The translations under genes and the position numbers were made by a program. A model generated the notes under the pieces. It made no database searches, had not been told where the DNA came from, and saw only the letters and a program-made list of their open reading frames with translations. From Paenibacillus sp. FSL R7-0204 (GTDB lineage Bacteria > Bacillota > Bacilli > Paenibacillales > Paenibacillaceae), in contig NZ_JBBOCA010000001.1 of NCBI RefSeq assembly GCF_038002225.1, positions 1,116,001 to 1,180,000 of the forward strand: DNA of 64,000 bases. The letters are read 5' to 3'. Each line of letters begins with the position of its first letter. Position 1 is the stretch's first letter. Shown piece after piece: positions 1 through 64,000 of this stretch.

Positions 1-1986
1 GATGGAGGAGGCGAGGAAGTAGGTCTGGTAATCGCCAAACACTTGGTTCAATCCCACGGCGGCGACTTTCATCTCATCTCAGACCTGGGAGCGGGAACCA
101 CCGTGATATTTACACTCCCCATCTTTTCGGAGCCTAACGGCTGTTCGGTTCACCTTCCTGAGGAAGGCATAGCTGCAGATACATATGATATGACGGACCC
201 GGCTGCAGAACACAATCTGCCTAATGATGCTGGATATTCTCAGAAAACGTTTATTCTCATTGTTGATGATGAGCCAATTAATGCTCAAGCTTTGCTCAAC
301 TTTCTGTCATCTGAGCAATATCTGGTTATGTTCGCATTAAGCGGGAGTGAGGCCATTGAGCTGATCAATAAAGGATTTGAGCCTGATCTGATTATATCGG
401 ATATTATGATGCCGCAGATGTCAGGATTTGAACTCTCCCAACGATTGAGGCAGATGTATTCTCCTAGAGATCTGCCAATCATTATGTTGGCTTCCTCCAA
501 TCTTGAGCAAGACCTGGCAAAGGGCCTGGATGCCGGAGTAAACGATTATTTAGTCAAACCCGTGTCAAAGCAGGAGCTGTTGGCACGTATAAAAATGCAT
601 ACCCAGTTAACCAAGAGCAACAAAAATATAGAACTTATGCTATCTGAAAGAATAAGTAGAATCAGAAACATGTTAGATCATGCGGGACAAGGATTCTTGC
701 AATTTGAAGACGATCTTCAGGTTCAAGCGGACTACAGCCGGGAATGCCTGGCGATATTCGGTTTTTCTATTGAACAGTATGATTTCCCCAGATTAATTTG
801 CCCGCATCATGCGGAGAATCAACAATTTGTTAGGGATCTTCTTAAGAAGCTTTTTCATTCACAACTTAAAAAAAATCAGTTAGATACCTATCTTACCCTA
901 TTGCCGGATACGTATGAAGTAGATGATCTGCTCTATAGAATTCAGTACCGGTTCTTTACTTGCAAACAGACAAATAAAAAGATTTGCCTAGTTACCATCA
1001 AGGACATCACCCAGCAACGATTGTTGGAGCAGCAGCTGGAAAAGGAACGGCAGCAATTGAGAATGATAGTACAGGTAAGAAGCAATCATAATCTCTTTTG
1101 TGATTATTTACAGCAATACCGTGAGTACTCCCTTTCTCTAAACTACCTGATTGAAGGCAGACACGAATTGTTGTTAGAGGAGGTGATGGGGATATATAAG
1201 ACCATACATACGTTCAAAGGATATTTTAAATCATTTCATATGCATACAAGTTCATCCAATATTTACGAGATGGAGAAACGATTATATGAATTCACAAGGA
1301 GAGCACATAAGGAGCAAGGCGATTTAACAACAATAATAGATGAATTGAAATTATTTGATACATGGATTCAGAAGGATATGGAGCTGCTTGAAGAAATTTT
1401 TGGGGAAACCTTCTTGGAGCAGGCGCATGTGTCTGGGAATGAAACAACAAGCTTAAAAAGTATTTCAGAGGTAACAGATTTAAATTCAAAAGAATTGTTA
1501 ACACTGGCAAGAGAAATTGGCAAGAACATAAATCCGTTAGTCGTTACAGGCGCGGATATTGAAATTAATGTGGACCTTCACCGCGGAATCTCACAAATCC
1601 TGACCCATCTGCTGCGAAACTGTATTGTGCATGGAATTGAGATTTCGGGTGAGCGGATAAGCAGGGGCAAGAGCCCTTACGGCACCATTCAATGTCATTT
1701 TTCACTACACCACGATAATGAAAGGCTTCACTGCATAATTATGGATGACGGACAAGGCATTCGAGAAGACTTAGTCAAAAATATTTTTGAAGAAGGTGTT
1801 ACAACGAGCTTTGGGCTGAATTCTTATGCTGGTCATGGGCTCGGGTTATCAGTAGTCAAAGAATTGATTGAACGGCTAAATGGTTCTATTACAGTGATCA
1901 CCGAACCGGGTGCAGGAACAGAAATGCTGATAGACCTTCCGTACCTTATTCATGATTATTCAAGGCGAAAGCTTAACGTATATTAA
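1..1986 (+). CDS. hybrid sensor histidine kinase with CheA-like C-terminus (5' truncated by window)
   Basis: The frame is open from base 1, and the first codons (DGGGEEVGLVIAK) already lie in a histidine-kinase ATPase domain, so the true start is upstream of the window. An apparent TTG start at 43 is inside that domain. Domains in order: end of a HATPase domain (to about 120), a receiver domain (about 250-600; VDDEP acidic pocket, phospho-acceptor Asp at 400-402 in SDIMMPQ, conserved Lys in VKPVS), a PAS-like or linker region with a coiled coil (about 640-1060), an Hpt-like helical segment with a candidate phospho-His at 1207-1209 (IHTFKG), and a second ATPase domain of CheA type (about 1560-1950; N-box HLLRNCIVHGIE, G-boxes DDGQGI and GHGLGLSVV). 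This suggests a multistep phosphorelay protein. A terminator follows. Its position upstream of the NRPS locus makes a regulatory link possible but unproven. Confidence 0.85.
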   Translation, partial: DGGGEEVGLVIAKHLVQSHGGDFHLISDLGAGTTVIFTLPIFSEPNGCSVHLPEEGIAADTYDMTDPAAEHNLPNDAGYSQKTFILIVDDEPINAQALLNFLSSEQYLVMFALSGSEAIELINKGFEPDLIISDIMMPQMSGFELSQRLRQMYSPRDLPIIMLASSNLEQDLAKGLDAGVNDYLVKPVSKQELLARIKMHTQLTKSNKNIELMLSERISRIRNMLDHAGQGFLQFEDDLQVQADYSRECLAIFGFSIEQYDFPRLICPHHAENQQFVRDLLKKLFHSQLKKNQLDTYLTLLPDTYEVDDLLYRIQYRFFTCKQTNKKICLVTIKDITQQRLLEQQLEKERQQLRMIVQVRSNHNLFCDYLQQYREYSLSLNYLIEGRHELLLEEVMGIYKTIHTFKGYFKSFHMHTSSSNIYEMEKRLYEFTRRAHKEQGDLTTIIDELKLFDTWIQKDMELLEEIFGETFLEQAHVSGNETTSLKSISEVTDLNSKELLTLAREIGKNINPLVVTGADIEINVDLHRGISQILTHLLRNCIVHGIEISGERISRGKSPYGTIQCHFSLHHDNERLHCIIMDDGQGIREDLVKNIFEEGVTTSFGLNSYAGHGLGLSVVKELIERLNGSITVITEPGAGTEMLIDLPYLIHDYSRRKLNVY

Positions 1987-1999
1987 AAAATTTCAAATA

Positions 2000-2033
2000 A
2001 GAGAGTGGGAGAATATCCTGCTTTCTTTTTTTT
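2000..2033 (+). terminator. Rho-independent terminator after the hybrid kinase
   Basis: The 11-nt arms at 2000-2010 and 2016-2026 pair fully if G-U wobbles are allowed. The loop is 5 nt and the run of T extends to 2033. It closes the kinase transcript and separates it from the biosynthetic locus. Confidence 0.75.
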
Positions 2034-2087
2034 ATGGAGTCTTCCGAAGCATCCATTCTACCGAAAGAGGTCGAATTTCCAGCCTAA

Positions 2088-2149
2088 TTGTCCATTTTTA
2101 GTCCTATCTGGACAAAGGGGTTATTTATACCTACTTCTCCCTTTATAGT
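2088..2149 (+). promoter_or_regulatory. candidate activator-dependent promoter of the NRPS-PKS operon
   Basis: TTGTCC at 2088-2093 and GGACAA at 2110-2115 form a perfect inverted repeat with a 16-nt spacer. A smaller inner repeat (GTCC/GGAC, 2101-2104 and 2110-2113) shares its right arm. TATAGT at 2144-2149 is a 5/6 match to a -10 box, but there is no good -35 box 16-18 nt upstream. That pattern fits a promoter needing an activator bound at about -40 to -68. The assignment is inferred from sequence alone. Confidence 0.35.
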
Positions 2150-2207
2150 TAGTACATTGGGAACGTAATACAGATTTTTCTGGAAAGAGGGAGGAGGTCA
2201 CTGGTAT

Positions 2208-2930
2208 ATGAAGTTATTTTGCTTTTCTTATGCAGGCGGCTCGGCCATGTTTTACGGGAATTGGAAGGATTATTTTCAAGGCGTGGTATCCGTTATTCCA
2301 ATGGAATTGCCAGGTAGAGGCAGCCGTTTTACAGAACCGTTATGCCGCAGTATTGAGGAAATGGTGGATGATGCCTTTAATAAGGTTCGGAGGCAGCTGG
2401 ATGGCTCTGCGTACATATTATTTGGTCACAGTATGGGGACTATTGTCGTTACTGAGCTCATTAACAGGTTATTGCTTGCAGGATACTATGAACCTCAGCA
2501 TGTATTTCTCTCCGGGAGATTTCCGCCACATTTGGGTACTAAACGTCCTATAAGTGAATTCCCTGAAGAGCAGTTCATCGACGAAATCTACCGGATAGGA
2601 GGAACTCCACGGGAGCTTATTGAGAACAAGGAGTTATTTCAGATGTTCATCCCGATTTTGCGGGCCGATTATAGAGCGTTAGAAACATATTCATATAGAG
2701 ATAGGGGCTTTCTCTGGAACTCGGATATCACTGTATTAACTGGGAAGGAGGATGCAACACTTACCGAATCCGATAACAAAGCCTGGAAGAACTATACTCT
2801 TGGAAGCTGTAGCTTCATCGAATTCCCGGGAGGGCATTTCTATCTTTTTGAGCAAGCCAAGAGCGTTACAACATTAATTAATGAGACACTGCTGAGCAGA
2901 AAATATGCTGAAAGGAGTATGAGTTACTAA
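2208..2930 (+). CDS. type II thioesterase, first gene of the NRPS-PKS operon
   Basis: This 240-residue alpha/beta-hydrolase resembles the GrsT/SrfA-D family of proofreading thioesterases. The N-terminus LFCFSYAGGSAMFY is typical. The nucleophile is Ser75 in GHSMG, and the catalytic His is in GGHFYLFE near residue 210. Such enzymes remove misprimed or stalled acyl groups from carrier-protein phosphopantetheine arms in the cytoplasm. A strong GGGAGGAGG site precedes the ATG. The stop codon overlaps the start of the next gene by one base (TAATG), which indicates translational coupling and one operon. A second type II thioesterase lies at 19333-20115. Confidence 0.9.
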   Translation: MKLFCFSYAGGSAMFYGNWKDYFQGVVSVIPMELPGRGSRFTEPLCRSIEEMVDDAFNKVRRQLDGSAYILFGHSMGTIVVTELINRLLLAGYYEPQHVFLSGRFPPHLGTKRPISEFPEEQFIDEIYRIGGTPRELIENKELFQMFIPILRADYRALETYSYRDRGFLWNSDITVLTGKEDATLTESDNKAWKNYTLGSCSFIEFPGGHFYLFEQAKSVTTLINETLLSRKYAERSMSY

Positions 2931-4135
2931 TGAGAACAATAACTGCGCATAAAAAAGAAACCGCACCACTGAATTATCTTACGGATGAGGAGAAGAAGTT
3001 TCAGAATCATGTAAAGCATTTTGCCCAGACAGAAGTTAGCCCGCTTATCCATCAAATGGATAATGATGCGAAGATGGATAAAGGACTTACAAACAGTCTG
3101 TTTACAGAAGGGCTGATGAATATAGAAATTCCTGAGGCGTATGGGGGATCAGCACATCCCTTTTTCTATTCGATCCTGGCGATTGAGGAAATGGCAATTG
3201 TTGATCCGGCAGTAGCCGTCTTTATCGATGTGCATAATACACTGGTAGTTAATGCATTTATACGCTGGGGAACCGAGTCGCAGAAAGAAAGGTTTTTGCC
3301 AAGATTGGCGAACGGCACTGTAGGTGCATTCTCCATTACGGAAGAAGAAGCGGGCAGTGATGCGGCCTCTTTGACCTGTCGGGCAGAGAAGGTAGACAAC
3401 GGGTATATTTTGAACGGTAAAAAACACTGGGTAACCAATGCGGCTGAAGCCGAATTGTTCATCATGTTCGCGAAGGTTCCTTCCTCCAATCCAGCACAGT
3501 CATCCAGCAGCGGGCATTTAACCGCATTCATCATTGACAAGAACGTATCTGAAGGAATAACTGTTTGTGAGCCGCAATTAAAAATGGGAATCCGGGCAAG
3601 CTCCACCTGCGACATGATTATGGATAATGTGTTTGTACCCGATGAGAATGTTTTGGGTTCTCGAAGCAAAGGGCTAATGATCCTGCTTGAGACGTTGTCA
3701 GATGGAAGAATTGGTATAAGTGCTCAAATGTTAGGCCTTGCGCAAGGCGCTTTTGATGAAGCTGTGAAATATTCAGGAGAACGAATTCAATTTGGAGAAT
3801 ATATCTCCACTTATCAGGGGGTACACTTTCCTCTTGCTCAGCTGGCAACGGAAATTCAGGCAGTTCGATTAATGATCTACAATGCGGTGCGGATGAAACA
3901 AGCTAAATGTAACTTTAGAGAGCTTGTCCTTCATTCAAGCATGGTTAAGCTGTACGCTTCTCAGGTGGCGGAAAGAGCTGCCTCGCAATGCCTGGAGATT
4001 ATTGGCGGGAAGGGATACATGAAAGGAAATGTATTAGAAAAGTTATATAGAGATGCTAAAATCGGAACGATTTATGAAGGCACATCGAATATACAGCTTA
4101 GTAATATAGCAAGGCATTATGTGAAAATTAAATAG
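2930..4135 (+). CDS. acyl-CoA dehydrogenase family flavoprotein
   Basis: The 401-residue protein has the full acyl-CoA dehydrogenase fold: helical N-terminal domain, the FAD/substrate motif FSITEEEAGSDAA and GKKHWVTNA in the middle domain, and a C-terminal helical bundle with LEIIGGKGYMK. The probable catalytic base is Glu383 in YEGTSNIQ. Family members introduce an alpha,beta double bond into acyl thioesters using FAD. It is coupled to the upstream thioesterase and ends 15 nt before the FAAL-containing NRPS. It may therefore desaturate the fatty-acyl starter on the loading ACP or as its CoA ester; that substrate is an inference. Confidence 0.9.
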   Translation: MRTITAHKKETAPLNYLTDEEKKFQNHVKHFAQTEVSPLIHQMDNDAKMDKGLTNSLFTEGLMNIEIPEAYGGSAHPFFYSILAIEEMAIVDPAVAVFIDVHNTLVVNAFIRWGTESQKERFLPRLANGTVGAFSITEEEAGSDAASLTCRAEKVDNGYILNGKKHWVTNAAEAELFIMFAKVPSSNPAQSSSSGHLTAFIIDKNVSEGITVCEPQLKMGIRASSTCDMIMDNVFVPDENVLGSRSKGLMILLETLSDGRIGISAQMLGLAQGAFDEAVKYSGERIQFGEYISTYQGVHFPLAQLATEIQAVRLMIYNAVRMKQAKCNFRELVLHSSMVKLYASQVAERAASQCLEIIGGKGYMKGNVLEKLYRDAKIGTIYEGTSNIQLSNIARHYVKIK

Positions 4136-4150
4136 TGGAGGGTATATTGC

Positions 4151-7100
4151 ATGAGAGACTTATATGCTGTGGTCCAAGCGTCGGATACTCTTGATTCTGA
4201 GGAATTGAAAAAGAACTCAACAATTGTCGAGATACTGCAAAAACGTGCAGCGATCCACCCGGATCAACCAGCTTTTTGTTTTCTCACATATTTGAGTGAC
4301 AAAAGACAGGAGCATACGCTGAACTTTAAACAACTGGATACAGGAGCACGCAAGGTAGCTGCTTATATGCAAAGCTTGGGGTTGTCCGGGAAACGGGCCA
4401 TTCTAATGTATCCGGATGGTTTGGATTTTATTGTCGCTTTTTTGGGTTGTCTTTACGCGGGAGTAACTGCCGTCCCTCTCTATCATTTCATTACCAGAAG
4501 AAAGTCTGACCGGATGTTGTCTATCATAGAGGATTGTGATCCCCAAATCTTTATGAGCGATAGCAAGCGCATTTCAACGATCAAAAAATTTACCGATAAT
4601 CAATTCTCCGGCACAACCTTTAATTGGTTAACAGTGGAACAGGCGGAGGAAGTGAATCCGGACGATTTCAAGCCAATGAACTACCAGCGAGATGAACTGG
4701 CTTACCTGCAGTATACTTCAGGCTCCACCTCTACACCTAAGGGAGTCATGATCACGCATAACAACATCATGCACAATATGGATGTTAACCAATGGAGCTT
4801 TGACCTTACACAGGATTCCATTGGCGTGTCATGGATTCCTCATTATCATGATATGGGACTTGTGCTCACGATCTTACAGCCCATTTATTCAGGATATCGC
4901 CAAGTCTTCATGCAGCCGGCAGATTTCGTATCAAGACCGTTCCGGTTTTTGAAAGCGATATCCGATTTTAAGGGTACCATGACACTTATGCCCAACTTTG
5001 CCTATGAACATTGCGTTCTCCATGTTACAGCCGAACAGAAGCAGGAGCTAGATTTATCCAGCATTGTTATAGCCATTAACGGTGCTGAACCTGTTCAATA
5101 TTCTACTCTGGAAGTGTTCAATCAGGCCTTCCAAGTATGCGGCTGGAAGGAGAATGCTATGGCCCCTGCATGGGGGCTGGCAGAGGTGACACTTACGGTA
5201 ACAGCCCATAAGCCGACGGGTGGTCCGGTCCGGGTATTGGATGTAGATCAATATAAGCTTGAGCAGAATATCGCTGAACCGGCCGGCAAGGATTCAGGTA
5301 CGATACGTTACTGCAGTGTGGGAGCAGCGAGAGCGGATACACAGGTGGTGATTGTTAACCCTGATACCCTGACAGAGTGTCCCGAGGGGCATGTCGGAGA
5401 GCTTTGGGTATCATCAGATAGCGTCGCTATTGGATATTGGAATAAACCTGAGAGCACTAACGATACGTTCGCAGCTTATTTGGCTGTAACGGGAGAAGGG
5501 CCTTTTATGCGTACAGGCGACTTGGGTTTTGTATGGGAAGGGCAGCTATATATTAGCGGCAGAATAAAAGACGTAATTATTATCCGGGGTTCGAACTATT
5601 ATCCAAATGATATTGAGTTTACGGCAGCCCATTGCCATCCCCAGCTTGTACCTAACAGCTGCGCAGCATTTGCTGTCACGGAGGGGAATCAGGAATGCTT
5701 ATATATCGCCCAAGAAATTAAACGGACGGAGACCAACCGGATAGATGCACTGGGGATCTGTGACAGCATACGTAAATCTGTTGCTGAAATTCATGGATTA
5801 CAAGTACAAGGGATCTTGTTATTGCGCTTTGGAGGGATACATAAGACATCCAGTGGAAAAGTTCAACGCAAGCAGTGTAAAGAAGCCTACTTGCAGGGTG
5901 AGCTTGATGTGTTGCATACCAGTATCGCCGGTCAGGACAATAATGATGTGACAGAACCATCCGCTGAATTAAAGCAAATCGAGAAGTGCCTCCTTGAGCT
6001 AGTTGGCAGTTCAACCCGTATAGACTGCAAGCAAGTCCGTATTACAAGCAGTATGGTGACTATGGGACTCGATTCAATGGCGATGATGATGCTCAAGCAA
6101 AAAATCGAAGATATGTTCCTGTGCCAGCTTGAACTGGCTGATCTATTCAACTGCACATTGGCGGAATTGGCATGTATTATTAAGGATTTCACCCATTCGA
6201 AAGAAGGGTCAATACATCCATTAGAGGATTTGGCAGCGCTCGGTTCTATTAAGGACGTAGAGAGTGAAACCTTCCCTTTGACGGAGCTTCAGAATGCCTA
6301 TTGGATGGGGCGTAATGAAGGATTTGAGATAGGTGGAATTGCCGCTCACGGGTACCTCGAAATAAAGGTGAAACGAATGGATGTGGATTATAAGCGATTA
6401 AACCTTGCATGGCAGAAAATTGTAAAGCGCCATGAAATGCTCAGAGCTATGATCACTTCAGACGGAAAACAGCTTATAGTAGATTCGAACTCAAGCTATG
6501 ATATTACTTACCACGATTTAAGTACACTGCATTCAACCCTTCAACAAGATCACTGCGAAGAAATAACACGCAAACTCAGTCATCAGGTTATCCCTCTGGA
6601 TACTTGGCCGATGTTTGAAATTCATCATAGCAAGCTAGGCCCACAGGAAAGTATTTTGCATTTCAGTATTGATCTAATGATTGCGGATATCTGGAGCATC
6701 AATCTGCTATTTAAAGAGTGGTACCAGACGTATGTAGATCTGGAAACATCGCTCAATGAATTAAATTACACCTTCCGGGATTATTGCCATGCGTTAGAGC
6801 TGCTTAAGGGAACTGAGTTATATCGGAAATCTGAGATTTATTGGAAAAATCGTGTGGAGCAGCTGCCTCAGGCCCCCGTCCTGCCATTGGTTAAGTCGTT
6901 AATGAATCTGGGTGAAATCAAATTCCATCACCGGAGTTACACACTTCCTTCACACCTGTGGAACAAGTTAAAGGAACAGTCTTCCTTACACGGAGTGACG
7001 CCCTCTGTAGTTATTCTTTCGGCGTACTCCAAAATACTCGGAATGTGGAGCCAATCGGCACAATATTCACTGAACTTGACGCTCTTTAACCGGCAGCCCC

Positions 7101-10100
7101 TTCATCCCGATATTCACCTGCTCGCTGGCGAGTTCACTTCAGTTCTGGTGTTTGGAGTAGACCTGGCACGAGCCGAATCCTTTGCGGACTATGCGCAACG
7201 GATACAGCGCCAACTGGCTGAAGATATGGATCACCGTTATTACAGTGGTGTTAATGTAGTTAGGGATCTTGGTCATAAGTGGGGGAAATCACCATATGAG
7301 TCTGTTCTACCGGTAGTCTTCACAAGTGCGATATCCAGCGAATCCTCCATGGTATTCGGTGGAGGCGACAATTTTTTTGGAAAGGTAGAGACCCAATCCC
7401 AGACGCCTCAGGTGTACCTGGATCACCAGGTGTATGAAGAGGGAGACGATTTGATTCTAAGCCTGGATGCCATAGAAGAATTGTTTCCAAATAAGATGCT
7501 GGATGATCTATTCCATGTGTACATTAAATACCTGGAGGAACTGGCCTTACATTCGGAGAGATGGAGCAGTCTGGACGGCGGTCTTCTGCCTGAGAAGCAG
7601 TTGGAGCGGAGAACTACGTATAACCGGACCGAAGCACAGTTGTCCGAAGTGCCTGATGAGATGCTGTACAGCCGGTTTGTGAAGCATGCGATTCAAAAGC
7701 CGGGGAATGCAGGAATCATTACATCTGCACGTACATTAACGTATGGGGAAATATTGAACGGTGCCAGTTTTATTGCAGCTTCATTAAAAGCACAGGGAGC
7801 TAGACCGAATGAATTAATTGCTGTATCTATGGAAAAATGCTGGGAACAAATCGTAGTTGTTCTGGGAGTTGTAATGGCAGGAGCCGCTTATGTGTGCATA
7901 GATCCTGCATTGCCTAAAGCGCGTCAAGAATATGTGATGGAGCATAGCAGTGTCAGGTTTATTTTCGCCCAACGCCTCCTTAAGGGCCTGCCTCCCGGCA
8001 TAACCTGTTGTGTCGTGGATGAGACTATTTTACAGGAGCAGGTCAAAATTGTAGAGACTGATGCCAGTCCGGATGATTTGGCCTATGTGTTATATACTTC
8101 GGGATCAACAGGACTGCCTAAAGGGGTGTCCATCTCTCACCGGGGAGCACTTAATACGATTCTGGATATTAATCATAAGTTTGAGATTCATGAAAAGGAT
8201 CGGATTTTGGCATTGTCTTCTCTCAGTTTTGACTTGTCGGTGTACGATATTTTTGGAATTCTCCTGGCGGGAGGAGCTATTGTTATCCCTGATCCGTCTA
8301 CGGAACGCAACCCTGCACATTGGTTAGAGATGATGAACCGGCATAAAGTTACGATTTGGAATTCGGTTCCATCCTTGATGGAGATGCTGGTGGAGACAGT
8401 AGAAGCGATGCGATGCAGCATCCAATTAAGGACGGTACTAATGAGTGGTGACTGGATTCCATTACATCTTCCTGAGCGTATTTGGCGGCTTGGGCCTGCT
8501 ACGGAAATTATCAGTCTCGGCGGAGCTACTGAAGCATCTATCTGGTCGATCTACCATCCTCTCCGTTATATAGATTCTTCTTGGAGCAGTATTCCGTACG
8601 GGAAACCTTTGTCCAATCAAAAGGTTTACGTGCTTCACCCGGATTTAAGTGATTGCCCGGAATGGGTGACAGGCGAATTGTACATTGGCGGTGCCGGAGT
8701 CGCTTTGAATTACTTTGGGGATCAGGAAAAGACGAAGAGGTCATTTGTGCAGCATCCTGTTACAGGTGAACGGATCTATAGAACAGGAGATTTAGGGCGT
8801 TTTCATCCTGAGGGTCATATCGAATTCCTGGGCCGTGAAGACTTCCAGATTAAGCTGGGCGGCTTCCGTATTGAACTGGGCGAAATCGAGAGCGTGATTC
8901 ATCAGCATCCGAAGGTAAGAAGAGCTGTAGTTAAGAAGGTCTTAGGTAAAGAAGGAAACGCCAGCTTAGCCTCCTATCTTGTTCTGCATTCAGCGGTTGA
9001 GTCAGAGGACATGGCAAAACAAGGCGGAGATGATTTCGGCCGCAATATGTCACAAGAGCTGCGGGACGACAGCTTCATTACTGACAAGCAGGAAAGGATT
9101 CTTTTTAAACTAAGCCACAAGGGACTTAGAGCGCCTGAAATGTTAATGCGTGAAGCCGGAGAAACGGGAGAACACACGATAATGCTGGAGGCGCAACCAT
9201 TCGATCATGACGATTATATTAAACGGTCCAGCTCCAGACGTTTTCTGGATACTCAGGTGTCTCTGCGGACTCTTTCCAGCTTCTTAGGGTGTCTGCAAGG
9301 CAGGGAAGTTGGGGATGCAGAACGTTTCCGCTATGGTTCGGCAGGACATTTATACCCTGTGCAGGTGTATTTATGTATTAAGGACAATAAGGTAGGTGGA
9401 TTAAGCGGAGGTACTTATTATTATCATCCTTTGGATCATACGCTGATTCCTCTCCGTACCTCCAAGGAAATGAATGGGGATCTGCATGTCATTGAGAATA
9501 GAATGATATACGAATCGGCGGCCTTTACGATTTTCCTGATAGGAAAGCTCCCGGCGATTGAACCCTTGTACGGCAAACGTTCCAGAGACTATTGCCTGAT
9601 TGAAGCGGGTCTAATCACACAGCTGCTGGAGACCTCTGGTATTCAGAACGAAATTGGAGTATGCCAAATCGGTGCATTAACCGATGAGCGTCGGGTTCCC
9701 GAACTATTGGCGTTGGATTCAGATCATATCCTTCTTCATACTTTATTGGCTGGAGGGGTTGATTATGCAGATCCGCTGCGGGGAGTTCCTACGGAAGCGA
9801 AAGACAACTTACCCATTGAGTCCTTCCCAGAACGAGTAGAAGAGGAAATTCGTAAATATTGTACTCAAAAGCTCCCGCATTATATGGTGCCTTCATCCTT
9901 TACATTTATGGACAGATTGCCGCTCACGCCGGTTGGCAAGGTCGATCTGAAGGCATTGCCGGAACCGGCAATTGAACGGCCAACGGATCAGGGCAACACG
10001 AACCCGGCAATGAATGAGATGGAAGCTCTAATCCATCGTATATTTTTCGCGAAATCAGGCATGAATGCCCAGCTTGATGTCCACAAAAGCTTCCTGGAGC

Positions 10101-10345
10101 TTGGGATTGATTCATTGACAATCACCCGGGCTTGGAGAGAGATCGTACAAGAGACCGGGATTCAGTTCCCCGTTGTCCGCGTTTTTGAAAAACCTACGAT
10201 CGCCAGCTTGGCCGCCTTCCTAATGCAGCAAGATGCAGAATCGCAGAGTAAACTGCTTGTAAATGAAGCCATTGCGGATACAGCGGTTAGCGAGAAAGCG
10301 GCGAAACAGAGACAAGCATTAATCAATCGAAGCAAACGCCGCTGA
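4151..10345 (+). CDS. NRPS: FAAL-ACP-Cy-A(Cys)-Ox-PCP, lipo-initiation and thiazole-forming module
   Basis: 2064 residues. A fatty-acyl-AMP ligase domain occupies about 20-600 (YTSGSTSTPKG near 188, WIPHYHDMGL, MRTGDLGF near 453, GRIKDVIIIRGSNYYP). An acyl carrier follows with phosphopantetheine Ser642 (GLDSM). A heterocyclisation domain begins near 707 (FPLTELQNAYWMG) and carries DLMIADIWS at about 841-849, the DxxxxDxxS signature that replaces HHxxxDG. The adenylation domain (YTSGSTGLPKG near 1315) reads DLYNLSLIWK at the ten specificity positions, the cysteine code. An FMN-type oxidase of the SagB/McbC kind (about 1640-1880; SSSRRFLDT, YGSAGHLYPVQ) is inserted between motifs A8 and A9, as in EpoB. 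The final PCP has Ser1988 (GIDSL). It should load a fatty acid, condense and cyclise Cys, and oxidise thiazoline to thiazole. A GGAGGG site precedes the ATG. Confidence 0.93.
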   Translation: MRDLYAVVQASDTLDSEELKKNSTIVEILQKRAAIHPDQPAFCFLTYLSDKRQEHTLNFKQLDTGARKVAAYMQSLGLSGKRAILMYPDGLDFIVAFLGCLYAGVTAVPLYHFITRRKSDRMLSIIEDCDPQIFMSDSKRISTIKKFTDNQFSGTTFNWLTVEQAEEVNPDDFKPMNYQRDELAYLQYTSGSTSTPKGVMITHNNIMHNMDVNQWSFDLTQDSIGVSWIPHYHDMGLVLTILQPIYSGYRQVFMQPADFVSRPFRFLKAISDFKGTMTLMPNFAYEHCVLHVTAEQKQELDLSSIVIAINGAEPVQYSTLEVFNQAFQVCGWKENAMAPAWGLAEVTLTVTAHKPTGGPVRVLDVDQYKLEQNIAEPAGKDSGTIRYCSVGAARADTQVVIVNPDTLTECPEGHVGELWVSSDSVAIGYWNKPESTNDTFAAYLAVTGEGPFMRTGDLGFVWEGQLYISGRIKDVIIIRGSNYYPNDIEFTAAHCHPQLVPNSCAAFAVTEGNQECLYIAQEIKRTETNRIDALGICDSIRKSVAEIHGLQVQGILLLRFGGIHKTSSGKVQRKQCKEAYLQGELDVLHTSIAGQDNNDVTEPSAELKQIEKCLLELVGSSTRIDCKQVRITSSMVTMGLDSMAMMMLKQKIEDMFLCQLELADLFNCTLAELACIIKDFTHSKEGSIHPLEDLAALGSIKDVESETFPLTELQNAYWMGRNEGFEIGGIAAHGYLEIKVKRMDVDYKRLNLAWQKIVKRHEMLRAMITSDGKQLIVDSNSSYDITYHDLSTLHSTLQQDHCEEITRKLSHQVIPLDTWPMFEIHHSKLGPQESILHFSIDLMIADIWSINLLFKEWYQTYVDLETSLNELNYTFRDYCHALELLKGTELYRKSEIYWKNRVEQLPQAPVLPLVKSLMNLGEIKFHHRSYTLPSHLWNKLKEQSSLHGVTPSVVILSAYSKILGMWSQSAQYSLNLTLFNRQPLHPDIHLLAGEFTSVLVFGVDLARAESFADYAQRIQRQLAEDMDHRYYSGVNVVRDLGHKWGKSPYESVLPVVFTSAISSESSMVFGGGDNFFGKVETQSQTPQVYLDHQVYEEGDDLILSLDAIEELFPNKMLDDLFHVYIKYLEELALHSERWSSLDGGLLPEKQLERRTTYNRTEAQLSEVPDEMLYSRFVKHAIQKPGNAGIITSARTLTYGEILNGASFIAASLKAQGARPNELIAVSMEKCWEQIVVVLGVVMAGAAYVCIDPALPKARQEYVMEHSSVRFIFAQRLLKGLPPGITCCVVDETILQEQVKIVETDASPDDLAYVLYTSGSTGLPKGVSISHRGALNTILDINHKFEIHEKDRILALSSLSFDLSVYDIFGILLAGGAIVIPDPSTERNPAHWLEMMNRHKVTIWNSVPSLMEMLVETVEAMRCSIQLRTVLMSGDWIPLHLPERIWRLGPATEIISLGGATEASIWSIYHPLRYIDSSWSSIPYGKPLSNQKVYVLHPDLSDCPEWVTGELYIGGAGVALNYFGDQEKTKRSFVQHPVTGERIYRTGDLGRFHPEGHIEFLGREDFQIKLGGFRIELGEIESVIHQHPKVRRAVVKKVLGKEGNASLASYLVLHSAVESEDMAKQGGDDFGRNMSQELRDDSFITDKQERILFKLSHKGLRAPEMLMREAGETGEHTIMLEAQPFDHDDYIKRSSSRRFLDTQVSLRTLSSFLGCLQGREVGDAERFRYGSAGHLYPVQVYLCIKDNKVGGLSGGTYYYHPLDHTLIPLRTSKEMNGDLHVIENRMIYESAAFTIFLIGKLPAIEPLYGKRSRDYCLIEAGLITQLLETSGIQNEIGVCQIGALTDERRVPELLALDSDHILLHTLLAGGVDYADPLRGVPTEAKDNLPIESFPERVEEEIRKYCTQKLPHYMVPSSFTFMDRLPLTPVGKVDLKALPEPAIERPTDQGNTNPAMNEMEALIHRIFFAKSGMNAQLDVHKSFLELGIDSLTITRAWREIVQETGIQFPVVRVFEKPTIASLAAFLMQQDAESQSKLLVNEAIADTAVSEKAAKQRQALINRSKRR

Positions 10346-10380
10346 CATTATATGGGCAAGCCACAGAAAAGGAGAGAGTC

Positions 10381-13300
10381 ATGGATAATAATTTTGGTGC
10401 ATTAGATATAGCCGTAATTGGTATGGATTGCCGATTTCCTGATGCTGCAAGCCCGGAAGAGTTCTGGGGTAACCTGGTAAGCGGATTAGAGTCTGTAATT
10501 CCCATATCGGATGAAGAGCTACTATACTCAGGCATTCGGCAGGAGACGTTAGAACATCCGAATTATGTGAAATACGGCTCCTTTATAGATCATTATGATA
10601 AGTTTGCCGCCTCCTTTTTTGGATACAGTGCCAAAGAAGCGGCTATGATGGACCCCCAGCATCGAATATTTCTGGAGCTGTGCTGGCATGCTCTGGAGAA
10701 ATCCGGTTGCGATTCTGAGCAATACAATGGAAGTATCGGGGTATTTGCCGGCTCGACCTTTAATTCCTATTTGCTGAACAATGTACTGAATGGAAGGGGG
10801 GCAGGCAGTAGTGCTGATAATTTCTTTGTACAAATCTCCAATGATAAAGATAATTTGGCAACCCGTGTTGCTTACAAGATGAACTTATCGGGTCCTGCTC
10901 TATCCATTCAGACAGCGTGTTCTACTGCCTTGGTGGCCATCCATTACGCTTCCCAGAGTCTGCTGAATCAGGAATGCGATGTTGCATTGGCGGGCGGAGT
11001 TACTGTGCGCAGTCCTCACAAGACAGGTTATATGTATCAGTCAGATATGATCTTATCTAAAGACGGACATTGTCGCCCTTTTGATGCTGATGCTTCAGGA
11101 ACTATATTTGGCAGTGGAGCAGGGGTAGTCGTCTTGAAACGGTTGGAAGATGCTGTTCGGGATGGCGACATCATTCATGCTGTGATCAAAGGTTCCAGTG
11201 TTAATAATGATGGCGGCGAAAAGGTGGGTTATACTGCACCGGGAAGAAAAGGGCAGGAGACGGTTATTAAGACTGCGTTGGCACTCGCGGACATTCCGCA
11301 GCATAGTATTACCGCTGTTGAGGCTCATGGTACCGGTACCTTTTTGGGAGACCCGGTCGAGTTCGAATCGCTAAACCAGGTGTATGGTTCCAGTCATCAT
11401 CAACAGCAGATTGCTCTCGGCTCGGTAAAAAGCAATTTGGGACATTTGGAGTGTGCAGCGGGAGTTGCGAGTTTTATCAAGATGGTGCTGTGCCTGAAGC
11501 ATAAAATACTTGTTCCGAGCCTGAACTATCAGACGCCTAATCCTCATTTGCAAATCGAGAAATCACCGTTTTATGTGAATACGCTGGTCAAGGATTGGGA
11601 GCGGGTAGAGGGAGAACCGCTAAGGTGTGCCATCTCATCTTTTGGGATCGGAGGAACGAATGCACACTTGATTTTGGAGGAATGGACCGAAACGAAGAAC
11701 TCCGCGGCTTCCTCTCCAGAGCTTGTGCTGCTGTCTGCACGAAGCCAGCACGCATTAAGCGAAATGTCAGCAAGTATGGCCTGCTTTTTAAGGTCAAATC
11801 CAGAGGTGAGTTTGGGCGATGTAGCTCATACCCTAAGAGTTGGGCGCAGAGCATTTGAGTATCGGCTGGCAGCTGTTGGCTCCACTGCCTCAGATTTGGC
11901 TGGTGTACTTGAGGATTACGAGACAAAAAATAAATGGATAGGCTTCATCAAACAGACTAAACCGAGAATTGTGTTTATGTTCCCGGGACAAGGTTCTCAA
12001 TATATTCATATGGCGAAGGAACTGTACGATAGTGAGCTTGTATTCAGACAGTTGATTGACCAGGGAGCTGATCTGTTACAGGAATTTATGAAGATTAATG
12101 TGCTGGCCGTGCTCTTTCCGTCAGAAGGGGAAGAAGCAGAGGCAGAACGTCTGCTCACATTAACTCATATTACACAACCGGTGATGTTCCTGATTGAATA
12201 TGCGCTAGCCAAGCTCTGGATGAGCTGGGGAATCAACCCGGATGCATGCATAGGACACAGTATTGGTGAATATGCTGCTGCCTGTCTGGCAGGTGTATTT
12301 ACATTTGAGCAGGGACTGATGCTGACGGCTAAAAGAGGCGAGTTCATAGGTAATCTTCCCGCTGGCTCTATGTGCGGTATTTCGGCCTCTGAGCAGGATA
12401 TAACTCCTTACTTGACTGAGAAACTATCTGTTGCTGCTGTGAATGGGCCGGGGTTTACGGTTGTAAGCGGACCGGAGAATGACATAAGAAAGTTCATGCA
12501 GACCATTGAGGAGAATGGCATAAGCTGCAGTAGGCTGCACACCTCTCATGCTTTCCATTCATGGATGATGCAACCGGCTTATGAGCAATACTTACGGTTT
12601 ATGCAAGGAATAACACTCAATCAGCCAACAATTCCTTACCTGTCTAATGTAACCGGTGATTGGATTGAAGCCGGACAAGCTACATCACCTGAATACTGGG
12701 CCAGTCATATTATCTCTTCGGTACGTTTCAGTGATGGGGCGGACAAGTTATTGGAGAATGAGGAGAGTCTCTTTATTGAAGTTGGGCCTGGAAACGTCTT
12801 GAGTATCTTTATGAAAAATATTCAACCGACGACTAAGGTGTTCGCTTCTCTGCCGCATGCCAGGGAAAAAAGCCATTCTGTGAAATACATTTACGGTTCA
12901 GCCGGGAAGCTGTGGACTAATGGTGCTGTATTCCATTGGAATGAATTCTCGGAAGAAGGCACCCGGCGTAAAGTTGAACTTCCTGTGTACCCGTTTGAGC
13001 GGAGACGGTATTGGATGGAGCCCCACACCCATGACCTGGACACTGATTTTGATGTGGTGATAAGTGATTCGGAGTCCGGGCTTGATGAGCAGGATAAGGT
13101 GCTGTACAGCAGCGGACAAGCCCCTCGTAATGAGCTTGAACAGAAGACGATGGATGCTTTTTCAGCTGTGCTTGGCTTCCATTCTATCGGCATTTACGAT
13201 AGCTTCTTTGAACTGGGCGGACATTCTTTATTGGCAATTCAATTGCTGTCCAGGATAAACGAGCAATTCGGAATTGAAATTAAATTGAATGAGTTTTATA

Positions 13301-16300
13301 AATTTCCTACGGTTGAAGCTTTAGCACAAGAAATCGGGCTTGCTATTTCTTCAAGAGCAGATCAGCCTTCTGAACCCGCGCAAGAGCTTTGGAAGCTCAA
13401 TAATGTTATTGAGGATGTGGAAAGGAGAGCTGATCCGTTCCCATTAACCGAAATGCAAGAAGCACAATGGCTGGGACGGATATCCAGTTTCGGTGTGGGC
13501 AACATAGCGGCGCATGTCTATTACGAATCGGAGAAAGAGGGACTTGATATTCAGCGTCTGGAGCAAAGCTGGCAAGCGTTGATCGACCGCCATGAGATGC
13601 TTCGTTCAGTCCTGTTACCCGACGGAGGCCAGCGCATCCTTACGGAGAGATTAACCTATAACATTCGGAATTTGGATGTGCGGAAACTGGATCACGAGTC
13701 GGCTGAGGCAGAAGCGCTAGTTGTCCGGTCCCAAATGGACCACGTTGTCCGTCCTGTAACGGAATGGCCTCTCTTTGAGATTCGTACAACGCAGTTACCC
13801 GGGAACAAGGTGCGTATTCATTTCAGTATGGATTTGGTGATTTGCGATGTGGGCAGCATGCGGATTCTGCAGAGCGAGTGGGCGCAGCTGTACAGGGGAG
13901 AAGCTCTTCAGCCTGCGGTGTTAGACCTTTCCTTCAGGGATTATGTTCTGGCAGAGAAGCAACTGAAGGATTCACCGCCATACGTCAAAGCGGATGAATT
14001 CTGGGAGCAGAAGATAAAGAGTCTGCCAGCGAATACAGCTCCTGAGCTGCCAGTGGCTAAGGATATTTCATCTATAAAAGAAATCCGGTTTAAACGTTGG
14101 AGTTTTGTTGTTGAAACCTCCAGATGGGATCAAATTAAAGAGGCTGCTGTAAAACGGGCGTTATCTCCTTCCAGCGTGATTCTAACCGTGTTTGCTCAGG
14201 TACTCGGTCTTTGGAGCAAATCCAATGAGTTTTGTATTAATACACCGATCATTAACCGCTTGCCTATTCATGAGCAGGTCAAGCAGATTGTAGGGGAATT
14301 TGCCTCCTTTGCTCCGGTTGTTGTCAGCCTGAATAAACAGAAGACCTTTGAAGAATGTGCCAGAGAATTACAGCAGAATAGTTGGGAGAATCTCGATAAC
14401 CGGTATATAAGCGGAACTTCTATCTTACGTAAGCTTGCAAAGCTGCGAGGCGGGAGTTCAGGACCAGTGTTTCCGGTTGTCTTTACTAGCACCATCGTAC
14501 AAAAGGTTGCAGGTGAAAAAGAGTTCTTCGAGACATTGGGTGATTATTCCTACCTGATATCTCAGACTCCTCAAGTATGGCTGGATCATACGGCAATGGA
14601 GATGGAGAATGGCCTCTTGCTAAGCTGGCATGCGCTGGAAGAGATGTTCCCGCAAGGAATGCTGGACCAAATGTGGGAGACTTACGAAGGAATTATGAAT
14701 CGGTTAGCTACTGATGAGTCTACATGGGGCAGTACTTATAATCAGCTACTTAGAGAGGTTGATCTATCCATCGTTCTTGAGGCCAACGCCACGGATCAGC
14801 CAATAGATTGTGAATTGTTACACGATCCAATCTTCCGTTATGCCAAGGCGAATCCCAATCAAATCGCGTTAGTGACCTCCCGGAAGGAAATAAGCTATGG
14901 AGAATTGGATAAGCTGGCAACAGCAGTAAGCTGCAAATTGATGGAGAAGCAATTACGGCGTGCGGAGTTGGTTCCTGTCATCATGGAGAAAGGGTACGAG
15001 CAGGTAGTTGCGGTATTGGGCATTCTGCAAGGAGGCGGGGCTTATCTGCCGCTGGACCCGGAGCTGCCCCGGGAAAGATTGCAATATATATTGGAGAGCA
15101 GCGCGGTCAGAGTGATTCTGATACAGGAGAAATATCGTGCTTCTCTTCAGTGGATTCAGGACTTGGGAATTGCAGTCGAAACGATTACCTCACATAATGC
15201 AGTGTCCCCGGATAAGGTTACACGGCGGGATTCTTGTCAGGAGCTGGATGATTTAGCTTATGTCATTTTTACATCTGGTTCTACGGGAATGCCCAAAGGC
15301 GTTATGATCACCCACCGGGCAGCACAAAATACGATCATGGATATCAATGCCAAATTCCAGGTTAGTTCAGAGGATATAGGGTTTGCACTCTCCGAGCTGA
15401 ATTTCGATTTATCGGTATACGATATATTCGGTATCCTGGGAGCAGGAGGGGAATTGGTGATTCCTGATGCCCATTCCTCACGTGACCCTAAGCATTGGCT
15501 GGATATGCTAAGTCTTCATAAGGTGTCTGTGTGGAATTCTGTTCCTGCACTGATGGCGATGCTGGTCGAATATACAGCGCTCTTAGAGGCCAGTCTTCCC
15601 TTTAGACTTGTTCTTCTGAGTGGTGACTGGATCCCGTTGAATTTAGCTTCCCGCATAAAGAAGCAGGCGGCATTGGCGCAGGTAATGGGTCTGGGAGGTG
15701 CGACGGAGGCTTCAATCTGGTCCAATTATTACCCGATTCAGGAGGTAGACCCTTCATGGAGGAGTATACCTTACGGTAAACCGTTATCCAACCAAAAATT
15801 CCACGTATACAATAAGGAGTTCGTTGATTGTCCGGTGTGGGTACCTGGCGATCTGTATATTAGTGGAAGAGGGTTGTCACTGGGATATTTGAATGATGTC
15901 ACGCTCACAGACCAAGCTTTTATAACCCACCCTGATACAGGTGAACGGTTGTATAGAACAGGCGATATGGGGCGTTATCTTCCCGATGGGAACCTGGAGT
16001 TTATGGGACGCGAAGATTTTCAAGTGAAAATTTCCGGATTTCGGATTGAGCTGGAAGAGATTGAATCCGTGTTGTTAAAGCATATAGCCGTAAAAGGGGT
16101 CGTTGTCCATCTTGCAGGCAAGGATACGGATAAGAAAACTCTGACCGCTTACATCCTTGTAAAGGACGGAATGACGCTTGATACGAAAGAACTGAAATTA
16201 TTCGCTGCAAATGCTCTACCTAATTACATGGTACCGAATCAATATATGATTCTTGATGAATTCCCGCTTACTGTGAACGGTAAAATTGATCGTAAATCGC

Positions 16301-17922
16301 TTCCCGTTCCGGAGAATACCGGCAGAAAGTCGAAAGCTCAAGACCTGTCGGACAATAAAGTACTGAATATCTTAATCCCCATATTTGCAGAAGTGCTTCG
16401 TCTAGCGGAGGAGAAGGTTGATATCCATACCAATTTCTTTACCCTTGGAGGGGATTCGATTAGGGGAATTCAAATTATTAGTCTTGCTTCCAAGGAAGGC
16501 ATAGAGATTTCACCGCAGTTATTCTTTGAACATTCTACACTAGCTGAGCTGGCAGAGGTTCTGAACAATAGTATGGTTGAGCTGGAAGATGGAGAGGAGC
16601 AGTATGTTGGAGAATTGCCCTTAAGTGCTGGTCAACAGCTTCTACTGGAAAGGTATGAATCTCTCCCAGCCTTAAATCAATCGCTTCTGTTCAAGGTGGA
16701 AAAGTTAATGGAACCGGAAAAATTGGAAAGTGCGTTTCAGTATGTAGTTTCCAGGAATGCAGCATTGCAAATGCAGTTCAACCATAGTGACGGAGTCTGG
16801 ACACAAGCTCTTTACAGTAAGGTAAAGAAGCCGGAGATTGATTATGTAGATTTGAACGGCCTGGAGGAAGACGAGGTTCATAAATTGACCGAACAGATTC
16901 GTTTTGACCAGGAGCAGCAGTCAGCAGACATCCTGATCAAGCTAATTTTTTTGGATCAGCCAGATCAGAAATTGCAGTATATACTGCTGGTTTGGAATGA
17001 GCTGATTATGGACCAGCGTTCCGTAGGGCTATTCCTGGAACAGATTTATGATTGCTACAATCAGATCTCTGCGGGAGAGAAGATTAAGCAGATTCACCGT
17101 ACCAAGCAATTTAGGGATTGGCTGAATCTGAACAGGGAGGAGCCTGCAGAACAAAGTCTGCAAGATTGGGATGACTCATCCGTAGCCCTTCACTTGGGTA
17201 ATCCAACAGAAACCTCTGACCGTATGTGTACCCTAAACTTTACATTTACGAAAGAACCCGTCTGGAGTGCCGTGCTTGAGGAAGCAAAATTACAGGATTA
17301 TGAGCTTCTCCTCATTGCAATGGGGTATTCCATGCAAGAGCTGGGTTATGCGCAGCAGCTTTGGGTTGACTGTATGTGTGAAGCGGAGCAGAAGGTACTC
17401 GTGCAAAATGGAATGAATCATATCTTGGGCCAATTAGGCAGCATACATCCCGTTCACTTCCGCTCAGATTATAGATCAGGATTGAGCGAATACATTCGAG
17501 CAGGCAAGACAACTATCCGTAATTGTAAAAAGTCGACAGGGGGCAAGCCCTCCATCCATCCAAAGATTAAGTTCTCCTTCAGTGAAGCACTGGAAAAGTT
17601 GAATAAGAGAATTGGTGTGAGCAGCGCAGCTTCATTGATCTCGTCAACCAGCGAAAGAGCTTACCGTAGCCCCTACTTACTAGAGATAAGTGCATCTGCT
17701 GATGAGGAAGAATTGTTATTTCAATTCCAGTTTAATGCTGCCCAAGTAGATGATAGACGAATGGAGAAGCTGGGATACAGTCTATTACAGAATTTGCAGT
17801 CCTTATTCCTGTCTATCAAAAGTGAGGATTTGGATGTTTATGTGGCAAGTGATTTTCCTGATATGAGTTGGAGCGATGCAGAACTTAAATCATTCATGGG
17901 GATATTGGCAACTAGCCATTAA
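10381..17922 (+). CDS. hybrid PKS-NRPS: KS-AT-ACP-Cy-A(Cys)-PCP-degenerate E
   Basis: 2513 residues. The ketosynthase has Cys180 (TACSTA), His316 (HGTGT) and His355 (SNLGHLE). The acyltransferase has Ser627 (GHSIGEY) and HAFH at 723-726, which predicts malonyl-CoA. There is no KR, DH, ER or methyltransferase, so the beta-keto group should remain. ACP Ser949 (GGHSLL) is followed by a cyclisation domain from about 1020 with DLVICDVGS at 1151-1159. The adenylation domain (FTSGSTGMPKG near 1630) again reads DLYNLSLIWK, for cysteine. PCP Ser2026 (GGDSIRG) follows. The last 440 residues (from about 2077) look like an epimerisation domain, but NELIMDQ stands where HHxxxDG should be and the EGHGRE motif is lost, so it is probably inactive. 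No integral thioesterase is present. The ribosome binding site is GGAGAG, 36 nt after the previous gene. Confidence 0.93.
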   Translation: MDNNFGALDIAVIGMDCRFPDAASPEEFWGNLVSGLESVIPISDEELLYSGIRQETLEHPNYVKYGSFIDHYDKFAASFFGYSAKEAAMMDPQHRIFLELCWHALEKSGCDSEQYNGSIGVFAGSTFNSYLLNNVLNGRGAGSSADNFFVQISNDKDNLATRVAYKMNLSGPALSIQTACSTALVAIHYASQSLLNQECDVALAGGVTVRSPHKTGYMYQSDMILSKDGHCRPFDADASGTIFGSGAGVVVLKRLEDAVRDGDIIHAVIKGSSVNNDGGEKVGYTAPGRKGQETVIKTALALADIPQHSITAVEAHGTGTFLGDPVEFESLNQVYGSSHHQQQIALGSVKSNLGHLECAAGVASFIKMVLCLKHKILVPSLNYQTPNPHLQIEKSPFYVNTLVKDWERVEGEPLRCAISSFGIGGTNAHLILEEWTETKNSAASSPELVLLSARSQHALSEMSASMACFLRSNPEVSLGDVAHTLRVGRRAFEYRLAAVGSTASDLAGVLEDYETKNKWIGFIKQTKPRIVFMFPGQGSQYIHMAKELYDSELVFRQLIDQGADLLQEFMKINVLAVLFPSEGEEAEAERLLTLTHITQPVMFLIEYALAKLWMSWGINPDACIGHSIGEYAAACLAGVFTFEQGLMLTAKRGEFIGNLPAGSMCGISASEQDITPYLTEKLSVAAVNGPGFTVVSGPENDIRKFMQTIEENGISCSRLHTSHAFHSWMMQPAYEQYLRFMQGITLNQPTIPYLSNVTGDWIEAGQATSPEYWASHIISSVRFSDGADKLLENEESLFIEVGPGNVLSIFMKNIQPTTKVFASLPHAREKSHSVKYIYGSAGKLWTNGAVFHWNEFSEEGTRRKVELPVYPFERRRYWMEPHTHDLDTDFDVVISDSESGLDEQDKVLYSSGQAPRNELEQKTMDAFSAVLGFHSIGIYDSFFELGGHSLLAIQLLSRINEQFGIEIKLNEFYKFPTVEALAQEIGLAISSRADQPSEPAQELWKLNNVIEDVERRADPFPLTEMQEAQWLGRISSFGVGNIAAHVYYESEKEGLDIQRLEQSWQALIDRHEMLRSVLLPDGGQRILTERLTYNIRNLDVRKLDHESAEAEALVVRSQMDHVVRPVTEWPLFEIRTTQLPGNKVRIHFSMDLVICDVGSMRILQSEWAQLYRGEALQPAVLDLSFRDYVLAEKQLKDSPPYVKADEFWEQKIKSLPANTAPELPVAKDISSIKEIRFKRWSFVVETSRWDQIKEAAVKRALSPSSVILTVFAQVLGLWSKSNEFCINTPIINRLPIHEQVKQIVGEFASFAPVVVSLNKQKTFEECARELQQNSWENLDNRYISGTSILRKLAKLRGGSSGPVFPVVFTSTIVQKVAGEKEFFETLGDYSYLISQTPQVWLDHTAMEMENGLLLSWHALEEMFPQGMLDQMWETYEGIMNRLATDESTWGSTYNQLLREVDLSIVLEANATDQPIDCELLHDPIFRYAKANPNQIALVTSRKEISYGELDKLATAVSCKLMEKQLRRAELVPVIMEKGYEQVVAVLGILQGGGAYLPLDPELPRERLQYILESSAVRVILIQEKYRASLQWIQDLGIAVETITSHNAVSPDKVTRRDSCQELDDLAYVIFTSGSTGMPKGVMITHRAAQNTIMDINAKFQVSSEDIGFALSELNFDLSVYDIFGILGAGGELVIPDAHSSRDPKHWLDMLSLHKVSVWNSVPALMAMLVEYTALLEASLPFRLVLLSGDWIPLNLASRIKKQAALAQVMGLGGATEASIWSNYYPIQEVDPSWRSIPYGKPLSNQKFHVYNKEFVDCPVWVPGDLYISGRGLSLGYLNDVTLTDQAFITHPDTGERLYRTGDMGRYLPDGNLEFMGREDFQVKISGFRIELEEIESVLLKHIAVKGVVVHLAGKDTDKKTLTAYILVKDGMTLDTKELKLFAANALPNYMVPNQYMILDEFPLTVNGKIDRKSLPVPENTGRKSKAQDLSDNKVLNILIPIFAEVLRLAEEKVDIHTNFFTLGGDSIRGIQIISLASKEGIEISPQLFFEHSTLAELAEVLNNSMVELEDGEEQYVGELPLSAGQQLLLERYESLPALNQSLLFKVEKLMEPEKLESAFQYVVSRNAALQMQFNHSDGVWTQALYSKVKKPEIDYVDLNGLEEDEVHKLTEQIRFDQEQQSADILIKLIFLDQPDQKLQYILLVWNELIMDQRSVGLFLEQIYDCYNQISAGEKIKQIHRTKQFRDWLNLNREEPAEQSLQDWDDSSVALHLGNPTETSDRMCTLNFTFTKEPVWSAVLEEAKLQDYELLLIAMGYSMQELGYAQQLWVDCMCEAEQKVLVQNGMNHILGQLGSIHPVHFRSDYRSGLSEYIRAGKTTIRNCKKSTGGKPSIHPKIKFSFSEALEKLNKRIGVSSAASLISSTSERAYRSPYLLEISASADEEELLFQFQFNAAQVDDRRMEKLGYSLLQNLQSLFLSIKSEDLDVYVASDFPDMSWSDAELKSFMGILATSH

Positions 17923-17938
17923 GAAGGGGAGGAAGTTT

Positions 17939-19318
17939 ATGATGTCAACTGGACTTGCAGAAACAAGGAGCCCATCTGCAGTGATGAGGAACCTGGAAGA
18001 TATTTATGAGCTAAGCCCATTACAACTGGATAACTTTAACCGCTACCTTACTTCACAGGGAGATGGTTTGTTTCACGAGAATCTGATCTTTAACTTTGAT
18101 GGGGAAATCGACGACAGGATTTTTACTCAGTGCTGGCATGAAATATTGAAGCATCATTCGATTTTGCGAACAGCTTTTTTTAATAAAGGTATTGGGAAGC
18201 CTGTGCAGGCTGTATTAAGGAAGGCCCTGTTTCCTATTCAAATACACGATTGGACAGGCATAAGTGAGGAAGAACAAGCACACAGGATGGAGGTGGTGAT
18301 AGAGGCGGACCGGTTAATCCCGTACCGCATGGAGGAAGCGCCATTAATGAGAGTAGCGCTAATCCATCTTAATGATCGTAAGTTCCGTCTCTGGTGGCGT
18401 TTTCACCATATGATCATGGATGGGTGGGCATTTACGGTAGTGCTGTTTGATTTCCTGCAGCTCTACAAGCAGTTAAGCAGTTCAGGGGAGATAGCACTCA
18501 TGCTTCCAGGATATCCTTATAAGGATTACATTCGTTATCTTAAAAATAGGGATACTGCTGAGGAAAGTGCTTTCTGGCCCGAATATTTACAAGGATGCAC
18601 GCATCAGCCTCCGCTGAGCCTGCTGAAGCCTCCAGCACCAGACGCTCCTGTAAGTCAGGTGCGCCAGGGAAGGCTCGATTATCATATATATGAATTGTTT
18701 CAACCTTTACAAGAAGTGATCAAGGCGAGCGAAGTAACGATGAATGGTGTATTTCAAGGGATCTTCTCGTTATTAATCAGTCATCTGAGCGGCGGGGGAG
18801 CTGACGTTGTCACCGGACAGACAGTAGCAGATCGGCCGCTGCTGCTTGAGAATGCTCAAGCACGCGTAGGTTTGTTCGTTAATACCTTGCCGATTCGTTG
18901 TCAAATTCGGAAGGAGGAGGGCTTCGTTGAGTGGGTCAGAGGCATTCAGACGTCTATGATGAATACGTTTCGCTTTGCTTCTTCATCAGAGCAGGAGATT
19001 AAACATTGGTGTGGCATGTCCGATGACCGGGACCTGTTCCATAGTGCTTTGGTATTTAAGAATATCCCGCTTGCTGATGATCCGTTTGTAGGTCTGCCCT
19101 TCCGGACGGATGATTACAGTCTGGAGAGTCGCCCGCATTTCGCGCTTTCATTATTTGTGTGGCCGGAAGCTAAGCTTGAGCTTAAGCTCATTTATGATAA
19201 TAGTCTTTACAGCAGCGAATCTGCTTGGAGTGTTCTGAACAACGTCAGAGCTGCGCTCGTGAAATTTATTGAAGATCCTGAGATCTCGGTGTTATCCATG
19301 ATGGATTTCGATATTTAG
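17939..19318 (+). CDS. free-standing NRPS condensation domain protein
   Basis: A single condensation domain of 459 residues with no adenylation or carrier domain. The active-site motif is intact: FHHMIMDGW, with His156, His157, Asp161 and Gly162. C-domain landmarks are present, such as YELSPLQLDNF at the N-terminus, GQTVADRP and VGLFVNTLPIR. An upstream reading frame opens at 17876, but the AGGGGAGG site at 17925-17932 places the start at ATG 17939 (or 17942). It follows the dead epimerase-like domain directly. It may catalyse chain release onto an amine or alcohol, or a final condensation, acting in trans; substrate and reaction are inferred. Confidence 0.88.
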   Translation: MMSTGLAETRSPSAVMRNLEDIYELSPLQLDNFNRYLTSQGDGLFHENLIFNFDGEIDDRIFTQCWHEILKHHSILRTAFFNKGIGKPVQAVLRKALFPIQIHDWTGISEEEQAHRMEVVIEADRLIPYRMEEAPLMRVALIHLNDRKFRLWWRFHHMIMDGWAFTVVLFDFLQLYKQLSSSGEIALMLPGYPYKDYIRYLKNRDTAEESAFWPEYLQGCTHQPPLSLLKPPAPDAPVSQVRQGRLDYHIYELFQPLQEVIKASEVTMNGVFQGIFSLLISHLSGGGADVVTGQTVADRPLLLENAQARVGLFVNTLPIRCQIRKEEGFVEWVRGIQTSMMNTFRFASSSEQEIKHWCGMSDDRDLFHSALVFKNIPLADDPFVGLPFRTDDYSLESRPHFALSLFVWPEAKLELKLIYDNSLYSSESAWSVLNNVRAALVKFIEDPEISVLSMMDFDI

Positions 19319-19332
19319 CAAAAGGAGTAGAG

Positions 19333-20115
19333 ATGATGCGAGTACGTACTAATAACGGTAGGCTCACGGTAACATACAGCCCATTATTTGTTGCTCCAAA
19401 GCTTAATCCCCAGGCGACTTGTCGTATATTCTGTCTGCCCTATGCCGGAGGGATGGCCGAGATTTATTACCCCTGGTTGAATGTTCTTCCGGAAGAGTTC
19501 GAATTGGTGGCAGTGCAATACCCGGGTCATGTCCCGGGGACCGGGGATGAGCTGTATACCTGTCTAAATTCGCTTGCTGAAGAGATCGCAAATGAGATTA
19601 GCGCCTTCAGCGATAAGAAATATATTATTTTTGGACATAGTATGGGTGCACTCATAGCATATGAAGTAACCAAACGGTTAGCCGGAAAAAAAGTCAGACA
19701 ACCGGAGCATTTATTTATTGCTGCCCGCACTCCGCCGAATCTTCCTGTAGTTGCCCCTATGATTCACAAAATGTCGGACAGCGAAATTATTCAGATAGCG
19801 CGGGCTTTTAATGCTTTGCCCGAAGAGGTGCTTCAGAATGAAGACATCCTCCAAATGATTATTCCTACATTAAAAGCTGACTTCGAGATGATTGGGACAT
19901 GGAAACATGATCACAATGCACCTCCGCTTAATGTTCCGCTGTGTGCCTTTACGGGGATGTTTGACAGTTTAGGGGTTCCAGAACAGATGAAAGAATGGAG
20001 CAACTATACCAGCAATTCATTCAGGATGATAACGATGCCGGAGAAACACTATTTTATTCTAAACCCCGCTGTTCAGGAAGACATTATTCATATTATTCAA
20101 GATTGCATACGTTAG
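19333..20115 (+). CDS. type II thioesterase, second copy
   Basis: A 260-residue alpha/beta-hydrolase with RIFCLPYAGGMAEIYY at the N-terminal core, Ser103 in GHSMGA and a C-terminal EKHYFI carrying the likely catalytic His. It belongs to the same GrsT/SrfA-D family as the protein at 2208 but differs clearly in sequence. It lies 14 nt after the stand-alone condensation gene and is therefore in the operon. Because the megasynthases lack an integral thioesterase, one of the two copies may act in product release rather than only proofreading. Confidence 0.9.
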   Translation: MMRVRTNNGRLTVTYSPLFVAPKLNPQATCRIFCLPYAGGMAEIYYPWLNVLPEEFELVAVQYPGHVPGTGDELYTCLNSLAEEIANEISAFSDKKYIIFGHSMGALIAYEVTKRLAGKKVRQPEHLFIAARTPPNLPVVAPMIHKMSDSEIIQIARAFNALPEEVLQNEDILQMIIPTLKADFEMIGTWKHDHNAPPLNVPLCAFTGMFDSLGVPEQMKEWSNYTSNSFRMITMPEKHYFILNPAVQEDIIHIIQDCIR

Positions 20116-20141
20116 ACAACAAGGCTGGAAGGAAGGAAGAT

Positions 20142-21494
20142 ATGAACACAAATGATAAAAAAATATTTATGCTTGGGGAGGAGGCTATTCCTAAGGCACT
20201 GTTAAAGCTCTCCACACCAATGATATTAGGAATGCTGATAAATGCAATCTACAATGTAGTTAACGCTTTGTTTGTAGGTGGACTTGGAACGAGCCAAATG
20301 GGGGCCGTGTCTGTTGCCTTTCCGATCTCTATGCTCGTAGTGGGGGTAGGCTTGACCTTCGGGAGCGGGGCCGGATCTTATATTTCGCGTCTTCTTGGTG
20401 AAGGAAGACATGATCAGGCGAGCAGGACTGCATCCACCGCAGTATTAACCAGTATAGTAGCCGGCGGGTGCTTGATAGCGGTCATATTAGGGTTTCTTGA
20501 GCACGTGCTTACTTTCCTGGGGGCAACGGATACTATTATGCCTTATGCGACGGCTTACGCTACCCTCTATATCGGAAGTTCGATGCTTAACGTATTTAAT
20601 GTTACCATGAATAACATTGTGGCCTCAGAAGGCGCAGCCAAATTTAGTATGATTGCAATGCTGCTTGGTGCAGGGTTGAATATTATACTGGACCCCATTT
20701 TTATATATGGTCTGGACTGGGGAATAAGAGGTGCAGCAATTGCCACAATGGTTGCCCAAGGAACCACTACCATCCTTTATTTATGGTACATTTTGGGCCG
20801 GAAAAGCTTCGTGAAGATTTCATTTCATAACTTCTCCCTGGATGGAGAAATCTACCGACAAATCTTGAAGGTGGGTGTTCCTACCTTTATCTTTCAGGTC
20901 CTCACCAGTGTGTCCATAGGCTTGACTAACACGGCAGCAAGTCATTATGGAGATACCGCTGTGGCATCAATGGGCATCGTGACCCGGATTTATTCCATTT
21001 TTTCTTTTGTGGTATTTGGATTTACCAAAGGATTTCAGCCGCTTGCCGGATATAGCTATGGCGCCAAAAAGTATGACCGTCTGCAAGACACGATTCGAAT
21101 TGCGATTAAATGGTCAACCTGGTTTTGTGGAATAGGGGCGTTCATCCTAATTGTGTTCTCAAGACCGATTATTGCTCTGTTCTCTAACGATCCGGATGTA
21201 ATTCGAATAGGGAGTCAAGCTCTAATTGCAAACTGCTCGATGTTTATCTTCTTTGGGTTCCAAATGGTATACATCACCTTATTTCTGGCTATTGGAAAGG
21301 CGAAAGAAGGAGCCATACTCAGCATGTGCAGGCAAGGAGTATTTTTTATTCCGACCCTATTGATCTTGCCCCAATTTATGGGCCTGAACGGTGTCATTGT
21401 TTCACAGGCTGTAGCTGATTTCCTGACAGTGCTCTTAACGGTGTCTTTTGCCTGGAAGATGAGAAAGAATGTTTCTGGGGTGGTAACCGGATAG
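20142..21494 (+). CDS. MATE-family multidrug/metabolite efflux transporter
   Basis: A 450-residue polytopic membrane protein with about 12 hydrophobic segments and MATE landmarks: PMILGMLINAIYNVVN near the N-terminus, PISMLVVGVG, and a second half beginning about GVPTFIFQVLTSV with AGYSYGAKKYDR. The reading frame extends upstream into the thioesterase, but ATG 20142 with its GGAAGGAAG site is the likely start. MATE proteins export organic compounds by Na+ or H+ antiport. As last gene of the operon, it is the best candidate exporter for the product. A terminator follows. Confidence 0.9.
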   Translation: MNTNDKKIFMLGEEAIPKALLKLSTPMILGMLINAIYNVVNALFVGGLGTSQMGAVSVAFPISMLVVGVGLTFGSGAGSYISRLLGEGRHDQASRTASTAVLTSIVAGGCLIAVILGFLEHVLTFLGATDTIMPYATAYATLYIGSSMLNVFNVTMNNIVASEGAAKFSMIAMLLGAGLNIILDPIFIYGLDWGIRGAAIATMVAQGTTTILYLWYILGRKSFVKISFHNFSLDGEIYRQILKVGVPTFIFQVLTSVSIGLTNTAASHYGDTAVASMGIVTRIYSIFSFVVFGFTKGFQPLAGYSYGAKKYDRLQDTIRIAIKWSTWFCGIGAFILIVFSRPIIALFSNDPDVIRIGSQALIANCSMFIFFGFQMVYITLFLAIGKAKEGAILSMCRQGVFFIPTLLILPQFMGLNGVIVSQAVADFLTVLLTVSFAWKMRKNVSGVVTG

Positions 21495-21515
21495 TTGGTA
21501 ACCGGATAATTAAAG

Positions 21516-21559
21516 AGAACCAGCCAGTCCTCTATTATTGGGGATTGGCTGGTTCTTTG
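21516..21559. terminator. bidirectional terminator between convergent genes
   Basis: 15-nt arms at 21516-21530 and 21542-21556 pair with a single mismatch. They sit between the plus-strand MATE gene and the minus-strand ABC permease. The strand signals are a T-rich right flank and an A-rich left flank. Confidence 0.75.
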
Positions 21560-21560
21560 T

Positions 21561-23939
21561 TTATTCAAATACCAAGGTCTCTTTAACCTTCATCCTGGCT
21601 GCCTTGCGTGAGGAAAAGATACTAGACATGTAACCGACGAGAAGCAGAATAACAAACCAAATGATATTTGGAAATATGAACGAGAACAGGTCAACAGTCA
21701 ATGGCGTTTTGATTGTAACGTTCCCGATGATTATGGAGCCTAGATATTCAATCGGAATCCCCAGAATCAACGTGATACTCCAACTGATCAGGGCGATGAA
21801 GATGGCCTCCGCAGTTATGATTCGTTTGATTTGTTTCGTGGTAGAGCCGATAGCCTTCATGATCCCAATTTCTTTGGTACGTTCGGCTACTTGAATACTC
21901 ATCGTGGAGGTCAGCCCAATGGCACCGACAATCACTACAATAATAGCGACGAACAGAAAGGTGTACATCGTCATCAGTGAATGTTTTTTGACAATCGTGT
22001 AGAAATTCGTCTTACTCTCGCTTGAGGAAGTGCTGATTCCTTCTTGTTCGAGCTTCTCTTCAATGAGGGAAAGGCCGCTGTCTTGTTTCACGAGTTCGGG
22101 TGATGTCATTATTTTAATATGATTATTCGTCTCAATAGCGGGGCTTAACTGGTCAAAGCCTTGCTTGTTAATGAACATCGTAGAGCCACCCAGCTCTTTA
22201 ACGATTCCCACAATGTGGAGTGAATGAACCTCTTCTCCGATCCTGACATTAATCTCGTCGCCCATCTTTACTGAAGGCTCCGAGTCGAAGAATCTGTATC
22301 CGATAACGACCTCATTGGTGTCGCCCTCCTTCAGCCAGCGGCCCTCCATCACATCAGGAGTATAGGTTTTCGTATCAAAGGGAGGGGCTAAAAGGTGGTA
22401 ACGGCTACTCATCCTTCCATCAGCATTAATCAGATTTACGCTGCCGCCTCCCCATAATTCATAATTCTTGATTTCTGGAATATGTTGTACCGCCTGATCT
22501 AATGTTCCGCTATCCACAGGGGATTTGGTATTTATTTCATAATCATAACCGAGCTTATCCATCGACTGATCTATTGTATAATTCAAGGAAATGATTGAGG
22601 TCACGACAGATATAAAAAGTGCTCCCCCAAACGTTAACGTTACAATATTCAGATAAAAGCGTCCTTTCCGCTTCACTGCATTTCGAATAGAGAGACGGAT
22701 GGGTCTGGACAGAAACCTTCCCCCTGTTGCCCACTTCATCATAGGTCCTTCTTTAATATAAGCATCATCGCTTGAATGGCTGTTCAGCGAATCTTTCACT
22801 GACATCGCCACCCCTTTTCGTATAGGAATGAAAGCTATTACCAGAGGGACGAATAATGCCAATAGAGCAAATAACAAGAGGAGGCTGTTAGGGATACTGG
22901 AGTTTGGAAGGTCCATATTACTGATTCTCATCAGAAACTTGGAAAAGCTCTGGCTGAGTACGGAAGAGAGTGGTAATGAGATTGCGATGTTCCCCGCGAC
23001 CAGCAGCAGAATAATACATAAATAGGCTCCAAATATGTTGTTGGTCTTTGCGCCGATAGCCTTTAGTATGCCAATCTGCTTCACCTGTTGAGTCAGAATA
23101 GTTGAAAGCAGACTGGTAATGATCATGCAGCCTAATACAAAGGCCAGGCCGCTAAATATCCGAATTATAAACAACACGGCATTGTACTCAGCCTTATGTG
23201 GGCTTTGTCCAGGAGTAAGAGAAACCTCAATGTTACTCACGGAATATCCCTTATTAACAATCTCTTTCATGTAATCTCTGGTTGTGGACAGAATATGCTC
23301 ACGGTTATAAGGATGTTCGGACAAGGTGATATCTAAGCGGTTGGGGGTGAGGCCCAGCTGGGCAAGAGTCTCAAATGACACATAAGCGTATACCGTTTGA
23401 TGCATAGAGGCAGGGTGAACATGGATATCATTAACCGAGCCTACGACCTTCAGCTCCTTGATGCTTGAATCGGGAAGGGTGAATACAATGTTTTCATTAA
23501 TCGCCGTTTTGGCCACACCCAGCGCATCCCGCTCAATTAATACTTCGTTTAGACCCGGGTTGAAGGAGCCGTCAATACTGGAGATTTTATTGCTTTGAAT
23601 ATTCTTGAAATCTTTTATCCCGTATAAATAAAGGGTTTTCCATTTATCCTCCCCGATCTTGATGCGCAGCGGGTATGCCGCCTTTTCTTCAACTTTACCA
23701 ATGCCTTCAAAGTTCTTGGTCAATTGGATCAGGTTGTCTTCAACACGGTCTAACATAATATTTGCTGATGAAGGCTGGGTGGGTACGAATACATCCACTA
23801 GCTCCCGGTCCAGAATGAAATAGGTGAACAACATGATCCCAAAAGCTGAAGTGCCGACTAGCATGGCGAGCAACGACAGGATCGTTCGGAATTTATCCTT
23901 GGCTAAATCACGGAAAACCTTTAAAAGTAATAATTTCAT
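21561..23939 (-). CDS. ABC transporter permease, FtsX/MacB-like, double FtsX domain
   Basis: 792 residues. An N-terminal membrane segment (AMLVGTSAFGIMLFTYFI) is followed by an extracellular MacB-type domain. Three membrane segments of a first FtsX domain come next (about 255-370), with LTQQVKQIGILKAIGA before the first of them. Another anchor and a second extracellular domain follow, then a C-terminal FtsX domain with the matching coupling motif VAERTKEIGIMKAIG. Such permeases mechanically couple ATP use to export or extraction of peptides, lipids or macrocycles. The ATG overlaps the stop of the ATPase gene by 4 nt, so the two are translationally coupled. Self-resistance to the neighbouring product is possible but not shown. 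Confidence 0.88.
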   Translation of the reverse strand: MKLLLLKVFRDLAKDKFRTILSLLAMLVGTSAFGIMLFTYFILDRELVDVFVPTQPSSANIMLDRVEDNLIQLTKNFEGIGKVEEKAAYPLRIKIGEDKWKTLYLYGIKDFKNIQSNKISSIDGSFNPGLNEVLIERDALGVAKTAINENIVFTLPDSSIKELKVVGSVNDIHVHPASMHQTVYAYVSFETLAQLGLTPNRLDITLSEHPYNREHILSTTRDYMKEIVNKGYSVSNIEVSLTPGQSPHKAEYNAVLFIIRIFSGLAFVLGCMIITSLLSTILTQQVKQIGILKAIGAKTNNIFGAYLCIILLLVAGNIAISLPLSSVLSQSFSKFLMRISNMDLPNSSIPNSLLLLFALLALFVPLVIAFIPIRKGVAMSVKDSLNSHSSDDAYIKEGPMMKWATGGRFLSRPIRLSIRNAVKRKGRFYLNIVTLTFGGALFISVVTSIISLNYTIDQSMDKLGYDYEINTKSPVDSGTLDQAVQHIPEIKNYELWGGGSVNLINADGRMSSRYHLLAPPFDTKTYTPDVMEGRWLKEGDTNEVVIGYRFFDSEPSVKMGDEINVRIGEEVHSLHIVGIVKELGGSTMFINKQGFDQLSPAIETNNHIKIMTSPELVKQDSGLSLIEEKLEQEGISTSSSESKTNFYTIVKKHSLMTMYTFLFVAIIVVIVGAIGLTSTMSIQVAERTKEIGIMKAIGSTTKQIKRIITAEAIFIALISWSITLILGIPIEYLGSIIIGNVTIKTPLTVDLFSFIFPNIIWFVILLLVGYMSSIFSSRKAARMKVKETLVFE

Positions 23940-24634
23940 ATCGCTGCTTCCTCCAGTTGGATTGTTTTATCTTCTATAATAGCACCGTCCTTCAGCAGAA
24001 TTTTTCGGGAAGCTCCCTGAATCATTTCTCTTTCGTGTGTAACCATAATGATGGTCTTGCCCTCCTGCTGAAGTCGCCCAAAGAGCGCATGAATAATTTC
24101 CGCATTTCTGGAGTCCAGATTACCTGTAGGTTCATCCGCTACAAGAATCTTCACATCGTTTGCGATGGCTCTGGCGATGGCTACGCGTTGTTGTTCCCCG
24201 CCGGAGAGAGCACTGGGTCTTTTATTGGCGTGATTGGCAAGCCCGACTTTATGGAGCAATTCGAGAGCGCGTTCTTTTCTAAGCTTAGGCGGGATTTTAT
24301 TGACCAGATCCATAGGGAGGAGGATATTCTCAATGACGGACAGTGTAGGGATCAGTTGAAAGAATTGAAATACAATGCCTATGTTTTGTCCCCGCCATGC
24401 AGCCATCTCGCTTTCATTTAAAGGGTTGATGAGTTCTCCGTTTACCCGTACTTCTCCTCCGCTAGGCTTATCTACTCCGGTCAGAATATTGAGCAAGGTT
24501 GATTTTCCGCTTCCGGATCTCCCCATGATCAGGGTGAACTCTCCTTGAGGAATCTCCAGGGTAATATTCTTAAGTGCAGAATAGGAGCCGGCTTCAGTGC
24601 AATAGTTTTTCTCGACATTATTTAAGCTAATCAT
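23936..24634 (-). CDS. ABC transporter ATP-binding protein (LolD/MacB type)
   Basis: A 232-residue nucleotide-binding subunit with Walker A GRSGSGKST (38-46), signature LSGGE (143-147), Walker B ILVADE (163-168) and an H-loop in MVTHERE. The VDKPSGGEV and FFQLIPTLSV segments are typical of the MacB/LolD/SalX branch, which partners FtsX-type permeases. It is the first gene of the pair, with the permease at 21561-23939 overlapping by 4 nt. It energises that permease at the inner face of the membrane. Confidence 0.93.
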   Translation of the reverse strand: MISLNNVEKNYCTEAGSYSALKNITLEIPQGEFTLIMGRSGSGKSTLLNILTGVDKPSGGEVRVNGELINPLNESEMAAWRGQNIGIVFQFFQLIPTLSVIENILLPMDLVNKIPPKLRKERALELLHKVGLANHANKRPSALSGGEQQRVAIARAIANDVKILVADEPTGNLDSRNAEIIHALFGRLQQEGKTIIMVTHEREMIQGASRKILLKDGAIIEDKTIQLEEAAI

Positions 24635-24693
24635 TCGTGTAACCTCCGTTTGATTTGATATGATTTGATCTCAGAGTTGCTGTTGCAAAAGCT

Positions 24694-25824
24694 TTAATAT
24701 ACGGCTACCGGAATATTCCTGTATTTTACGGATTCAGGAAGCTCCAGGATTTGGGTGACTTTACCTTTAGCCAGATCTACCCGCACCTCTACGATTCCTT
24801 TTCGCTCACTGACTTGCGTGAGGATGTCCTTACCTTCTACATTTTCCCCGGATCGCATGGTTGCTTTGGTGAAAATAATCTTATACAGGTTGTGATCATA
24901 GTCTGCGGGAGACTTATGACCTGCTCTATATTTAACGCCATTCATTGGAATCTCGGCGGCAAACCAGGTGGTAGGCAGCACATAATTTAGCAGCTTGGCG
25001 GGATGGTCTTGCTGAATCCTTGTCTGGACCCGTTCATCCGAAAGGGCAGTCTCAAGGACCTGATCCAATATAGCTGTATCAGTGGTATTGATGGAGATAG
25101 TGGCTGAATCGCTGCTGTATACCGCATAGAGGCTGTTGATTGTCAGTTTTTGAACTGCACTTGCCAGCAGGATACCAATAAGCAGAGCCGCCAGATAAGT
25201 GAGCAGCGGAAGGATGAACCTGCTTCGCCGGGGAGCCGTCCGCTGCCGTATGTTCATAGAGAAGGGGATTCTGAAGGGAAGGAACATGCCCGTTCTGTTT
25301 CTATATTCGGAATAACTTGATCCGAACTTGGCTTCGCATTCCCGTTCCTCTGCTCTTGCAAGCATGTAATAGACGAACAGCATGGTGATGAACATGATCA
25401 GCACGATATACCGGGGCCACAGAATCAGCAGCCCAAAGCTGCAAATGATGAATGAGGCATACTGCGGGTGTCGTATATGGTTGTAGATTCCTCCTGTGAC
25501 GACTCCTTTTTTGGCTAATTTATAATAGTAAACATGGACTGCGCCTACCAAAAAACCAATGAAGCCTAATAATGCCAGGATGCCGCCAATGATATTGTGT
25601 GCATTTACCAAGGATGATGAGGTCTCGCGGACCGCGTGCGGCAGGAAAAATTGAATTAGCCATGACAAAAGTGGGGATTGATTAAAAAAATTCAATGCAG
25701 GCTTATACACCGAATAGAAGTAAACCGCAAAGGGACTGGCCATATAAAAGAACTCAAAAGCCACCAGAAAGTAAAAAAGGAAGGACCCCCGGAACGTAAA
25801 CTTTGCAGATTTAATGGATTGCAT
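24694..25824 (-). CDS. isoprenylcysteine/phospholipid methyltransferase-like membrane protein
   Basis: 376 residues with at least five hydrophobic helices. The central region carries the ICMT/PEMT signature: GGIYNHIRHPQY, then a helical stretch and AEERECEAKFG followed by YSEYRNRTGMFLPF. These motifs bind S-adenosylmethionine in membrane methyltransferases. After one more membrane helix (about 210-235), a hydrophilic C-terminal domain of about 140 residues follows, which I do not recognise and which probably lies outside the cell. It is transcribed towards the ABC pair, 59 nt upstream of it, so it may share that operon. Substrate unknown. Confidence 0.7.
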   Translation of the reverse strand: MQSIKSAKFTFRGSFLFYFLVAFEFFYMASPFAVYFYSVYKPALNFFNQSPLLSWLIQFFLPHAVRETSSSLVNAHNIIGGILALLGFIGFLVGAVHVYYYKLAKKGVVTGGIYNHIRHPQYASFIICSFGLLILWPRYIVLIMFITMLFVYYMLARAEERECEAKFGSSYSEYRNRTGMFLPFRIPFSMNIRQRTAPRRSRFILPLLTYLAALLIGILLASAVQKLTINSLYAVYSSDSATISINTTDTAILDQVLETALSDERVQTRIQQDHPAKLLNYVLPTTWFAAEIPMNGVKYRAGHKSPADYDHNLYKIIFTKATMRSGENVEGKDILTQVSERKGIVEVRVDLAKGKVTQILELPESVKYRNIPVAVY

Positions 25825-25914
25825 GTCTCACACTCCTTATCTTGTTACAGGAATCATGACATGCGAGTCTTAGAATTGGATTAGAGATTGAGTCTTGTAA
25901 GCGAACATTTCTTG

Positions 25915-25952
25915 AAAAAAGACACTTTCTAGAAAATGGAGGTGTCTTTTTT
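25915..25952. terminator. symmetric A/T-flanked hairpin between divergent genes
   Basis: GACAC at 25921-25925 pairs with GTGTC at 25942-25946, extended by runs of A on the left and T on the right. It would terminate in either direction. It lies between two divergently transcribed genes, where a terminator is not expected, so it may be a remnant of a lost gene or act as an attenuator or insulator. Confidence 0.55.
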
Positions 25953-26029
25953 GTACTTTTTAGAGCAAAACCCATAAATAGTGGTATTTTTCCCAATGAG
26001 GGTTCCTTATGCCGGAGAGGGACAGGCAC

Positions 26030-26050
26030 TATAATATGAAGGCGGTTACA
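26030..26050 (+). promoter_or_regulatory. promoter -10 and cre-like CcpA site for the sugar ABC operon
   Basis: TATAAT at 26030-26035 is a perfect -10 box; the -35 is weak. TGAAGGCGGTTACA at 26037-26050 matches the CcpA cre consensus at 12 of 14 positions. It covers the expected transcription start, the usual place for carbon-catabolite repression. Confidence 0.5.
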
Positions 26051-26086
26051 TGAAACCGAGGATGAATATAAAAGGGGAGGCAAAGT

Positions 26087-27502
26087 ATGAAAAGTATGAA
26101 GCGTGTTTTAGCGGGGCTCTCAACAGTACTCGTAATGTCATCTGCTCTGGCAGGATGCGGCGGGAACTCGGGTAATAGCTCGTCCGGCGCAGCTGCAACA
26201 ACGGCTCCGGCATCGAATGCGGCAGAGGCAACCAAAGCTCCGGAAGCGGGTAGCGGTGAGAAGGTAACGATCAATCTGTGGAGCTTCACCGACGAAATTC
26301 CAAACATGACTAAAAAGTATTTGGAAATTCATCCAGAGGCAAATGTGGAGTTCAAAACTACGATTGTTGCAACTACAGATGGCGCATATCAGCCTGCTCT
26401 TGACCAGGCTCTTGCTGCCGGCGGCAAAGATGCACCTGATATTTATGCTACTGAAGGCGCATTCGTTCTCAAATATACACAAGGTGATGCATCCACTTTT
26501 GCAGCCAACTATTCGGACCTGGGCCTTACTGATCAAATGGTTAAGGATGCAGGCATCGCTCAATATTCTGTTGATATCGGCAGCAAAGACGGGCAACTGA
26601 AGGGTCTCGGCTATCAGGCAACAGGCGGAGCCTTTATCTATCGTCGTTCGCTTGCCAAGGATGTGTTTGGAACAGATGACCCGGCTAAGATTAAGGATGA
26701 GGTGGGTCCAGGCTGGGATAAATTCTTCGGTGCAGCAGAGAAGCTGAAAGCTAAAGGATATGCCGCAGTTTCCGGTGACGGCGATATCTGGCACGCGATC
26801 GAAAACAGCTCGGATAAAGGCTGGATTGTTGATGGCAAGCTGCATATTGATCCGAAGCGTGAAGAATTCCTTGATCTCTCCAAGAAGCTTAAAGACAATA
26901 ACTACTACAACGATACGACAGATTGGCAAGAAGCCTGGTTCGCTGATATGAACGGCACTGGCGAAAAACCAGTCTTCGGTTTCTTCGGTCCCGCTTGGCT
27001 CATTAACTATACGTTAAGCGAACATGCCAAAGATACAAAGGGCGACTGGGCAGTTACTGAATCACCAACAGGATTCTTCTGGGGAGGCACTTGGTTGCTC
27101 GCTAACAAAGACGTAACTAAGGACGAAGCCAAGAAAAAGGCTGTTGCAGACTTTATCAAGTGGGTAACACTCGATACTACTGAAACCGGACTCCAGTACT
27201 ACTGGGCTAACGGAACGTTGAAAGATGGCGAGCAAGGCGCGAAGGACAGTGTTGCTTCCTCCGTTGTTATGGATAAGTCTAAAGGTGACTTGGAACTCGT
27301 TGGCGGACAGAACATTTTCGATATCTTTGTTCCGGCGAATGCCAACGCTTCCGGTAAGAACTTGACTGCATTCGACGAAACGATCAACAAGCTCTGGCGT
27401 GATCAAGTACGCGAATATACTGCAGGCAATAAGACCCGTGATAAAGCAATCGAAACCTTCAAACAGCAAGTCAAAGATCAACTTAATATCGATAGCGAAT
27501 AA
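26087..27502 (+). CDS. carbohydrate ABC transporter substrate-binding lipoprotein
   Basis: 471 residues. A lipoprotein signal peptide ends in LAGC with Cys24 as lipidation site, followed by a Ser/Ala/Thr-rich linker to about 60. The mature part is a family-1 extracellular solute-binding fold (INLWSFTDEIPNM, LAAGGKDAPDIYATEG, GFFGPAWLINYT). AGGGGAGG at 26073-26080 supports ATG 26087, with ATG 26096 as an alternative. It captures an unknown sugar or oligosaccharide outside the membrane for the permeases at 27564 and 28537. No ATPase gene is present, as is usual when a shared MsmX-type ATPase serves several importers. Confidence 0.92.
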   Translation: MKSMKRVLAGLSTVLVMSSALAGCGGNSGNSSSGAAATTAPASNAAEATKAPEAGSGEKVTINLWSFTDEIPNMTKKYLEIHPEANVEFKTTIVATTDGAYQPALDQALAAGGKDAPDIYATEGAFVLKYTQGDASTFAANYSDLGLTDQMVKDAGIAQYSVDIGSKDGQLKGLGYQATGGAFIYRRSLAKDVFGTDDPAKIKDEVGPGWDKFFGAAEKLKAKGYAAVSGDGDIWHAIENSSDKGWIVDGKLHIDPKREEFLDLSKKLKDNNYYNDTTDWQEAWFADMNGTGEKPVFGFFGPAWLINYTLSEHAKDTKGDWAVTESPTGFFWGGTWLLANKDVTKDEAKKKAVADFIKWVTLDTTETGLQYYWANGTLKDGEQGAKDSVASSVVMDKSKGDLELVGGQNIFDIFVPANANASGKNLTAFDETINKLWRDQVREYTAGNKTRDKAIETFKQQVKDQLNIDSE

Positions 27503-27511
27503 AAATCAAAC

Positions 27512-27540
27512 GAAGGGGCGGGGAGTCATCCCGCCCCTTC
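27512..27540 (+). other. intercistronic stem-loop after the substrate-binding gene
   Basis: Perfect 11-bp GC-rich stem (27512-27522 with 27530-27540) and a 7-nt loop, with no T run. It probably stabilises the upstream mRNA or partly attenuates read-through, keeping binding protein in excess over permeases. Confidence 0.65.
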
Positions 27541-27563
27541 ATATCAACTAAAGGGGTGAGAGC

Positions 27564-28547
27564 ATGCGCCGCAAAGGTGTGAACTACTCTAAATTCGGCT
27601 ATATTTTTACGTTTCCGTTTGTTTTGGCATTTCTGATCTTCTCACTCTATCCGATTTTGTACACCGCATTCATCGGGTTCACGGATTTGCAGGGATTAAT
27701 ACCAAAACCAATACATATTTTGGATAATCCTTTTCAGAATTTCAAAGATTTGCTCTTTAGTAACGCCTCTTTCCGGAAATCTCTGATTAACACCGGGTTG
27801 CTCTGGTTCCTTAACTTCGTTCCCCAGATCCTTCTTGCACTCTTACTCACTGCCTGGTTCACTAACCAGCGTCTTAAAATTAAGGGACAAGGCTTTTTCA
27901 AGGTTCTGCTCTACATGCCAAATGTTATTACTGCGGGTACAATCGCCTTGCTGTTCAGCACTCTGTTTGGCTATCCGATGGGTCCGGTAAACAGCTTTTT
28001 TCAAATGATGGGCTGGTCCGACGCTCCGATCTACTTCCTTCAGGATAAGACGGTAGCGCGGGGCATTGTGGCATTCATCCAGTTCTGGATGTGGTACGGA
28101 AATACCATGATCATTCTTATCGCAGGTGTTATGGGTATCAATCCTGCGCTCTTCGAGTCTGCGGCGATTGACGGTGCAAACGGAGTTCAAACGTTCTTCC
28201 GGATCACACTGCCAAGTTTACGTACCATTCTGTTATTCACGCTGATTACATCGATGGTCGGTGGCTTGACTATGTTTGATATCCCGCAGCTCTTCCTTGC
28301 AGGCGGACCGGATGACTCTACGCTTACCACGTCCATGTTCATTTATGGGCAAGCCTTTAAAGGAAGCTATCTGTACAACCGTGCTGCTGCTGCGAGTATG
28401 ATTATGTTCTTGATTTCGGGGATATTGTCTGCATTTGTGTTCTATCTAATGCGTGACCGTGACGCGGCAAGACTGAAAAAAATCGAAAAAATGCATCGGA
28501 AATCCAACAAGAGCAGCCAAAAGGGGGGCGTAGCACATGGACAATAA
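27564..28547 (+). CDS. sugar ABC transporter permease, MalF type
   Basis: A 327-residue inner-membrane protein with six predicted helices, starting with FTFPFVLAFLIFSLYPIL. The conserved EAA loop reads SAAIDGANGVQTFFRITLP, which contacts the ATPase. GGGGTGAG precedes the ATG. The 3' end overlaps the next permease by 11 nt. It forms the translocation channel with the protein at 28537. Confidence 0.93.
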   Translation: MRRKGVNYSKFGYIFTFPFVLAFLIFSLYPILYTAFIGFTDLQGLIPKPIHILDNPFQNFKDLLFSNASFRKSLINTGLLWFLNFVPQILLALLLTAWFTNQRLKIKGQGFFKVLLYMPNVITAGTIALLFSTLFGYPMGPVNSFFQMMGWSDAPIYFLQDKTVARGIVAFIQFWMWYGNTMIILIAGVMGINPALFESAAIDGANGVQTFFRITLPSLRTILLFTLITSMVGGLTMFDIPQLFLAGGPDDSTLTTSMFIYGQAFKGSYLYNRAAAASMIMFLISGILSAFVFYLMRDRDAARLKKIEKMHRKSNKSSQKGGVAHGQ

Positions 28548-29391
28548 TCAAAAAGGCGGAAATGTCACCCGGACGATCAATAAAACGATTATCTATATCG
28601 TTTGTATCAGCCTGGCGGTGCTCAGCATTTTACCGTTTTGGATTATGTTTGTAAACGCCACCCGCTCTTCAGCACAAATCCAAGCCGGTCTCTCATTATT
28701 GCCTTCATCCCATATGATGGACAACCTGCGGGTGCTGCTCGAAAAGAGCTTCGATCCGATTCAGGGGTTCATGAATTCATTTATTATTTCGGCTTCAGCC
28801 ACTCTCCTGACTGTCTATTTCTCATCCCTTGCGGCGTACGGTCTAGTGACTTATAGCTGGAAGCTGCGCGGGGCATTCTTTACCTTTATTTTGTGTGTAA
28901 TGATGATTCCTTCTCAGGCAAGTGCCATTGGTTTCTATCAGTTTATGTACAAAATACATTGGACCAACAGCTTCCTTCCACTGATTCTTCCTGCAATTGC
29001 CGCGCCGGCGGTAGTGTTCTTTATGCGCCAGTATCTGCTGGCCACGCTGTCGATTGAGATTGTGGAAGCAGCACGCGTGGACGGGTCCGGTGAGTTCAAA
29101 ACCTTTAACCGCATTATCTTGCCGCTGATGGTTCCGGCAGTCGCAACGCAGGCCATCTTCGCCTTCGTGGGCAACTGGAACAACTTGTTCATGCCGTTAA
29201 TCCTCCTTACTCAGAAGGAGAAGTACACGATGCCTATCATGGTCAGCTTGCTCCGAGGGGATATATACAAGACCTCATTCGGCTCGATTTATATGGGGCT
29301 GGCGCTGACCGCATTGCCGCTGTTCGTAGTCTACTTCCTGCTCTCCCGTTATATTATCGCAGGTGTAGCGCTGGGCGGAGTCAAAGAATAA
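28537..29391 (+). CDS. sugar ABC transporter permease, MalG type
   Basis: 284 residues with six predicted helices and the EAA loop VEAARVDGSGEFKTFNRI. The C-terminus, SRYIIAGVALGGVKE, is typical of MalG-type subunits. It overlaps the upstream permease gene, whose last codons contain its AAAAGGGGGG ribosome binding site. It completes the heterodimeric channel. A terminator follows at 29424. Confidence 0.93.
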   Translation: MDNNQKGGNVTRTINKTIIYIVCISLAVLSILPFWIMFVNATRSSAQIQAGLSLLPSSHMMDNLRVLLEKSFDPIQGFMNSFIISASATLLTVYFSSLAAYGLVTYSWKLRGAFFTFILCVMMIPSQASAIGFYQFMYKIHWTNSFLPLILPAIAAPAVVFFMRQYLLATLSIEIVEAARVDGSGEFKTFNRIILPLMVPAVATQAIFAFVGNWNNLFMPLILLTQKEKYTMPIMVSLLRGDIYKTSFGSIYMGLALTALPLFVVYFLLSRYIIAGVALGGVKE

Positions 29392-29423
29392 CCGGATCAG
29401 GATAGCTGTGAAGACAAACCATG

Positions 29424-29469
29424 CTGCAGAGAAGGTCCATTCCGGTGGATCATTCTACTGCAGTTTTTT
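29424..29469 (+). terminator. terminator of the first sugar ABC operon
   Basis: CTGCAG at 29424-29429 pairs with CTGCAG at 29458-29463, with an inner TCCA/TGGA stem, followed by six T. Confidence 0.75.
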
Positions 29470-29540
29470 ATATGCGGCCGGTTGAATGAACATCCGGCAT
29501 CAGGTAATGTTGAAGGATCAGCGGATAGGGGGAAGCAGGA

Positions 29541-30023
29541 GTGAAAATCGGATTGTTAATTATCGATCTGCAAGAGGTCCATGTAAGCGAGGTAGAGCAG
29601 AAGGAGATTGACCGCGCCTGCGAGTATATCAATTATGTCTCCGGGATGCTGCGGGCCAAGGGCCATGCCGTGATTCATATTCAGGACATTGAAGGGATGC
29701 AGCCCTCTGAGGAAGCGAAGTTCGCGATCATCCCCGGAATTGAGATTCAGGAGACGGATTTCAACGTGAAGAAGGAATACTCGAATGCCTTTTGGAAGAC
29801 GGATCTGGAAAAGCTTGTGCGGGAGCAAGGCATCGATCTGCTGATTCTCTCCGGTTATGCCGCCGAGCATTGCGTTCTGTTCACTTATAACGGTGCTGCC
29901 GAGAGGGGAATTAAGGCGGTACTGCTGCAGAATGGGATTCTAAGCTCGCACAAGGATGTAATCACGGCGGCGTACAGAGACCGTAATCTGATTTCGTATC
30001 CTGTGATTCAGGCTCTGGTGTAA
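29541..30023 (+). CDS. isochorismatase-family cysteine hydrolase
   Basis: 160 residues of the isochorismatase-like fold: IIDLQEVHV at the start carries the catalytic Asp, and LSGYAAEHCVLFTYNGAAERG contains the cis-peptide region and nucleophilic Cys. A Lys in FNVKKEYSNAFWKT may complete the triad. The family hydrolyses amides such as nicotinamide or carbamoyl groups, or isochorismate; the substrate cannot be read here. The start is GTG with an upstream AGCAGGA. The gene has its own unit between two terminators. Confidence 0.8.
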   Translation: MKIGLLIIDLQEVHVSEVEQKEIDRACEYINYVSGMLRAKGHAVIHIQDIEGMQPSEEAKFAIIPGIEIQETDFNVKKEYSNAFWKTDLEKLVREQGIDLLILSGYAAEHCVLFTYNGAAERGIKAVLLQNGILSSHKDVITAAYRDRNLISYPVIQALV

Positions 30024-30084
30024 TCTTGGCTGGCTGAGAAGGAACGCCGGACGATAAGAAGATAAGAAGCTTCAGATGACGTCA

Positions 30085-30128
30085 CCAAAAAACACCTCAG
30101 GCGCCGAGTGGGCCTTGAGGTGTTTTGG
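30085..30128. terminator. bidirectional terminator between convergent genes
   Basis: AAAACACCTCA (30089-30099) pairs with TGAGGTGTTTT (30116-30126). It serves the plus-strand hydrolase and the minus-strand LLM oxidoreductase. Confidence 0.8.
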
Positions 30129-30153
30129 TATGCTTTGCTGTGCTGGCGTGCAG

Positions 30154-31230
30154 TTATTTCCCCTCAGTACGGGCTAATTCCGCATGCACGATAGGGGCTA
30201 CCTTAGTGCCCAGCAACTCAATGGCACGCAGGACCTCATGGTGCGGCATGTAGCCGACATTCACATGCAGGAAGAACCGGGTCACGCCGAGATTCTTGCG
30301 CAGCAGAATGATCTTCTCGGCGACATACTCTGCGTCACCGACATAGAGTGCTCCGCGTAAGCTGCGGGCATCGTCGAAGGCTGCGCGGTTGTAGGTTCCG
30401 CCCCAGCCCCGTTCGCGGCCGATGACATTCATCTGTGCTTGGGTGGACGGGTAGAACAAGGCCGCAGCCTGTTCGTTAGTTTCACTTACGAAGCCGTGGG
30501 AGTGTGTGGCGATCTGCAGTTTGTCCGGATTATGTCCGGCGCGTGCTGCGGCTTCCTTGTACAAGTTCACCAGCGGAGCGAACCGCTCTGGCATTCCGCC
30601 GATAATGGCGAAGGCAATTGGCAGACCCAATGTTCCGGCCCGCACGGCAGATTCGGGATTGCCGCCGCTGGCGATCCAGACCGGAAGCGGGTCCTGAACA
30701 GCGCGGGGATAGACCGGCAGATTGTGAATCGCCGGACGATGTCCGCCGCGCCAAGTGACCTTCTCGGAGGCGCGGATCGCCAGCAGCAGCTCCAGATTCT
30801 CCTCGAACAATTCATCGTAATCCTCCAGACTATAACCGAACAGCGGGAAGGACTCAGTGAACGAACCGCGTCCGGCCATAATCTCTGCCCGCCCGTTCGA
30901 GAGGCCATCCAGCGTAGCGAAATCTTGGTAGACCCGCACCGGGTCATCCGAAGACAAGACACTGACCGCACTGGTCAGTCTAATCCGCTTGGTTGTCGCT
31001 GCCGCTGCGGCGAGGACTACAGCGGGGGCACTCCCTGCATAATCCTTCCGGTGATGCTCGCCTATTCCATATACGTCCAGGCCCACTTGATCAGCGAGCA
31101 CAATCTCCTCGACAGCTTCCCGCAGCCGTTCTGCATGGCTGATCGTCTGCCCCGTCACCGGGTCAGGTGTAGTCTCCAAAAACGTACTTATCCCTATTTC
31201 CATAATCTTCTTCTCATCGGCCATGTTCAT
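30154..31230 (-). CDS. LLM-class flavin-dependent oxidoreductase (luciferase-like)
   Basis: A 358-residue TIM-barrel protein of the bacterial luciferase/F420-FMN family. Recognisable segments are [13 protein letters not shown] near residue 55, [39 protein letters not shown] and [12 protein letters not shown]. Family members oxidise diverse substrates with reduced FMN; substrate unknown. The start is preceded by AAAGGGGCGG. A paralogue with the same landmark order lies at 54816-55952. Confidence 0.9.
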
Positions 31231-31356
31231 CCGCCCCTTTCTTCATGTCTTCATTCTACTATACTTTTTAATGTTTCTCAACTTTAGTAAGTGAAATGAG
31301 CGAATTTTGTTTTTTATTATTGTATACAGAAGCCCCCGTTATTAGCAGGGCGCACC

Positions 31357-31731
31357 AATGTAGGCGAAAAACCGAACACATTGGGCAGGTACGAGGCGGG
31401 GGCAAATGTAGACGAGTCGCGTAGGTGAAATGTAGTCGAAAAACCGACTACAATTAGATCGGGTGCGGCGCGTAGGCGAAATGTAATCGGAAAACCGATT
31501 ACAATTGGATCGGGTGCGGCGCGTAGGCGAATTGTAGTCGAAAAACCGACTACAATTGGATCGGGTGCGGCGCGTAGGCGAATTGTAGTCGAAAAACCGA
31601 CTACAATTGGATCGGGTGCGGCGCGTAGGCGAAATGTAATCGGAAAACCGATTACAATTGGATCGGGTGCGGCGCGTAGGCGAAATGTAATCGAAAAACC
31701 GACTACAATTGGATCGGGTGCGGCGCGTAGG
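31357..31731. repeat. 51-bp tandem hairpin repeat array, left segment
   Basis: Six regular units with hairpins starting at 31429, 31480, 31531, 31582, 31633 and 31684, plus a degenerate first one at 31357. Each unit has a 24-nt GC-rich spacer and a 27-nt palindrome. The two main palindrome forms, GTAATCGG/CCGATTAC and GTAGTCG/CGACTAC, differ by paired changes. The last 8 nt (31724-31731) are the target duplication of the IS256 element. Confidence 0.92.
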
Positions 31732-33144
31732 GATGGCGTAAAGTAAGTTGTGTACCAAGATTTGGAGCCTAGTCAGGCACCAAAAAAGTAGGGTATCCTC
31801 GGGATTGCGAAACCACCAAGGAGGAACCCTACCAATGAATATTTTACCCGAAAGTTCGCTGAATAATCTATTTGAAAAACTTGTTAAAGATTTTGTGAAA
31901 GACAACATGGAACGCCTGTTGCGCGCCGAAATCCAGGGGTTTATGGAGAGTGAAGAAGCCGGCGCCAGCAATAGTCGCAATGGCTACTATACGCGAGACT
32001 TACACACGAAATATGGCCATATCGAGGATCTTCAGGTGCCCCGGGACCGCCAAAGCCTTTTCCAGACGCAGTTGTTTGAGCCGTACCAGCGGCGGGACGG
32101 ATGGTTAGAAGAGGCCGTCATCCAAATGTATAAATCGGGCATGGGTACGCGGGATGTGGCCCGGTTCATTGAAAGTATGTTTGGTAGCCACTACTCCCCA
32201 ACCACGGTCAGCAATATTACGGCTACAGTGCTGGACGATATCCACCAGTGGCAAAAGCGGCCACTGAGCAAACGGTATTCTGTGATCTATTTAGATGGGC
32301 TGTACGTGAAGCTGAAACGGGGCACGGTTCGTGGTGAAGTGGTCTACTTTGCGATGGGAATTGACGAGGAGGGACAGCGTCAAATTCTCGGGTTCTACGT
32401 GGGTGGCCAAGAGAGTTCGAATGGCTGGCGGGAGGTACTCAAAGACCTGTACGACCGCGGAGCGCAGGAAGTCCTGCTGGGTGTGTTTGACGGGCTACCG
32501 GGACTGGATGCGGCGTTTAAAGAGACCTATCCTCAGGCGGATGTACAGCATTGCGTAGTGCACAAAGTGCGGGCCACGTTTCATAAAATTCGGGTGGAGC
32601 ACAAAACCGATGTCATGGAGGCGTTGAAAACCGTATATACAGCACCGGATGAAGTGGTAGCCCGGGCTAACTTTGATACGGTCAAAGCGAAGTGGAACAA
32701 GCTGTATCCGAAGGAAATGAGGTCCTGGGAGGAACAGTTATCCACACTCCTGACGTTCTACAACTATCCGCTGTCGATCCGTAAAGCGATCTACACGTCG
32801 AACCCCATCGAGCGGATGAACAAGGAAATCCGCAAGCGTCTGAAACCGATGAACAGTCTGACAAACATGGATGCCGCAGAGAAAATCGTGTACCTGGAGA
32901 TGCTGGAATACAATGAACGTCATGCAGGGCGGGTCGCCCAAGGCTTTGGAGTGGATGCCGTTAAAAAGAAGCTAAAAGAGCTATTCGAAACACGCTACCC
33001 CTCTTTGCCCACACCGGAAGAGGCGTAGCAGATAAATCCAGTTTCTGGGAGTCGGGGTTCCCCCTCCCCCCAGAAACACTACATCCCAACCCGTAACCCG
33101 GGGGAGGCACTTCTACTCTTTTACACAAACTTCTTGACGCTACC
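31732..33144 (+). mobile_element. IS256-family insertion sequence, complete, 1413 bp
   Basis: Imperfect terminal inverted repeats: 17 of the first 23 positions match between GATGGCGTAAAG at the left end and the complement of CTTGACGCTACC at the right end. The 8-bp target duplication CGCGTAGG lies at 31724-31731 and 33145-33152. Both copies fall in the spacer of the 51-bp repeat, so the insertion point is exact. It encodes one intact transposase. Confidence 0.93.
31835..33028 (+). CDS. IS256-family (mutator-type) transposase
   Basis: 397 residues of the DDE type, with Asp154 (YLDGLYV), Asp219 (GVFDGLPGLD) and Glu326 (NPIERMNKEI). The CHxxR-like element reads QHCVVHKVR. ATG 31835 follows AAGGAGGAA; a longer open frame from 31748 starts within the insertion sequence's left end and has no good ribosome binding site. 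The frame is intact, so the element may still be active. Confidence 0.95.
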   Translation: MNILPESSLNNLFEKLVKDFVKDNMERLLRAEIQGFMESEEAGASNSRNGYYTRDLHTKYGHIEDLQVPRDRQSLFQTQLFEPYQRRDGWLEEAVIQMYKSGMGTRDVARFIESMFGSHYSPTTVSNITATVLDDIHQWQKRPLSKRYSVIYLDGLYVKLKRGTVRGEVVYFAMGIDEEGQRQILGFYVGGQESSNGWREVLKDLYDRGAQEVLLGVFDGLPGLDAAFKETYPQADVQHCVVHKVRATFHKIRVEHKTDVMEALKTVYTAPDEVVARANFDTVKAKWNKLYPKEMRSWEEQLSTLLTFYNYPLSIRKAIYTSNPIERMNKEIRKRLKPMNSLTNMDAAEKIVYLEMLEYNERHAGRVAQGFGVDAVKKKLKELFETRYPSLPTPEEA

Positions 33145-33239
33145 CGCGTAGGGGAAATGTAATCGGAAAACCGATTACAATTGGATCGGGTGCGGCGCGT
33201 AGGCGAAATGTAATCGGAAAACCGATTACAATTAGATCG
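33145..33239. repeat. 51-bp tandem hairpin repeat array, middle segment
   Basis: Two units (palindromes near 33155 and 33206) stranded between the IS256 and IS3 elements. Removing both elements and one copy of each target duplication rejoins this segment in register with the flanking ones. Confidence 0.92.
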
Positions 33240-33275
33240 TGGTCATACCCCTGTCAAGTAGACAGATGAAAAAAG

Positions 33276-34313
33276 CTAAGCAGCCAGCGCGTGTCGATAC
33301 TCAATCGGCGCGCGCTGTTTCAGTTTCGCCTGAAAACGTTGGTAATTGTAAAAGTAGATATACTCCTCAACGGCTTGATGAATCTCTGCTTCTGACTTAC
33401 ACTGGTGAAGGTACAACTTTTCTGTCTTCAGATGCGAAAAGAAGGATTCGATGCAGGCGTTATCCAGGCAGGTTGCTTTGCGAGAGTGGCTGCCCTTGAC
33501 GCTGAATGCCTCTAATCGTGTGTTGTACGCCTGAGACGTGTACTGAAAGCCTTGGTCCGAATGGAGCACGGCCTCAGACACGTCTCTTTTCCGTGTCCAC
33601 TGTTCAACGGTATCTAAGACGAGGTTTACGTCGTTTCGCTCCGAGATCTGCCAAGCTACAATCTCATTGTTAAAGAGGTCCTGAATCGCAGACAGATAAT
33701 AAAAACGGGTGCCGTCTGAGATATATGTGATGTCCGTTACTAGCTTCTGCTGAGGTGCTGTCGCATGAAACTTACGCTTTAATCGGTTCGGGTAGACCAC
33801 GGAAGGAGTAGAGCCCGCACGACTCCTTTTCTTGCGAATGACAGACTGGATCGATAGCTCTTTCATGAGCCGCCATACCTTCTTGTGGTTGACGAGGTAG
33901 CCTGCCTCCCGCAGGGCTGCCTGCATTCGAGGGTACCCGAAATAGGGATGAACCAGGTGAATAGCCACCATATGCTCTTTAATGGCGTGCTCTTGCTCAT
34001 GGGCATCCATTCGTCGAACCTCTGCACCTCGCCACTTGTAGTAATTTGCCCGCGATACCTCTGCAATGGCTAATAGGCGGGTGATGCCATGTTGGTCACG
34101 TAGTTCTTCAATTACGGCGTATTTGTCGTGCAGTCCAAGCTTCCCTCCCTTTACAGATTTGGATACCGCTTTTTTAAGTAGTCCACCTGTGCCTTTAAGT
34201 AATCTCGTTCTTCTTCTATACTGGCAAATGTAGAACGTGGACGTCCTTTTAAAGGGCTTGTTGCCCCTTTTTGTGTATCGAGTGGCTCCCCATTCCGATA
34301 TTTCTTTACCCAT
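33276..34313 (-). CDS. IS3-family transposase OrfB (rve integrase catalytic domain)
   Basis: The frame spans 345 codons, but the first part overlaps orfA and is likely read only as an OrfAB fusion. The HTH_21 region (KYAVIEELRDQHG, VSRANYYKWRG) precedes the integrase core, with DITYISD, HSDQGFQYTS and ACIESFFSHLKTE supplying the D-D-E triad. An AAAAAAG slippery heptamer (complement of 34169-34175) lies in the overlap, and this frame is -1 relative to orfA, as in IS3-family programmed frameshifting. Confidence 0.92.
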   Translation of the reverse strand: MGKEISEWGATRYTKRGNKPFKRTSTFYICQYRRRTRLLKGTGGLLKKAVSKSVKGGKLGLHDKYAVIEELRDQHGITRLLAIAEVSRANYYKWRGAEVRRMDAHEQEHAIKEHMVAIHLVHPYFGYPRMQAALREAGYLVNHKKVWRLMKELSIQSVIRKKRSRAGSTPSVVYPNRLKRKFHATAPQQKLVTDITYISDGTRFYYLSAIQDLFNNEIVAWQISERNDVNLVLDTVEQWTRKRDVSEAVLHSDQGFQYTSQAYNTRLEAFSVKGSHSRKATCLDNACIESFFSHLKTEKLYLHQCKSEAEIHQAVEEYIYFYNYQRFQAKLKQRAPIEYRHALAA

Positions 34314-34480
34314 ACTTTAAGCTGGGTACAGTTCACAATCCCCAACCTGTCGGAGACGACCTTATAGCTCTCACCTCCTGTAAAATAGGCTTGAATAGCC
34401 TCTTTCTTGAATGCCTCCGTGTACGATTGAAACACTTGTCCCTTTTTGGCCATACCAAAATCCCCTCCAAGTTCACTCAT
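34151..34480 (-). CDS. IS3-family transposase OrfA (helix-turn-helix)
   Basis: Up to 109 residues; the likely start is the internal Met at 34453 (MAKKGQVFQSY). It has a helix-turn-helix of the transposase_8 type (TEAFKKEAIQAY, DRLGIVNCTQLKVWVKKY) and a C-terminal leucine-zipper-like helix (EEERDYLKAQVDYLKKRY). It binds the insertion sequence ends and is fused to OrfB by a -1 frameshift at the AAAAAAG run. Confidence 0.9.
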   Translation of the reverse strand: MSELGGDFGMAKKGQVFQSYTEAFKKEAIQAYFTGGESYKVVSDRLGIVNCTQLKVWVKKYRNGEPLDTQKGATSPLKGRPRSTFASIEEERDYLKAQVDYLKKRYPNL

Positions 34481-34537
34481 TTCCTCATGTTAACACATGA
34501 GGTTTTTTCGAGTGTCTACTTAAAGGGGATAATACCA

Positions 34538-34892
34538 TCGGGTGCGGCGCGTAGGGGAAATGTAATCGGAAAACCGATTACAATTGGATCGGGTGCGGCG
34601 CGTAGGTGAAATGTAGTCGAAAAACCGACTACAATTAGATCGGGTGCGGCGCGTAGGTGAAATGTAGTCGAAAAACCGACTACAATTAGATCGGGTGCGG
34701 CGCGTAGGCGAAATGTAATCGGAAAACCGATTACAATTGGATCGGGTGCGGCGCGTAGGCGAAATGTAATCGAAAAACCGACTACAATTGGATCGGGTGC
34801 GGCGCGTAGGGGAAATGTAATCGGAAAACCGATTACAATTGGATCGGGTGCGGCGCGTAGGCGAATTGTAGTTGAAAAACCGAATACATTTG
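34538..34892. repeat. 51-bp tandem hairpin repeat array, right segment
   Basis: Six regular units (hairpins from 34559 every 51 nt to 34814) and a degenerate last one at 34864. The degenerate last unit and the degenerate first unit at 31357 are both followed by similar sequence (GGCAGGTACG), which marks the two ends of the ancestral array. Confidence 0.92.
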
Positions 34893-34933
34893 GCAGGTAC
34901 GGGGTGTGTGGGCCGAGAAGTTGCTCCTCCACA

Positions 34934-34965
34934 CCAAAGAGACCGGGTTGCCCCGGCCTCTTTGG
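34934..34965 (-). other. 14-bp stem with GCAA tetraloop, downstream of the toxin candidate
   Basis: Arms at 34934-34947 and 34952-34965. On the minus strand the only imperfect pair is a G-U wobble and the loop is GCAA (GNRA). On the plus strand it would be an A-C mismatch, so the RNA is probably made from the minus strand. It lacks a T run and may be a 3' stability element or weak terminator. Confidence 0.5.
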
Positions 34966-34985
34966 CGGCTTGCTGTCTTCAGGAT

Positions 34986-35066
34986 TCAGGATTTATCCTT
35001 CTTGACGGCAAGCTGTACAATCATAATCACAAGAACGAGCAGTGCGATGAGCTGGTCTGTACTCAT
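34986..35066 (-). CDS. small hydrophobic peptide, holin-like type I toxin candidate
   Basis: 26 codons: a polar start (MSTDQ), one membrane-spanning stretch LIALLVLVIMIVQLAV and a charged tail KKDKS. GGAGG lies 11 nt before the ATG. This resembles the tiny holin-like toxins of Bacillus and Paenibacillus, many of which belong to type I toxin-antitoxin pairs (TxpA/BsrG type). A structured stem follows. I could not identify an antisense antitoxin RNA, so the toxin role is a hypothesis. Confidence 0.5.
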   Translation of the reverse strand: MSTDQLIALLVLVIMIVQLAVKKDKS

Positions 35067-35310
35067 ACTAGTCCGAACCTCCAATCCCGTTACAAGGATG
35101 GCTCTTATCGGACCTGCGTCTCCTCTCCAAGAAGCTGCTTCGTTCCCCTTATTTCAGCCTATGTATTCTTACATATACTTAGTACTTAAGCATATAAATA
35201 TTATTGCAGCAGACGGCTGCTGGCGGGGCGGCAATGCCTCTGAACAGCCTTGCGTAATGCAGGTGAACCTTCCAGCAATTTTTATCTTGTACTTCGGATG
35301 AGGCTGCTTT
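35067..35310. other. gene-poor stretch between toxin candidate and arsB
   Basis: No convincing gene. It must hold the promoter and leader of the minus-strand small peptide. It contains a small palindrome (ATGTA TTCT TACAT near 35160). Longer open frames here on the plus strand lack ribosome binding sites and protein-like composition. Confidence 0.4.
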
Positions 35311-35344
35311 AGTATATATAAATTGGCTTATATTTATATCTACT
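35311..35344. promoter_or_regulatory. 13-bp palindromic operator upstream of arsB
   Basis: AGTATATATAAAT (35311-35323) and ATTTATATCTACT (35332-35344) are inverted repeats with 12 of 13 positions paired and an 8-nt spacer. It lies about 50 nt upstream of the arsB start. The AT-rich dyad is like operators of ArsR/SmtB repressors, but no arsR gene is adjacent. Confidence 0.5.
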
Positions 35345-35392
35345 GTAAGGAGTGCATCGGGGAATGCTGCAGATCAAATGGGGGGCTGAATT

Positions 35393-36682
35393 ATGGTTGT
35401 GATAGCCTGCCTGATTTTTGTTGTGACTTTGGTTTTTGTGATCTGGCAGCCGCGGAATTTATCGATTGGCTGGTCCGCCTGCGGCGGGGCGATTCTCGCG
35501 CTTGCGGCAGGAGTGGTCAGTTTCGGGGATGTCCGTGATGTGACGCTGATTGTATGGAATGCAACGCTTGCCTTTGTAGCGATTATTCTAATTTCCTTAA
35601 TTCTCGATCGTGTCGGCTTCTTCGAGTGGGCGGCGCTGCATATGGCTGCGGCGGCACGCGGCAACGGCACGCTGATGTTCATCTATGTGATTGTGCTGGG
35701 TGCAGTCGTGGCGATGCTGTTCGCCAATGACGGGGCAGCGCTGATTCTGACGCCGATTGTGCTGGCGATGGTCCGGGCGCTGAATCTGGACGAGCGCAAA
35801 GTCTTTCCTTTTATTATTGCCAGCGGCTTCATTGCCGATACCACCTCGCTGCCGCTGACCGTCAGCAATCTGGTTAATATTGTATCCGCCGATTTCTTCG
35901 GTATCACCTTCATGCAGTATGCAGGACATATGTGGCTGCCGACCCTGTTCTCGCTTGGAGCAAGTATTCTGGTCTTATATCTGTACTTCCGCCGCAGCAT
36001 CCCGAAGGCTTATGACACCGCTGGCATGAAGCTTCCGGGGGATGCCATCAAGGACCAGCGGATGTTCCGGCTATCCTGGTTCGTACTCGCGCTTCTGATT
36101 GCCGGATATTTCGTCAGTGAATTCCTGGACATTCCGGTATCTGTGGTAGCAGGAGTAATTGCAATCTGTTTCCTGCTGATGGCCCGCAGAAGTCCTTACG
36201 TGAAGACGATGGAAGTGGTCAAGGGGGCGCCTTGGGCGATTGTTTTCTTCTCCATTGGCATGTACGTGGTGGTGTATGGACTGCGTAATGCGGGATTGAC
36301 GGATGTGCTTGCAGAGATGATCGGCGGAATAGCGAAGCACGGGCTGTTCGCAGCCACGATGGGCATGGGCTTCCTGGCTGCGCTGCTCTCCTCGGCGATG
36401 AATAATCTGCCAACGGTGCTGATCGGGGCGCTGGCCATTGATACCGCACACGCCGCGGGTCTGGTGAAGGAGGCTCTGATCTACGCGAATGTTATTGGTT
36501 CGGATTTGGGCCCGAAGATTACGCCGATCGGTTCACTGGCTACCCTGTTGTGGCTGCATGTGCTGTCTGGCAAGGGTGTGAAGATCTCCTGGGGCACCTA
36601 TTTCAAAATAGGGATGATCCTTACGGTTCCCACACTGTTCATCACGTTGCTGGGTCTATATTTGGAGCTGAAGTGGCTCTGA
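35393..36682 (+). CDS. arsB: ArsB-type arsenite/antimonite efflux pump (ion transporter superfamily)
   Basis: 429 residues, almost entirely membrane-embedded with about 11 helices. ArsB-like segments are [27 protein letters not shown] (shown in part), [32 protein letters not shown] and [19 protein letters not shown]. These are the substrate-coordinating loops of the ArsB/NhaD superfamily. It probably expels As(III)/Sb(III) using the proton gradient. GGGGG precedes the ATG. No arsR, arsC or acr3 is adjacent. A terminator follows at 36709. Confidence 0.85.
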
Positions 36683-36708
36683 TCACATTTACAACTCACA
36701 ATATAAAG

Positions 36709-36744
36709 GAGCGGTGCAGACCTTAGTCTGACCGCTCTTTTTTT
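36709..36744 (+). terminator. Rho-independent terminator after arsB
   Basis: GAGCGGT (36709-36715) pairs with ACCGCTC (36731-36737), with an inner CAGAC/GTCTG stem, followed by seven T. Confidence 0.85.
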
Positions 36745-36760
36745 CACAATCTAAGGCAGA

Positions 36761-37969
36761 TCATTCCTTCTTCTTTCCCTGCGGCTGCTCCTGCTGCTCC
36801 GGATACTTCACCACAGGCCATTTCACCTTGCGCAGGGCGTTCATCAGCTCCGGCCCGGCATGCAGATTGCTGCTGACCAGCTCCCCTGGCGTGAGCGCCA
36901 TCCACTGGTTGAGAGAGACGTCGGCGAACCGGTCGCTCTTGAACATTTCCAGGAACCAGAGCGTCTCTGTGCCGGTATTCTGAACATAATGCCCCTCTGC
37001 AAAAGGCACATAGCCGACATCCCCGGCTCTTACATTGAAGGTGCGCGCATCGCCGTTGCCTCCGAAGACGGTCATTCGTCCTTGCCCGCTGAGGTAATAC
37101 TGCCACTCGTCATTATTAGGGTGCCAGTGCAGCTCCCGCATCGCCCCGGGCTCAATCTCTACCAGGGCTGCGGCGATATTCCGTGAGATGGGGAAATTGC
37201 TGGAGTCGACAATCCGCACACTGCCTCCCGGAGTCTTGAGCGGCGGCTGGGCCATCAGCCGATGCTTGAAGCTCAGCGGAATCTCCCCGTAAGGTGATTC
37301 GATCCGCTGGCTTGCAATCGGGCCGGGCACCTGATCCTGATAGATGTACACCTGCTCCTTGGGAAGATAGGCGAATGCGGACTCAGGAACGCCGAAGTTC
37401 GCGGACAGGACTTCGCGCGGTGTATGAGCGAACCAATCGGAGATGGACAGGGTATTCAGATCCGAGAAGCCTCCGTCGTCGAACACAAGGAGGAATTCAC
37501 ATCCCTCAGCCAGACCCTGAATGGAATGAGGGATGCCTGGAGGGAAATACCACAGATCGCCGGGACCCACATCGGCAATGAAGTTGCGGCCATTCTGGTC
37601 CACGGCTGTAATCCTTGCGCTGCCCAGCAGCATGTAGGACCATTCCGCCTGCTGATGCCAGTGCAGCTCACGTACACCGCCCGGCGTCAGGCTCATATTT
37701 ACGCCCGCAAGCGTAGTAGCCACAGGCAGCTCCCTGACCGTCACCTCACGGGACCATCCGCCATGATTCAGCTGCATATGGGCGTCAGAGAACGAGAACT
37801 TCAGATTCGGGATCAGCCCGTTGTCCGTGACCGGAGGAACGAACATATCGGGATTCTCCCGGTCGCGCATGACGTCACGTGGACCCAGGTCGATATTGCC
37901 TGCACCGTCACTGCGTATGGGCTGGGGAATGACGGGCTGGCCTGGAGAACGGGGATGCTCAGGATTCAT
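36761..37969 (-). CDS. oxalate decarboxylase family bicupin with altered lid loop
   Basis: 402 residues with two cupin domains. The first metal site has HWHQQAEW (His103, His105, Glu109) plus a His in GIPHSIQ; the second has HWHPNNDEW plus a His in EGHYVQNTG. These bind Mn. The family converts oxalate to formate and CO2. In Bacillus OxdC the lid loop is SENST, with a catalytic Glu; here the aligned loop is SDLNT (169-173), so the Glu is replaced by Asp170. Activity may be shifted, for example to oxalate oxidation. AAAGGAG precedes ATG 37969; the longer frame to 38020 is unlikely. Confidence 0.85.
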
Positions 37970-38084
37970 CACATAGCTCCTTTCTGGAACGCACAGCATT
38001 TCAAGAAAATATATGCGCAAATGTGATAATATTTGACTACCGGATAAAGATCCGTACGATAAACAGAGAGCAGGGTTAGAACCA

Positions 38085-39653
38085 ATGACATTAAGTGGAC
38101 AAGAACGCTACCGCTTCAGCGAAGCGCCTATATGGGAATTGCAGCGCACCTATTATGAACAGCTGGGTCTCCAGGCTTGGGCTAACGACCAGGTTCCGCA
38201 GTATATTACAAGCAATCCGATGATCGGAACGGCATATGCGGAGATCATCTTCGGCTTTCTTCAGGACCGTGCGCAGAAAGGATTCACTACAGAGCCTGTA
38301 GTGGTACTGGAGCTTGGTGCAGGAGTGGGGCGTCTGGCGTTCCATGTGCTCCAGCAGCTCTGTGAGCTGATCCAATATGCGGGCGTGCTGCTGCCGCCGT
38401 TCCGTTACGTGATGAGCGATCTGCCGTGGAAGAACATTGAGGGCTGGCAGCAGCACGAGGGGTTGAAGCCTTTTGTAGAGCAGGGAATGCTTGACTTTGC
38501 CCGCTTCGATGCGGTCCGGGATACGGAGCTGTCCTTAACGCAGAGCGGATTGGTGATTAAGCCCGGGGAGCTGGAGCAGCCGCTGATGGTGATCGCCAAC
38601 TACTTCTTCGACAGTATCCCGCAGGAGCTGCTCTATATGGATGAAGGCAAGATCTATGAATGTGAGGTCTCGCTGAAATATCCTGAGGAGTCCGCTACGA
38701 TGGGGCCGTCCGAGGTGCTCCGTGATCTGGTGCCGGAATACCATTACAAGCGTGCAGCGGGCTATGAGGACCCCTCGTATCCTTATCATGAAGTGATCTC
38801 GTTCTATCTGGACAAGCTGGAGGATTCACATGTGCTGTTCCCGGAGGCGGCCCTGTCCTGCATGGAGCGTCTGGGGGCACTCTCCCGGGGAAGCTTCCTG
38901 CTGCTCACTGCCGATAAGGGAGACCACCGGCTGGAGAACTGGGAGTTCGCCGAGCCGCCAAAGCTGATTCATCACGGAAGCATCTCGCTTACGGCGAATT
39001 ATCATGCGCTGGTGCATTATTTTGAACGGAAGGGTGCACAATCCCAATTCACGCAGCATCATTATAAAAATCTTAATGTGGGCTGTATCCTGATGCTGGA
39101 GGAGCCGATGCTGCATCCACATACCCGGCTGGCCTACCGGCGGTTTGTCGAGCGGTTCGGGCCGGATGATTTCTTCAGCCTGAAGGTATGGATCGACAAG
39201 AATTACGACACCATCGGCATGCAGCAGATTCTGGCCTTCTGGCGGCTGGGGGGCTATGACGCGGAGCTGTTCATTCAGAGCGCCGAACGGATCTCTGCGC
39301 TGCTGCCGGATGCCAGCGACGAGGAGCTGCTGGACCTTCAGCGGGGGATCGACCGGATGTGGCGGGGCTTCTACCCGATGCCGCAAAAGTATGATTTGGC
39401 GCTGGACTGCGGCCTGCTGCTGTTCGAGATGGAGCAGTACGGGGAATCCCGCCGCTTCCTGGAGCATTCGCTTGCGTCAAGTACGGAAGAGCCTGTAATT
39501 ACCGTGCTGTACTGCCTGGCGATCTGCAGCTATGAGCAGGAGGATGATGAGGCAGCGCTGGATTATACGCGCAGATCCCTGCTGATCGAGCCGGAGCATG
39601 AGGAAGCATTGGAGCTGCTGGCGGCGCTCAGCCAGGACCCGGCAGAGGCGTAG
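38085..39653 (+). CDS. class I SAM-dependent methyltransferase-like protein with C-terminal TPR
   Basis: 522 residues. The SAM-binding motif I reads [17 protein letters not shown] (near residue 70-86). A later acidic segment ([10 protein letters not shown]) may be motif II, and [11 protein letters not shown] resembles MidA-type methyltransferases, which act on proteins. The C-terminal part has helical repeats ending with [18 protein letters not shown], a TPR-like unit. The substrate is unknown. It is divergent from the bicupin; the two starts are 115 nt apart, so they may share a regulatory region. Confidence 0.7.
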
Positions 39654-39739
39654 GCGGCTGCCCCAGGCAGTCCGGTACGGCCCTTTACACCCGGTGTGTG
39701 TTTTGTTATTCTGTATCCAATAAAGCAAACGCGATGACG

Positions 39740-40020
39740 AGAAGAGTACATTCGGGTTCTTCCCTCACAGAGAGCTCCGGCTGGTGTGAAGGAGCAGGGA
39801 AGACTGAATGGAAACAAGCCTCTGAGCGGCTTACCGGAACCAGGCAGCAGCCGGGGATGGTACGACAGGAGCTCCTGTTACAGAGCTAGAGTATAAGCCC
39901 TGCGTGATGGCAGCGCCGTACTTGATGAGATTAATATGGTGACATATTAATAAACCTGGGGTGGTACCGCGAGAATTTCGTCCCCAAGACTTACGGTCTT
40001 GGAGGTGAGGTTCTTTTTTG
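39740..40020 (+). promoter_or_regulatory. T-box leader (tRNA-Gln) of glnS
   Basis: The T-box core GGGGTGGTACCGCG at 39958-39971 is the antiterminator sequence that pairs with the tRNA 3' end. Stem I starts near 39755 with the GAGAGCTCCGG and CTGGTG elements. The specifier position reads CAA (39815-39817) in GGAAACAAGCC, a glutamine codon, which agrees with the downstream gene. A CCAAGAC/GTCTTGG stem (39984-40002) and a T run to 40019 form the terminator. Uncharged tRNA-Gln would raise glnS expression. Confidence 0.9.
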
Positions 40021-40069
40021 TTGTATCCAGCGAAGGCGGCATGCTACCCATAAACAGGAGGAGATTGGA

Positions 40070-41773
40070 ATGACGGACAATAATGGACCGGCTCTGCCGG
40101 AGAATTATATGGATAGGCTGATTAGAGAAGATGTGGAGGCGGGAGTCTTCAGCAGGGAGATCTGCACCCGGTTTCCACCGGAGCCCAATGGCTATCTGCA
40201 TATCGGGAGTGCTTTTGCCATCCATACAAACGTGGAAATTGCCCGTAAATACGGCGGCCGCTTCCATCTGCGCTTCGATGATACCAACCCGCTCAAAGAG
40301 GATAAGGAATATGCGGAGGCAATCATCCGTGACCTTGAATGGCTGGGCTGCAGTCCAGGGGAGCACATCTACTACGGCTCCGATTATTCGGAGGAGATCT
40401 ACCGCAGGGCAGAGACGCTCATTCTGAAGGGGAAAGCCTATGTCTGTGATATGACGGCAGCAGAGGTAACGGCTTACCGGGGGACCTTAACCGGGCCGGG
40501 GAAGGACAGTCCTTACCGCAGCCGAACGCCGGAGGAGAATCTGCGGCTGTTCCGGGAGATGCGTGCGGGGAGCTATCCGAATGGCGCTAAAGTGCTGCGG
40601 GCCAAGATCGACATGGCCTCGCCGAACATGAATCTGCGAGATCCGGTGCTGTACCGGATTATTCATGCCGCGCATTACCGCACGGGCGTTGCCTGGTGCA
40701 TCTACCCGATGTATGATTTCGCCCATCCGATTCAGGATGCGCTGGAAGGGGTGACGCATTCGCTCTGCTCGATCGAGTTCAAGGATCACCGGCCGCTGTA
40801 TGAGTGGGTGCTGCGGGAGCTGGAGATCCCTGAAGCCCCGAGGCAAAGGGAATTCGGCCGGGTGAACCTGACGGGAGTGGTCACCAGCAAGCGGTATCTC
40901 CGGGAGCTGGTTGCCGGGAATTATGTGGACGGCTGGGATGATCCGCGGCTGCCTACGCTCAGCGGGCTGCGCAGAAGGGGATTCACGCCGGAGAGCATCA
41001 GGGATTTTGTCCGGGAGATCGGGATGGTCCGGAATACGGCCATGGTGGATTTCTCGCTGCTGGAGCATTGCCTGAGACAGGACCTGAAGGCGAAGGTGCC
41101 GGCGGTCATGGCGGTACTGGACCCGCTGAAGGTCGTGCTTACCAATTACGCTGAAGGGGCCTCTGAGCTGCTTCCGATCCCTAACAACCCAGAGAATGCC
41201 GAGCTGGGTTCAAGAGAAGTACCGTTCTCCGGCACGCTCTACATCGAGCGGGCCGATTTCATGGAGGTGCCTGTGAAGGGCTTCCGCAGACTGGTTCCAG
41301 GCGGCGAGGTGCGGCTTAAGGGCGGTTATATTATCCGCTGCCATGAGGTCATTAAGGATGCGCAGACGGGGGCCGTCCTCGAACTGCGGTGCACCTACGA
41401 CCCGGAGACCAAGAGCGGCGGTGCATTAAGCGGCCGGAAGGTGAAGGGGACCGTGCAATGGGTCTCCGCTGCACATGCGCTGAAAAGTGATGTATACCTG
41501 TATGAACAGCTGCTGACGGATAACAGCGGGCCGAAGGAGGAGGGCGAGAGCTGGGAGGAATACATCAACCCGAGTTCCGTAACTCTGCTCACGGATTGCC
41601 TGCTGGAGCCGCTTGCGGGTAACCCTCAGCCCGGGGACACCTACCAGTTCCTGCGTCACGGCTATTTCTGCATCGACAGCAGGTATAGCACAGCTCAGAA
41701 GCTGGTGTTCAACCGAATCGTCCCGCTTAAGGACACCTGGAAGGGCAACGCGGCCACATCCGGGGAAGTGTAA
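40070..41773 (+). CDS. glnS: glutaminyl-tRNA synthetase
   Basis: 567 residues. The class I signature is present as PEPNGYLHIGSA (HIGS at 44-47) and the KMSKS equivalent as VVTSKRYLRE (near 270). FRFDDTNP-like RFDDTNPLKEDKEY and YPMYDFAHPIQDALEGVTHS are GlnRS features that separate it from GltX. The C-terminal beta-barrel anticodon domain is complete. It joins Gln to tRNA-Gln in the cytoplasm. Many Firmicutes instead use GltX plus GatCAB, so a direct GlnRS is notable. Regulation is by the upstream T-box. Confidence 0.95.
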   Translation: MTDNNGPALPENYMDRLIREDVEAGVFSREICTRFPPEPNGYLHIGSAFAIHTNVEIARKYGGRFHLRFDDTNPLKEDKEYAEAIIRDLEWLGCSPGEHIYYGSDYSEEIYRRAETLILKGKAYVCDMTAAEVTAYRGTLTGPGKDSPYRSRTPEENLRLFREMRAGSYPNGAKVLRAKIDMASPNMNLRDPVLYRIIHAAHYRTGVAWCIYPMYDFAHPIQDALEGVTHSLCSIEFKDHRPLYEWVLRELEIPEAPRQREFGRVNLTGVVTSKRYLRELVAGNYVDGWDDPRLPTLSGLRRRGFTPESIRDFVREIGMVRNTAMVDFSLLEHCLRQDLKAKVPAVMAVLDPLKVVLTNYAEGASELLPIPNNPENAELGSREVPFSGTLYIERADFMEVPVKGFRRLVPGGEVRLKGGYIIRCHEVIKDAQTGAVLELRCTYDPETKSGGALSGRKVKGTVQWVSAAHALKSDVYLYEQLLTDNSGPKEEGESWEEYINPSSVTLLTDCLLEPLAGNPQPGDTYQFLRHGYFCIDSRYSTAQKLVFNRIVPLKDTWKGNAATSGEV

Positions 41774-41852
41774 TATATACACATTCTAGGAACGCTGTAC
41801 GGACTGGCTACGCCAAGGCAATTTTCTTAAAAGCTCAAAGAGTTACACATGC

Positions 41853-41881
41853 AGCGATGCTCCTGTTATAGGAGCATCGCT
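41853..41881. terminator. 12-bp perfect hairpin downstream of glnS
   Basis: AGCGATGCTCCT (41853-41864) pairs perfectly with 41870-41881 around a 5-nt loop. There is no T run, so termination efficiency is uncertain. Confidence 0.55.
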
Positions 41882-41956
41882 GATTTGCGTGATGCGCCTG
41901 CCAAGCTAATGGTCGACAAGCGGGAGAAAATACTGGTTAGAAGTAAAGCGTTGCCT

Positions 41957-42131
41957 GCACTTTGTACATTAGATTTCATTAAAATCGGCCCAAATACAGC
42001 TTCTATTGTATTTTATACAGCAGATTAGTGGGAAAATGGCCGTTGATAACAAAAAACCGGCAATCAAGTGTATGAAATACAACAGAGTGAGTTCTATCGC
42101 AATTTATTGTGTAATCTATTGCACAAAGTAC
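41957..42131. repeat. nested imperfect inverted repeats upstream of mntH
   Basis: Outer arms 41957-41975 and 42113-42131 match at 16 of 19 positions; inner arms 42002-42019 and 42069-42086 match at 16 of 18. The four arms share a pattern of TTTxxTRCA followed by AGATT or GATT. This accounts for much of the 41782-42287 gene-free stretch, in which I see no coding region and no Mn riboswitch. Confidence 0.65.
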
Positions 42132-42287
42132 AATCACCTCCAGCAAAGGAGTTCACTCGATTGTGGGAGTGGGTAATAACATAAGGGTATGAGCCTCACT
42201 TTATCGCGTGTCTTTACATAATATGGGTTGAGGATTAGGCGTGCAGGCATAAGCTCAGGCAGCGTATGAAAACCCAGTGAAAATACA

Positions 42288-42350
42288 TTTACAATTCTCA
42301 TATTGAGGATTATAATAAAACCAGATCAAATGTTGCACCAGGGAAACTTT
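42288..42350 (+). promoter_or_regulatory. sigma-A promoter with MntR-like box for mntH
   Basis: TTTACA at 42288-42293, a 17-nt spacer and TATAAT at 42311-42316 form a strong promoter. AATGTTGCACCAGGGAAACT (from 42329) resembles the MntR operator of Bacillus mntH and overlaps the start-site region, as expected for Mn-dependent repression. Confidence 0.65.
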
Positions 42351-42393
42351 CGTGTGTATAGACAACTTTTTCCGGGCAAGAGGAGGACAGAAC

Positions 42394-43692
42394 ATGATGG
42401 AGCAAAATACCGCAGTAGAATCATCCCCTATACTAAAAGGTCATACCAACAAACATTCGGCGCAATCGGTGCTTAACGGAGATGTCAAAGGACTAAAGAG
42501 ACTTCTTCCTTTTCTGGGCCCGGCTTTTATAGCTTCCGTAGCTTACCTGGACCCCGGCAATTTCGCCACCAATATTACCGCAGGCTCGAAATACGGGTAT
42601 CTGCTGCTCTGGGTCATTTTCGCCTCGAATCTGATGGCCGTACTCATTCAATCCTTATCCGCCAAGCTTGGTATTGCTACCGGCAAGAATCTGCCGGAGG
42701 TCGCGCGGGAGCAATTCCCGAAGGGCGTGTCGATCTTCCTGTGGATTCAGAGTGAAATCGTCATTATCGCTACCGACCTGGCGGAATTCATCGGCGCAGC
42801 GCTTGGACTGTATTTACTGTTCGGTATCCCGATGCTGCCGGCTGCACTGATAACCGCTATAGGGTCATTCGCTATTCTGGAGCTTCAGCGGCGCGGCTAC
42901 CGTACCCTGGAGGCTGGAATCGCCGGTATGGTGATGATCGTAGTTCTGGCTTTTGCATTCCAGGTCATTATGGCGAAGCCGGATGCAGGCAGTGTAGTGG
43001 CGGGGATGTTCACCCCCAGATTCGAGGGCGTGGACAGCATTCTGCTGGCTGCCGGGATTCTCGGCGCAACGGTTATGCCCCACGCCATCTATCTGCATTC
43101 TTCGCTAACCCAGAGCCGGATCGTCGGGATTGATGAACGGGAGAAGAAGCAGATCTTCCGGCTGGAATTCATCGATATCCTTATCGCGATGCTGATTGCC
43201 GGTGCGGTCAATATGGCGATGGTCATTGTGGCGGCCGCGCTGTTCTTTAAGAACGGTCTGGTGGTGCAGGATCTGGATGTCGCCTTCGAGCAGTTCCGCA
43301 ATCTGGCCGGTCCCGTGACGGCAGTCTCCTTCGGCCTGGGCCTGCTAATCGCAGGGCTATCCAGCTCGTCGGTCGGTACGATGGCCGGTGATGTGGTCAT
43401 GCAGGGCTTCATTAATAAAAAAATCAACCTCTACCTCCGCCGGGCGATCACCATTATTCCGCCGCTCGCCATCATCGCTTTGGGCGTTAACGCAACCAGC
43501 GCACTGGTAATGAGCCAGGTCGTCCTTTCCTTCGGGATTGCCTTCGCCCTGATTCCGCTCGTCATCTTCACCAGTGACCGCCGGATCATGCAGGGGTTGG
43601 CGAACCACCGGATCACCACCATCCTCGGCTGGATCATATCTGCCCTGGTGGTCGCCCTGAACCTGTTCCTGGTGGTGGAGATGTTTGTGTAA
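42394..43692 (+). CDS. mntH: Nramp-type divalent metal (Mn2+) transporter
   Basis: 432 residues with about 11 membrane helices. The metal-binding DPGN motif is present in YLDPGNFATN of helix 1, and the MPH motif in TVMPHAIYLHSS of helix 6; the consensus transport motif region is also intact. It imports Mn2+ with protons. AGAGGAGGA before ATG 42394 supports that start over an upstream GTG at 42352. The MntR-like site upstream predicts repression when Mn is plentiful. Confidence 0.94.
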   Translation: MMEQNTAVESSPILKGHTNKHSAQSVLNGDVKGLKRLLPFLGPAFIASVAYLDPGNFATNITAGSKYGYLLLWVIFASNLMAVLIQSLSAKLGIATGKNLPEVAREQFPKGVSIFLWIQSEIVIIATDLAEFIGAALGLYLLFGIPMLPAALITAIGSFAILELQRRGYRTLEAGIAGMVMIVVLAFAFQVIMAKPDAGSVVAGMFTPRFEGVDSILLAAGILGATVMPHAIYLHSSLTQSRIVGIDEREKKQIFRLEFIDILIAMLIAGAVNMAMVIVAAALFFKNGLVVQDLDVAFEQFRNLAGPVTAVSFGLGLLIAGLSSSSVGTMAGDVVMQGFINKKINLYLRRAITIIPPLAIIALGVNATSALVMSQVVLSFGIAFALIPLVIFTSDRRIMQGLANHRITTILGWIISALVVALNLFLVVEMFV

Positions 43693-43798
43693 GCTATGCA
43701 GGAAATTGAATATTTGAAGTATGGGTAGCGGAGCGGGCGATTTGATTGTGGAAAAGCGGAGCGTGCTCCTAAGCGTCGCCTTAACTCATACGCATAAC

Positions 43799-43850
43799 AA
43801 AAGAGGTGTCTCATTTGCCGTTTGCCGGCTTCTGAAGACACCTCTTTTCT
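43799..43850. terminator. bidirectional terminator between mntH and the second sugar operon
   Basis: AAAAGAGGTGTC (43799-43810) pairs perfectly with GACACCTCTTTT (43837-43848). The genes converge here. Confidence 0.85.
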
Positions 43851-43867
43851 GTTAAAGGATCAGCCGG

Positions 43868-45184
43868 CTATTGCTTCACAATATCCTGCACCGCTTTATC
43901 CAGCTTCTCCAGTAGCTGGTCATGATTCAGCTGGCCGCCGAGGTATTCCTGCATGGCTGCGCCGAAGCCCTGGGTGACGCCGTCAGGGAACATATCCCAG
44001 TTCCAGCCCAGCGCGCTCGCAGACTTCTCCTGCACGGCAACGGCGACCTGGCCGATATCAGCGGCATCTGCGGTGATATTTGCTTCCGCCGGGATGAACT
44101 TGAATTCCTTGGTCAGATACTTCTGGCCCGTTTCCGAGCTGACCATCCAGTTCAGGAAGGCCTTGGCTTCCTCCGGATGTGCGGATTTGCTGTTTACGAT
44201 ATAGTTGTTAGGCACGCCTACCAGGATGGTGCCTTCTTCGTTATTGATCGGGAGCGGGAGGAGGCCCAGGTTCAGAGCCGGATCGATTTTGTCGATATCG
44301 CCTTGCGTCCAGTTCCCCTGCAGCATCATGGCGGCCTTGCCGGAGGCGAATTCAGCCACCTGGGTCGCGTAATCGGTAGTCATCTTGTTGTCCTGGGCAT
44401 TATCGAAGATCACATCGACCAGATCCAGCCATTGCTTGAAGACGGCATTGCCCTTGATGGTCTGTTTGCCTGCCTTGACATCGTCAATGAACTGCTTCGG
44501 ATCAGGCTGGTGCGCCATGCCCACGTTAACAAGGTGAATCCCCATGGACCACCACTCATTGGTCGCTTCAAACGGCGTGATGCCGGCGGTCTTCAGCTTG
44601 GCTACGGCATCCTTGAGCTGCGGGAGTGTCTTGGGCTCTTCCGTTATCCCGGCTTTGGCGAACAGATCCTTGTTGTAGATCAGCCCGTAGCCTTCTACAT
44701 TCATAGGCATGCCATAGAGCTTGCCGTCTACGGTTGCCGGTGTCTTGGCAGTTGGGATCAGCTGGGCGGCCCAAGGCTCATTGCTCAGGTCAGTGGCGCG
44801 GTCCATATAAGGAACAAGGGCTGTATACCCGCCGTTATTGAAAATCTCAGGCTCAGAGCCGGAGGCAATCTCAGCTTTCAGCAGCGCGCCGTAATCCTCA
44901 CCGCCGCCATGCGTTTCGACTTCCACCTTCACCCCCGTCTCCTTCTCATATTCTTCAGCGAGTGCATTCAGCTGCTCGGCAATCTCCACCTTGAACTGGA
45001 ACATCTTGATGGTAACATCCTTGGCAGGCGCTTTGCCGGCTTCCGGTGCTGCGGATTCGCTTGACGCGTTAGGAGCATTCGTAGCGCTTCCATTGCCTGC
45101 GGAATTCGTATTGCCGCTGTTCCCGCAACCTGCGATAATGAGGGTGCAAACGGTTGCCATGATGAACGCGAACTTTCTTGTCAT
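43868..45184 (-). CDS. carbohydrate ABC transporter substrate-binding lipoprotein
   Basis: 438 residues with a lipoprotein signal ending LIIAGC (Cys20) and an Asn/Ser/Ala linker. The mature protein has the family-1 solute-binding fold (IKMFQFKVEIAEQLNALA, IASGSEPEIFNNGGYTALVP, GNWTQGDIDKIDPALN). GGGAGG precedes the ATG. It is the third gene after two permeases, separated by a 121-nt gap that holds a repeated regulatory-like element (45247-45284), so it may also have its own promoter. Substrate unknown. Confidence 0.92.
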   Translation of the reverse strand: MTRKFAFIMATVCTLIIAGCGNSGNTNSAGNGSATNAPNASSESAAPEAGKAPAKDVTIKMFQFKVEIAEQLNALAEEYEKETGVKVEVETHGGGEDYGALLKAEIASGSEPEIFNNGGYTALVPYMDRATDLSNEPWAAQLIPTAKTPATVDGKLYGMPMNVEGYGLIYNKDLFAKAGITEEPKTLPQLKDAVAKLKTAGITPFEATNEWWSMGIHLVNVGMAHQPDPKQFIDDVKAGKQTIKGNAVFKQWLDLVDVIFDNAQDNKMTTDYATQVAEFASGKAAMMLQGNWTQGDIDKIDPALNLGLLPLPINNEEGTILVGVPNNYIVNSKSAHPEEAKAFLNWMVSSETGQKYLTKEFKFIPAEANITADAADIGQVAVAVQEKSASALGWNWDMFPDGVTQGFGAAMQEYLGGQLNHDQLLEKLDKAVQDIVKQ

Positions 45185-45246
45185 AGAATAACCTCCCTGG
45201 TCTGTGGTTCCTGCTCTTAGAGCGTAAAGGAATGGATAGATGACTT

Positions 45247-45284
45247 ACACTTCATATGTTGCTCGAAAAAGTGGATATTATTGC
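45247..45284 (-). promoter_or_regulatory. 38-bp element A, copy in front of the binding-protein gene
   Basis: It matches element B at 47112-47149 at 30 of 38 positions in the same orientation. Shared parts are ACACTTCAT, GAAAA and GTGGAT...TATTGC. It lies between the MalG-type permease gene and the binding-protein gene. A YesN binding site or a duplicated promoter is likely. Confidence 0.5.
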
Positions 45285-45305
45285 GGAGGGAAGCCTGCCC
45301 TAAGA

Positions 45306-46142
45306 TCATCCCTTGATGGAGCCTGCCGTCACGCCTTCCACAATATAACGCTGGAGTGACAGGAAGAACAAGAGAATAGGCGTGATCGCCATGACGAGAC
45401 CCGCAAGGGCCAGATCCCACTTCTTGGTGTACTGACCGAAGAACTTGGTCACAGCTACGGGCAGGGTCGTCAGATCCTTATTCCCGCCGATCACCAGGAC
45501 AGGCAGCAGATAGTCATTCCAGATCCATAGTGTATTCAGGATAATGACGGTTACAATAATTGGCAGCAGCAGCGGGAAGACGATCCGGAAGAACACGCCG
45601 TACGGATTCGAGCCGTCCACCCGCGCGGCTTCCTCCAGCTCCAGAGGAACCGTCTTAATGAACCCGTGGAACAGGAAGACCGACAGCGGCATCCCGAAGC
45701 CGAGGTAACAGGCCACGATGCCGTACAGCTCGCCGCGCAGCTCCAGCAGGCTGGTCACCCGGACCAACTGCAGCATGAGCGACTGGAACGGGATGATCAT
45801 CGCCGAGACCAGCAGCAGGAACACGAAGGAATTGAAGCGCGTCGGCTTGCGCACAATCTGATAAGCGGCCATCGAGCTGAACAGGACGATGAAGATTACA
45901 CTTAGAATCGTAATTGTCAGAGAGTTGAAGAAGGCCTGCGGGAAGTTAATGGCATCCCAGACCTTGGAATAGTTACTCCAGTGGAACACCTGCGGCCAGG
46001 AAGCGGCATCGATCAGGATGTCCTTCAGCCCCTTAACCGAGTTGCTCAGGACCAGATAGAACGGTGACAGGAAGACAATAGCCAGCAGAATGGCGGCAAT
46101 TTCCAGAACGAAGTTGCCCGGGCGGTAGCGGCTGCTGTTCAT
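45306..46142 (-). CDS. sugar ABC transporter permease, MalG type
   Basis: 278 residues with six predicted helices, EAA loop EEAARVDGSNPYGVFFRIV and C-terminus QRYIVEGVTAGSIKG, both typical of MalG-type subunits. Its ATG overlaps the stop of the MalF-type gene by one base (TAATG). It forms the channel with the protein at 46142-47032. No ATPase gene is nearby. Confidence 0.93.
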   Translation of the reverse strand: MNSSRYRPGNFVLEIAAILLAIVFLSPFYLVLSNSVKGLKDILIDAASWPQVFHWSNYSKVWDAINFPQAFFNSLTITILSVIFIVLFSSMAAYQIVRKPTRFNSFVFLLLVSAMIIPFQSLMLQLVRVTSLLELRGELYGIVACYLGFGMPLSVFLFHGFIKTVPLELEEAARVDGSNPYGVFFRIVFPLLLPIIVTVIILNTLWIWNDYLLPVLVIGGNKDLTTLPVAVTKFFGQYTKKWDLALAGLVMAITPILLFFLSLQRYIVEGVTAGSIKG

Positions 46143-47032
46143 TAGGCGGACACCTCTTTTCGTTTGGTAAGCCAGACCTGGGTGACGGTGATCAGGGAGA
46201 CGGCGGCGAAGAAGAGCAGCGCTTTGGCTGTACCCAGGCCATACCGGTTGTTGATCAGCGCCTCCGCATAGATGTTATAGGCCAGCGACTGGGTCGAGGT
46301 GCCCGGTCCGCCTTTGGTCAGCGACAGGTTGAGGTCGAACATTTTGAAGGCATTGGAGGTCGTCAGGAACAGGCAGATGGTAATCGCCGGCATAATCAGC
46401 GGGATGTAGACGCTCTTGAACAGCTGCGGAGCGCGGGCACCGTCTATGCGGGCAGCTTCAATGAGATCCTTCGGAATCCCGGCCAGCCCGGCGATATAGA
46501 TGACCATCATATAACCGGCCGTCTGCCAGACGAACACGATCACCAGACCCCAGAACCCGGTGCTTGGCGTCCCCAGCCAGGGCAGCTGGAAGAATGAAAT
46601 CCCGGTCAGCTCACCGATTGTAGCGAAGCCCTTGGTGAAGATGAACTGCCAGATGTAGCCGAGCAGAATGCCGCCGATCACATTGGGCATGAAAAAGACG
46701 GTACGGAGCAGCTTCTTCGTCTTCAGCGTCGTCATTAGAATGAAGGCCAGGAGCAGCGCAAGCACGTTGGCAGCCACAACTGAGATCACGGTGAAACGCA
46801 GGGTGAAGACCAGGGACTCCCAGAACTTATCGTCATTCATGAAAATCCGTTTCCAGTTGGCCGCGCCGGTCCAGACCGCTTTGTCCAGATCCAGCCCGTT
46901 CCAGTCCGTGGAGGAGTAGTAGAAGCCGAGGAAGAACGGGGTGACCACAATGGTCAGGAAAAAGAGCAGACAGGGGCCGAGAAATACGATTTGCTGTCCC
47001 CAGCCGCGCTGTATACCTAGAGTTTTTCTCAT
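46142..47032 (-). CDS. sugar ABC transporter permease, MalF type
   Basis: 296 residues, six predicted helices, EAA loop EAARIDGARAPQLFKSVYIP. AAAGGAG precedes the ATG. It is the first gene of the minus-strand operon, with a possible promoter TTGTGT-18-TATAAT in the divergent region, overlapping element B. The divergent YesM/YesN pair is the likely regulator. Confidence 0.93.
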   Translation of the reverse strand: MRKTLGIQRGWGQQIVFLGPCLLFFLTIVVTPFFLGFYYSSTDWNGLDLDKAVWTGAANWKRIFMNDDKFWESLVFTLRFTVISVVAANVLALLLAFILMTTLKTKKLLRTVFFMPNVIGGILLGYIWQFIFTKGFATIGELTGISFFQLPWLGTPSTGFWGLVIVFVWQTAGYMMVIYIAGLAGIPKDLIEAARIDGARAPQLFKSVYIPLIMPAITICLFLTTSNAFKMFDLNLSLTKGGPGTSTQSLAYNIYAEALINNRYGLGTAKALLFFAAVSLITVTQVWLTKRKEVSA

Positions 47033-47111
47033 ATGGACTCTCCTTTGGGTAAGTTTGGGTAAGATATCTACGGGTTCACAGCTTGATTATAGAAAGCCCG
47101 GGCCACCGCCA

Positions 47112-47149
47112 ACACTTCATTTCATGCCGGAAAAGGTGGATTATATTGC
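47112..47149 (-). promoter_or_regulatory. 38-bp element B in the divergent permease/yesM region
   Basis: The partner of element A (30 of 38 identical). Read on the minus strand it contains TATAAT, with TTGTGT 18 nt upstream, so it probably includes the start of transcription of the sugar operon and a regulator site. Confidence 0.5.
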
Positions 47150-47188
47150 AGGCCATACGGCGCACACAACTTGCAGGAGGTTTCCCCC

Positions 47189-49015
47189 ATGTTCAAGAAC
47201 AGCATCCGTACACGGCTGATGGCCTTAGTGCTGCTGGCGTCAGTGATCCCGTCAGGCATCTCTGTGACCTTCTCTTATCTCTATACGAGGCAGTCGGTTA
47301 CGGACCAGTCCGTAAAGCAGAATACGAAGCTGCTGACGCTGGGGGAGGCGAATCTCCGGAGTTATTTCAGCGGCATGAACCAGCAGGCGATGTCGCTCTA
47401 CAGCGGGATCAATGTTCCCAGCTCCTTCTACACCACTCTGCTTACCGCCAAAAGCCCCGCCCTGGCCCCGCCCGGCACCATACTGCCGGACACCCGGGCT
47501 ATCATCTCCACCCAGCTGTACAATCTGTTCCTCTCCGACCGTAATACGTATCAGATTCATCTGTATGTGAGGGCCGCCAGGCAGTCCAATCTGCTGCTTA
47601 AGGGATTTTTCCGCCGTGAGGATAATGCAGGCTATACTGCGAAGGAGCAGGCCGGAGGGACTTACCGCCCTTATCTCGAAGTGACGCATATGGATCATCA
47701 GTACGGAGTGAAGTCCGGCTTTCCCAATCTGAAGCCAGGGAGCGTGCCGGTCTTCACGGCCCATTTCCCCATCTACCGGACCCCTAGTGACAGCGTACTG
47801 GCAGATCTGTCGATCGATTATACGCTGGGGGAGCTGGAGGGGATTGTGGAGTCGATGTACAATTCGGACACTGAGCGCCTGTATGTGCTGAATGAGCAAG
47901 GCGAGGCGCTGTTTGCCTCGGGTACGGACTGGATCGGGAAGCCGGTCGAGGCAGGCTGGAGCCGTCTCCCCGCAGAGCAGGACAGCGGGCATTTCGCCTG
48001 GAAGAAGGACGGCTTCCAGGGGATCGTAATGTTCAAGCAGATCAAGGCCCCTTTGTTCAGCGGAAGCATTATCAAGCTGGTGCCCTATGAAGATCTCTAT
48101 ACGGACGCAAGGGTGATTACCCGGTTCAATATGGGCATCGGACTGCTGTTCCTGCTGATAGGGGGCATCAGTGCCGTGCTGATCTCCATCGGCTTCACCC
48201 GTCCGATCAAGAAGCTGATTCACTTCACGCAGAAGGTGCAGACCGGCCAGCTGGATGCGCATATGGATGCCGAGCGGGAGGACGAGTTCGGGCTCCTCAC
48301 CCGCAAGATCACCGGCATGACCCGCACGATCAATGAGCTGATCGTCAAGGAATACCGGCTGGAGCTGGCGAACAAGACGAATCAGCTGAAGGCGCTGCAG
48401 GCCCAGGTGAACCCGCATTTTCTCTACAATGCGCTGCAATCCATCGCCAGCCTGTCCTTGCGCTATAATGCGCCGAAGGTGTATGATCTCATCTATTCCC
48501 TGGGCAGTATGATGCGTTATTCGATGAATACCGAGCGGACCCGGGTGCCGCTGCGGGATGAGATTGAGCATGTGCAGAACTATATGATTCTCCAGACGGA
48601 GCGGTTCGGCGAAGAGAATCTGCGGCTTGTGGTTCAGGCGGGACCGGAGGCGCTGGAGCTGATCCTGCCGAAGATGATCCTGCAGCCGATTGTGGAGAAT
48701 ATCTTCAAGCATGCCTTCGCTGACGGCATAAGCGGAGGGCTGATCCAGATCGAGTGCAGGCTGGAGGGAGCGGCCAGGCTGGTGCTTGCCGTCATTGATA
48801 ACGGCCGGGGCATGAGCCCGGAGCGGCTGGAGGAGATTACGGCCTGCCTCAGAGGCAGCAGCCAGCAAGGCCAGGAGGAGATCGGCCTGTACAATGTGCT
48901 GGCCCGGCTGCGGCTCCAGTTCGGCAGCGCAGCGGAGATGCTGCTTAAGAATAATGAAGACGGCCAGGGGCTTACCGTTACGCTGATTATTCCGCTGGAG
49001 GAGATCGGCGGTTAA
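47189..49015 (+). CDS. YesM-like sensor histidine kinase (cache, HAMP, His_kinase)
   Basis: 608 residues. A membrane segment (about 8-30) and an extracellular cache-type domain lead to a second membrane helix (about 315-340) and a HAMP domain. The His_kinase domain of the YesM/LytS class follows, with phospho-His410 in NPHFLYNALQ, and the HATPase (DNGRGM, GLYNVLARL). It senses an extracellular signal, probably sugar-related, and phosphorylates the regulator at 49065. GCAGGAGG supports ATG 47189. It is divergent from the sugar ABC operon, the usual arrangement. Confidence 0.93.
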   Translation: MFKNSIRTRLMALVLLASVIPSGISVTFSYLYTRQSVTDQSVKQNTKLLTLGEANLRSYFSGMNQQAMSLYSGINVPSSFYTTLLTAKSPALAPPGTILPDTRAIISTQLYNLFLSDRNTYQIHLYVRAARQSNLLLKGFFRREDNAGYTAKEQAGGTYRPYLEVTHMDHQYGVKSGFPNLKPGSVPVFTAHFPIYRTPSDSVLADLSIDYTLGELEGIVESMYNSDTERLYVLNEQGEALFASGTDWIGKPVEAGWSRLPAEQDSGHFAWKKDGFQGIVMFKQIKAPLFSGSIIKLVPYEDLYTDARVITRFNMGIGLLFLLIGGISAVLISIGFTRPIKKLIHFTQKVQTGQLDAHMDAEREDEFGLLTRKITGMTRTINELIVKEYRLELANKTNQLKALQAQVNPHFLYNALQSIASLSLRYNAPKVYDLIYSLGSMMRYSMNTERTRVPLRDEIEHVQNYMILQTERFGEENLRLVVQAGPEALELILPKMILQPIVENIFKHAFADGISGGLIQIECRLEGAARLVLAVIDNGRGMSPERLEEITACLRGSSQQGQEEIGLYNVLARLRLQFGSAAEMLLKNNEDGQGLTVTLIIPLEEIGG

Positions 49016-49064
49016 TTCCGGCGGCTTTTGCGAATAGAGACTATTTCTTGAAGGAGCGGCTGAG

Positions 49065-50645
49065 ATGAAGGTGCTGATTGTAGATGATGAGAAGCATGTG
49101 CGGGAGGCCATCCGTTATTTTGTTCCGTGGGACAGCTATAACATCTCCGGGATCTATGAGGCGACCAACGGGCAGGAGGCGAAACAGATTATGCAGGAGC
49201 ATCAGCCGGCTGTCGTCTTCACGGATATGCGGATGCCGCTGATGGACGGGGCGGAGCTGCTGGAATGGCTGCACCGGCATTATCCGCATACGAAGACGAT
49301 TGTCATCAGCGGGTATCAGGATTTCAATTACGTCAAGCCGGCCATCGTATACGGCGGTACGGATTATCTGCTGAAGCCGCTGAACAGCAAGCAGCTGATT
49401 GCCTCTGCGGAGCATGCCTTCAAGCTGTGGATGGAGGAGGAGGCGGAACGGAAGCGGCGCCAGCGCCAGAACATGCAGCTGAACGCGCTGCGTCCGCTCT
49501 ACTGGGACAAGATGCTGTCCGATCTGGTGAGCGGACAGGCCTCGTTCCATGAGCTGAAGCTGTCCCTCTGTGAAGAGCTGGGGATGCCGATTGGGGCGCA
49601 GGAGTGCAGAATCGCCGTAATCCCGCTGCAAGCTGCAGACTGCCATCTGCTGCGGAGATTCCGCGGGGATGTGGCTTTGACGGCCTTCGTGCTGGCTAAT
49701 GTCTGCAATGAAGTGATGGCGGCGGACCAGAGCGGCTATGCCTTCCGCAACTGGCAGGGTGGAGGCGAGCTTGTAGTTCTGCTGTGGAGTGCTGTAGCGC
49801 GGGCGGAGGAGCTGCTTAACCGCATGAATGAAGCCATCCGCCAGGCGTTCGGCGTTCAGCTGGATATCGGGCTTAGTCCGCTGAGCCCGTTGCCGGAAGG
49901 GCTGCGGTCTGCATTTGAACAGGCAGGCCAGGCGCTTGAGGAGCGGAATCTATTGCAGCGGGACGGGCGAATCCATCCCTTCAGAGCGCACAGGGACGGG
50001 AGTGGACCTGCAAACGACTACGGCCTGGAGGAACGGCTGGATAAGCTTAGAATCGCCGTATTGTCCGGCGATCTGGAGCGGATGGAGCGGGTGGCGGAGG
50101 AGTGGGCCGGGCATCTGGCCGGGCTGAAGCTGCTCACGGAGCGCGTTCTGCTGCAGCAGCAGACGGAGATTCTGGAGGTTCTGAAGCGCTGGCGGCCGGA
50201 GGAGGAGCTCAGCCTGGAGCGCTGTTATGACGCCGAGGGGCTGTTCTCGGTGGAGAACTGGCAGTTCCGGCTGAAATCGCTGCTGAACCGCTTATCCAAG
50301 AGCAGCCCGCAAGCGCCGGACAGCCGGCTTGTCCAGGAGATCAGGGAGTACCTGGACCGGAATTATGCGCAGGAGATGACACTGCAGCATATTGCGGAAC
50401 GCTTTTTCATCAGCAGAGAGAATGTGTCGCGCAAGTTCAAGCAGATTACCGGAGAGAATCTGTCGGATTATCTGACCGGTCTCCGGGTGGAGAAGGCGAA
50501 GACGCTGCTCCAGAATACAAATCTGCGGCTGTCGCAGATCGCGGAGCTGGTGGGCTATGAGGATGAGAAGTATTTCAGCCGTGTCTTCAAGAAAACCGCC
50601 GGCCTCACGCCAAGAGAATACCGCAAGTTGGAGGAAGAAGCCTGA
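49065..50645 (+). CDS. YesN-like response regulator with AraC-type DNA-binding domain
   Basis: 526 residues. An N-terminal receiver (VDDEKH, phospho-Asp54 in FTDMRMPL, conserved Lys in LLKPLN), a long helical middle region, and a C-terminal pair of AraC helix-turn-helix motifs (ITLQHIAERF-like MTLQHIAERFFIS and LSQIAELVGYEDEKYFSRVFKK). It should activate the divergent sugar ABC operon, possibly through the 38-bp elements. It is 49 nt downstream of the kinase with GAAGGAG before the ATG. Confidence 0.94.
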   Translation: MKVLIVDDEKHVREAIRYFVPWDSYNISGIYEATNGQEAKQIMQEHQPAVVFTDMRMPLMDGAELLEWLHRHYPHTKTIVISGYQDFNYVKPAIVYGGTDYLLKPLNSKQLIASAEHAFKLWMEEEAERKRRQRQNMQLNALRPLYWDKMLSDLVSGQASFHELKLSLCEELGMPIGAQECRIAVIPLQAADCHLLRRFRGDVALTAFVLANVCNEVMAADQSGYAFRNWQGGGELVVLLWSAVARAEELLNRMNEAIRQAFGVQLDIGLSPLSPLPEGLRSAFEQAGQALEERNLLQRDGRIHPFRAHRDGSGPANDYGLEERLDKLRIAVLSGDLERMERVAEEWAGHLAGLKLLTERVLLQQQTEILEVLKRWRPEEELSLERCYDAEGLFSVENWQFRLKSLLNRLSKSSPQAPDSRLVQEIREYLDRNYAQEMTLQHIAERFFISRENVSRKFKQITGENLSDYLTGLRVEKAKTLLQNTNLRLSQIAELVGYEDEKYFSRVFKKTAGLTPREYRKLEEEA

Positions 50646-50752
50646 GTATGTAAGGTTTACGGTCTACCTTTCAGCATTTCCCGGTCTGCAACCGATAATA
50701 GCTATATGGGCAATGAATACATAGCTGCGGTTATAGGGGAGAGCTGGATAAA

Positions 50753-51757
50753 ATGGACAATGATCTGGGAAGAACGATTAAGAATGACCTGATTAATGCC
50801 TATGGAGTGACTGTAATTCCGGCGGGAAGCAGACTGAATGCCGAGCATCTGGAGCTTATCCGCAAACAAAAAATCGACAGATTCGACATTCTTTTTGCAG
50901 ATGAGGCTGACCAGGCGCCCTCCTACCAGAAGATGGTCAACAGTACAGTGGACCTGTCCAAGGAATTATTCGAATCTTACCGAATCTCCCGCAAAATCCC
51001 GCTGGCGGATATCCGCAAGGAGGTGCTTCCGGTCATCCAGGAGATCTCGCGCAACCCGGATATCTTCGCCTTGTTCCATTCGGTGCAGGGCAAGGATGAT
51101 TATACATATGAGCACAACATCGGCGTTGCGGTGCTCTCTACCCTAATCGGCAGATGGCTGGAGATGAGTGAAGCGGAGTTGTCCGTGCTCTCCATGGCTG
51201 CCACTCTGCATGACATCGGCAAGCTGAAGATTCCCTCAGAGCTGCTGAATAAGCCCGGCAAGCTGACGGACGAGGAATACACCCAGGTGAAGAAGCACAC
51301 AGTCTACGGCTACGAGATCCTCAAAGAAACCACCGGAGCCAATTCACGCATTGCCCTGGTGGCGCTTCAGCATCATGAACGTAATGACGGCAAGGGATAT
51401 CCGCTGGGCCTGAAGGACGAACAGATCGATCCGTACAGCAAAATTGTGGCCGTGGCGGATATTTTTCATGCGATGTCCAGCAAGCGCCCGTATCATGAAC
51501 CGACGCCGTTCCATATGATTGTGGATCAGATGAGAAGAGGCAGCTTCGGCGCGCTGGACCCGCATATTGTAACCGTTTTTCTGGAAAATATCGTGAAGCG
51601 GTCAGTTGGGCGTGAAGTGGTCCTAACCGATGGCCGGGTCGGCGAGATTGTCTACTTGAACCCGCATGATATCGAGACTCCGCTGATCCGCATCGGGGAT
51701 GAATATATTGATCTCAGCAAAAGAACGGAGCTTAATATCCGGGAGATCAGTCTCTGA
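50753..51757 (+). CDS. HD-GYP domain protein, putative c-di-GMP phosphodiesterase
   Basis: 334 residues. The HD-GYP domain covers about 110-280, with YEHN (His121), the HD pair His153-Asp154 in LHDIGKLKIP, HH at 207-208 and the GYP motif in NDGKGYP (211-217). The metal-binding residues are intact, consistent with hydrolysis of c-di-GMP. The N-terminal 100 residues are a short DUF3391-like region. Transcribed alone. Confidence 0.9.
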   Translation: MDNDLGRTIKNDLINAYGVTVIPAGSRLNAEHLELIRKQKIDRFDILFADEADQAPSYQKMVNSTVDLSKELFESYRISRKIPLADIRKEVLPVIQEISRNPDIFALFHSVQGKDDYTYEHNIGVAVLSTLIGRWLEMSEAELSVLSMAATLHDIGKLKIPSELLNKPGKLTDEEYTQVKKHTVYGYEILKETTGANSRIALVALQHHERNDGKGYPLGLKDEQIDPYSKIVAVADIFHAMSSKRPYHEPTPFHMIVDQMRRGSFGALDPHIVTVFLENIVKRSVGREVVLTDGRVGEIVYLNPHDIETPLIRIGDEYIDLSKRTELNIREISL

Positions 51758-51764
51758 TTCCGAT

Positions 51765-52952
51765 CTACTTGTTGAAATAATCGGCCACTCCCTCAGCGAC
51801 TGCCTGAGCTGCCTTGCGCTGATAAGCCGCCTTGCGTACAATCGATTCGTCGTACGGGTTCGACAGGAAGCCCAGCTCTACAAGAGTGGCCGGCAGCGGA
51901 TTCTCCCGCAGAATATGGTAGTCGCCGAAGGAGAGGCCGTTGCTGCGCAGACCGATGCCCTCACCCAGCCGGGTCTCCACCGCCCGGGCCAGCCGCAGAT
52001 CATTCTGCTGCGAATAGAAGAAGGTCAGCGTGCCGGAGACATTCTTCGGCGATGAATTATAATGAATGCTGACAAAAGCGTCCGCACCGAGCGACCGCCC
52101 GAGCTGCACCCGCTGGGAGAGCGCAGGCTTCTGGTCCCCGCGGGTCCGGGTCATCTCCACCCTGGCTCCCTTGGCGGTCAGATAATCCCGCAGGTAGAGG
52201 GAGGTCTGGAGCGTCAGATCCTTCTCCATCGTGTCATAGGTTGTCCCGAGCATGCCGGGATCGGTGCCGCCGTGGCCGGGGTCCACAATGATCAGTTTGC
52301 CCCGGATACTGCCGGATTTCCGTACCACACTCGGAGTCTGGCTATTCGAGCTGACAGTGCTTGCGCTGCGGACGGTTCCGCCTGACAGATACCCGGAGGA
52401 TACCCAGCCGACCGTTCCTCCGGCGGTGCGGACCCGCGACCACTCTCCCTGACGGAGCAGGAGCGTAACCTTGTTGCCGGATTGCAGGGAGCCGACTGCC
52501 TCATAACCGGTTCCCGGCCCGCTGCGGATGCGGAGGGAAGACGCGGTCACGACAGCCGTTCCGCTAGAGGCTGATGAGGTCTTGACCGTCGCTTTGGCCG
52601 ATGCCTTGGAGGCGGTGGAATTGGAAGAGGCGCTGGCGGAAGTAGTACTAGTGGAGGAACTCCCACTGGTACGCTTCAGATAATAACCGGCTACCCAGCC
52701 GGAGACAGAGCCCGCCCGGACCTTGAGCCAGCCATGCTGCTCTTCAGTGACGGTAACGGTGGCTCCGGCAGCCAGAGAACCTGTGACGGCGGCGCTTGCA
52801 GCAGGCTCACTGCGTACATTCAGAGAGCTGGCGAACACTTTGGCCGTGTAAGAAGTTGCAGCATAAGCGGTAGAAGACGGCAGGACAGGTGCCAATATGG
52901 ATGAAGTCAGCAGACAGGCTGACAGGACTGCGGTATGTATTTTTTGTCGCAT
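51765..52952 (-). CDS. N-acetylmuramoyl-L-alanine amidase with two SH3b domains
   Basis: 395 residues. The signal peptide ends near AYA (about residue 32). Two bacterial SH3 domains follow (about 33-93 and 128-190; SSLNVRSEPAAS and SSLRIRSGPGTGYEAVGS), separated by a Ser/Thr-rich linker. The C-terminal Amidase_3 domain (about 215-393) has the Zn ligands in DPGHGG, MEKDLTL and SIHYN and the catalytic Glu in LVELGFLSNP. It cleaves the amide between MurNAc and the stem peptide in the cell wall. Confidence 0.94.
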   Translation of the reverse strand: MRQKIHTAVLSACLLTSSILAPVLPSSTAYAATSYTAKVFASSLNVRSEPAASAAVTGSLAAGATVTVTEEQHGWLKVRAGSVSGWVAGYYLKRTSGSSSTSTTSASASSNSTASKASAKATVKTSSASSGTAVVTASSLRIRSGPGTGYEAVGSLQSGNKVTLLLRQGEWSRVRTAGGTVGWVSSGYLSGGTVRSASTVSSNSQTPSVVRKSGSIRGKLIIVDPGHGGTDPGMLGTTYDTMEKDLTLQTSLYLRDYLTAKGARVEMTRTRGDQKPALSQRVQLGRSLGADAFVSIHYNSSPKNVSGTLTFFYSQQNDLRLARAVETRLGEGIGLRSNGLSFGDYHILRENPLPATLVELGFLSNPYDESIVRKAAYQRKAAQAVAEGVADYFNK

Positions 52953-53191
52953 ACAAATAAAGCCCCATTTCCCCTAGAGATAACATTCTATTACCCGTTT
53001 CATCGGTCGGAGAATACCGAAAAATTAAAATTGAAGATAAATACCTACTTCAGCTACTGCTAACAACGATACTGATCATCTTCCTCTCATTTTCCTCTGC
53101 GGCTGCCCAATATCGCCCGAAGCCCTATTCGTTGGCAGGAAATGTCTGTATAATTATTACATATTGGGGAAACAGACAAAGGAGTGCCGCC

Positions 53192-54193
53192 GTGATCAGA
53201 CCTAGATTATTCATTGGTTCTTCCAGAGAATCTATCCGCTATGCCAGGGCTATCCACGAACAGCTGAAGCGGACCGCAGAGGTCCATCCGTGGTATGCCG
53301 CTGCTTTCCGGCCGAATGAATACACCATGGAAGCGCTGGAGCGGAATCTGGATATCAGCGATTTTGCCGTCTTTGTGTTCTCACCGGATGATGTAGCCCG
53401 GATTAGGGGTAAATATTATTATGTGACCCGGGACAACACGCAGTTCGAAATGGGCCTGTTCTGGGCGCGGCTGCGTCGCGGCAGGGTCTTCTGCCTGCTG
53501 CCGGATCAGGTGCCTGCCCGCAGTGATCTTGTTCCGGGTGAGAATGTGGAAGAGTATCATCTGTTGTCGGATCTGTCGGGACTAACCCCGCTGGAATATG
53601 AGTGGCAGCATGAGAATGCTACAGCGGCGGTGGATGTGAGCTGCGGCAAGATCATCGACAGTATTCAGGCGCAGGGGATGTACCATGACCCGGCTATAGA
53701 GCTATTGCAGCTTCGGGCAGAGCTTAGGCGAAAAGAAAGTATCCTTCACTTCTTTTGGCAATATAATAATAATGTAACGCCACCGCAGGCAGGCGAGAAA
53801 TATCAGGCACTGAGCGAAGCCGTCCGCAATTCATTCCTGCCCCCGGAGGATTGCCGGGTCATCGGAGCCGCCATGTGGCGGGCCGAAGCGGAAGCGGGCC
53901 TGAAGCAGGTCGGCGGCAATGTGGGACGCGGGCAGATGTATACGTTCGCCGCCTATAAGGACGGGAGCGTGAAGCCGGGGGTGCTGGATGCCTTTCTGGC
54001 AAAAGAATGGACTTTTTTACAGCGTACGGAAGTTGCGGAGGTATATATCCTATGCTATCCTTTAGGGGAGAACCATGTGCTGTCCGTGCACTTCTCGGGA
54101 AGTCAGCGATTATCGGCAGAGGATATTACAGCAGTCGTGGCCTATAACCGGGATTTGTTCCGCACCGTCAATCATTTAGTGGGAGGGGACTAA
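53192..54193 (+). CDS. stand-alone TIR-like nucleotide-binding domain protein
   Basis: 333 residues from GTG 53192, placed 7 nt after AAAGGAG; a longer frame from ATG 53132 has no ribosome binding site. The N-terminal 120 residues match the TIR-like family found in CBASS-type effectors (PF10137): LFIGSSRES at the start, a predicted strand AVFVFSPDD, and RDNTQFEMGLF with Glu86 in the position of the NAD-cleaving Glu. The C-terminal 170 residues resemble a GAF-like sensor (VGRGQMYTFAAYK, HVLSVHFSG). No cyclase or nuclease is adjacent. A role in defence or NAD metabolism is possible; not demonstrated. Confidence 0.75.
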   Translation: MIRPRLFIGSSRESIRYARAIHEQLKRTAEVHPWYAAAFRPNEYTMEALERNLDISDFAVFVFSPDDVARIRGKYYYVTRDNTQFEMGLFWARLRRGRVFCLLPDQVPARSDLVPGENVEEYHLLSDLSGLTPLEYEWQHENATAAVDVSCGKIIDSIQAQGMYHDPAIELLQLRAELRRKESILHFFWQYNNNVTPPQAGEKYQALSEAVRNSFLPPEDCRVIGAAMWRAEAEAGLKQVGGNVGRGQMYTFAAYKDGSVKPGVLDAFLAKEWTFLQRTEVAEVYILCYPLGENHVLSVHFSGSQRLSAEDITAVVAYNRDLFRTVNHLVGGD

Positions 54194-54197
54194 CAGG

Positions 54198-54425
54198 ATG
54201 AAGAATATGAAGAATGCCGTTAGTGTATCCAGTACTGTCCGCCGGTCTGCAAGCGGTGACGGCAACAGCGCGGGAGGCAAAGGCCGCTCCAGACGCAAAT
54301 CCGGCCCCAAGCTTACGCCCTCAGCGTCAAGCGTGTATTTGGCACCATCCGTGGAGGGTGGCGACGACGAGTACAAGAAGCTGGTCAGCGGTAAAGTGGA
54401 TAATAACAAGCCATCATTTGCCTGA
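54198..54425 (+). CDS. small basic, low-complexity protein co-expressed with the TIR-like gene
   Basis: 75 residues, rich in Ser, Gly, Arg and Lys (for example GGKGRSRRKSGPK), apparently disordered. I recognise no family. It starts 4 nt after the TIR-like gene, with GGGAGGGG inside the end of that gene, and is followed by a strong terminator, so it is very likely translated in the same operon. It could be a nucleic-acid-binding partner or inhibitor. Confidence 0.65.
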   Translation: MKNMKNAVSVSSTVRRSASGDGNSAGGKGRSRRKSGPKLTPSASSVYLAPSVEGGDDEYKKLVSGKVDNNKPSFA

Positions 54426-54455
54426 ACATTGGCTATATCATACTATTGAACAGGT

Positions 54456-54482
54456 CCCCAGCTATTGCTGGGGGCTTTTTTT
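54456..54482 (+). terminator. Rho-independent terminator after the TIR-like operon
   Basis: CCCCAGC (54456-54462) pairs with GCTGGGG (54467-54473) around a TATT loop, followed by seven T. Confidence 0.92.
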
Positions 54483-54709
54483 GCTGTTTGGGGAACGGCG
54501 GCCTGCGACGGCGGCCTACGACTTAGGGAATGCGAAGTTATGCGCTCTCCTGATGCGCCTGCTTATCCTGGCATTCTCCGTCTGCCGGGTCTTGAATTTA
54601 AACTAATATAAGGAATTAGGGTGACTATGTGGACTCCGCCGGGCGTGGGGGAAATGAAAGGAATAAATCCCATTGGTGACGCTGAAAAGTGGGCTGGACA
54701 GAGGAGGGC

Positions 54710-54784
54710 AAGTTAGTTAAATGAGCAAATCAGGAGCACAAGTGCACCTGATTTGAGTAGAAGTTGGTTAAATGAGCAAATCAG
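54710..54784. repeat. second 51-bp-period hairpin repeat
   Basis: A 24-nt sequence at 54710-54733 recurs at 54761-54784 with one mismatch, exactly 51 nt later. Between them is a hairpin: CAAATCAGG/CCTGATTTG with an inner GCAC/GTGC stem and one A-A mismatch. The sequence is unrelated to the 31-35 kb array but has the same period and spacer-plus-palindrome plan. The rest of 54483-54815 shows no gene. Confidence 0.8.
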
Positions 54785-54815
54785 TTAGGCGGCACCCCAC
54801 CAGCGCAATAGCCCC

Positions 54816-55952
54816 CTATTGCGCGGAGGAGATCCCGCGCTGCTTCTTCGCAACCTCGCGGCGCACCACCGGGGCGACCTCGGTGGCGAGCAGCTCGATG
54901 GCGGCGGCTACTTTGGCGTAAGGCAGGCCGCCGATGTCTAGCTGGGTCATGAAGCGGTTATGGCCGAACAGCTCATGCTGATAGAGAATCTTCTCGATAA
55001 TCTGCTGCGGGCTGCCCACGGCCAGGGTGTTGTCCGGCGAGGTGAACCGGCCGAACTCGCTGCGGGAGATCCGGTACTCCTGACCGGGGCGCGGGCTGAT
55101 CGCATTACGGTAGCTGTAGTAATAAGGGTAATACTCATCCAGTGCCTGCTGAGAGGTCTTGGCGATGTAGCCATGGCTGGTAATGGCGATCTTCAGGTTC
55201 TCCGGCTGGTGGCCAGCGGCTGCCCCGGCGCGGCGGTAGGTGCCGGCCAGATTCTGGAAGGGCTCCGGGCTGCCGCTCAGAATCGCGATAGCCATGCCGA
55301 TGCCAAGGGTGCCGGCCTTCTCTGCACTTTCAGCCGACCCGCCGATGCCGACCGAGAGCGGCAGCTTCTGCTGGAGCGGACGCGGAGCGATCTCGGCGTT
55401 ATGCAGCGGGGAGCGGAATTTGCCTTCCCAGTTCATGACCTCATGCTTGTTCAGTGTGAGCAGCAGGTCGAGGTTCTCGCTGAACAACTGCTTGTAATCC
55501 TCCAGCTCGTAGCCGAACAGCGGGAAGGATTCCAGAAAAGCGCCGCGTCCGGCAATGATCTCGGCCCGTCCGCCCGACAGCAGGTCCAGGGTGGCGAAAT
55601 CCTCGAAGACACGCACGGGATCAATGGTGCTTAGCACGGTCGTGGCGCTGGTGAGCTTGATCCGCCGGGTCACCTGGGCAATAGCCGCCAGTACAACGGG
55701 CACTGATGAGATTACGAAATCCAGCCGGTGATGCTCGCCTACGCCGAATACATCCAGCCCGGCTTCATCGGCCAGCTTCGCGGCTGCAATGACTTCCTGC
55801 AGGCGCTGGGCGGGGCTGATCCGCTGCCCGGTATGGCAATCGGTAACGATATCGCCCAGTGTATAAATGCCGAATTCAAACTCCGGCAGGCTTGCTTCCT
55901 TTTCTTGCACATCCGTTTCTTTATTCCCTTGAGTATTCCCTTGGTTGTTCAT
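54816..55952 (-). CDS. LLM-class flavin-dependent oxidoreductase (second copy)
   Basis: 378 residues, same family as 30154-31230: [49 protein letters not shown]. It has an extra charged N-terminal stretch (about 1-20, Gln/Asn/Glu/Lys-rich) not seen in the other copy. The reaction is probably FMN-dependent oxidation of an unknown compound. It stands alone between the repeat at 54710 and a gene-free region. Confidence 0.9.
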   Translation of the reverse strand: MNNQGNTQGNKETDVQEKEASLPEFEFGIYTLGDIVTDCHTGQRISPAQRLQEVIAAAKLADEAGLDVFGVGEHHRLDFVISSVPVVLAAIAQVTRRIKLTSATTVLSTIDPVRVFEDFATLDLLSGGRAEIIAGRGAFLESFPLFGYELEDYKQLFSENLDLLLTLNKHEVMNWEGKFRSPLHNAEIAPRPLQQKLPLSVGIGGSAESAEKAGTLGIGMAIAILSGSPEPFQNLAGTYRRAGAAAGHQPENLKIAITSHGYIAKTSQQALDEYYPYYYSYRNAISPRPGQEYRISRSEFGRFTSPDNTLAVGSPQQIIEKILYQHELFGHNRFMTQLDIGGLPYAKVAAAIELLATEVAPVVRREVAKKQRGISSAQ

Positions 55953-56284
55953 GGTACAGACCCCTTATCATCCAAAATTAGTGAGCAGCAGTTATCTTGT
56001 AAGCTTGTCCGTTAGTGCAAGGATATAGCCCAGTATATCACAATTACTTACTAATTGTAAGTATATGAGTGGAAGTTTGTAATGCTTGTCCTGCGGTAAC
56101 GCTCTATGCATAGAAGCTTTTGTGTCTGCAATCGGAGTGTCCGGCAGAAATCCCATTAAGTTTTATATATACTAACTGGGCGGTTGAGATTATACTAAGT
56201 TGAACGAACCGTTTCTTCAGCAGGCGGAGCGTCTCCCCATATGTACACACACAGACACTAGAATATTATGCTGGAGGAAATTGA
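55953..56284. other. gene-free divergent intergenic region
   Basis: About 330 nt between the divergent LLM oxidoreductase and the DUF2294 gene. It should hold both promoters. A TATACT at about 56192 could be a -10 box for the DUF2294 gene, without a convincing -35. I see no gene or repeat. Confidence 0.4.
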
Positions 56285-56959
56285 ATGAGCATTACAGAAC
56301 TTACTAGCCAACTTTCCAGTTTCACAGGAAGGCTACTGCGGGAACGCTTCGGGAAGGGACCTGAATCGATACATGCCTCGATCGGGCAGCAGTGTATTGC
56401 ATTGCATATCCGTAATTTCATCGGACCTGTAGAGAGGTTTTTATTGAATAAGGAAGAAGAACAGGCGTTTCGTTATACACGGGAGCTTCTGATGAAGTCC
56501 CTGCTTCCCGAGCTTGCAGCGTACCTGAAGGAGAGCATGGCTATTGAGGTCGGCGAACTTTTTTATGATTGGGGCATTCATAACGCATCGGGTATGATCG
56601 TGGCACTAATCAAGAATGACGACGTACCGATTGATGATTATGCCGGGCGCGAGGAAGTCCACATCCAGATTAACGAAGTAAGCAGGAAGGTTCAGAAGGA
56701 ACCGGTCTATACGGACTCCTGGTGGCTGGGACCCCGCATTCTGATTATTAAGCGCGAAGGCATCATGATTCCTTTGGAGAAGGAATTGATTGGCCTCGGC
56801 TACGAGAATACACTGAAGACCACCAAGCGCAAGATGGAAAAACGATATTTGGAGGATACCACCACGATCGCCCAGATGCTCGGCAAAGAGCTGGCGGATA
56901 TTTATGTGGATTGGGATTTCGACAAAGATACCAGCGTGATAGCCTATACTTTTCACTGA
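56285..56959 (+). CDS. tandem DUF2294 protein
   Basis: 224 residues with two related halves. The first has the DUF2294 pattern (FGKGPESIHASIG, then LLPELAAYLKESMAIEVGE). The second repeats the plan, ending in IAQMLGKELADIYVDWDF against LAAYL...GELFYDWGIH in the first. Function unknown; DUF2294 proteins occur with stress or signalling genes. GGAGG precedes the ATG and a terminator follows. Confidence 0.75.
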   Translation: MSITELTSQLSSFTGRLLRERFGKGPESIHASIGQQCIALHIRNFIGPVERFLLNKEEEQAFRYTRELLMKSLLPELAAYLKESMAIEVGELFYDWGIHNASGMIVALIKNDDVPIDDYAGREEVHIQINEVSRKVQKEPVYTDSWWLGPRILIIKREGIMIPLEKELIGLGYENTLKTTKRKMEKRYLEDTTTIAQMLGKELADIYVDWDFDKDTSVIAYTFH

Positions 56960-57016
56960 AGTCTAACCATATATGAGGCGGAAATGAGTCGGACATGCGA
57001 ATGAGCCGAACATGAG

Positions 57017-57054
57017 CCGAAGAAGGGGGAATGGTCCCTTTCTTCGGTTTTTTT
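57017..57054 (+). terminator. Rho-independent terminator after the DUF2294 gene
   Basis: CCGAAGAAGGGG (57017-57028) pairs with CCCTTTCTTCGG (57036-57047), one G-U, followed by seven T. Confidence 0.9.
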
Positions 57055-57109
57055 ATTTTCTGCCCATCTGCAGTTAGGGGTGCTGAGACTTTTTAGGAGG
57101 ATAAGCTGG

Positions 57110-57511
57110 ATGGAGGAGTGCAAGTGGACGGTATTATATGTAGAAGATAATCAGCTCAATATGGCCTTAGTACACCACATCTTCAAAAGAAATCTGCCCT
57201 CCGTATTGCTGCTGAAAGCTGAAACGGCAGAGCTCGGATTACACATGGCACGGGAATCTCTGCCGGATCTGATCATCCTGGATATCGGGCTTCCCGGACT
57301 TAACGGATATGAAGCACTGGAAATACTGCAGCAGGATCAGGCGACTTGTCATATTCCGGTGCTGGCGACCAGTGCGTTTGCGCAAAGCTCGGATATTGAA
57401 AAGGCCCGGAAGAAGGGCTTTGCCGAATATATCACCAAGCCCTTTCAGGTTAAAGCGTTCACCGAAACCGTGAAAAGGCTGCTCTACGGAGAAGACCTAC
57501 AGAAGATTTAG
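57110..57511 (+). CDS. single-domain response regulator (CheY/DivK-like)
   Basis: 133 residues, receiver domain only: acidic pair in YVEDNQLN, phospho-Asp58 in ILDIGLPG, Thr/Ser in ATSAF, Lys in ITKPFQ. No output domain, so it acts by protein contact. TTAGGAGG precedes ATG 57110. It probably works with the hybrid kinase at 57713, 202 nt downstream, as a phospho-acceptor; that partnership is inferred from position. Confidence 0.9.
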   Translation: MEECKWTVLYVEDNQLNMALVHHIFKRNLPSVLLLKAETAELGLHMARESLPDLIILDIGLPGLNGYEALEILQQDQATCHIPVLATSAFAQSSDIEKARKKGFAEYITKPFQVKAFTETVKRLLYGEDLQKI

Positions 57512-57631
57512 CTCGAAAAAGCAACAAGGGATTGATTAAGGTGGGGAACTGGGGAGATCTCTGTCTGGCGGCGGGTTCACGGGCTGCTGTAATCCGCTGA
57601 ATAAGGAATTATTTGTATTCGACATAATGAT

Positions 57632-57660
57632 TTGACTTTCGCCCGAATATGCAAGATATT
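57632..57660 (+). promoter_or_regulatory. candidate promoter of the PAS hybrid kinase
   Basis: TTGACT at 57632-57637, a 17-nt spacer and GATATT at 57655-57660. Good -35, weak -10. Confidence 0.4.
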
Positions 57661-57712
57661 TATATTGCAGATTTAATATAACAGAATTGCATCTAATACT
57701 TCATAACGGGCG

Positions 57713-59998
57713 GTGGATCTTATGCTAGGGCAGCATACGGAGTCGTCTTCTCCATTTGAACAGGCATTTAAGACAGGAACTGCCGGAGTAGCCTTTCTTT
57801 CCATGGCTGAAGAATGGATGAAAGTAAATCCGGCGGTAACCCTCTTGCTCGGATATTCCGAAGAACAGCTGCTGGGACGCAGCTTCTCAGCGTTCTGGGA
57901 TGAAGATAGCTTGCACATACATAGTTACAGGATGGGGAGCCTCAGGACAGGAGCAGCCCCTTTTTTTGAAGCCGAAATCAAGCTGCACCATGTGGACGGC
58001 TCTGCCGTTCCGGTGCTGCTGCATGTGGCGAGGGTGAGCGAGCCTGCGACGGGAGAAGGGCTGTATTATATGGTTCACTTGGCTGGGAGGCCGCTTGCGG
58101 CACCGGCGGAGGCACTCCCCGCGACACCTGAGCGCCTGTACCAGCTGATTGCCGGCAACATCAGGGACATTGTCTACTATGCAGCGGCGGGCTCAGTCTG
58201 CCGCTATTGCTCCCCCTCAGTGGAAGAGGTGCTCGGGTATAGACCGGAGGAGCTGATCGGCCGGGACAACAGCAGATTGGTTCACCCTGAGGATCTGGCC
58301 TTAATCAGCGCGCAGCAGATGGCTGACTCGCCTGATGTCCAGCTGCGGATATTACATGCGAATGGGCGATATATCTGGATTGAATTCTCCCTGAGAACAG
58401 TGGAAGACAGCGGGGAGCGCGGGGTGCTGGCTGTCGGCCGCGATGTGACCCGGCGCAAGATTGTGGAGCAGAAGCTTCAGGAGTCGGTCGAGCGGTATAC
58501 CTCGCTGAAGAAATATAATCATGACGCGATCATATCGCTGGACCTGGAAGGCCATATTATTAACGGGAATGAACAGGCGGTACGGCTGACAGGGTATACG
58601 ATCGCCGAGATGGTGGGCATGAGTGTCAGCCGGATCATCGGCGAGCGGCAGCTGCAGAATGTAATTGGTCCCCGCCGGCAGAGCGGCTCTGCGGGACAGG
58701 ATATCAACCTGATCTGGCATAAGGACGGGCATTCTGTGGAGGTTCTGACCACCCTTGCGCCGATTATTATCAACGAGTCTAACGTAGGCTTTTATATTAT
58801 CGTCAAGGATATTACCGAGCAGAAGCAGCTGCTGATTGCTAAGGAGACCGCGGAGAATACGAACCGCGCCAAAAGTGAGTTCCTGGCCATGATGAGCCAC
58901 GAAATCCGTACCCCGATGAACGGGGTGATCGGGATGACCGACCTGCTGCTGGAGAGCAGTGAGCCGGGGTCCCAGCAGCGGGAGTTCCTGGAGATTATCC
59001 GCCAGAGCGGCGAATCCCTGCTCAATATCATCAACGACATTCTCGATCTTTCCAAGATTGAGGCAGGCAAAATCTCACTCCAGGACGAGCCGTTCATTCT
59101 CCAGCACTGCATGGATTCCGCGCTGGAGCTGCTTCAGCTCAAGGCGGAGCGCAAGGGGCTGATCCTTAGCGTGGAGACCGGGCCGGATGTGCCGCAGCGG
59201 CTGATCGGGGACGGAGAGCGGCTGAAGCAGATTCTGCTCAATCTGGCTGGCAATGCTGTGAAGTTCACCTGTACCGGCGGGGTAAAGGTAAGCGTAAAGC
59301 GCATTGCTGATGGCCCGGCAGGAGTAACGCTCCAGTTCACCGTGGCGGATACGGGTAGCGGCATTCCCGAGGAGGCCCGCAGCCGCTTGTTCGAGCCGTT
59401 CTATCAGCTGGAGCATTTCAGGGGCCGCCAGGGGGAAGGCACAGGTCTGGGGCTGGCGATCAGCAAGCAATTGGTCGAGCGGATGGGCGGAGAGATCTAT
59501 CTGGATACAGCTGCAGAGCAAGGGGCGACCTTTGTGTTCACCGTGGTTATCCAGCCTGAAGCACAGGCGTTTCCGGCTGAAGGGCCGGAGGGGAACCTGC
59601 CGGAGCAGCATTCAGCAGGCCAGTCCCTGCATATTCTGGTAGCCGAGGACAATGTGATCAACCAGATCGTCCTGCGCAAAATCCTGGAGAAGCGCGGCTT
59701 TGCCGTCGATGTGGCCGAGGACGGGCGGCAGGCGGTCGATATGACGGCCCGTCACGGCTATGATCTCATCTTCATGGATGTGCAGATGCCCGGGATGAAC
59801 GGCCTGGAGGCCACGGCTGCCATCAGGGCAGAACACCCGGCAGATCAGCAGCCGGTCATTATTGCAGTGACGGCCAACGCGCTCAAGGGCGACCGGGAGT
59901 TATGCCTTGAAGCAGGGATGGACGAGTATATCAGCAAACCGCTGAGAAGCGACAGCATTGCCAAGGTCATCGGGAAATTTTTTGCGGACCAGGATTAA
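57713..59998 (+). CDS. hybrid sensor histidine kinase, PAS-PAS-PAS-HisKA-HATPase-REC
   Basis: 761 residues from GTG 57713; ATG 57722 is an equally possible start. No membrane helices. Three PAS domains (about 20-125, 135-255 and 260-385), HisKA with His396 in MMSHEIRTPMNG, HATPase (ADTGSGIPEEAR, GTGLGLAISKQLV) and a C-terminal receiver with phospho-Asp689 in FMDVQMPG. A cytoplasmic redox, light or ligand sensor is likely; the cofactor cannot be read. Confidence 0.93.
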   Translation: MDLMLGQHTESSSPFEQAFKTGTAGVAFLSMAEEWMKVNPAVTLLLGYSEEQLLGRSFSAFWDEDSLHIHSYRMGSLRTGAAPFFEAEIKLHHVDGSAVPVLLHVARVSEPATGEGLYYMVHLAGRPLAAPAEALPATPERLYQLIAGNIRDIVYYAAAGSVCRYCSPSVEEVLGYRPEELIGRDNSRLVHPEDLALISAQQMADSPDVQLRILHANGRYIWIEFSLRTVEDSGERGVLAVGRDVTRRKIVEQKLQESVERYTSLKKYNHDAIISLDLEGHIINGNEQAVRLTGYTIAEMVGMSVSRIIGERQLQNVIGPRRQSGSAGQDINLIWHKDGHSVEVLTTLAPIIINESNVGFYIIVKDITEQKQLLIAKETAENTNRAKSEFLAMMSHEIRTPMNGVIGMTDLLLESSEPGSQQREFLEIIRQSGESLLNIINDILDLSKIEAGKISLQDEPFILQHCMDSALELLQLKAERKGLILSVETGPDVPQRLIGDGERLKQILLNLAGNAVKFTCTGGVKVSVKRIADGPAGVTLQFTVADTGSGIPEEARSRLFEPFYQLEHFRGRQGEGTGLGLAISKQLVERMGGEIYLDTAAEQGATFVFTVVIQPEAQAFPAEGPEGNLPEQHSAGQSLHILVAEDNVINQIVLRKILEKRGFAVDVAEDGRQAVDMTARHGYDLIFMDVQMPGMNGLEATAAIRAEHPADQQPVIIAVTANALKGDRELCLEAGMDEYISKPLRSDSIAKVIGKFFADQD

Positions 59999-60138
59999 GC
60001 AGTTCTCTCTTCACAGAATAATCACAATACTAAGTTAAAGCTGCAATGCAGTGCTGTGCTATCTTGCATATGGAAGTCTTTTTGATTAAGATAGCAGAAA
60101 CTGGTGCATAAGCAGCACCGATATACCTTGTAATGACA

Positions 60139-60440
60139 ATGACGAAGAGAGTAAGTACTTCATAGCGGATTATAACAGGGAAGGCGTGCCGGAGACTGAG
60201 AGCACCCCCATTAGACGCTTAGTGCCGAAGTTCACTTCCGAGTCGGTCCCTGAAGTACACTGCTGCAGCAGTTATGGGTAGGGTGGCCCGCTTCCTGCGT
60301 TAACGGATGTAAGACAGAATGAATCGACTGGCCGGTATCCTTCGGGTATGCCGTCAGGTGCTGATGCGTCAGCAGGATTCAGCTCTAAATAAGGGTGGTA
60401 CCACGGCTCCTCGTCCCTTGCGGCGGGGGGTCTTTTTGCG
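60139..60440 (+). promoter_or_regulatory. T-box leader of the chorismate mutase/DAHP synthase gene
   Basis: The T-box core AAGGGTGGTACCACGG lies at 60391-60406, followed by a GC-rich stem and a TCTTTTT run. Stem I begins near 60149 (GAAGAGAGTAAG). The likely specifier is TTC at 60231-60233 in CCGAAGTTCACTTCCGAG, a Phe codon. Uncharged tRNA-Phe would raise synthesis of the first shikimate-pathway enzyme. The T-box call is firm, the Phe reading tentative. Confidence 0.85.
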
Positions 60441-60486
60441 TTCGTTCATAGCCTTAACTATTAACTACACAAAGGAGTGTCTTGGA

Positions 60487-61563
60487 ATGAGTAATGTGGA
60501 ATTGGATGAGCTGAGAGCAAGATTGGATGAGATTAACGGTCAGCTGCTGGAGCTGATCTCGGAGCGTGCCAGTATCGTTCAGGAGATTGGAGTGCTCAAA
60601 GAGAAGCAGGGCGTGCCGAAGTTCGATCCTGAACGGGAGAAGGCGATGCTGGAGAAAATGGTCGCAGGCAATAAGGGGCCGTTCACGGATGGAACGATCC
60701 GCACGCTGTTCAAGCAGATTTTCTCTGCTTCGCTTGATCTGCAAAGTACGGAGCATAAGAAGACCCTGCTGGTAGCGCGCAAAGACCATGCGGAGGATAC
60801 AGTTATTGAGCTGCCGGGCGGCGTTACAGTAGGCGGATTATCCTCGCTGATGGTGGCTGGTCCATGCTCGGTCGAGAGCGAGCTGCAGACACGTACGGTC
60901 GCTGCGGCCCTGCAGAAGGCAGGCGTCAAGGTTATGCGCGGCGGCGCCTTCAAACCCCGGACCTCACCGTATGATTTCCAGGGACTGGGCATGGATGGCC
61001 TGCGGATTCTGCGTGAAGCGGCGAATGAATACGGGCTGCTCACGATCAGTGAGATTGTCGATCCCCGGCATATTGAAGAAGCACTGGATTATGTGGATGT
61101 CATTCAGGTGGGTGCACGGAACATGCACAACTTCGAGCTGCTGAAGGCGGTAGGGGAAGTGAACAAGCCGGTGCTGCTGAAGCGCGGACTATCCGCCACG
61201 CTGGATGAATTCGTTCATGCGGCAGAATATATTATGTCCCGCGGTAATATGGAGATTATGCTGATTGAACGCGGTATCCGCACTTATGAGCGGTCGACGC
61301 GCAATACGCTGGATATCTCGGCGGTGCCGATTCTCAAGCAGGAATGCCATCTGCCGGTGCTGGTCGATGTCACCCATTCCACCGGACGCAAGGATATCCT
61401 GATTCCATGTGCCAAGGCCGCGCTCGCTGCCGGAGCCGACGGGATTATGGTCGAGGTGCATCCTGATCCGGCTACCGCCTTGTCCGATGCGGCGCAGCAG
61501 CTTAATATTGAGGAGTTCAACACCTTCTTCAATGAAGTGAAGGCTTCGGGATTATACCGTTAA
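60487..61563 (+). CDS. aroF: bifunctional chorismate mutase / DAHP synthase
   Basis: 358 residues. The N-terminal 90 are an AroQ-type chorismate mutase ([31 protein letters not shown]). The rest is a type I-beta DAHP synthase ([56 protein letters not shown]). It joins PEP and erythrose-4-phosphate; the mutase domain gives feedback control by chorismate or prephenate, as in Bacillus. AAAGGAG precedes ATG 60487; a longer frame from 60319 lies inside the T-box and is not a real start. Confidence 0.94.
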
Positions 61564-61604
61564 ATTGAATAGGGTGAATTCAGGTACTAGGAGGAACTGA
61601 AATT

Positions 61605-63059
61605 TTGAAGCAATTCGTCTCATACAACAACGGTTGGTTCTCCAACACACGGAGTGATATTTTATCGGGCATGACCGTGGCTATTGCCTTAATTCCTGAA
61701 GCGATTGCTTTCTCCATCCTTGCTGGCGTAAGCCCTATGGTTGGTTTGTACGCCTCCTTCTGTATTGCTATTGTAACGGCCTTCGCCGGCGGGCGGCCGG
61801 GGATGATCTCGGCGGCGACAGGAGCGATGGCGCTCCTGGTCGGCAGCCTGGTGCTGTCGCACGGCATTGAGTATCTGTTCGCGGCTACGGTGCTGGCAGG
61901 CATCCTGCAGATTGTGATGGGACTGCTGAAGCTGGGCCGGTTCATCACCTTCCTGCCGCAGCCGGTCATGACGGGCTTTGTCAACGCGCTGGCGATTCTG
62001 ATCTTTATGGCTCAGCTGGTGCATTTTGAGGGACAGGGCTGGATCATGTACGCACTCGTAGCTCTTACGCTGGTCATCATCTATACGGTTCCCCGGATCA
62101 CCAAGGCGGTGCCGTCGGCGCTGGTCGCCATTGTCGTAGTCTCGGTACTCAGCATTGTGCTGGGTCTGGAGGTAAGAACCGTGGGCGATATGGGGACTAT
62201 TACCTCAGCTCTGCCGGTATTCCATCTGCCGAGCCTTCCCTTGACGCTGGATACGCTGCTGATTATACTGCCGTATTCGCTCTCACTCGCGGTCGTCGGA
62301 TTACTGGAATCGCTGATGACAGCCACGCTGATTGATGATATCACGGGCACCGGCAGCGATAAGAACCGGGAAGCGAAGGGGCAGGGGCTGGCCAACATCG
62401 TGACCGGCTTCTTCGGAGGCATGGCGGGCTGCGCGATGATCGGCCAGTCGATGGTCAATATGAAGTCGGGCGGACGGACACGCTTGTCCACTTTTGTCTC
62501 CGGGATCTTCCTATTGTTCCTGATTCTTGTGCTGGGTGATGTTGTCAAAAAGATTCCTATGGGCGCACTGGTCGGTGTAATGATTATGGTCTGCATCAGC
62601 ACCTTCGAATGGAAGTCTCTGACCTCCTTGCGGAGAGTTCCGCTAAGCGATGCCCTGGTCATGGTGGTCACTGTGATTACAGTAGTAGCTACCGATAACC
62701 TGTCGATCGGCGTGCTGTTCGGCGTGCTGCTGAGTGCTTTGTCTTTTGCCTGGAAAATTGCGTCCCTCCAGCTGAGTGTTCATACTACGGCATCTGTAAC
62801 GACTTATCGGGTATCGGGTCAGCTGTTCTTCGGAACCACGAGCCATTTCGTGAATGAATTCATGTATGATAGTGATCCGGCGCAGGTCATTATCGATTTC
62901 AGCCGTTCCCATGTGTGGGATCAGTCGGCGGTAGGGGCCATTGCCAAGACGATGGACAAATACGCGGCTTTGGGCACTAAGGTCACTCTCACGGGTCTAA
63001 ATGAAGAAAGTGCCCGGCTGGTACAGCGGGTTGGATTGTCGTCTTCGGGCGGCCATTGA
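61605..63059 (+). CDS. SulP-family anion transporter with STAS domain
   Basis: 484 residues starting at TTG, 7 nt after AGGAGGAACTG. About ten to twelve membrane helices ([36 protein letters not shown]) and a C-terminal STAS domain (about 385-480, [19 protein letters not shown]). It may move sulfate, bicarbonate or another anion. A terminator follows. Confidence 0.9.
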
Positions 63060-63073
63060 CGGATCAAGGACAG

Positions 63074-63118
63074 AAGGCTGTTTTTGGAGCGATTGGGCTT
63101 CAGAAGCAGCCTTTTTTT
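63074..63118 (+). terminator. terminator after the SulP gene
   Basis: AAGGCTG (63074-63080) pairs with CAGCCTT (63107-63113), with a run of T to 63118. Confidence 0.75.
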
Positions 63119-63270
63119 GAAATATACAAATTTTAATAGTCCATGCGGCCTTTAGAAAAGGATTTTTGAAAAGTTTGTCGAAATTTTCCGGTAGAGGGAC
63201 ATTTGTCATTGCTTCTTCGGATGGCCCTACTATAACCACGCAATTGTGATGCGCGAAAGGGAAGGCCTCC

Positions 63271-64000
63271 ATGTTTTCTTTTATCCGAACCAGACTGATT
63301 GCCCGTATTCTCTGTGTTATGACCGTTGTGATTCTCTGCATTACAGCAGGCAATGCCGCCATTCAGTGGGTGAACACCGGATCAGCGGTCAAAGGGACGA
63401 TCAGCAGCTACAACATGAGTATTGCCAGCCATTATGTGACGCAGATTGATGCCGGGCGCTACAGTGAATTCCTGGCCGATCGGCAGGAGTCGGACCTGTA
63501 TTGGTCGCTCCGCCATGAACTGGATCAGTTCCGGAAGTCGATTGGTGCCCGTTATGTATATTTTGTGCGGATTGATGATGCCCGCCAGCCGCAGCTGATG
63601 ATTGACGGCAGGCCGGAGGGAGACCCGCTGGCTTCGGGGATTAATGAGAGTACCGATATGCCTGCGGCCGCAGTTACGGCTGTGCTTGCCGGAGAGAATG
63701 CCAGCACGCCGCTGATCAGCAATCCTGAATACGGGGATTATATCTCGGCATTCGTTCCTATGAAGGACACCGCTGGGAAGCTGGTCGGGGCGCTGGGCAT
63801 TGATACGGATGTTGCTGTGCTTAGTACGCTGACCCGTGATGTTCTGATGGAGAGCCTGCCTCTCTATAGTATTATTCTAGCTCTGTCTCTGGGAGCACTC
63901 GCGGTGCTGGCCTGGTTCGTCTCCCGGTCCTTGCGTCCGCTGAAGACGATTACACAAAGTGCAGGTGCTATGGCTGGAGGGGATCTCGCCGGGGCAGCAC
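63271..64000 (+). CDS. membrane sensor with cache domain and HAMP, 3' truncated by window
   Basis: An open frame of 243 codons runs to the window end. An N-terminal helix (LIARILCVMTVVILC) is followed by an extracellular PhoQ/DcuS-like cache domain (about 35-185, ARYVYFVRIDD, DYISAFVPMKD) and a second helix (SLPLYSIILALSLGALAVL). The start of a HAMP domain comes last (SRSLRPLKTITQSAGAM). It is either a methyl-accepting chemotaxis protein or a sensor kinase or cyclase; the output domain is outside the window. ATG 63271 follows AAGGGAAGG. Confidence 0.8.
   Translation, partial: MFSFIRTRLIARILCVMTVVILCITAGNAAIQWVNTGSAVKGTISSYNMSIASHYVTQIDAGRYSEFLADRQESDLYWSLRHELDQFRKSIGARYVYFVRIDDARQPQLMIDGRPEGDPLASGINESTDMPAAAVTAVLAGENASTPLISNPEYGDYISAFVPMKDTAGKLVGALGIDTDVAVLSTLTRDVLMESLPLYSIILALSLGALAVLAWFVSRSLRPLKTITQSAGAMAGGDLAGAA

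What the first reader, a model, noticed from the sequence alone, without database searches (positions are those of the whole stretch)
2208..21494. Compact FAAL-NRPS-PKS locus predicted to make a lipo-thiazolyl-keto-thiazoline
Seen: seven co-directional, tightly spaced genes encoding FAAL-ACP-Cy-A-Ox-PCP and KS-AT-ACP-Cy-A-PCP plus tailoring, release and export functions. Known: Cy domains with DxxxxDxxS make thiazolines, an Ox domain inserted in an A domain makes thiazoles, and an AT with HAFH uses malonyl-CoA. Inferred: a fatty acyl-thiazole joined by an unreduced CO-CH2 unit to a thiazoline carboxylate, a possible metal-chelating lipid. I do not recognise a characterised cluster with this exact order. 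The start of the chain (a fatty acid rather than salicylate) separates it from yersiniabactin and pyochelin.
Basis: partly seen in the sequence, partly recalled or inferred. Interest (0 to 1): 0.88.

Follow-up and report, generated by a model that had tools for sequence, protein, structure and literature searches.

The report
Lipid-thiazole assembly line in Paenibacillus
A Paenibacillus genome carries an apparently acquired gene cluster that should build a fatty-acid-tailed, two-sulfur ring compound, possibly a metal-binding one, and related copies of this apparently undescribed assembly line occur in distant bacteria.

Summary
In detail: seven same-strand genes (2208-21494) encode TEII, acyl-CoA dehydrogenase, FAAL-ACP-Cy-A(Ox)-PCP, KS-AT-ACP-Cy-A-PCP, standalone C, TEII and MATE. 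Both A domains carry a cysteine pocket, both Cy motifs are intact and the AT is malonyl-type, so an alkyl-thiazolyl-keto-thiazoline thioester is the best reading. The same line, dehydrogenase included, occurs in the sulfate reducer Desulfoluna butyratoxydans beside a siderophore-type uptake set (TonB receptor, FecCD, PF01497) and an AraC regulator; Clostridium estertheticum and some metagenome proteins match too. This supports the metallophore guess, but the uptake genes are not shared by the Paenibacillus locus, which has none near it and no Fur box. There it lies on a 30.4-kb insertion, absent from the three close relatives whose two flanks I compared. I found no described product; MIBiG could not be searched. 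Open: the dehydrogenase's substrate, the releasing nucleophile and the metal. New variant of a known kind.

The parts
1..25939 (.). window part of a 30.4-kb insertion (left edge 4,458 bp before the window, at C1:1111543); carries sensor/regulator genes, the whole cluster and an ABC transporter
   Evidence: flanks close together at 95-96% identity in G116, 94% in G115 and 82-93% in G089, with 0.69, 0.09 and 0.70 kb in place of the 30.4 kb; GC 0.44 on the left part of the insertion versus 0.49 to its left and 0.54 to its right
1..1986 (+). C-terminal part of a 1276-aa hybrid sensor kinase (starts at -1844); possible regulator
1999..2027 (+). terminator-like hairpin before the operon
   Evidence: 21 such sites found in the region, 16.0 expected; weak
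2208..2930 (+). type II thioesterase 1 (GHSMG)
   Evidence: PF00975 6.3e-40
2930..4135 (+). acyl-CoA dehydrogenase-family flavoprotein with YEGT (catalytic Glu, recalled); overlaps the preceding stop
   Evidence: Desulfoluna orthologue 50%
4151..10345 (+). NRPS 1: FAAL-ACP-Cy-A(Ox)-PCP, 2064 aa
4208..5920 (+). FAAL domain
   Evidence: PRK05850 487 bits, FadD32 451 bits, both under those models' own cut-offs; solved FadD32/FadD28-type FAALs
5951..6220 (+). ACP 1 (MGLDS)
6263..7570 (+). Cy 1, DLMIADIWS
   Evidence: EpoB and BmdB Cy
7643..9010 (+). A 1, pocket DLYNLSLIW = Cys (positions and code recalled); its C-terminal part continues after Ox (about 9818-9946)
9131..9790 (+). Ox (FMN nitroreductase-type) inserted in A 1
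   Evidence: PF00881 9e-9; 48% in Desulfoluna
10016..10240 (+). PCP 1
10381..17922 (+). PKS-NRPS: KS-AT-ACP-Cy-A-PCP-E*, 2513 aa
10396..11700 (+). KS
11956..12870 (+). AT, GHSIGE/HAFH (malonyl-type; Desulfoluna has HAYH)
13126..13335 (+). ACP 2
13426..14745 (+). Cy 2, DLVICDVGS
14821..16305 (+). A 2, pocket DLYNLSLIW = Cys (positions and code recalled)
16351..16575 (+). PCP 2 (LGGDS)
16603..17919 (+). E*: epimerase-like domain without catalytic His (NELIMDQ in place of HHxxxDG)
17939..19318 (+). standalone condensation domain, HHMIMDG (ORF opens at 17876)
19333..20115 (+). type II thioesterase 2 (GHSMG)
20142..21494 (+). MATE exporter (ORF opens at 19995)
21514..21558 (+). 19-pair terminator-like hairpin after the operon
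21561..24634 (-). FtsX-type permease (792 aa) and ABC ATPase (232 aa), MacB/LolD-like, on the same insertion
24694..25824 (-). PEMT/ICMT-like membrane methyltransferase, on the same insertion

Best explanation
It is a lipid-primed NRPS-PKS line making a two-sulfur, probably chelating, lipid. Steps read from domains: FAAL adenylates a fatty acid and loads ACP1; Cy1-A1 condense it with Cys and close a thiazoline; Ox oxidises this to a 2-alkylthiazole-4-carbonyl on PCP1; KS-AT-ACP2 add one malonyl unit, left as a ketone; Cy2-A2 condense the beta-ketoacyl chain with a second Cys and close a ring, giving alkyl-thiazolyl-CO-CH2-thiazolinyl on PCP2 (tautomer: planar enaminone). Inferred: the acyl-CoA dehydrogenase desaturates the acyl-ACP1 chain, as its gene sits next to FAAL in both clades; the E* domain does not epimerise but acts as a docking platform; the standalone C domain releases the chain onto a soluble amine or alcohol, with type II thioesterases proofreading, while in Desulfoluna, whose C lacks both His, a thioesterase releases it; MATE exports it. 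Inferred function: metallophore binding metal through thiazole N, enol O, azoline N and carboxyl O.
Against: No siderophore uptake gene is among the genes annotated on the insertion; the nearest FecCD is over 1.1 Mb away (PF01497 not searched genome-wide). So the uptake set is not conserved between the two homologous loci, which is the mark by which the cited benchmark recognised seven of its eight false positives; only one other locus with flanks could be read. No Fur-box-like site near 2208 (5 matches in the window, 3.6 expected, none there). No amine- or acceptor-making gene is in the cluster. Desulfoluna's C has PE for HH, so release differs between clades, and its AT has HAYH for HAFH. 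I recall no tested precedent for a Cy domain using a beta-ketoacyl donor (not searched). Nothing here measures a product.
Confidence: 0.45

Rival explanations
1. Same scaffold, but the dehydrogenase acts on the second thiazoline while it is a carrier-bound thioester (alpha,beta-dehydrogenation of an acyl thioester), giving a bis-thiazolyl ketone.
For: The dehydrogenase is conserved with the line, module 2 has no Ox, and oxidation of a carrier-bound thiazoline is shown for BmdC, an FMN enzyme of another family (passages). NCBIfam also lists the prolyl-PCP dehydrogenases RedW (188 bits) and PigA (180 bits), both under cut-off.
Against: Nearest kin are ordinary acyl-CoA dehydrogenases: short/branched-chain ACAD 354 bits and AcrC-type 317 bits, above RedW and PigA. 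The gene sits next to the FAAL gene, not module 2, in both clades.
Confidence: 0.3
2. In Paenibacillus the product is not a metallophore but an exported antimicrobial or signalling lipid; the uptake set in Desulfoluna is a clade-specific use or a coincidence.
For: The insertion holds a MATE exporter, sensor kinases and response regulators and a MacB/LolD-like ABC transporter, but no recognised uptake genes, and no Fur box lies near the operon. Transporters not conserved in a homologous cluster were the benchmark's sign of coincidence.
Against: Uptake genes can lie elsewhere; FecCD genes exist in the genome, and a TonB receptor is not expected in a Gram-positive. The predicted scaffold is a ready chelating pocket (inference).
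Confidence: 0.38
3. An ordinary yersiniabactin/pyochelin-type siderophore cluster.
For: Shared Cy-A-PCP and KS-AT-ACP-Cy logic; pyochelin (dihydroaeruginoic acid) synthetase and Irp2/HMWP2 Cy among solved relatives.
Against: FAAL start; no salicylate-making or salicylate-loading gene, methyltransferase, KR or thiazolinyl reductase among the seven genes.
Confidence: 0.05
4. A decayed or silent relic.
For: E* has no catalytic His.
Against: The seven frames are open; the His loss in E* is shared by 7 of 7 sequences, own included, so it looks ancestral; cluster kept at 98.2% in a sister species.
Confidence: 0.05

Closest known systems
Micacocidin / yersiniabactin / pyochelin family (thiazoline siderophores)
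   Same: Cys heterocyclisation by Cy domains, KS-AT-ACP-Cy hybrid logic (recalled); micacocidin also starts with a FAAL (C6:0, Table 2 of PMC11837247, passages)
   Different: No salicylate or alkylsalicylate head; the fatty acid goes straight onto Cys; an Ox domain makes a thiazole; ketone not reduced; no methyltransferases; different terminus
Bacillamide synthetase BmdB/BmdC
   Same: Cys-Cy-A-PCP with FMN oxidation on the carrier and a terminal C domain condensing with a free amine (PMC8795117, passages)
   Different: No FAAL, no PKS module; C is fused there, separate here; no decarboxylase here; its oxidase is separate, here Ox is inserted in A
Enacyloxin-type C-domain chain release (PDB 6cgo, title; mechanism recalled)
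   Same: a condensation domain as the chain-releasing enzyme of a PKS line
   Different: acceptor unknown here; azole substrate
X-domains of glycopeptide NRPSs (PDB 4tx2/4tx3, titles; role recalled)
   Same: condensation-family domain at a line's end, read as a recruitment platform
   Different: E* is nearest to epimerases, not X-domains; its partner is unknown
Mycobactin acyl-chain loading (MbtM FAAL / MbtN acyl-ACP dehydrogenase; recalled)
   Same: FAAL paired with an ACAD in siderophore synthesis
   Different: sequence kinship to MbtN is weak (59 bits)
Hectochlorin (FAAL-linked, Table 2 of PMC11837247; its thiazoles recalled)
   Same: FAAL start and thiazoles in one product
   Different: as recalled, its azoles do not sit directly on the fatty acyl start unit; not checked

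Membership tests
FAAL-initiated hybrid NRPS-PKS cluster | FAAL domain with an ACP at the start | tested here: met
   present in 4 of 5 NRPS1 sequences aligned, the fifth (P0100) being a shorter piece
FAAL-initiated hybrid NRPS-PKS cluster | fatty-acid substrate used | not testable with these tools
   needs biochemistry
Cy-type azoline synthetase | DxxxxDxxS in Cy and a Cys/Ser/Thr A pocket | tested here: met
   Cy motif in both modules, Cy1 in 5 of 5 and Cy2 in 7 of 7 sequences; pocket read in full only for own and Desulfoluna; positions and code recalled
Azole-forming module | FMN Ox domain inserted in A | tested here: met
   PF00881, present in 5 of 5 sequences
Salicyl-capped thiazoline siderophore (yersiniabactin/pyochelin) | salicylate synthesis and loading | tested here: not met
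   absent from the seven genes; FAAL instead
NRP metallophore cluster (two of PF00593/PF01032/PF01497) | siderophore uptake genes beside the line | tested here: not met
   Paenibacillus locus: none among the genes annotated on the insertion, nearest FecCD over 1.1 Mb away; a TonB receptor is not expected in a Gram-positive
NRP metallophore cluster, Desulfoluna homologue | same rule | tested here: met
   all three Pfams
Epimerisation domain | HHxxxDG catalytic motif | tested here: not met
   no His there in 7 of 7 sequences, own included
Epimerisation domain | E-type fold | tested here: met
VibH-like standalone C | close kinship to VibH | tested here: inconclusive
   no chain named VibH among 52 sequence hits; subtype not resolved by fold

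The most novel reading that the evidence does not exclude
A new structural class of metallophore, an alkyl-thiazole/enaminone/azoline lipid with no catechol, salicylate or hydroxamate, spread across phyla by horizontal transfer, whose line ends in a catalytically dead epimerase that recruits a free-standing condensation domain for release.
Probability: 0.27. Interest if true: 0.75.

Novelty: new variant of a known kind. Interest (0 to 1): 0.5.

Why it matters
If right, this is a metal-binding lipid class that chelator-gene rules would miss: the antiSMASH metallophore authors say NRPS-made thiazol(id)ines could not be detected without many false positives (PMC12971057, passage). The main text of a 2025 FAAL review holds no word beginning with thiazol or heterocycl (PMC11837247, term search), so lines running from FAAL straight into Cy look little described, though its table lists hectochlorin, which I recall to hold thiazoles. 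The conserved dead epimerase plus free C domain is a testable case of a non-catalytic docking domain in chain release. Homologues in Desulfoluna and C. estertheticum, anaerobes as I recall, also ask how the Ox step runs without oxygen.

Full report
Observation. Seven co-directional ORFs fill 2208-21494. Pfam and NCBIfam give TEII, acyl-CoA dehydrogenase, FAAL-ACP-Cy-A(Ox)-PCP, KS-AT-ACP-Cy-A-PCP plus a second condensation-family stretch, a standalone C, TEII and MATE. No NCBIfam equivalog reaches its cut-off for the two synthetases in the 25 rows shown for each (of 110 and 126). Motifs are intact: DLMIADIWS and DLVICDVGS in Cy, TACST in KS, GHSIGE/HAFH in AT, HHMIMDG in C, GHSMG in both thioesterases. 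By hand, using GrsA pocket positions from memory, both A domains read DLYNLSLIW, the cysteine code (recalled); BmdB, whose module makes a Cys thiazoline, is among the best solved relatives of both A domains, though linear gramicidin synthetase, with two A domains in the chain, scores higher. A 19-pair terminator-like hairpin follows the operon at 21514-21558. I call the host Paenibacillus because the nearest C protein (96%) is named so; the genome itself is unnamed.

Relatives. P0003 has a 96% match named Paenibacillus sp. FSL P4-0338, then 54-61% matches in metagenomes and MAGs (one labelled a Thermoplasmata archaeon), and 44-45% in Clostridium estertheticum. PKS-NRPS proteins with nearly the same Pfam set include C. 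estertheticum (54% over its length) and a Bacillota MAG (60%); the longest-contig lengths listed for the C and PKS-NRPS proteins agree in three cases (14678, 17083, 217750), and those for NRPS1 and PKS-NRPS of the MAG (155381), which suggests linkage, but I could not read those contigs. The Desulfoluna butyratoxydans locus could be read: ACAD, FAAL-NRPS, PKS-NRPS-E*, C and thioesterase in the same order, both A pockets again cysteine-like, AT with HAYH, then a U32-type protein, a thioesterase fusion, a methyltransferase and another thioesterase. Around it lie a TonB receptor, FecCD permease, ABC ATPase, PF01497 binding protein, two ABC half-transporters, an MFS protein and an AraC regulator. 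By the transporter rule quoted in PMC12971057 (passages only) that is a siderophore-like locus; the same passage says that seven of the rule's eight false positives had transporters not conserved in homologous clusters, and here the Paenibacillus locus does not share them.

Rarity and mobility. Standalone orthologues were found in 2 of 100 genomes of the genus, own included (own and G102), 1 of 395 of Desulfoluna's phylum (Desulfoluna itself), 1 of 398 of the own phylum (own) and 2 of 392 of the order (own and G102 again); these draws overlap, and three further genomes reached the threshold only with C domains inside long ORFs. Relatives G116, G115 and G089 have the two flanks 0.69, 0.09 and 0.70 kb apart, placing a 30.4-kb insertion at C1:1111543-1141939. 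No integrase or transposase is among its 14 ORFs of 90 aa or more. G102 matches window 1-29518 at 98.2%, against 91-96% at 40-50 kb.

Mechanism. Shown by sequence: domains, motifs, order, conservation. Following from family knowledge: fatty acyl start, Cys thiazoline, oxidation to thiazole, one malonyl unit, second Cys ring. Inferred: dehydrogenase on acyl-ACP (its nearest kin are acyl-CoA dehydrogenases), E* as platform, C as releaser onto a soluble nucleophile, metal binding.

Known or new. Each part is known. The combination FAAL-Cy(Ox)-KS-Cy-E* with a free C was not found described in the literature searches listed under Tried and rejected, over an open-licence library; MIBiG was not available. 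I therefore call it a new variant of a known kind, with moderate interest: an orphan cluster, but conserved across phyla, with a clear scaffold prediction and a testable release step.

Noticed in passing
window 1-1986 with G000:C1:1114157 onward: A 1276-aa hybrid sensor kinase starts 1,844 bp before the window and ends just upstream of the cluster; a response regulator/kinase pair and a LytTR regulator lie before it, on the same insertion.
   Followed up: partly
window 21561-25824: FtsX-type permease, MacB/LolD-like ATPase and a PEMT/ICMT-like membrane methyltransferase run convergently to the cluster on the same insertion; possible self-protection or export.
   Followed up: partly
window 31418-31731 and 34537-34893: Two arrays of the same 51-bp tandem repeat (6.2 and 7.0 copies), about 2.8 kb apart, flank a region with an IS3-like integrase gene (33276-34313); G116 and G115 have one such array without the part between.
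   Followed up: no
window 39725-39988: T-box leader (RF00230, 107.6 bits) directly upstream of a class I Glu/Gln-type tRNA synthetase gene at 40070.
   Followed up: no
L011 11318-16119: Desulfoluna homologue carries three thioesterase proteins, a U32-type protein and a methyltransferase downstream of a C domain lacking both motif His: a different ending on the same line.
   Followed up: partly
P0012: A homologue of the C protein is labelled Thermoplasmata archaeon, longest contig 4.2 Mb; misbinning or a transfer into archaea, not checked.
   Followed up: no
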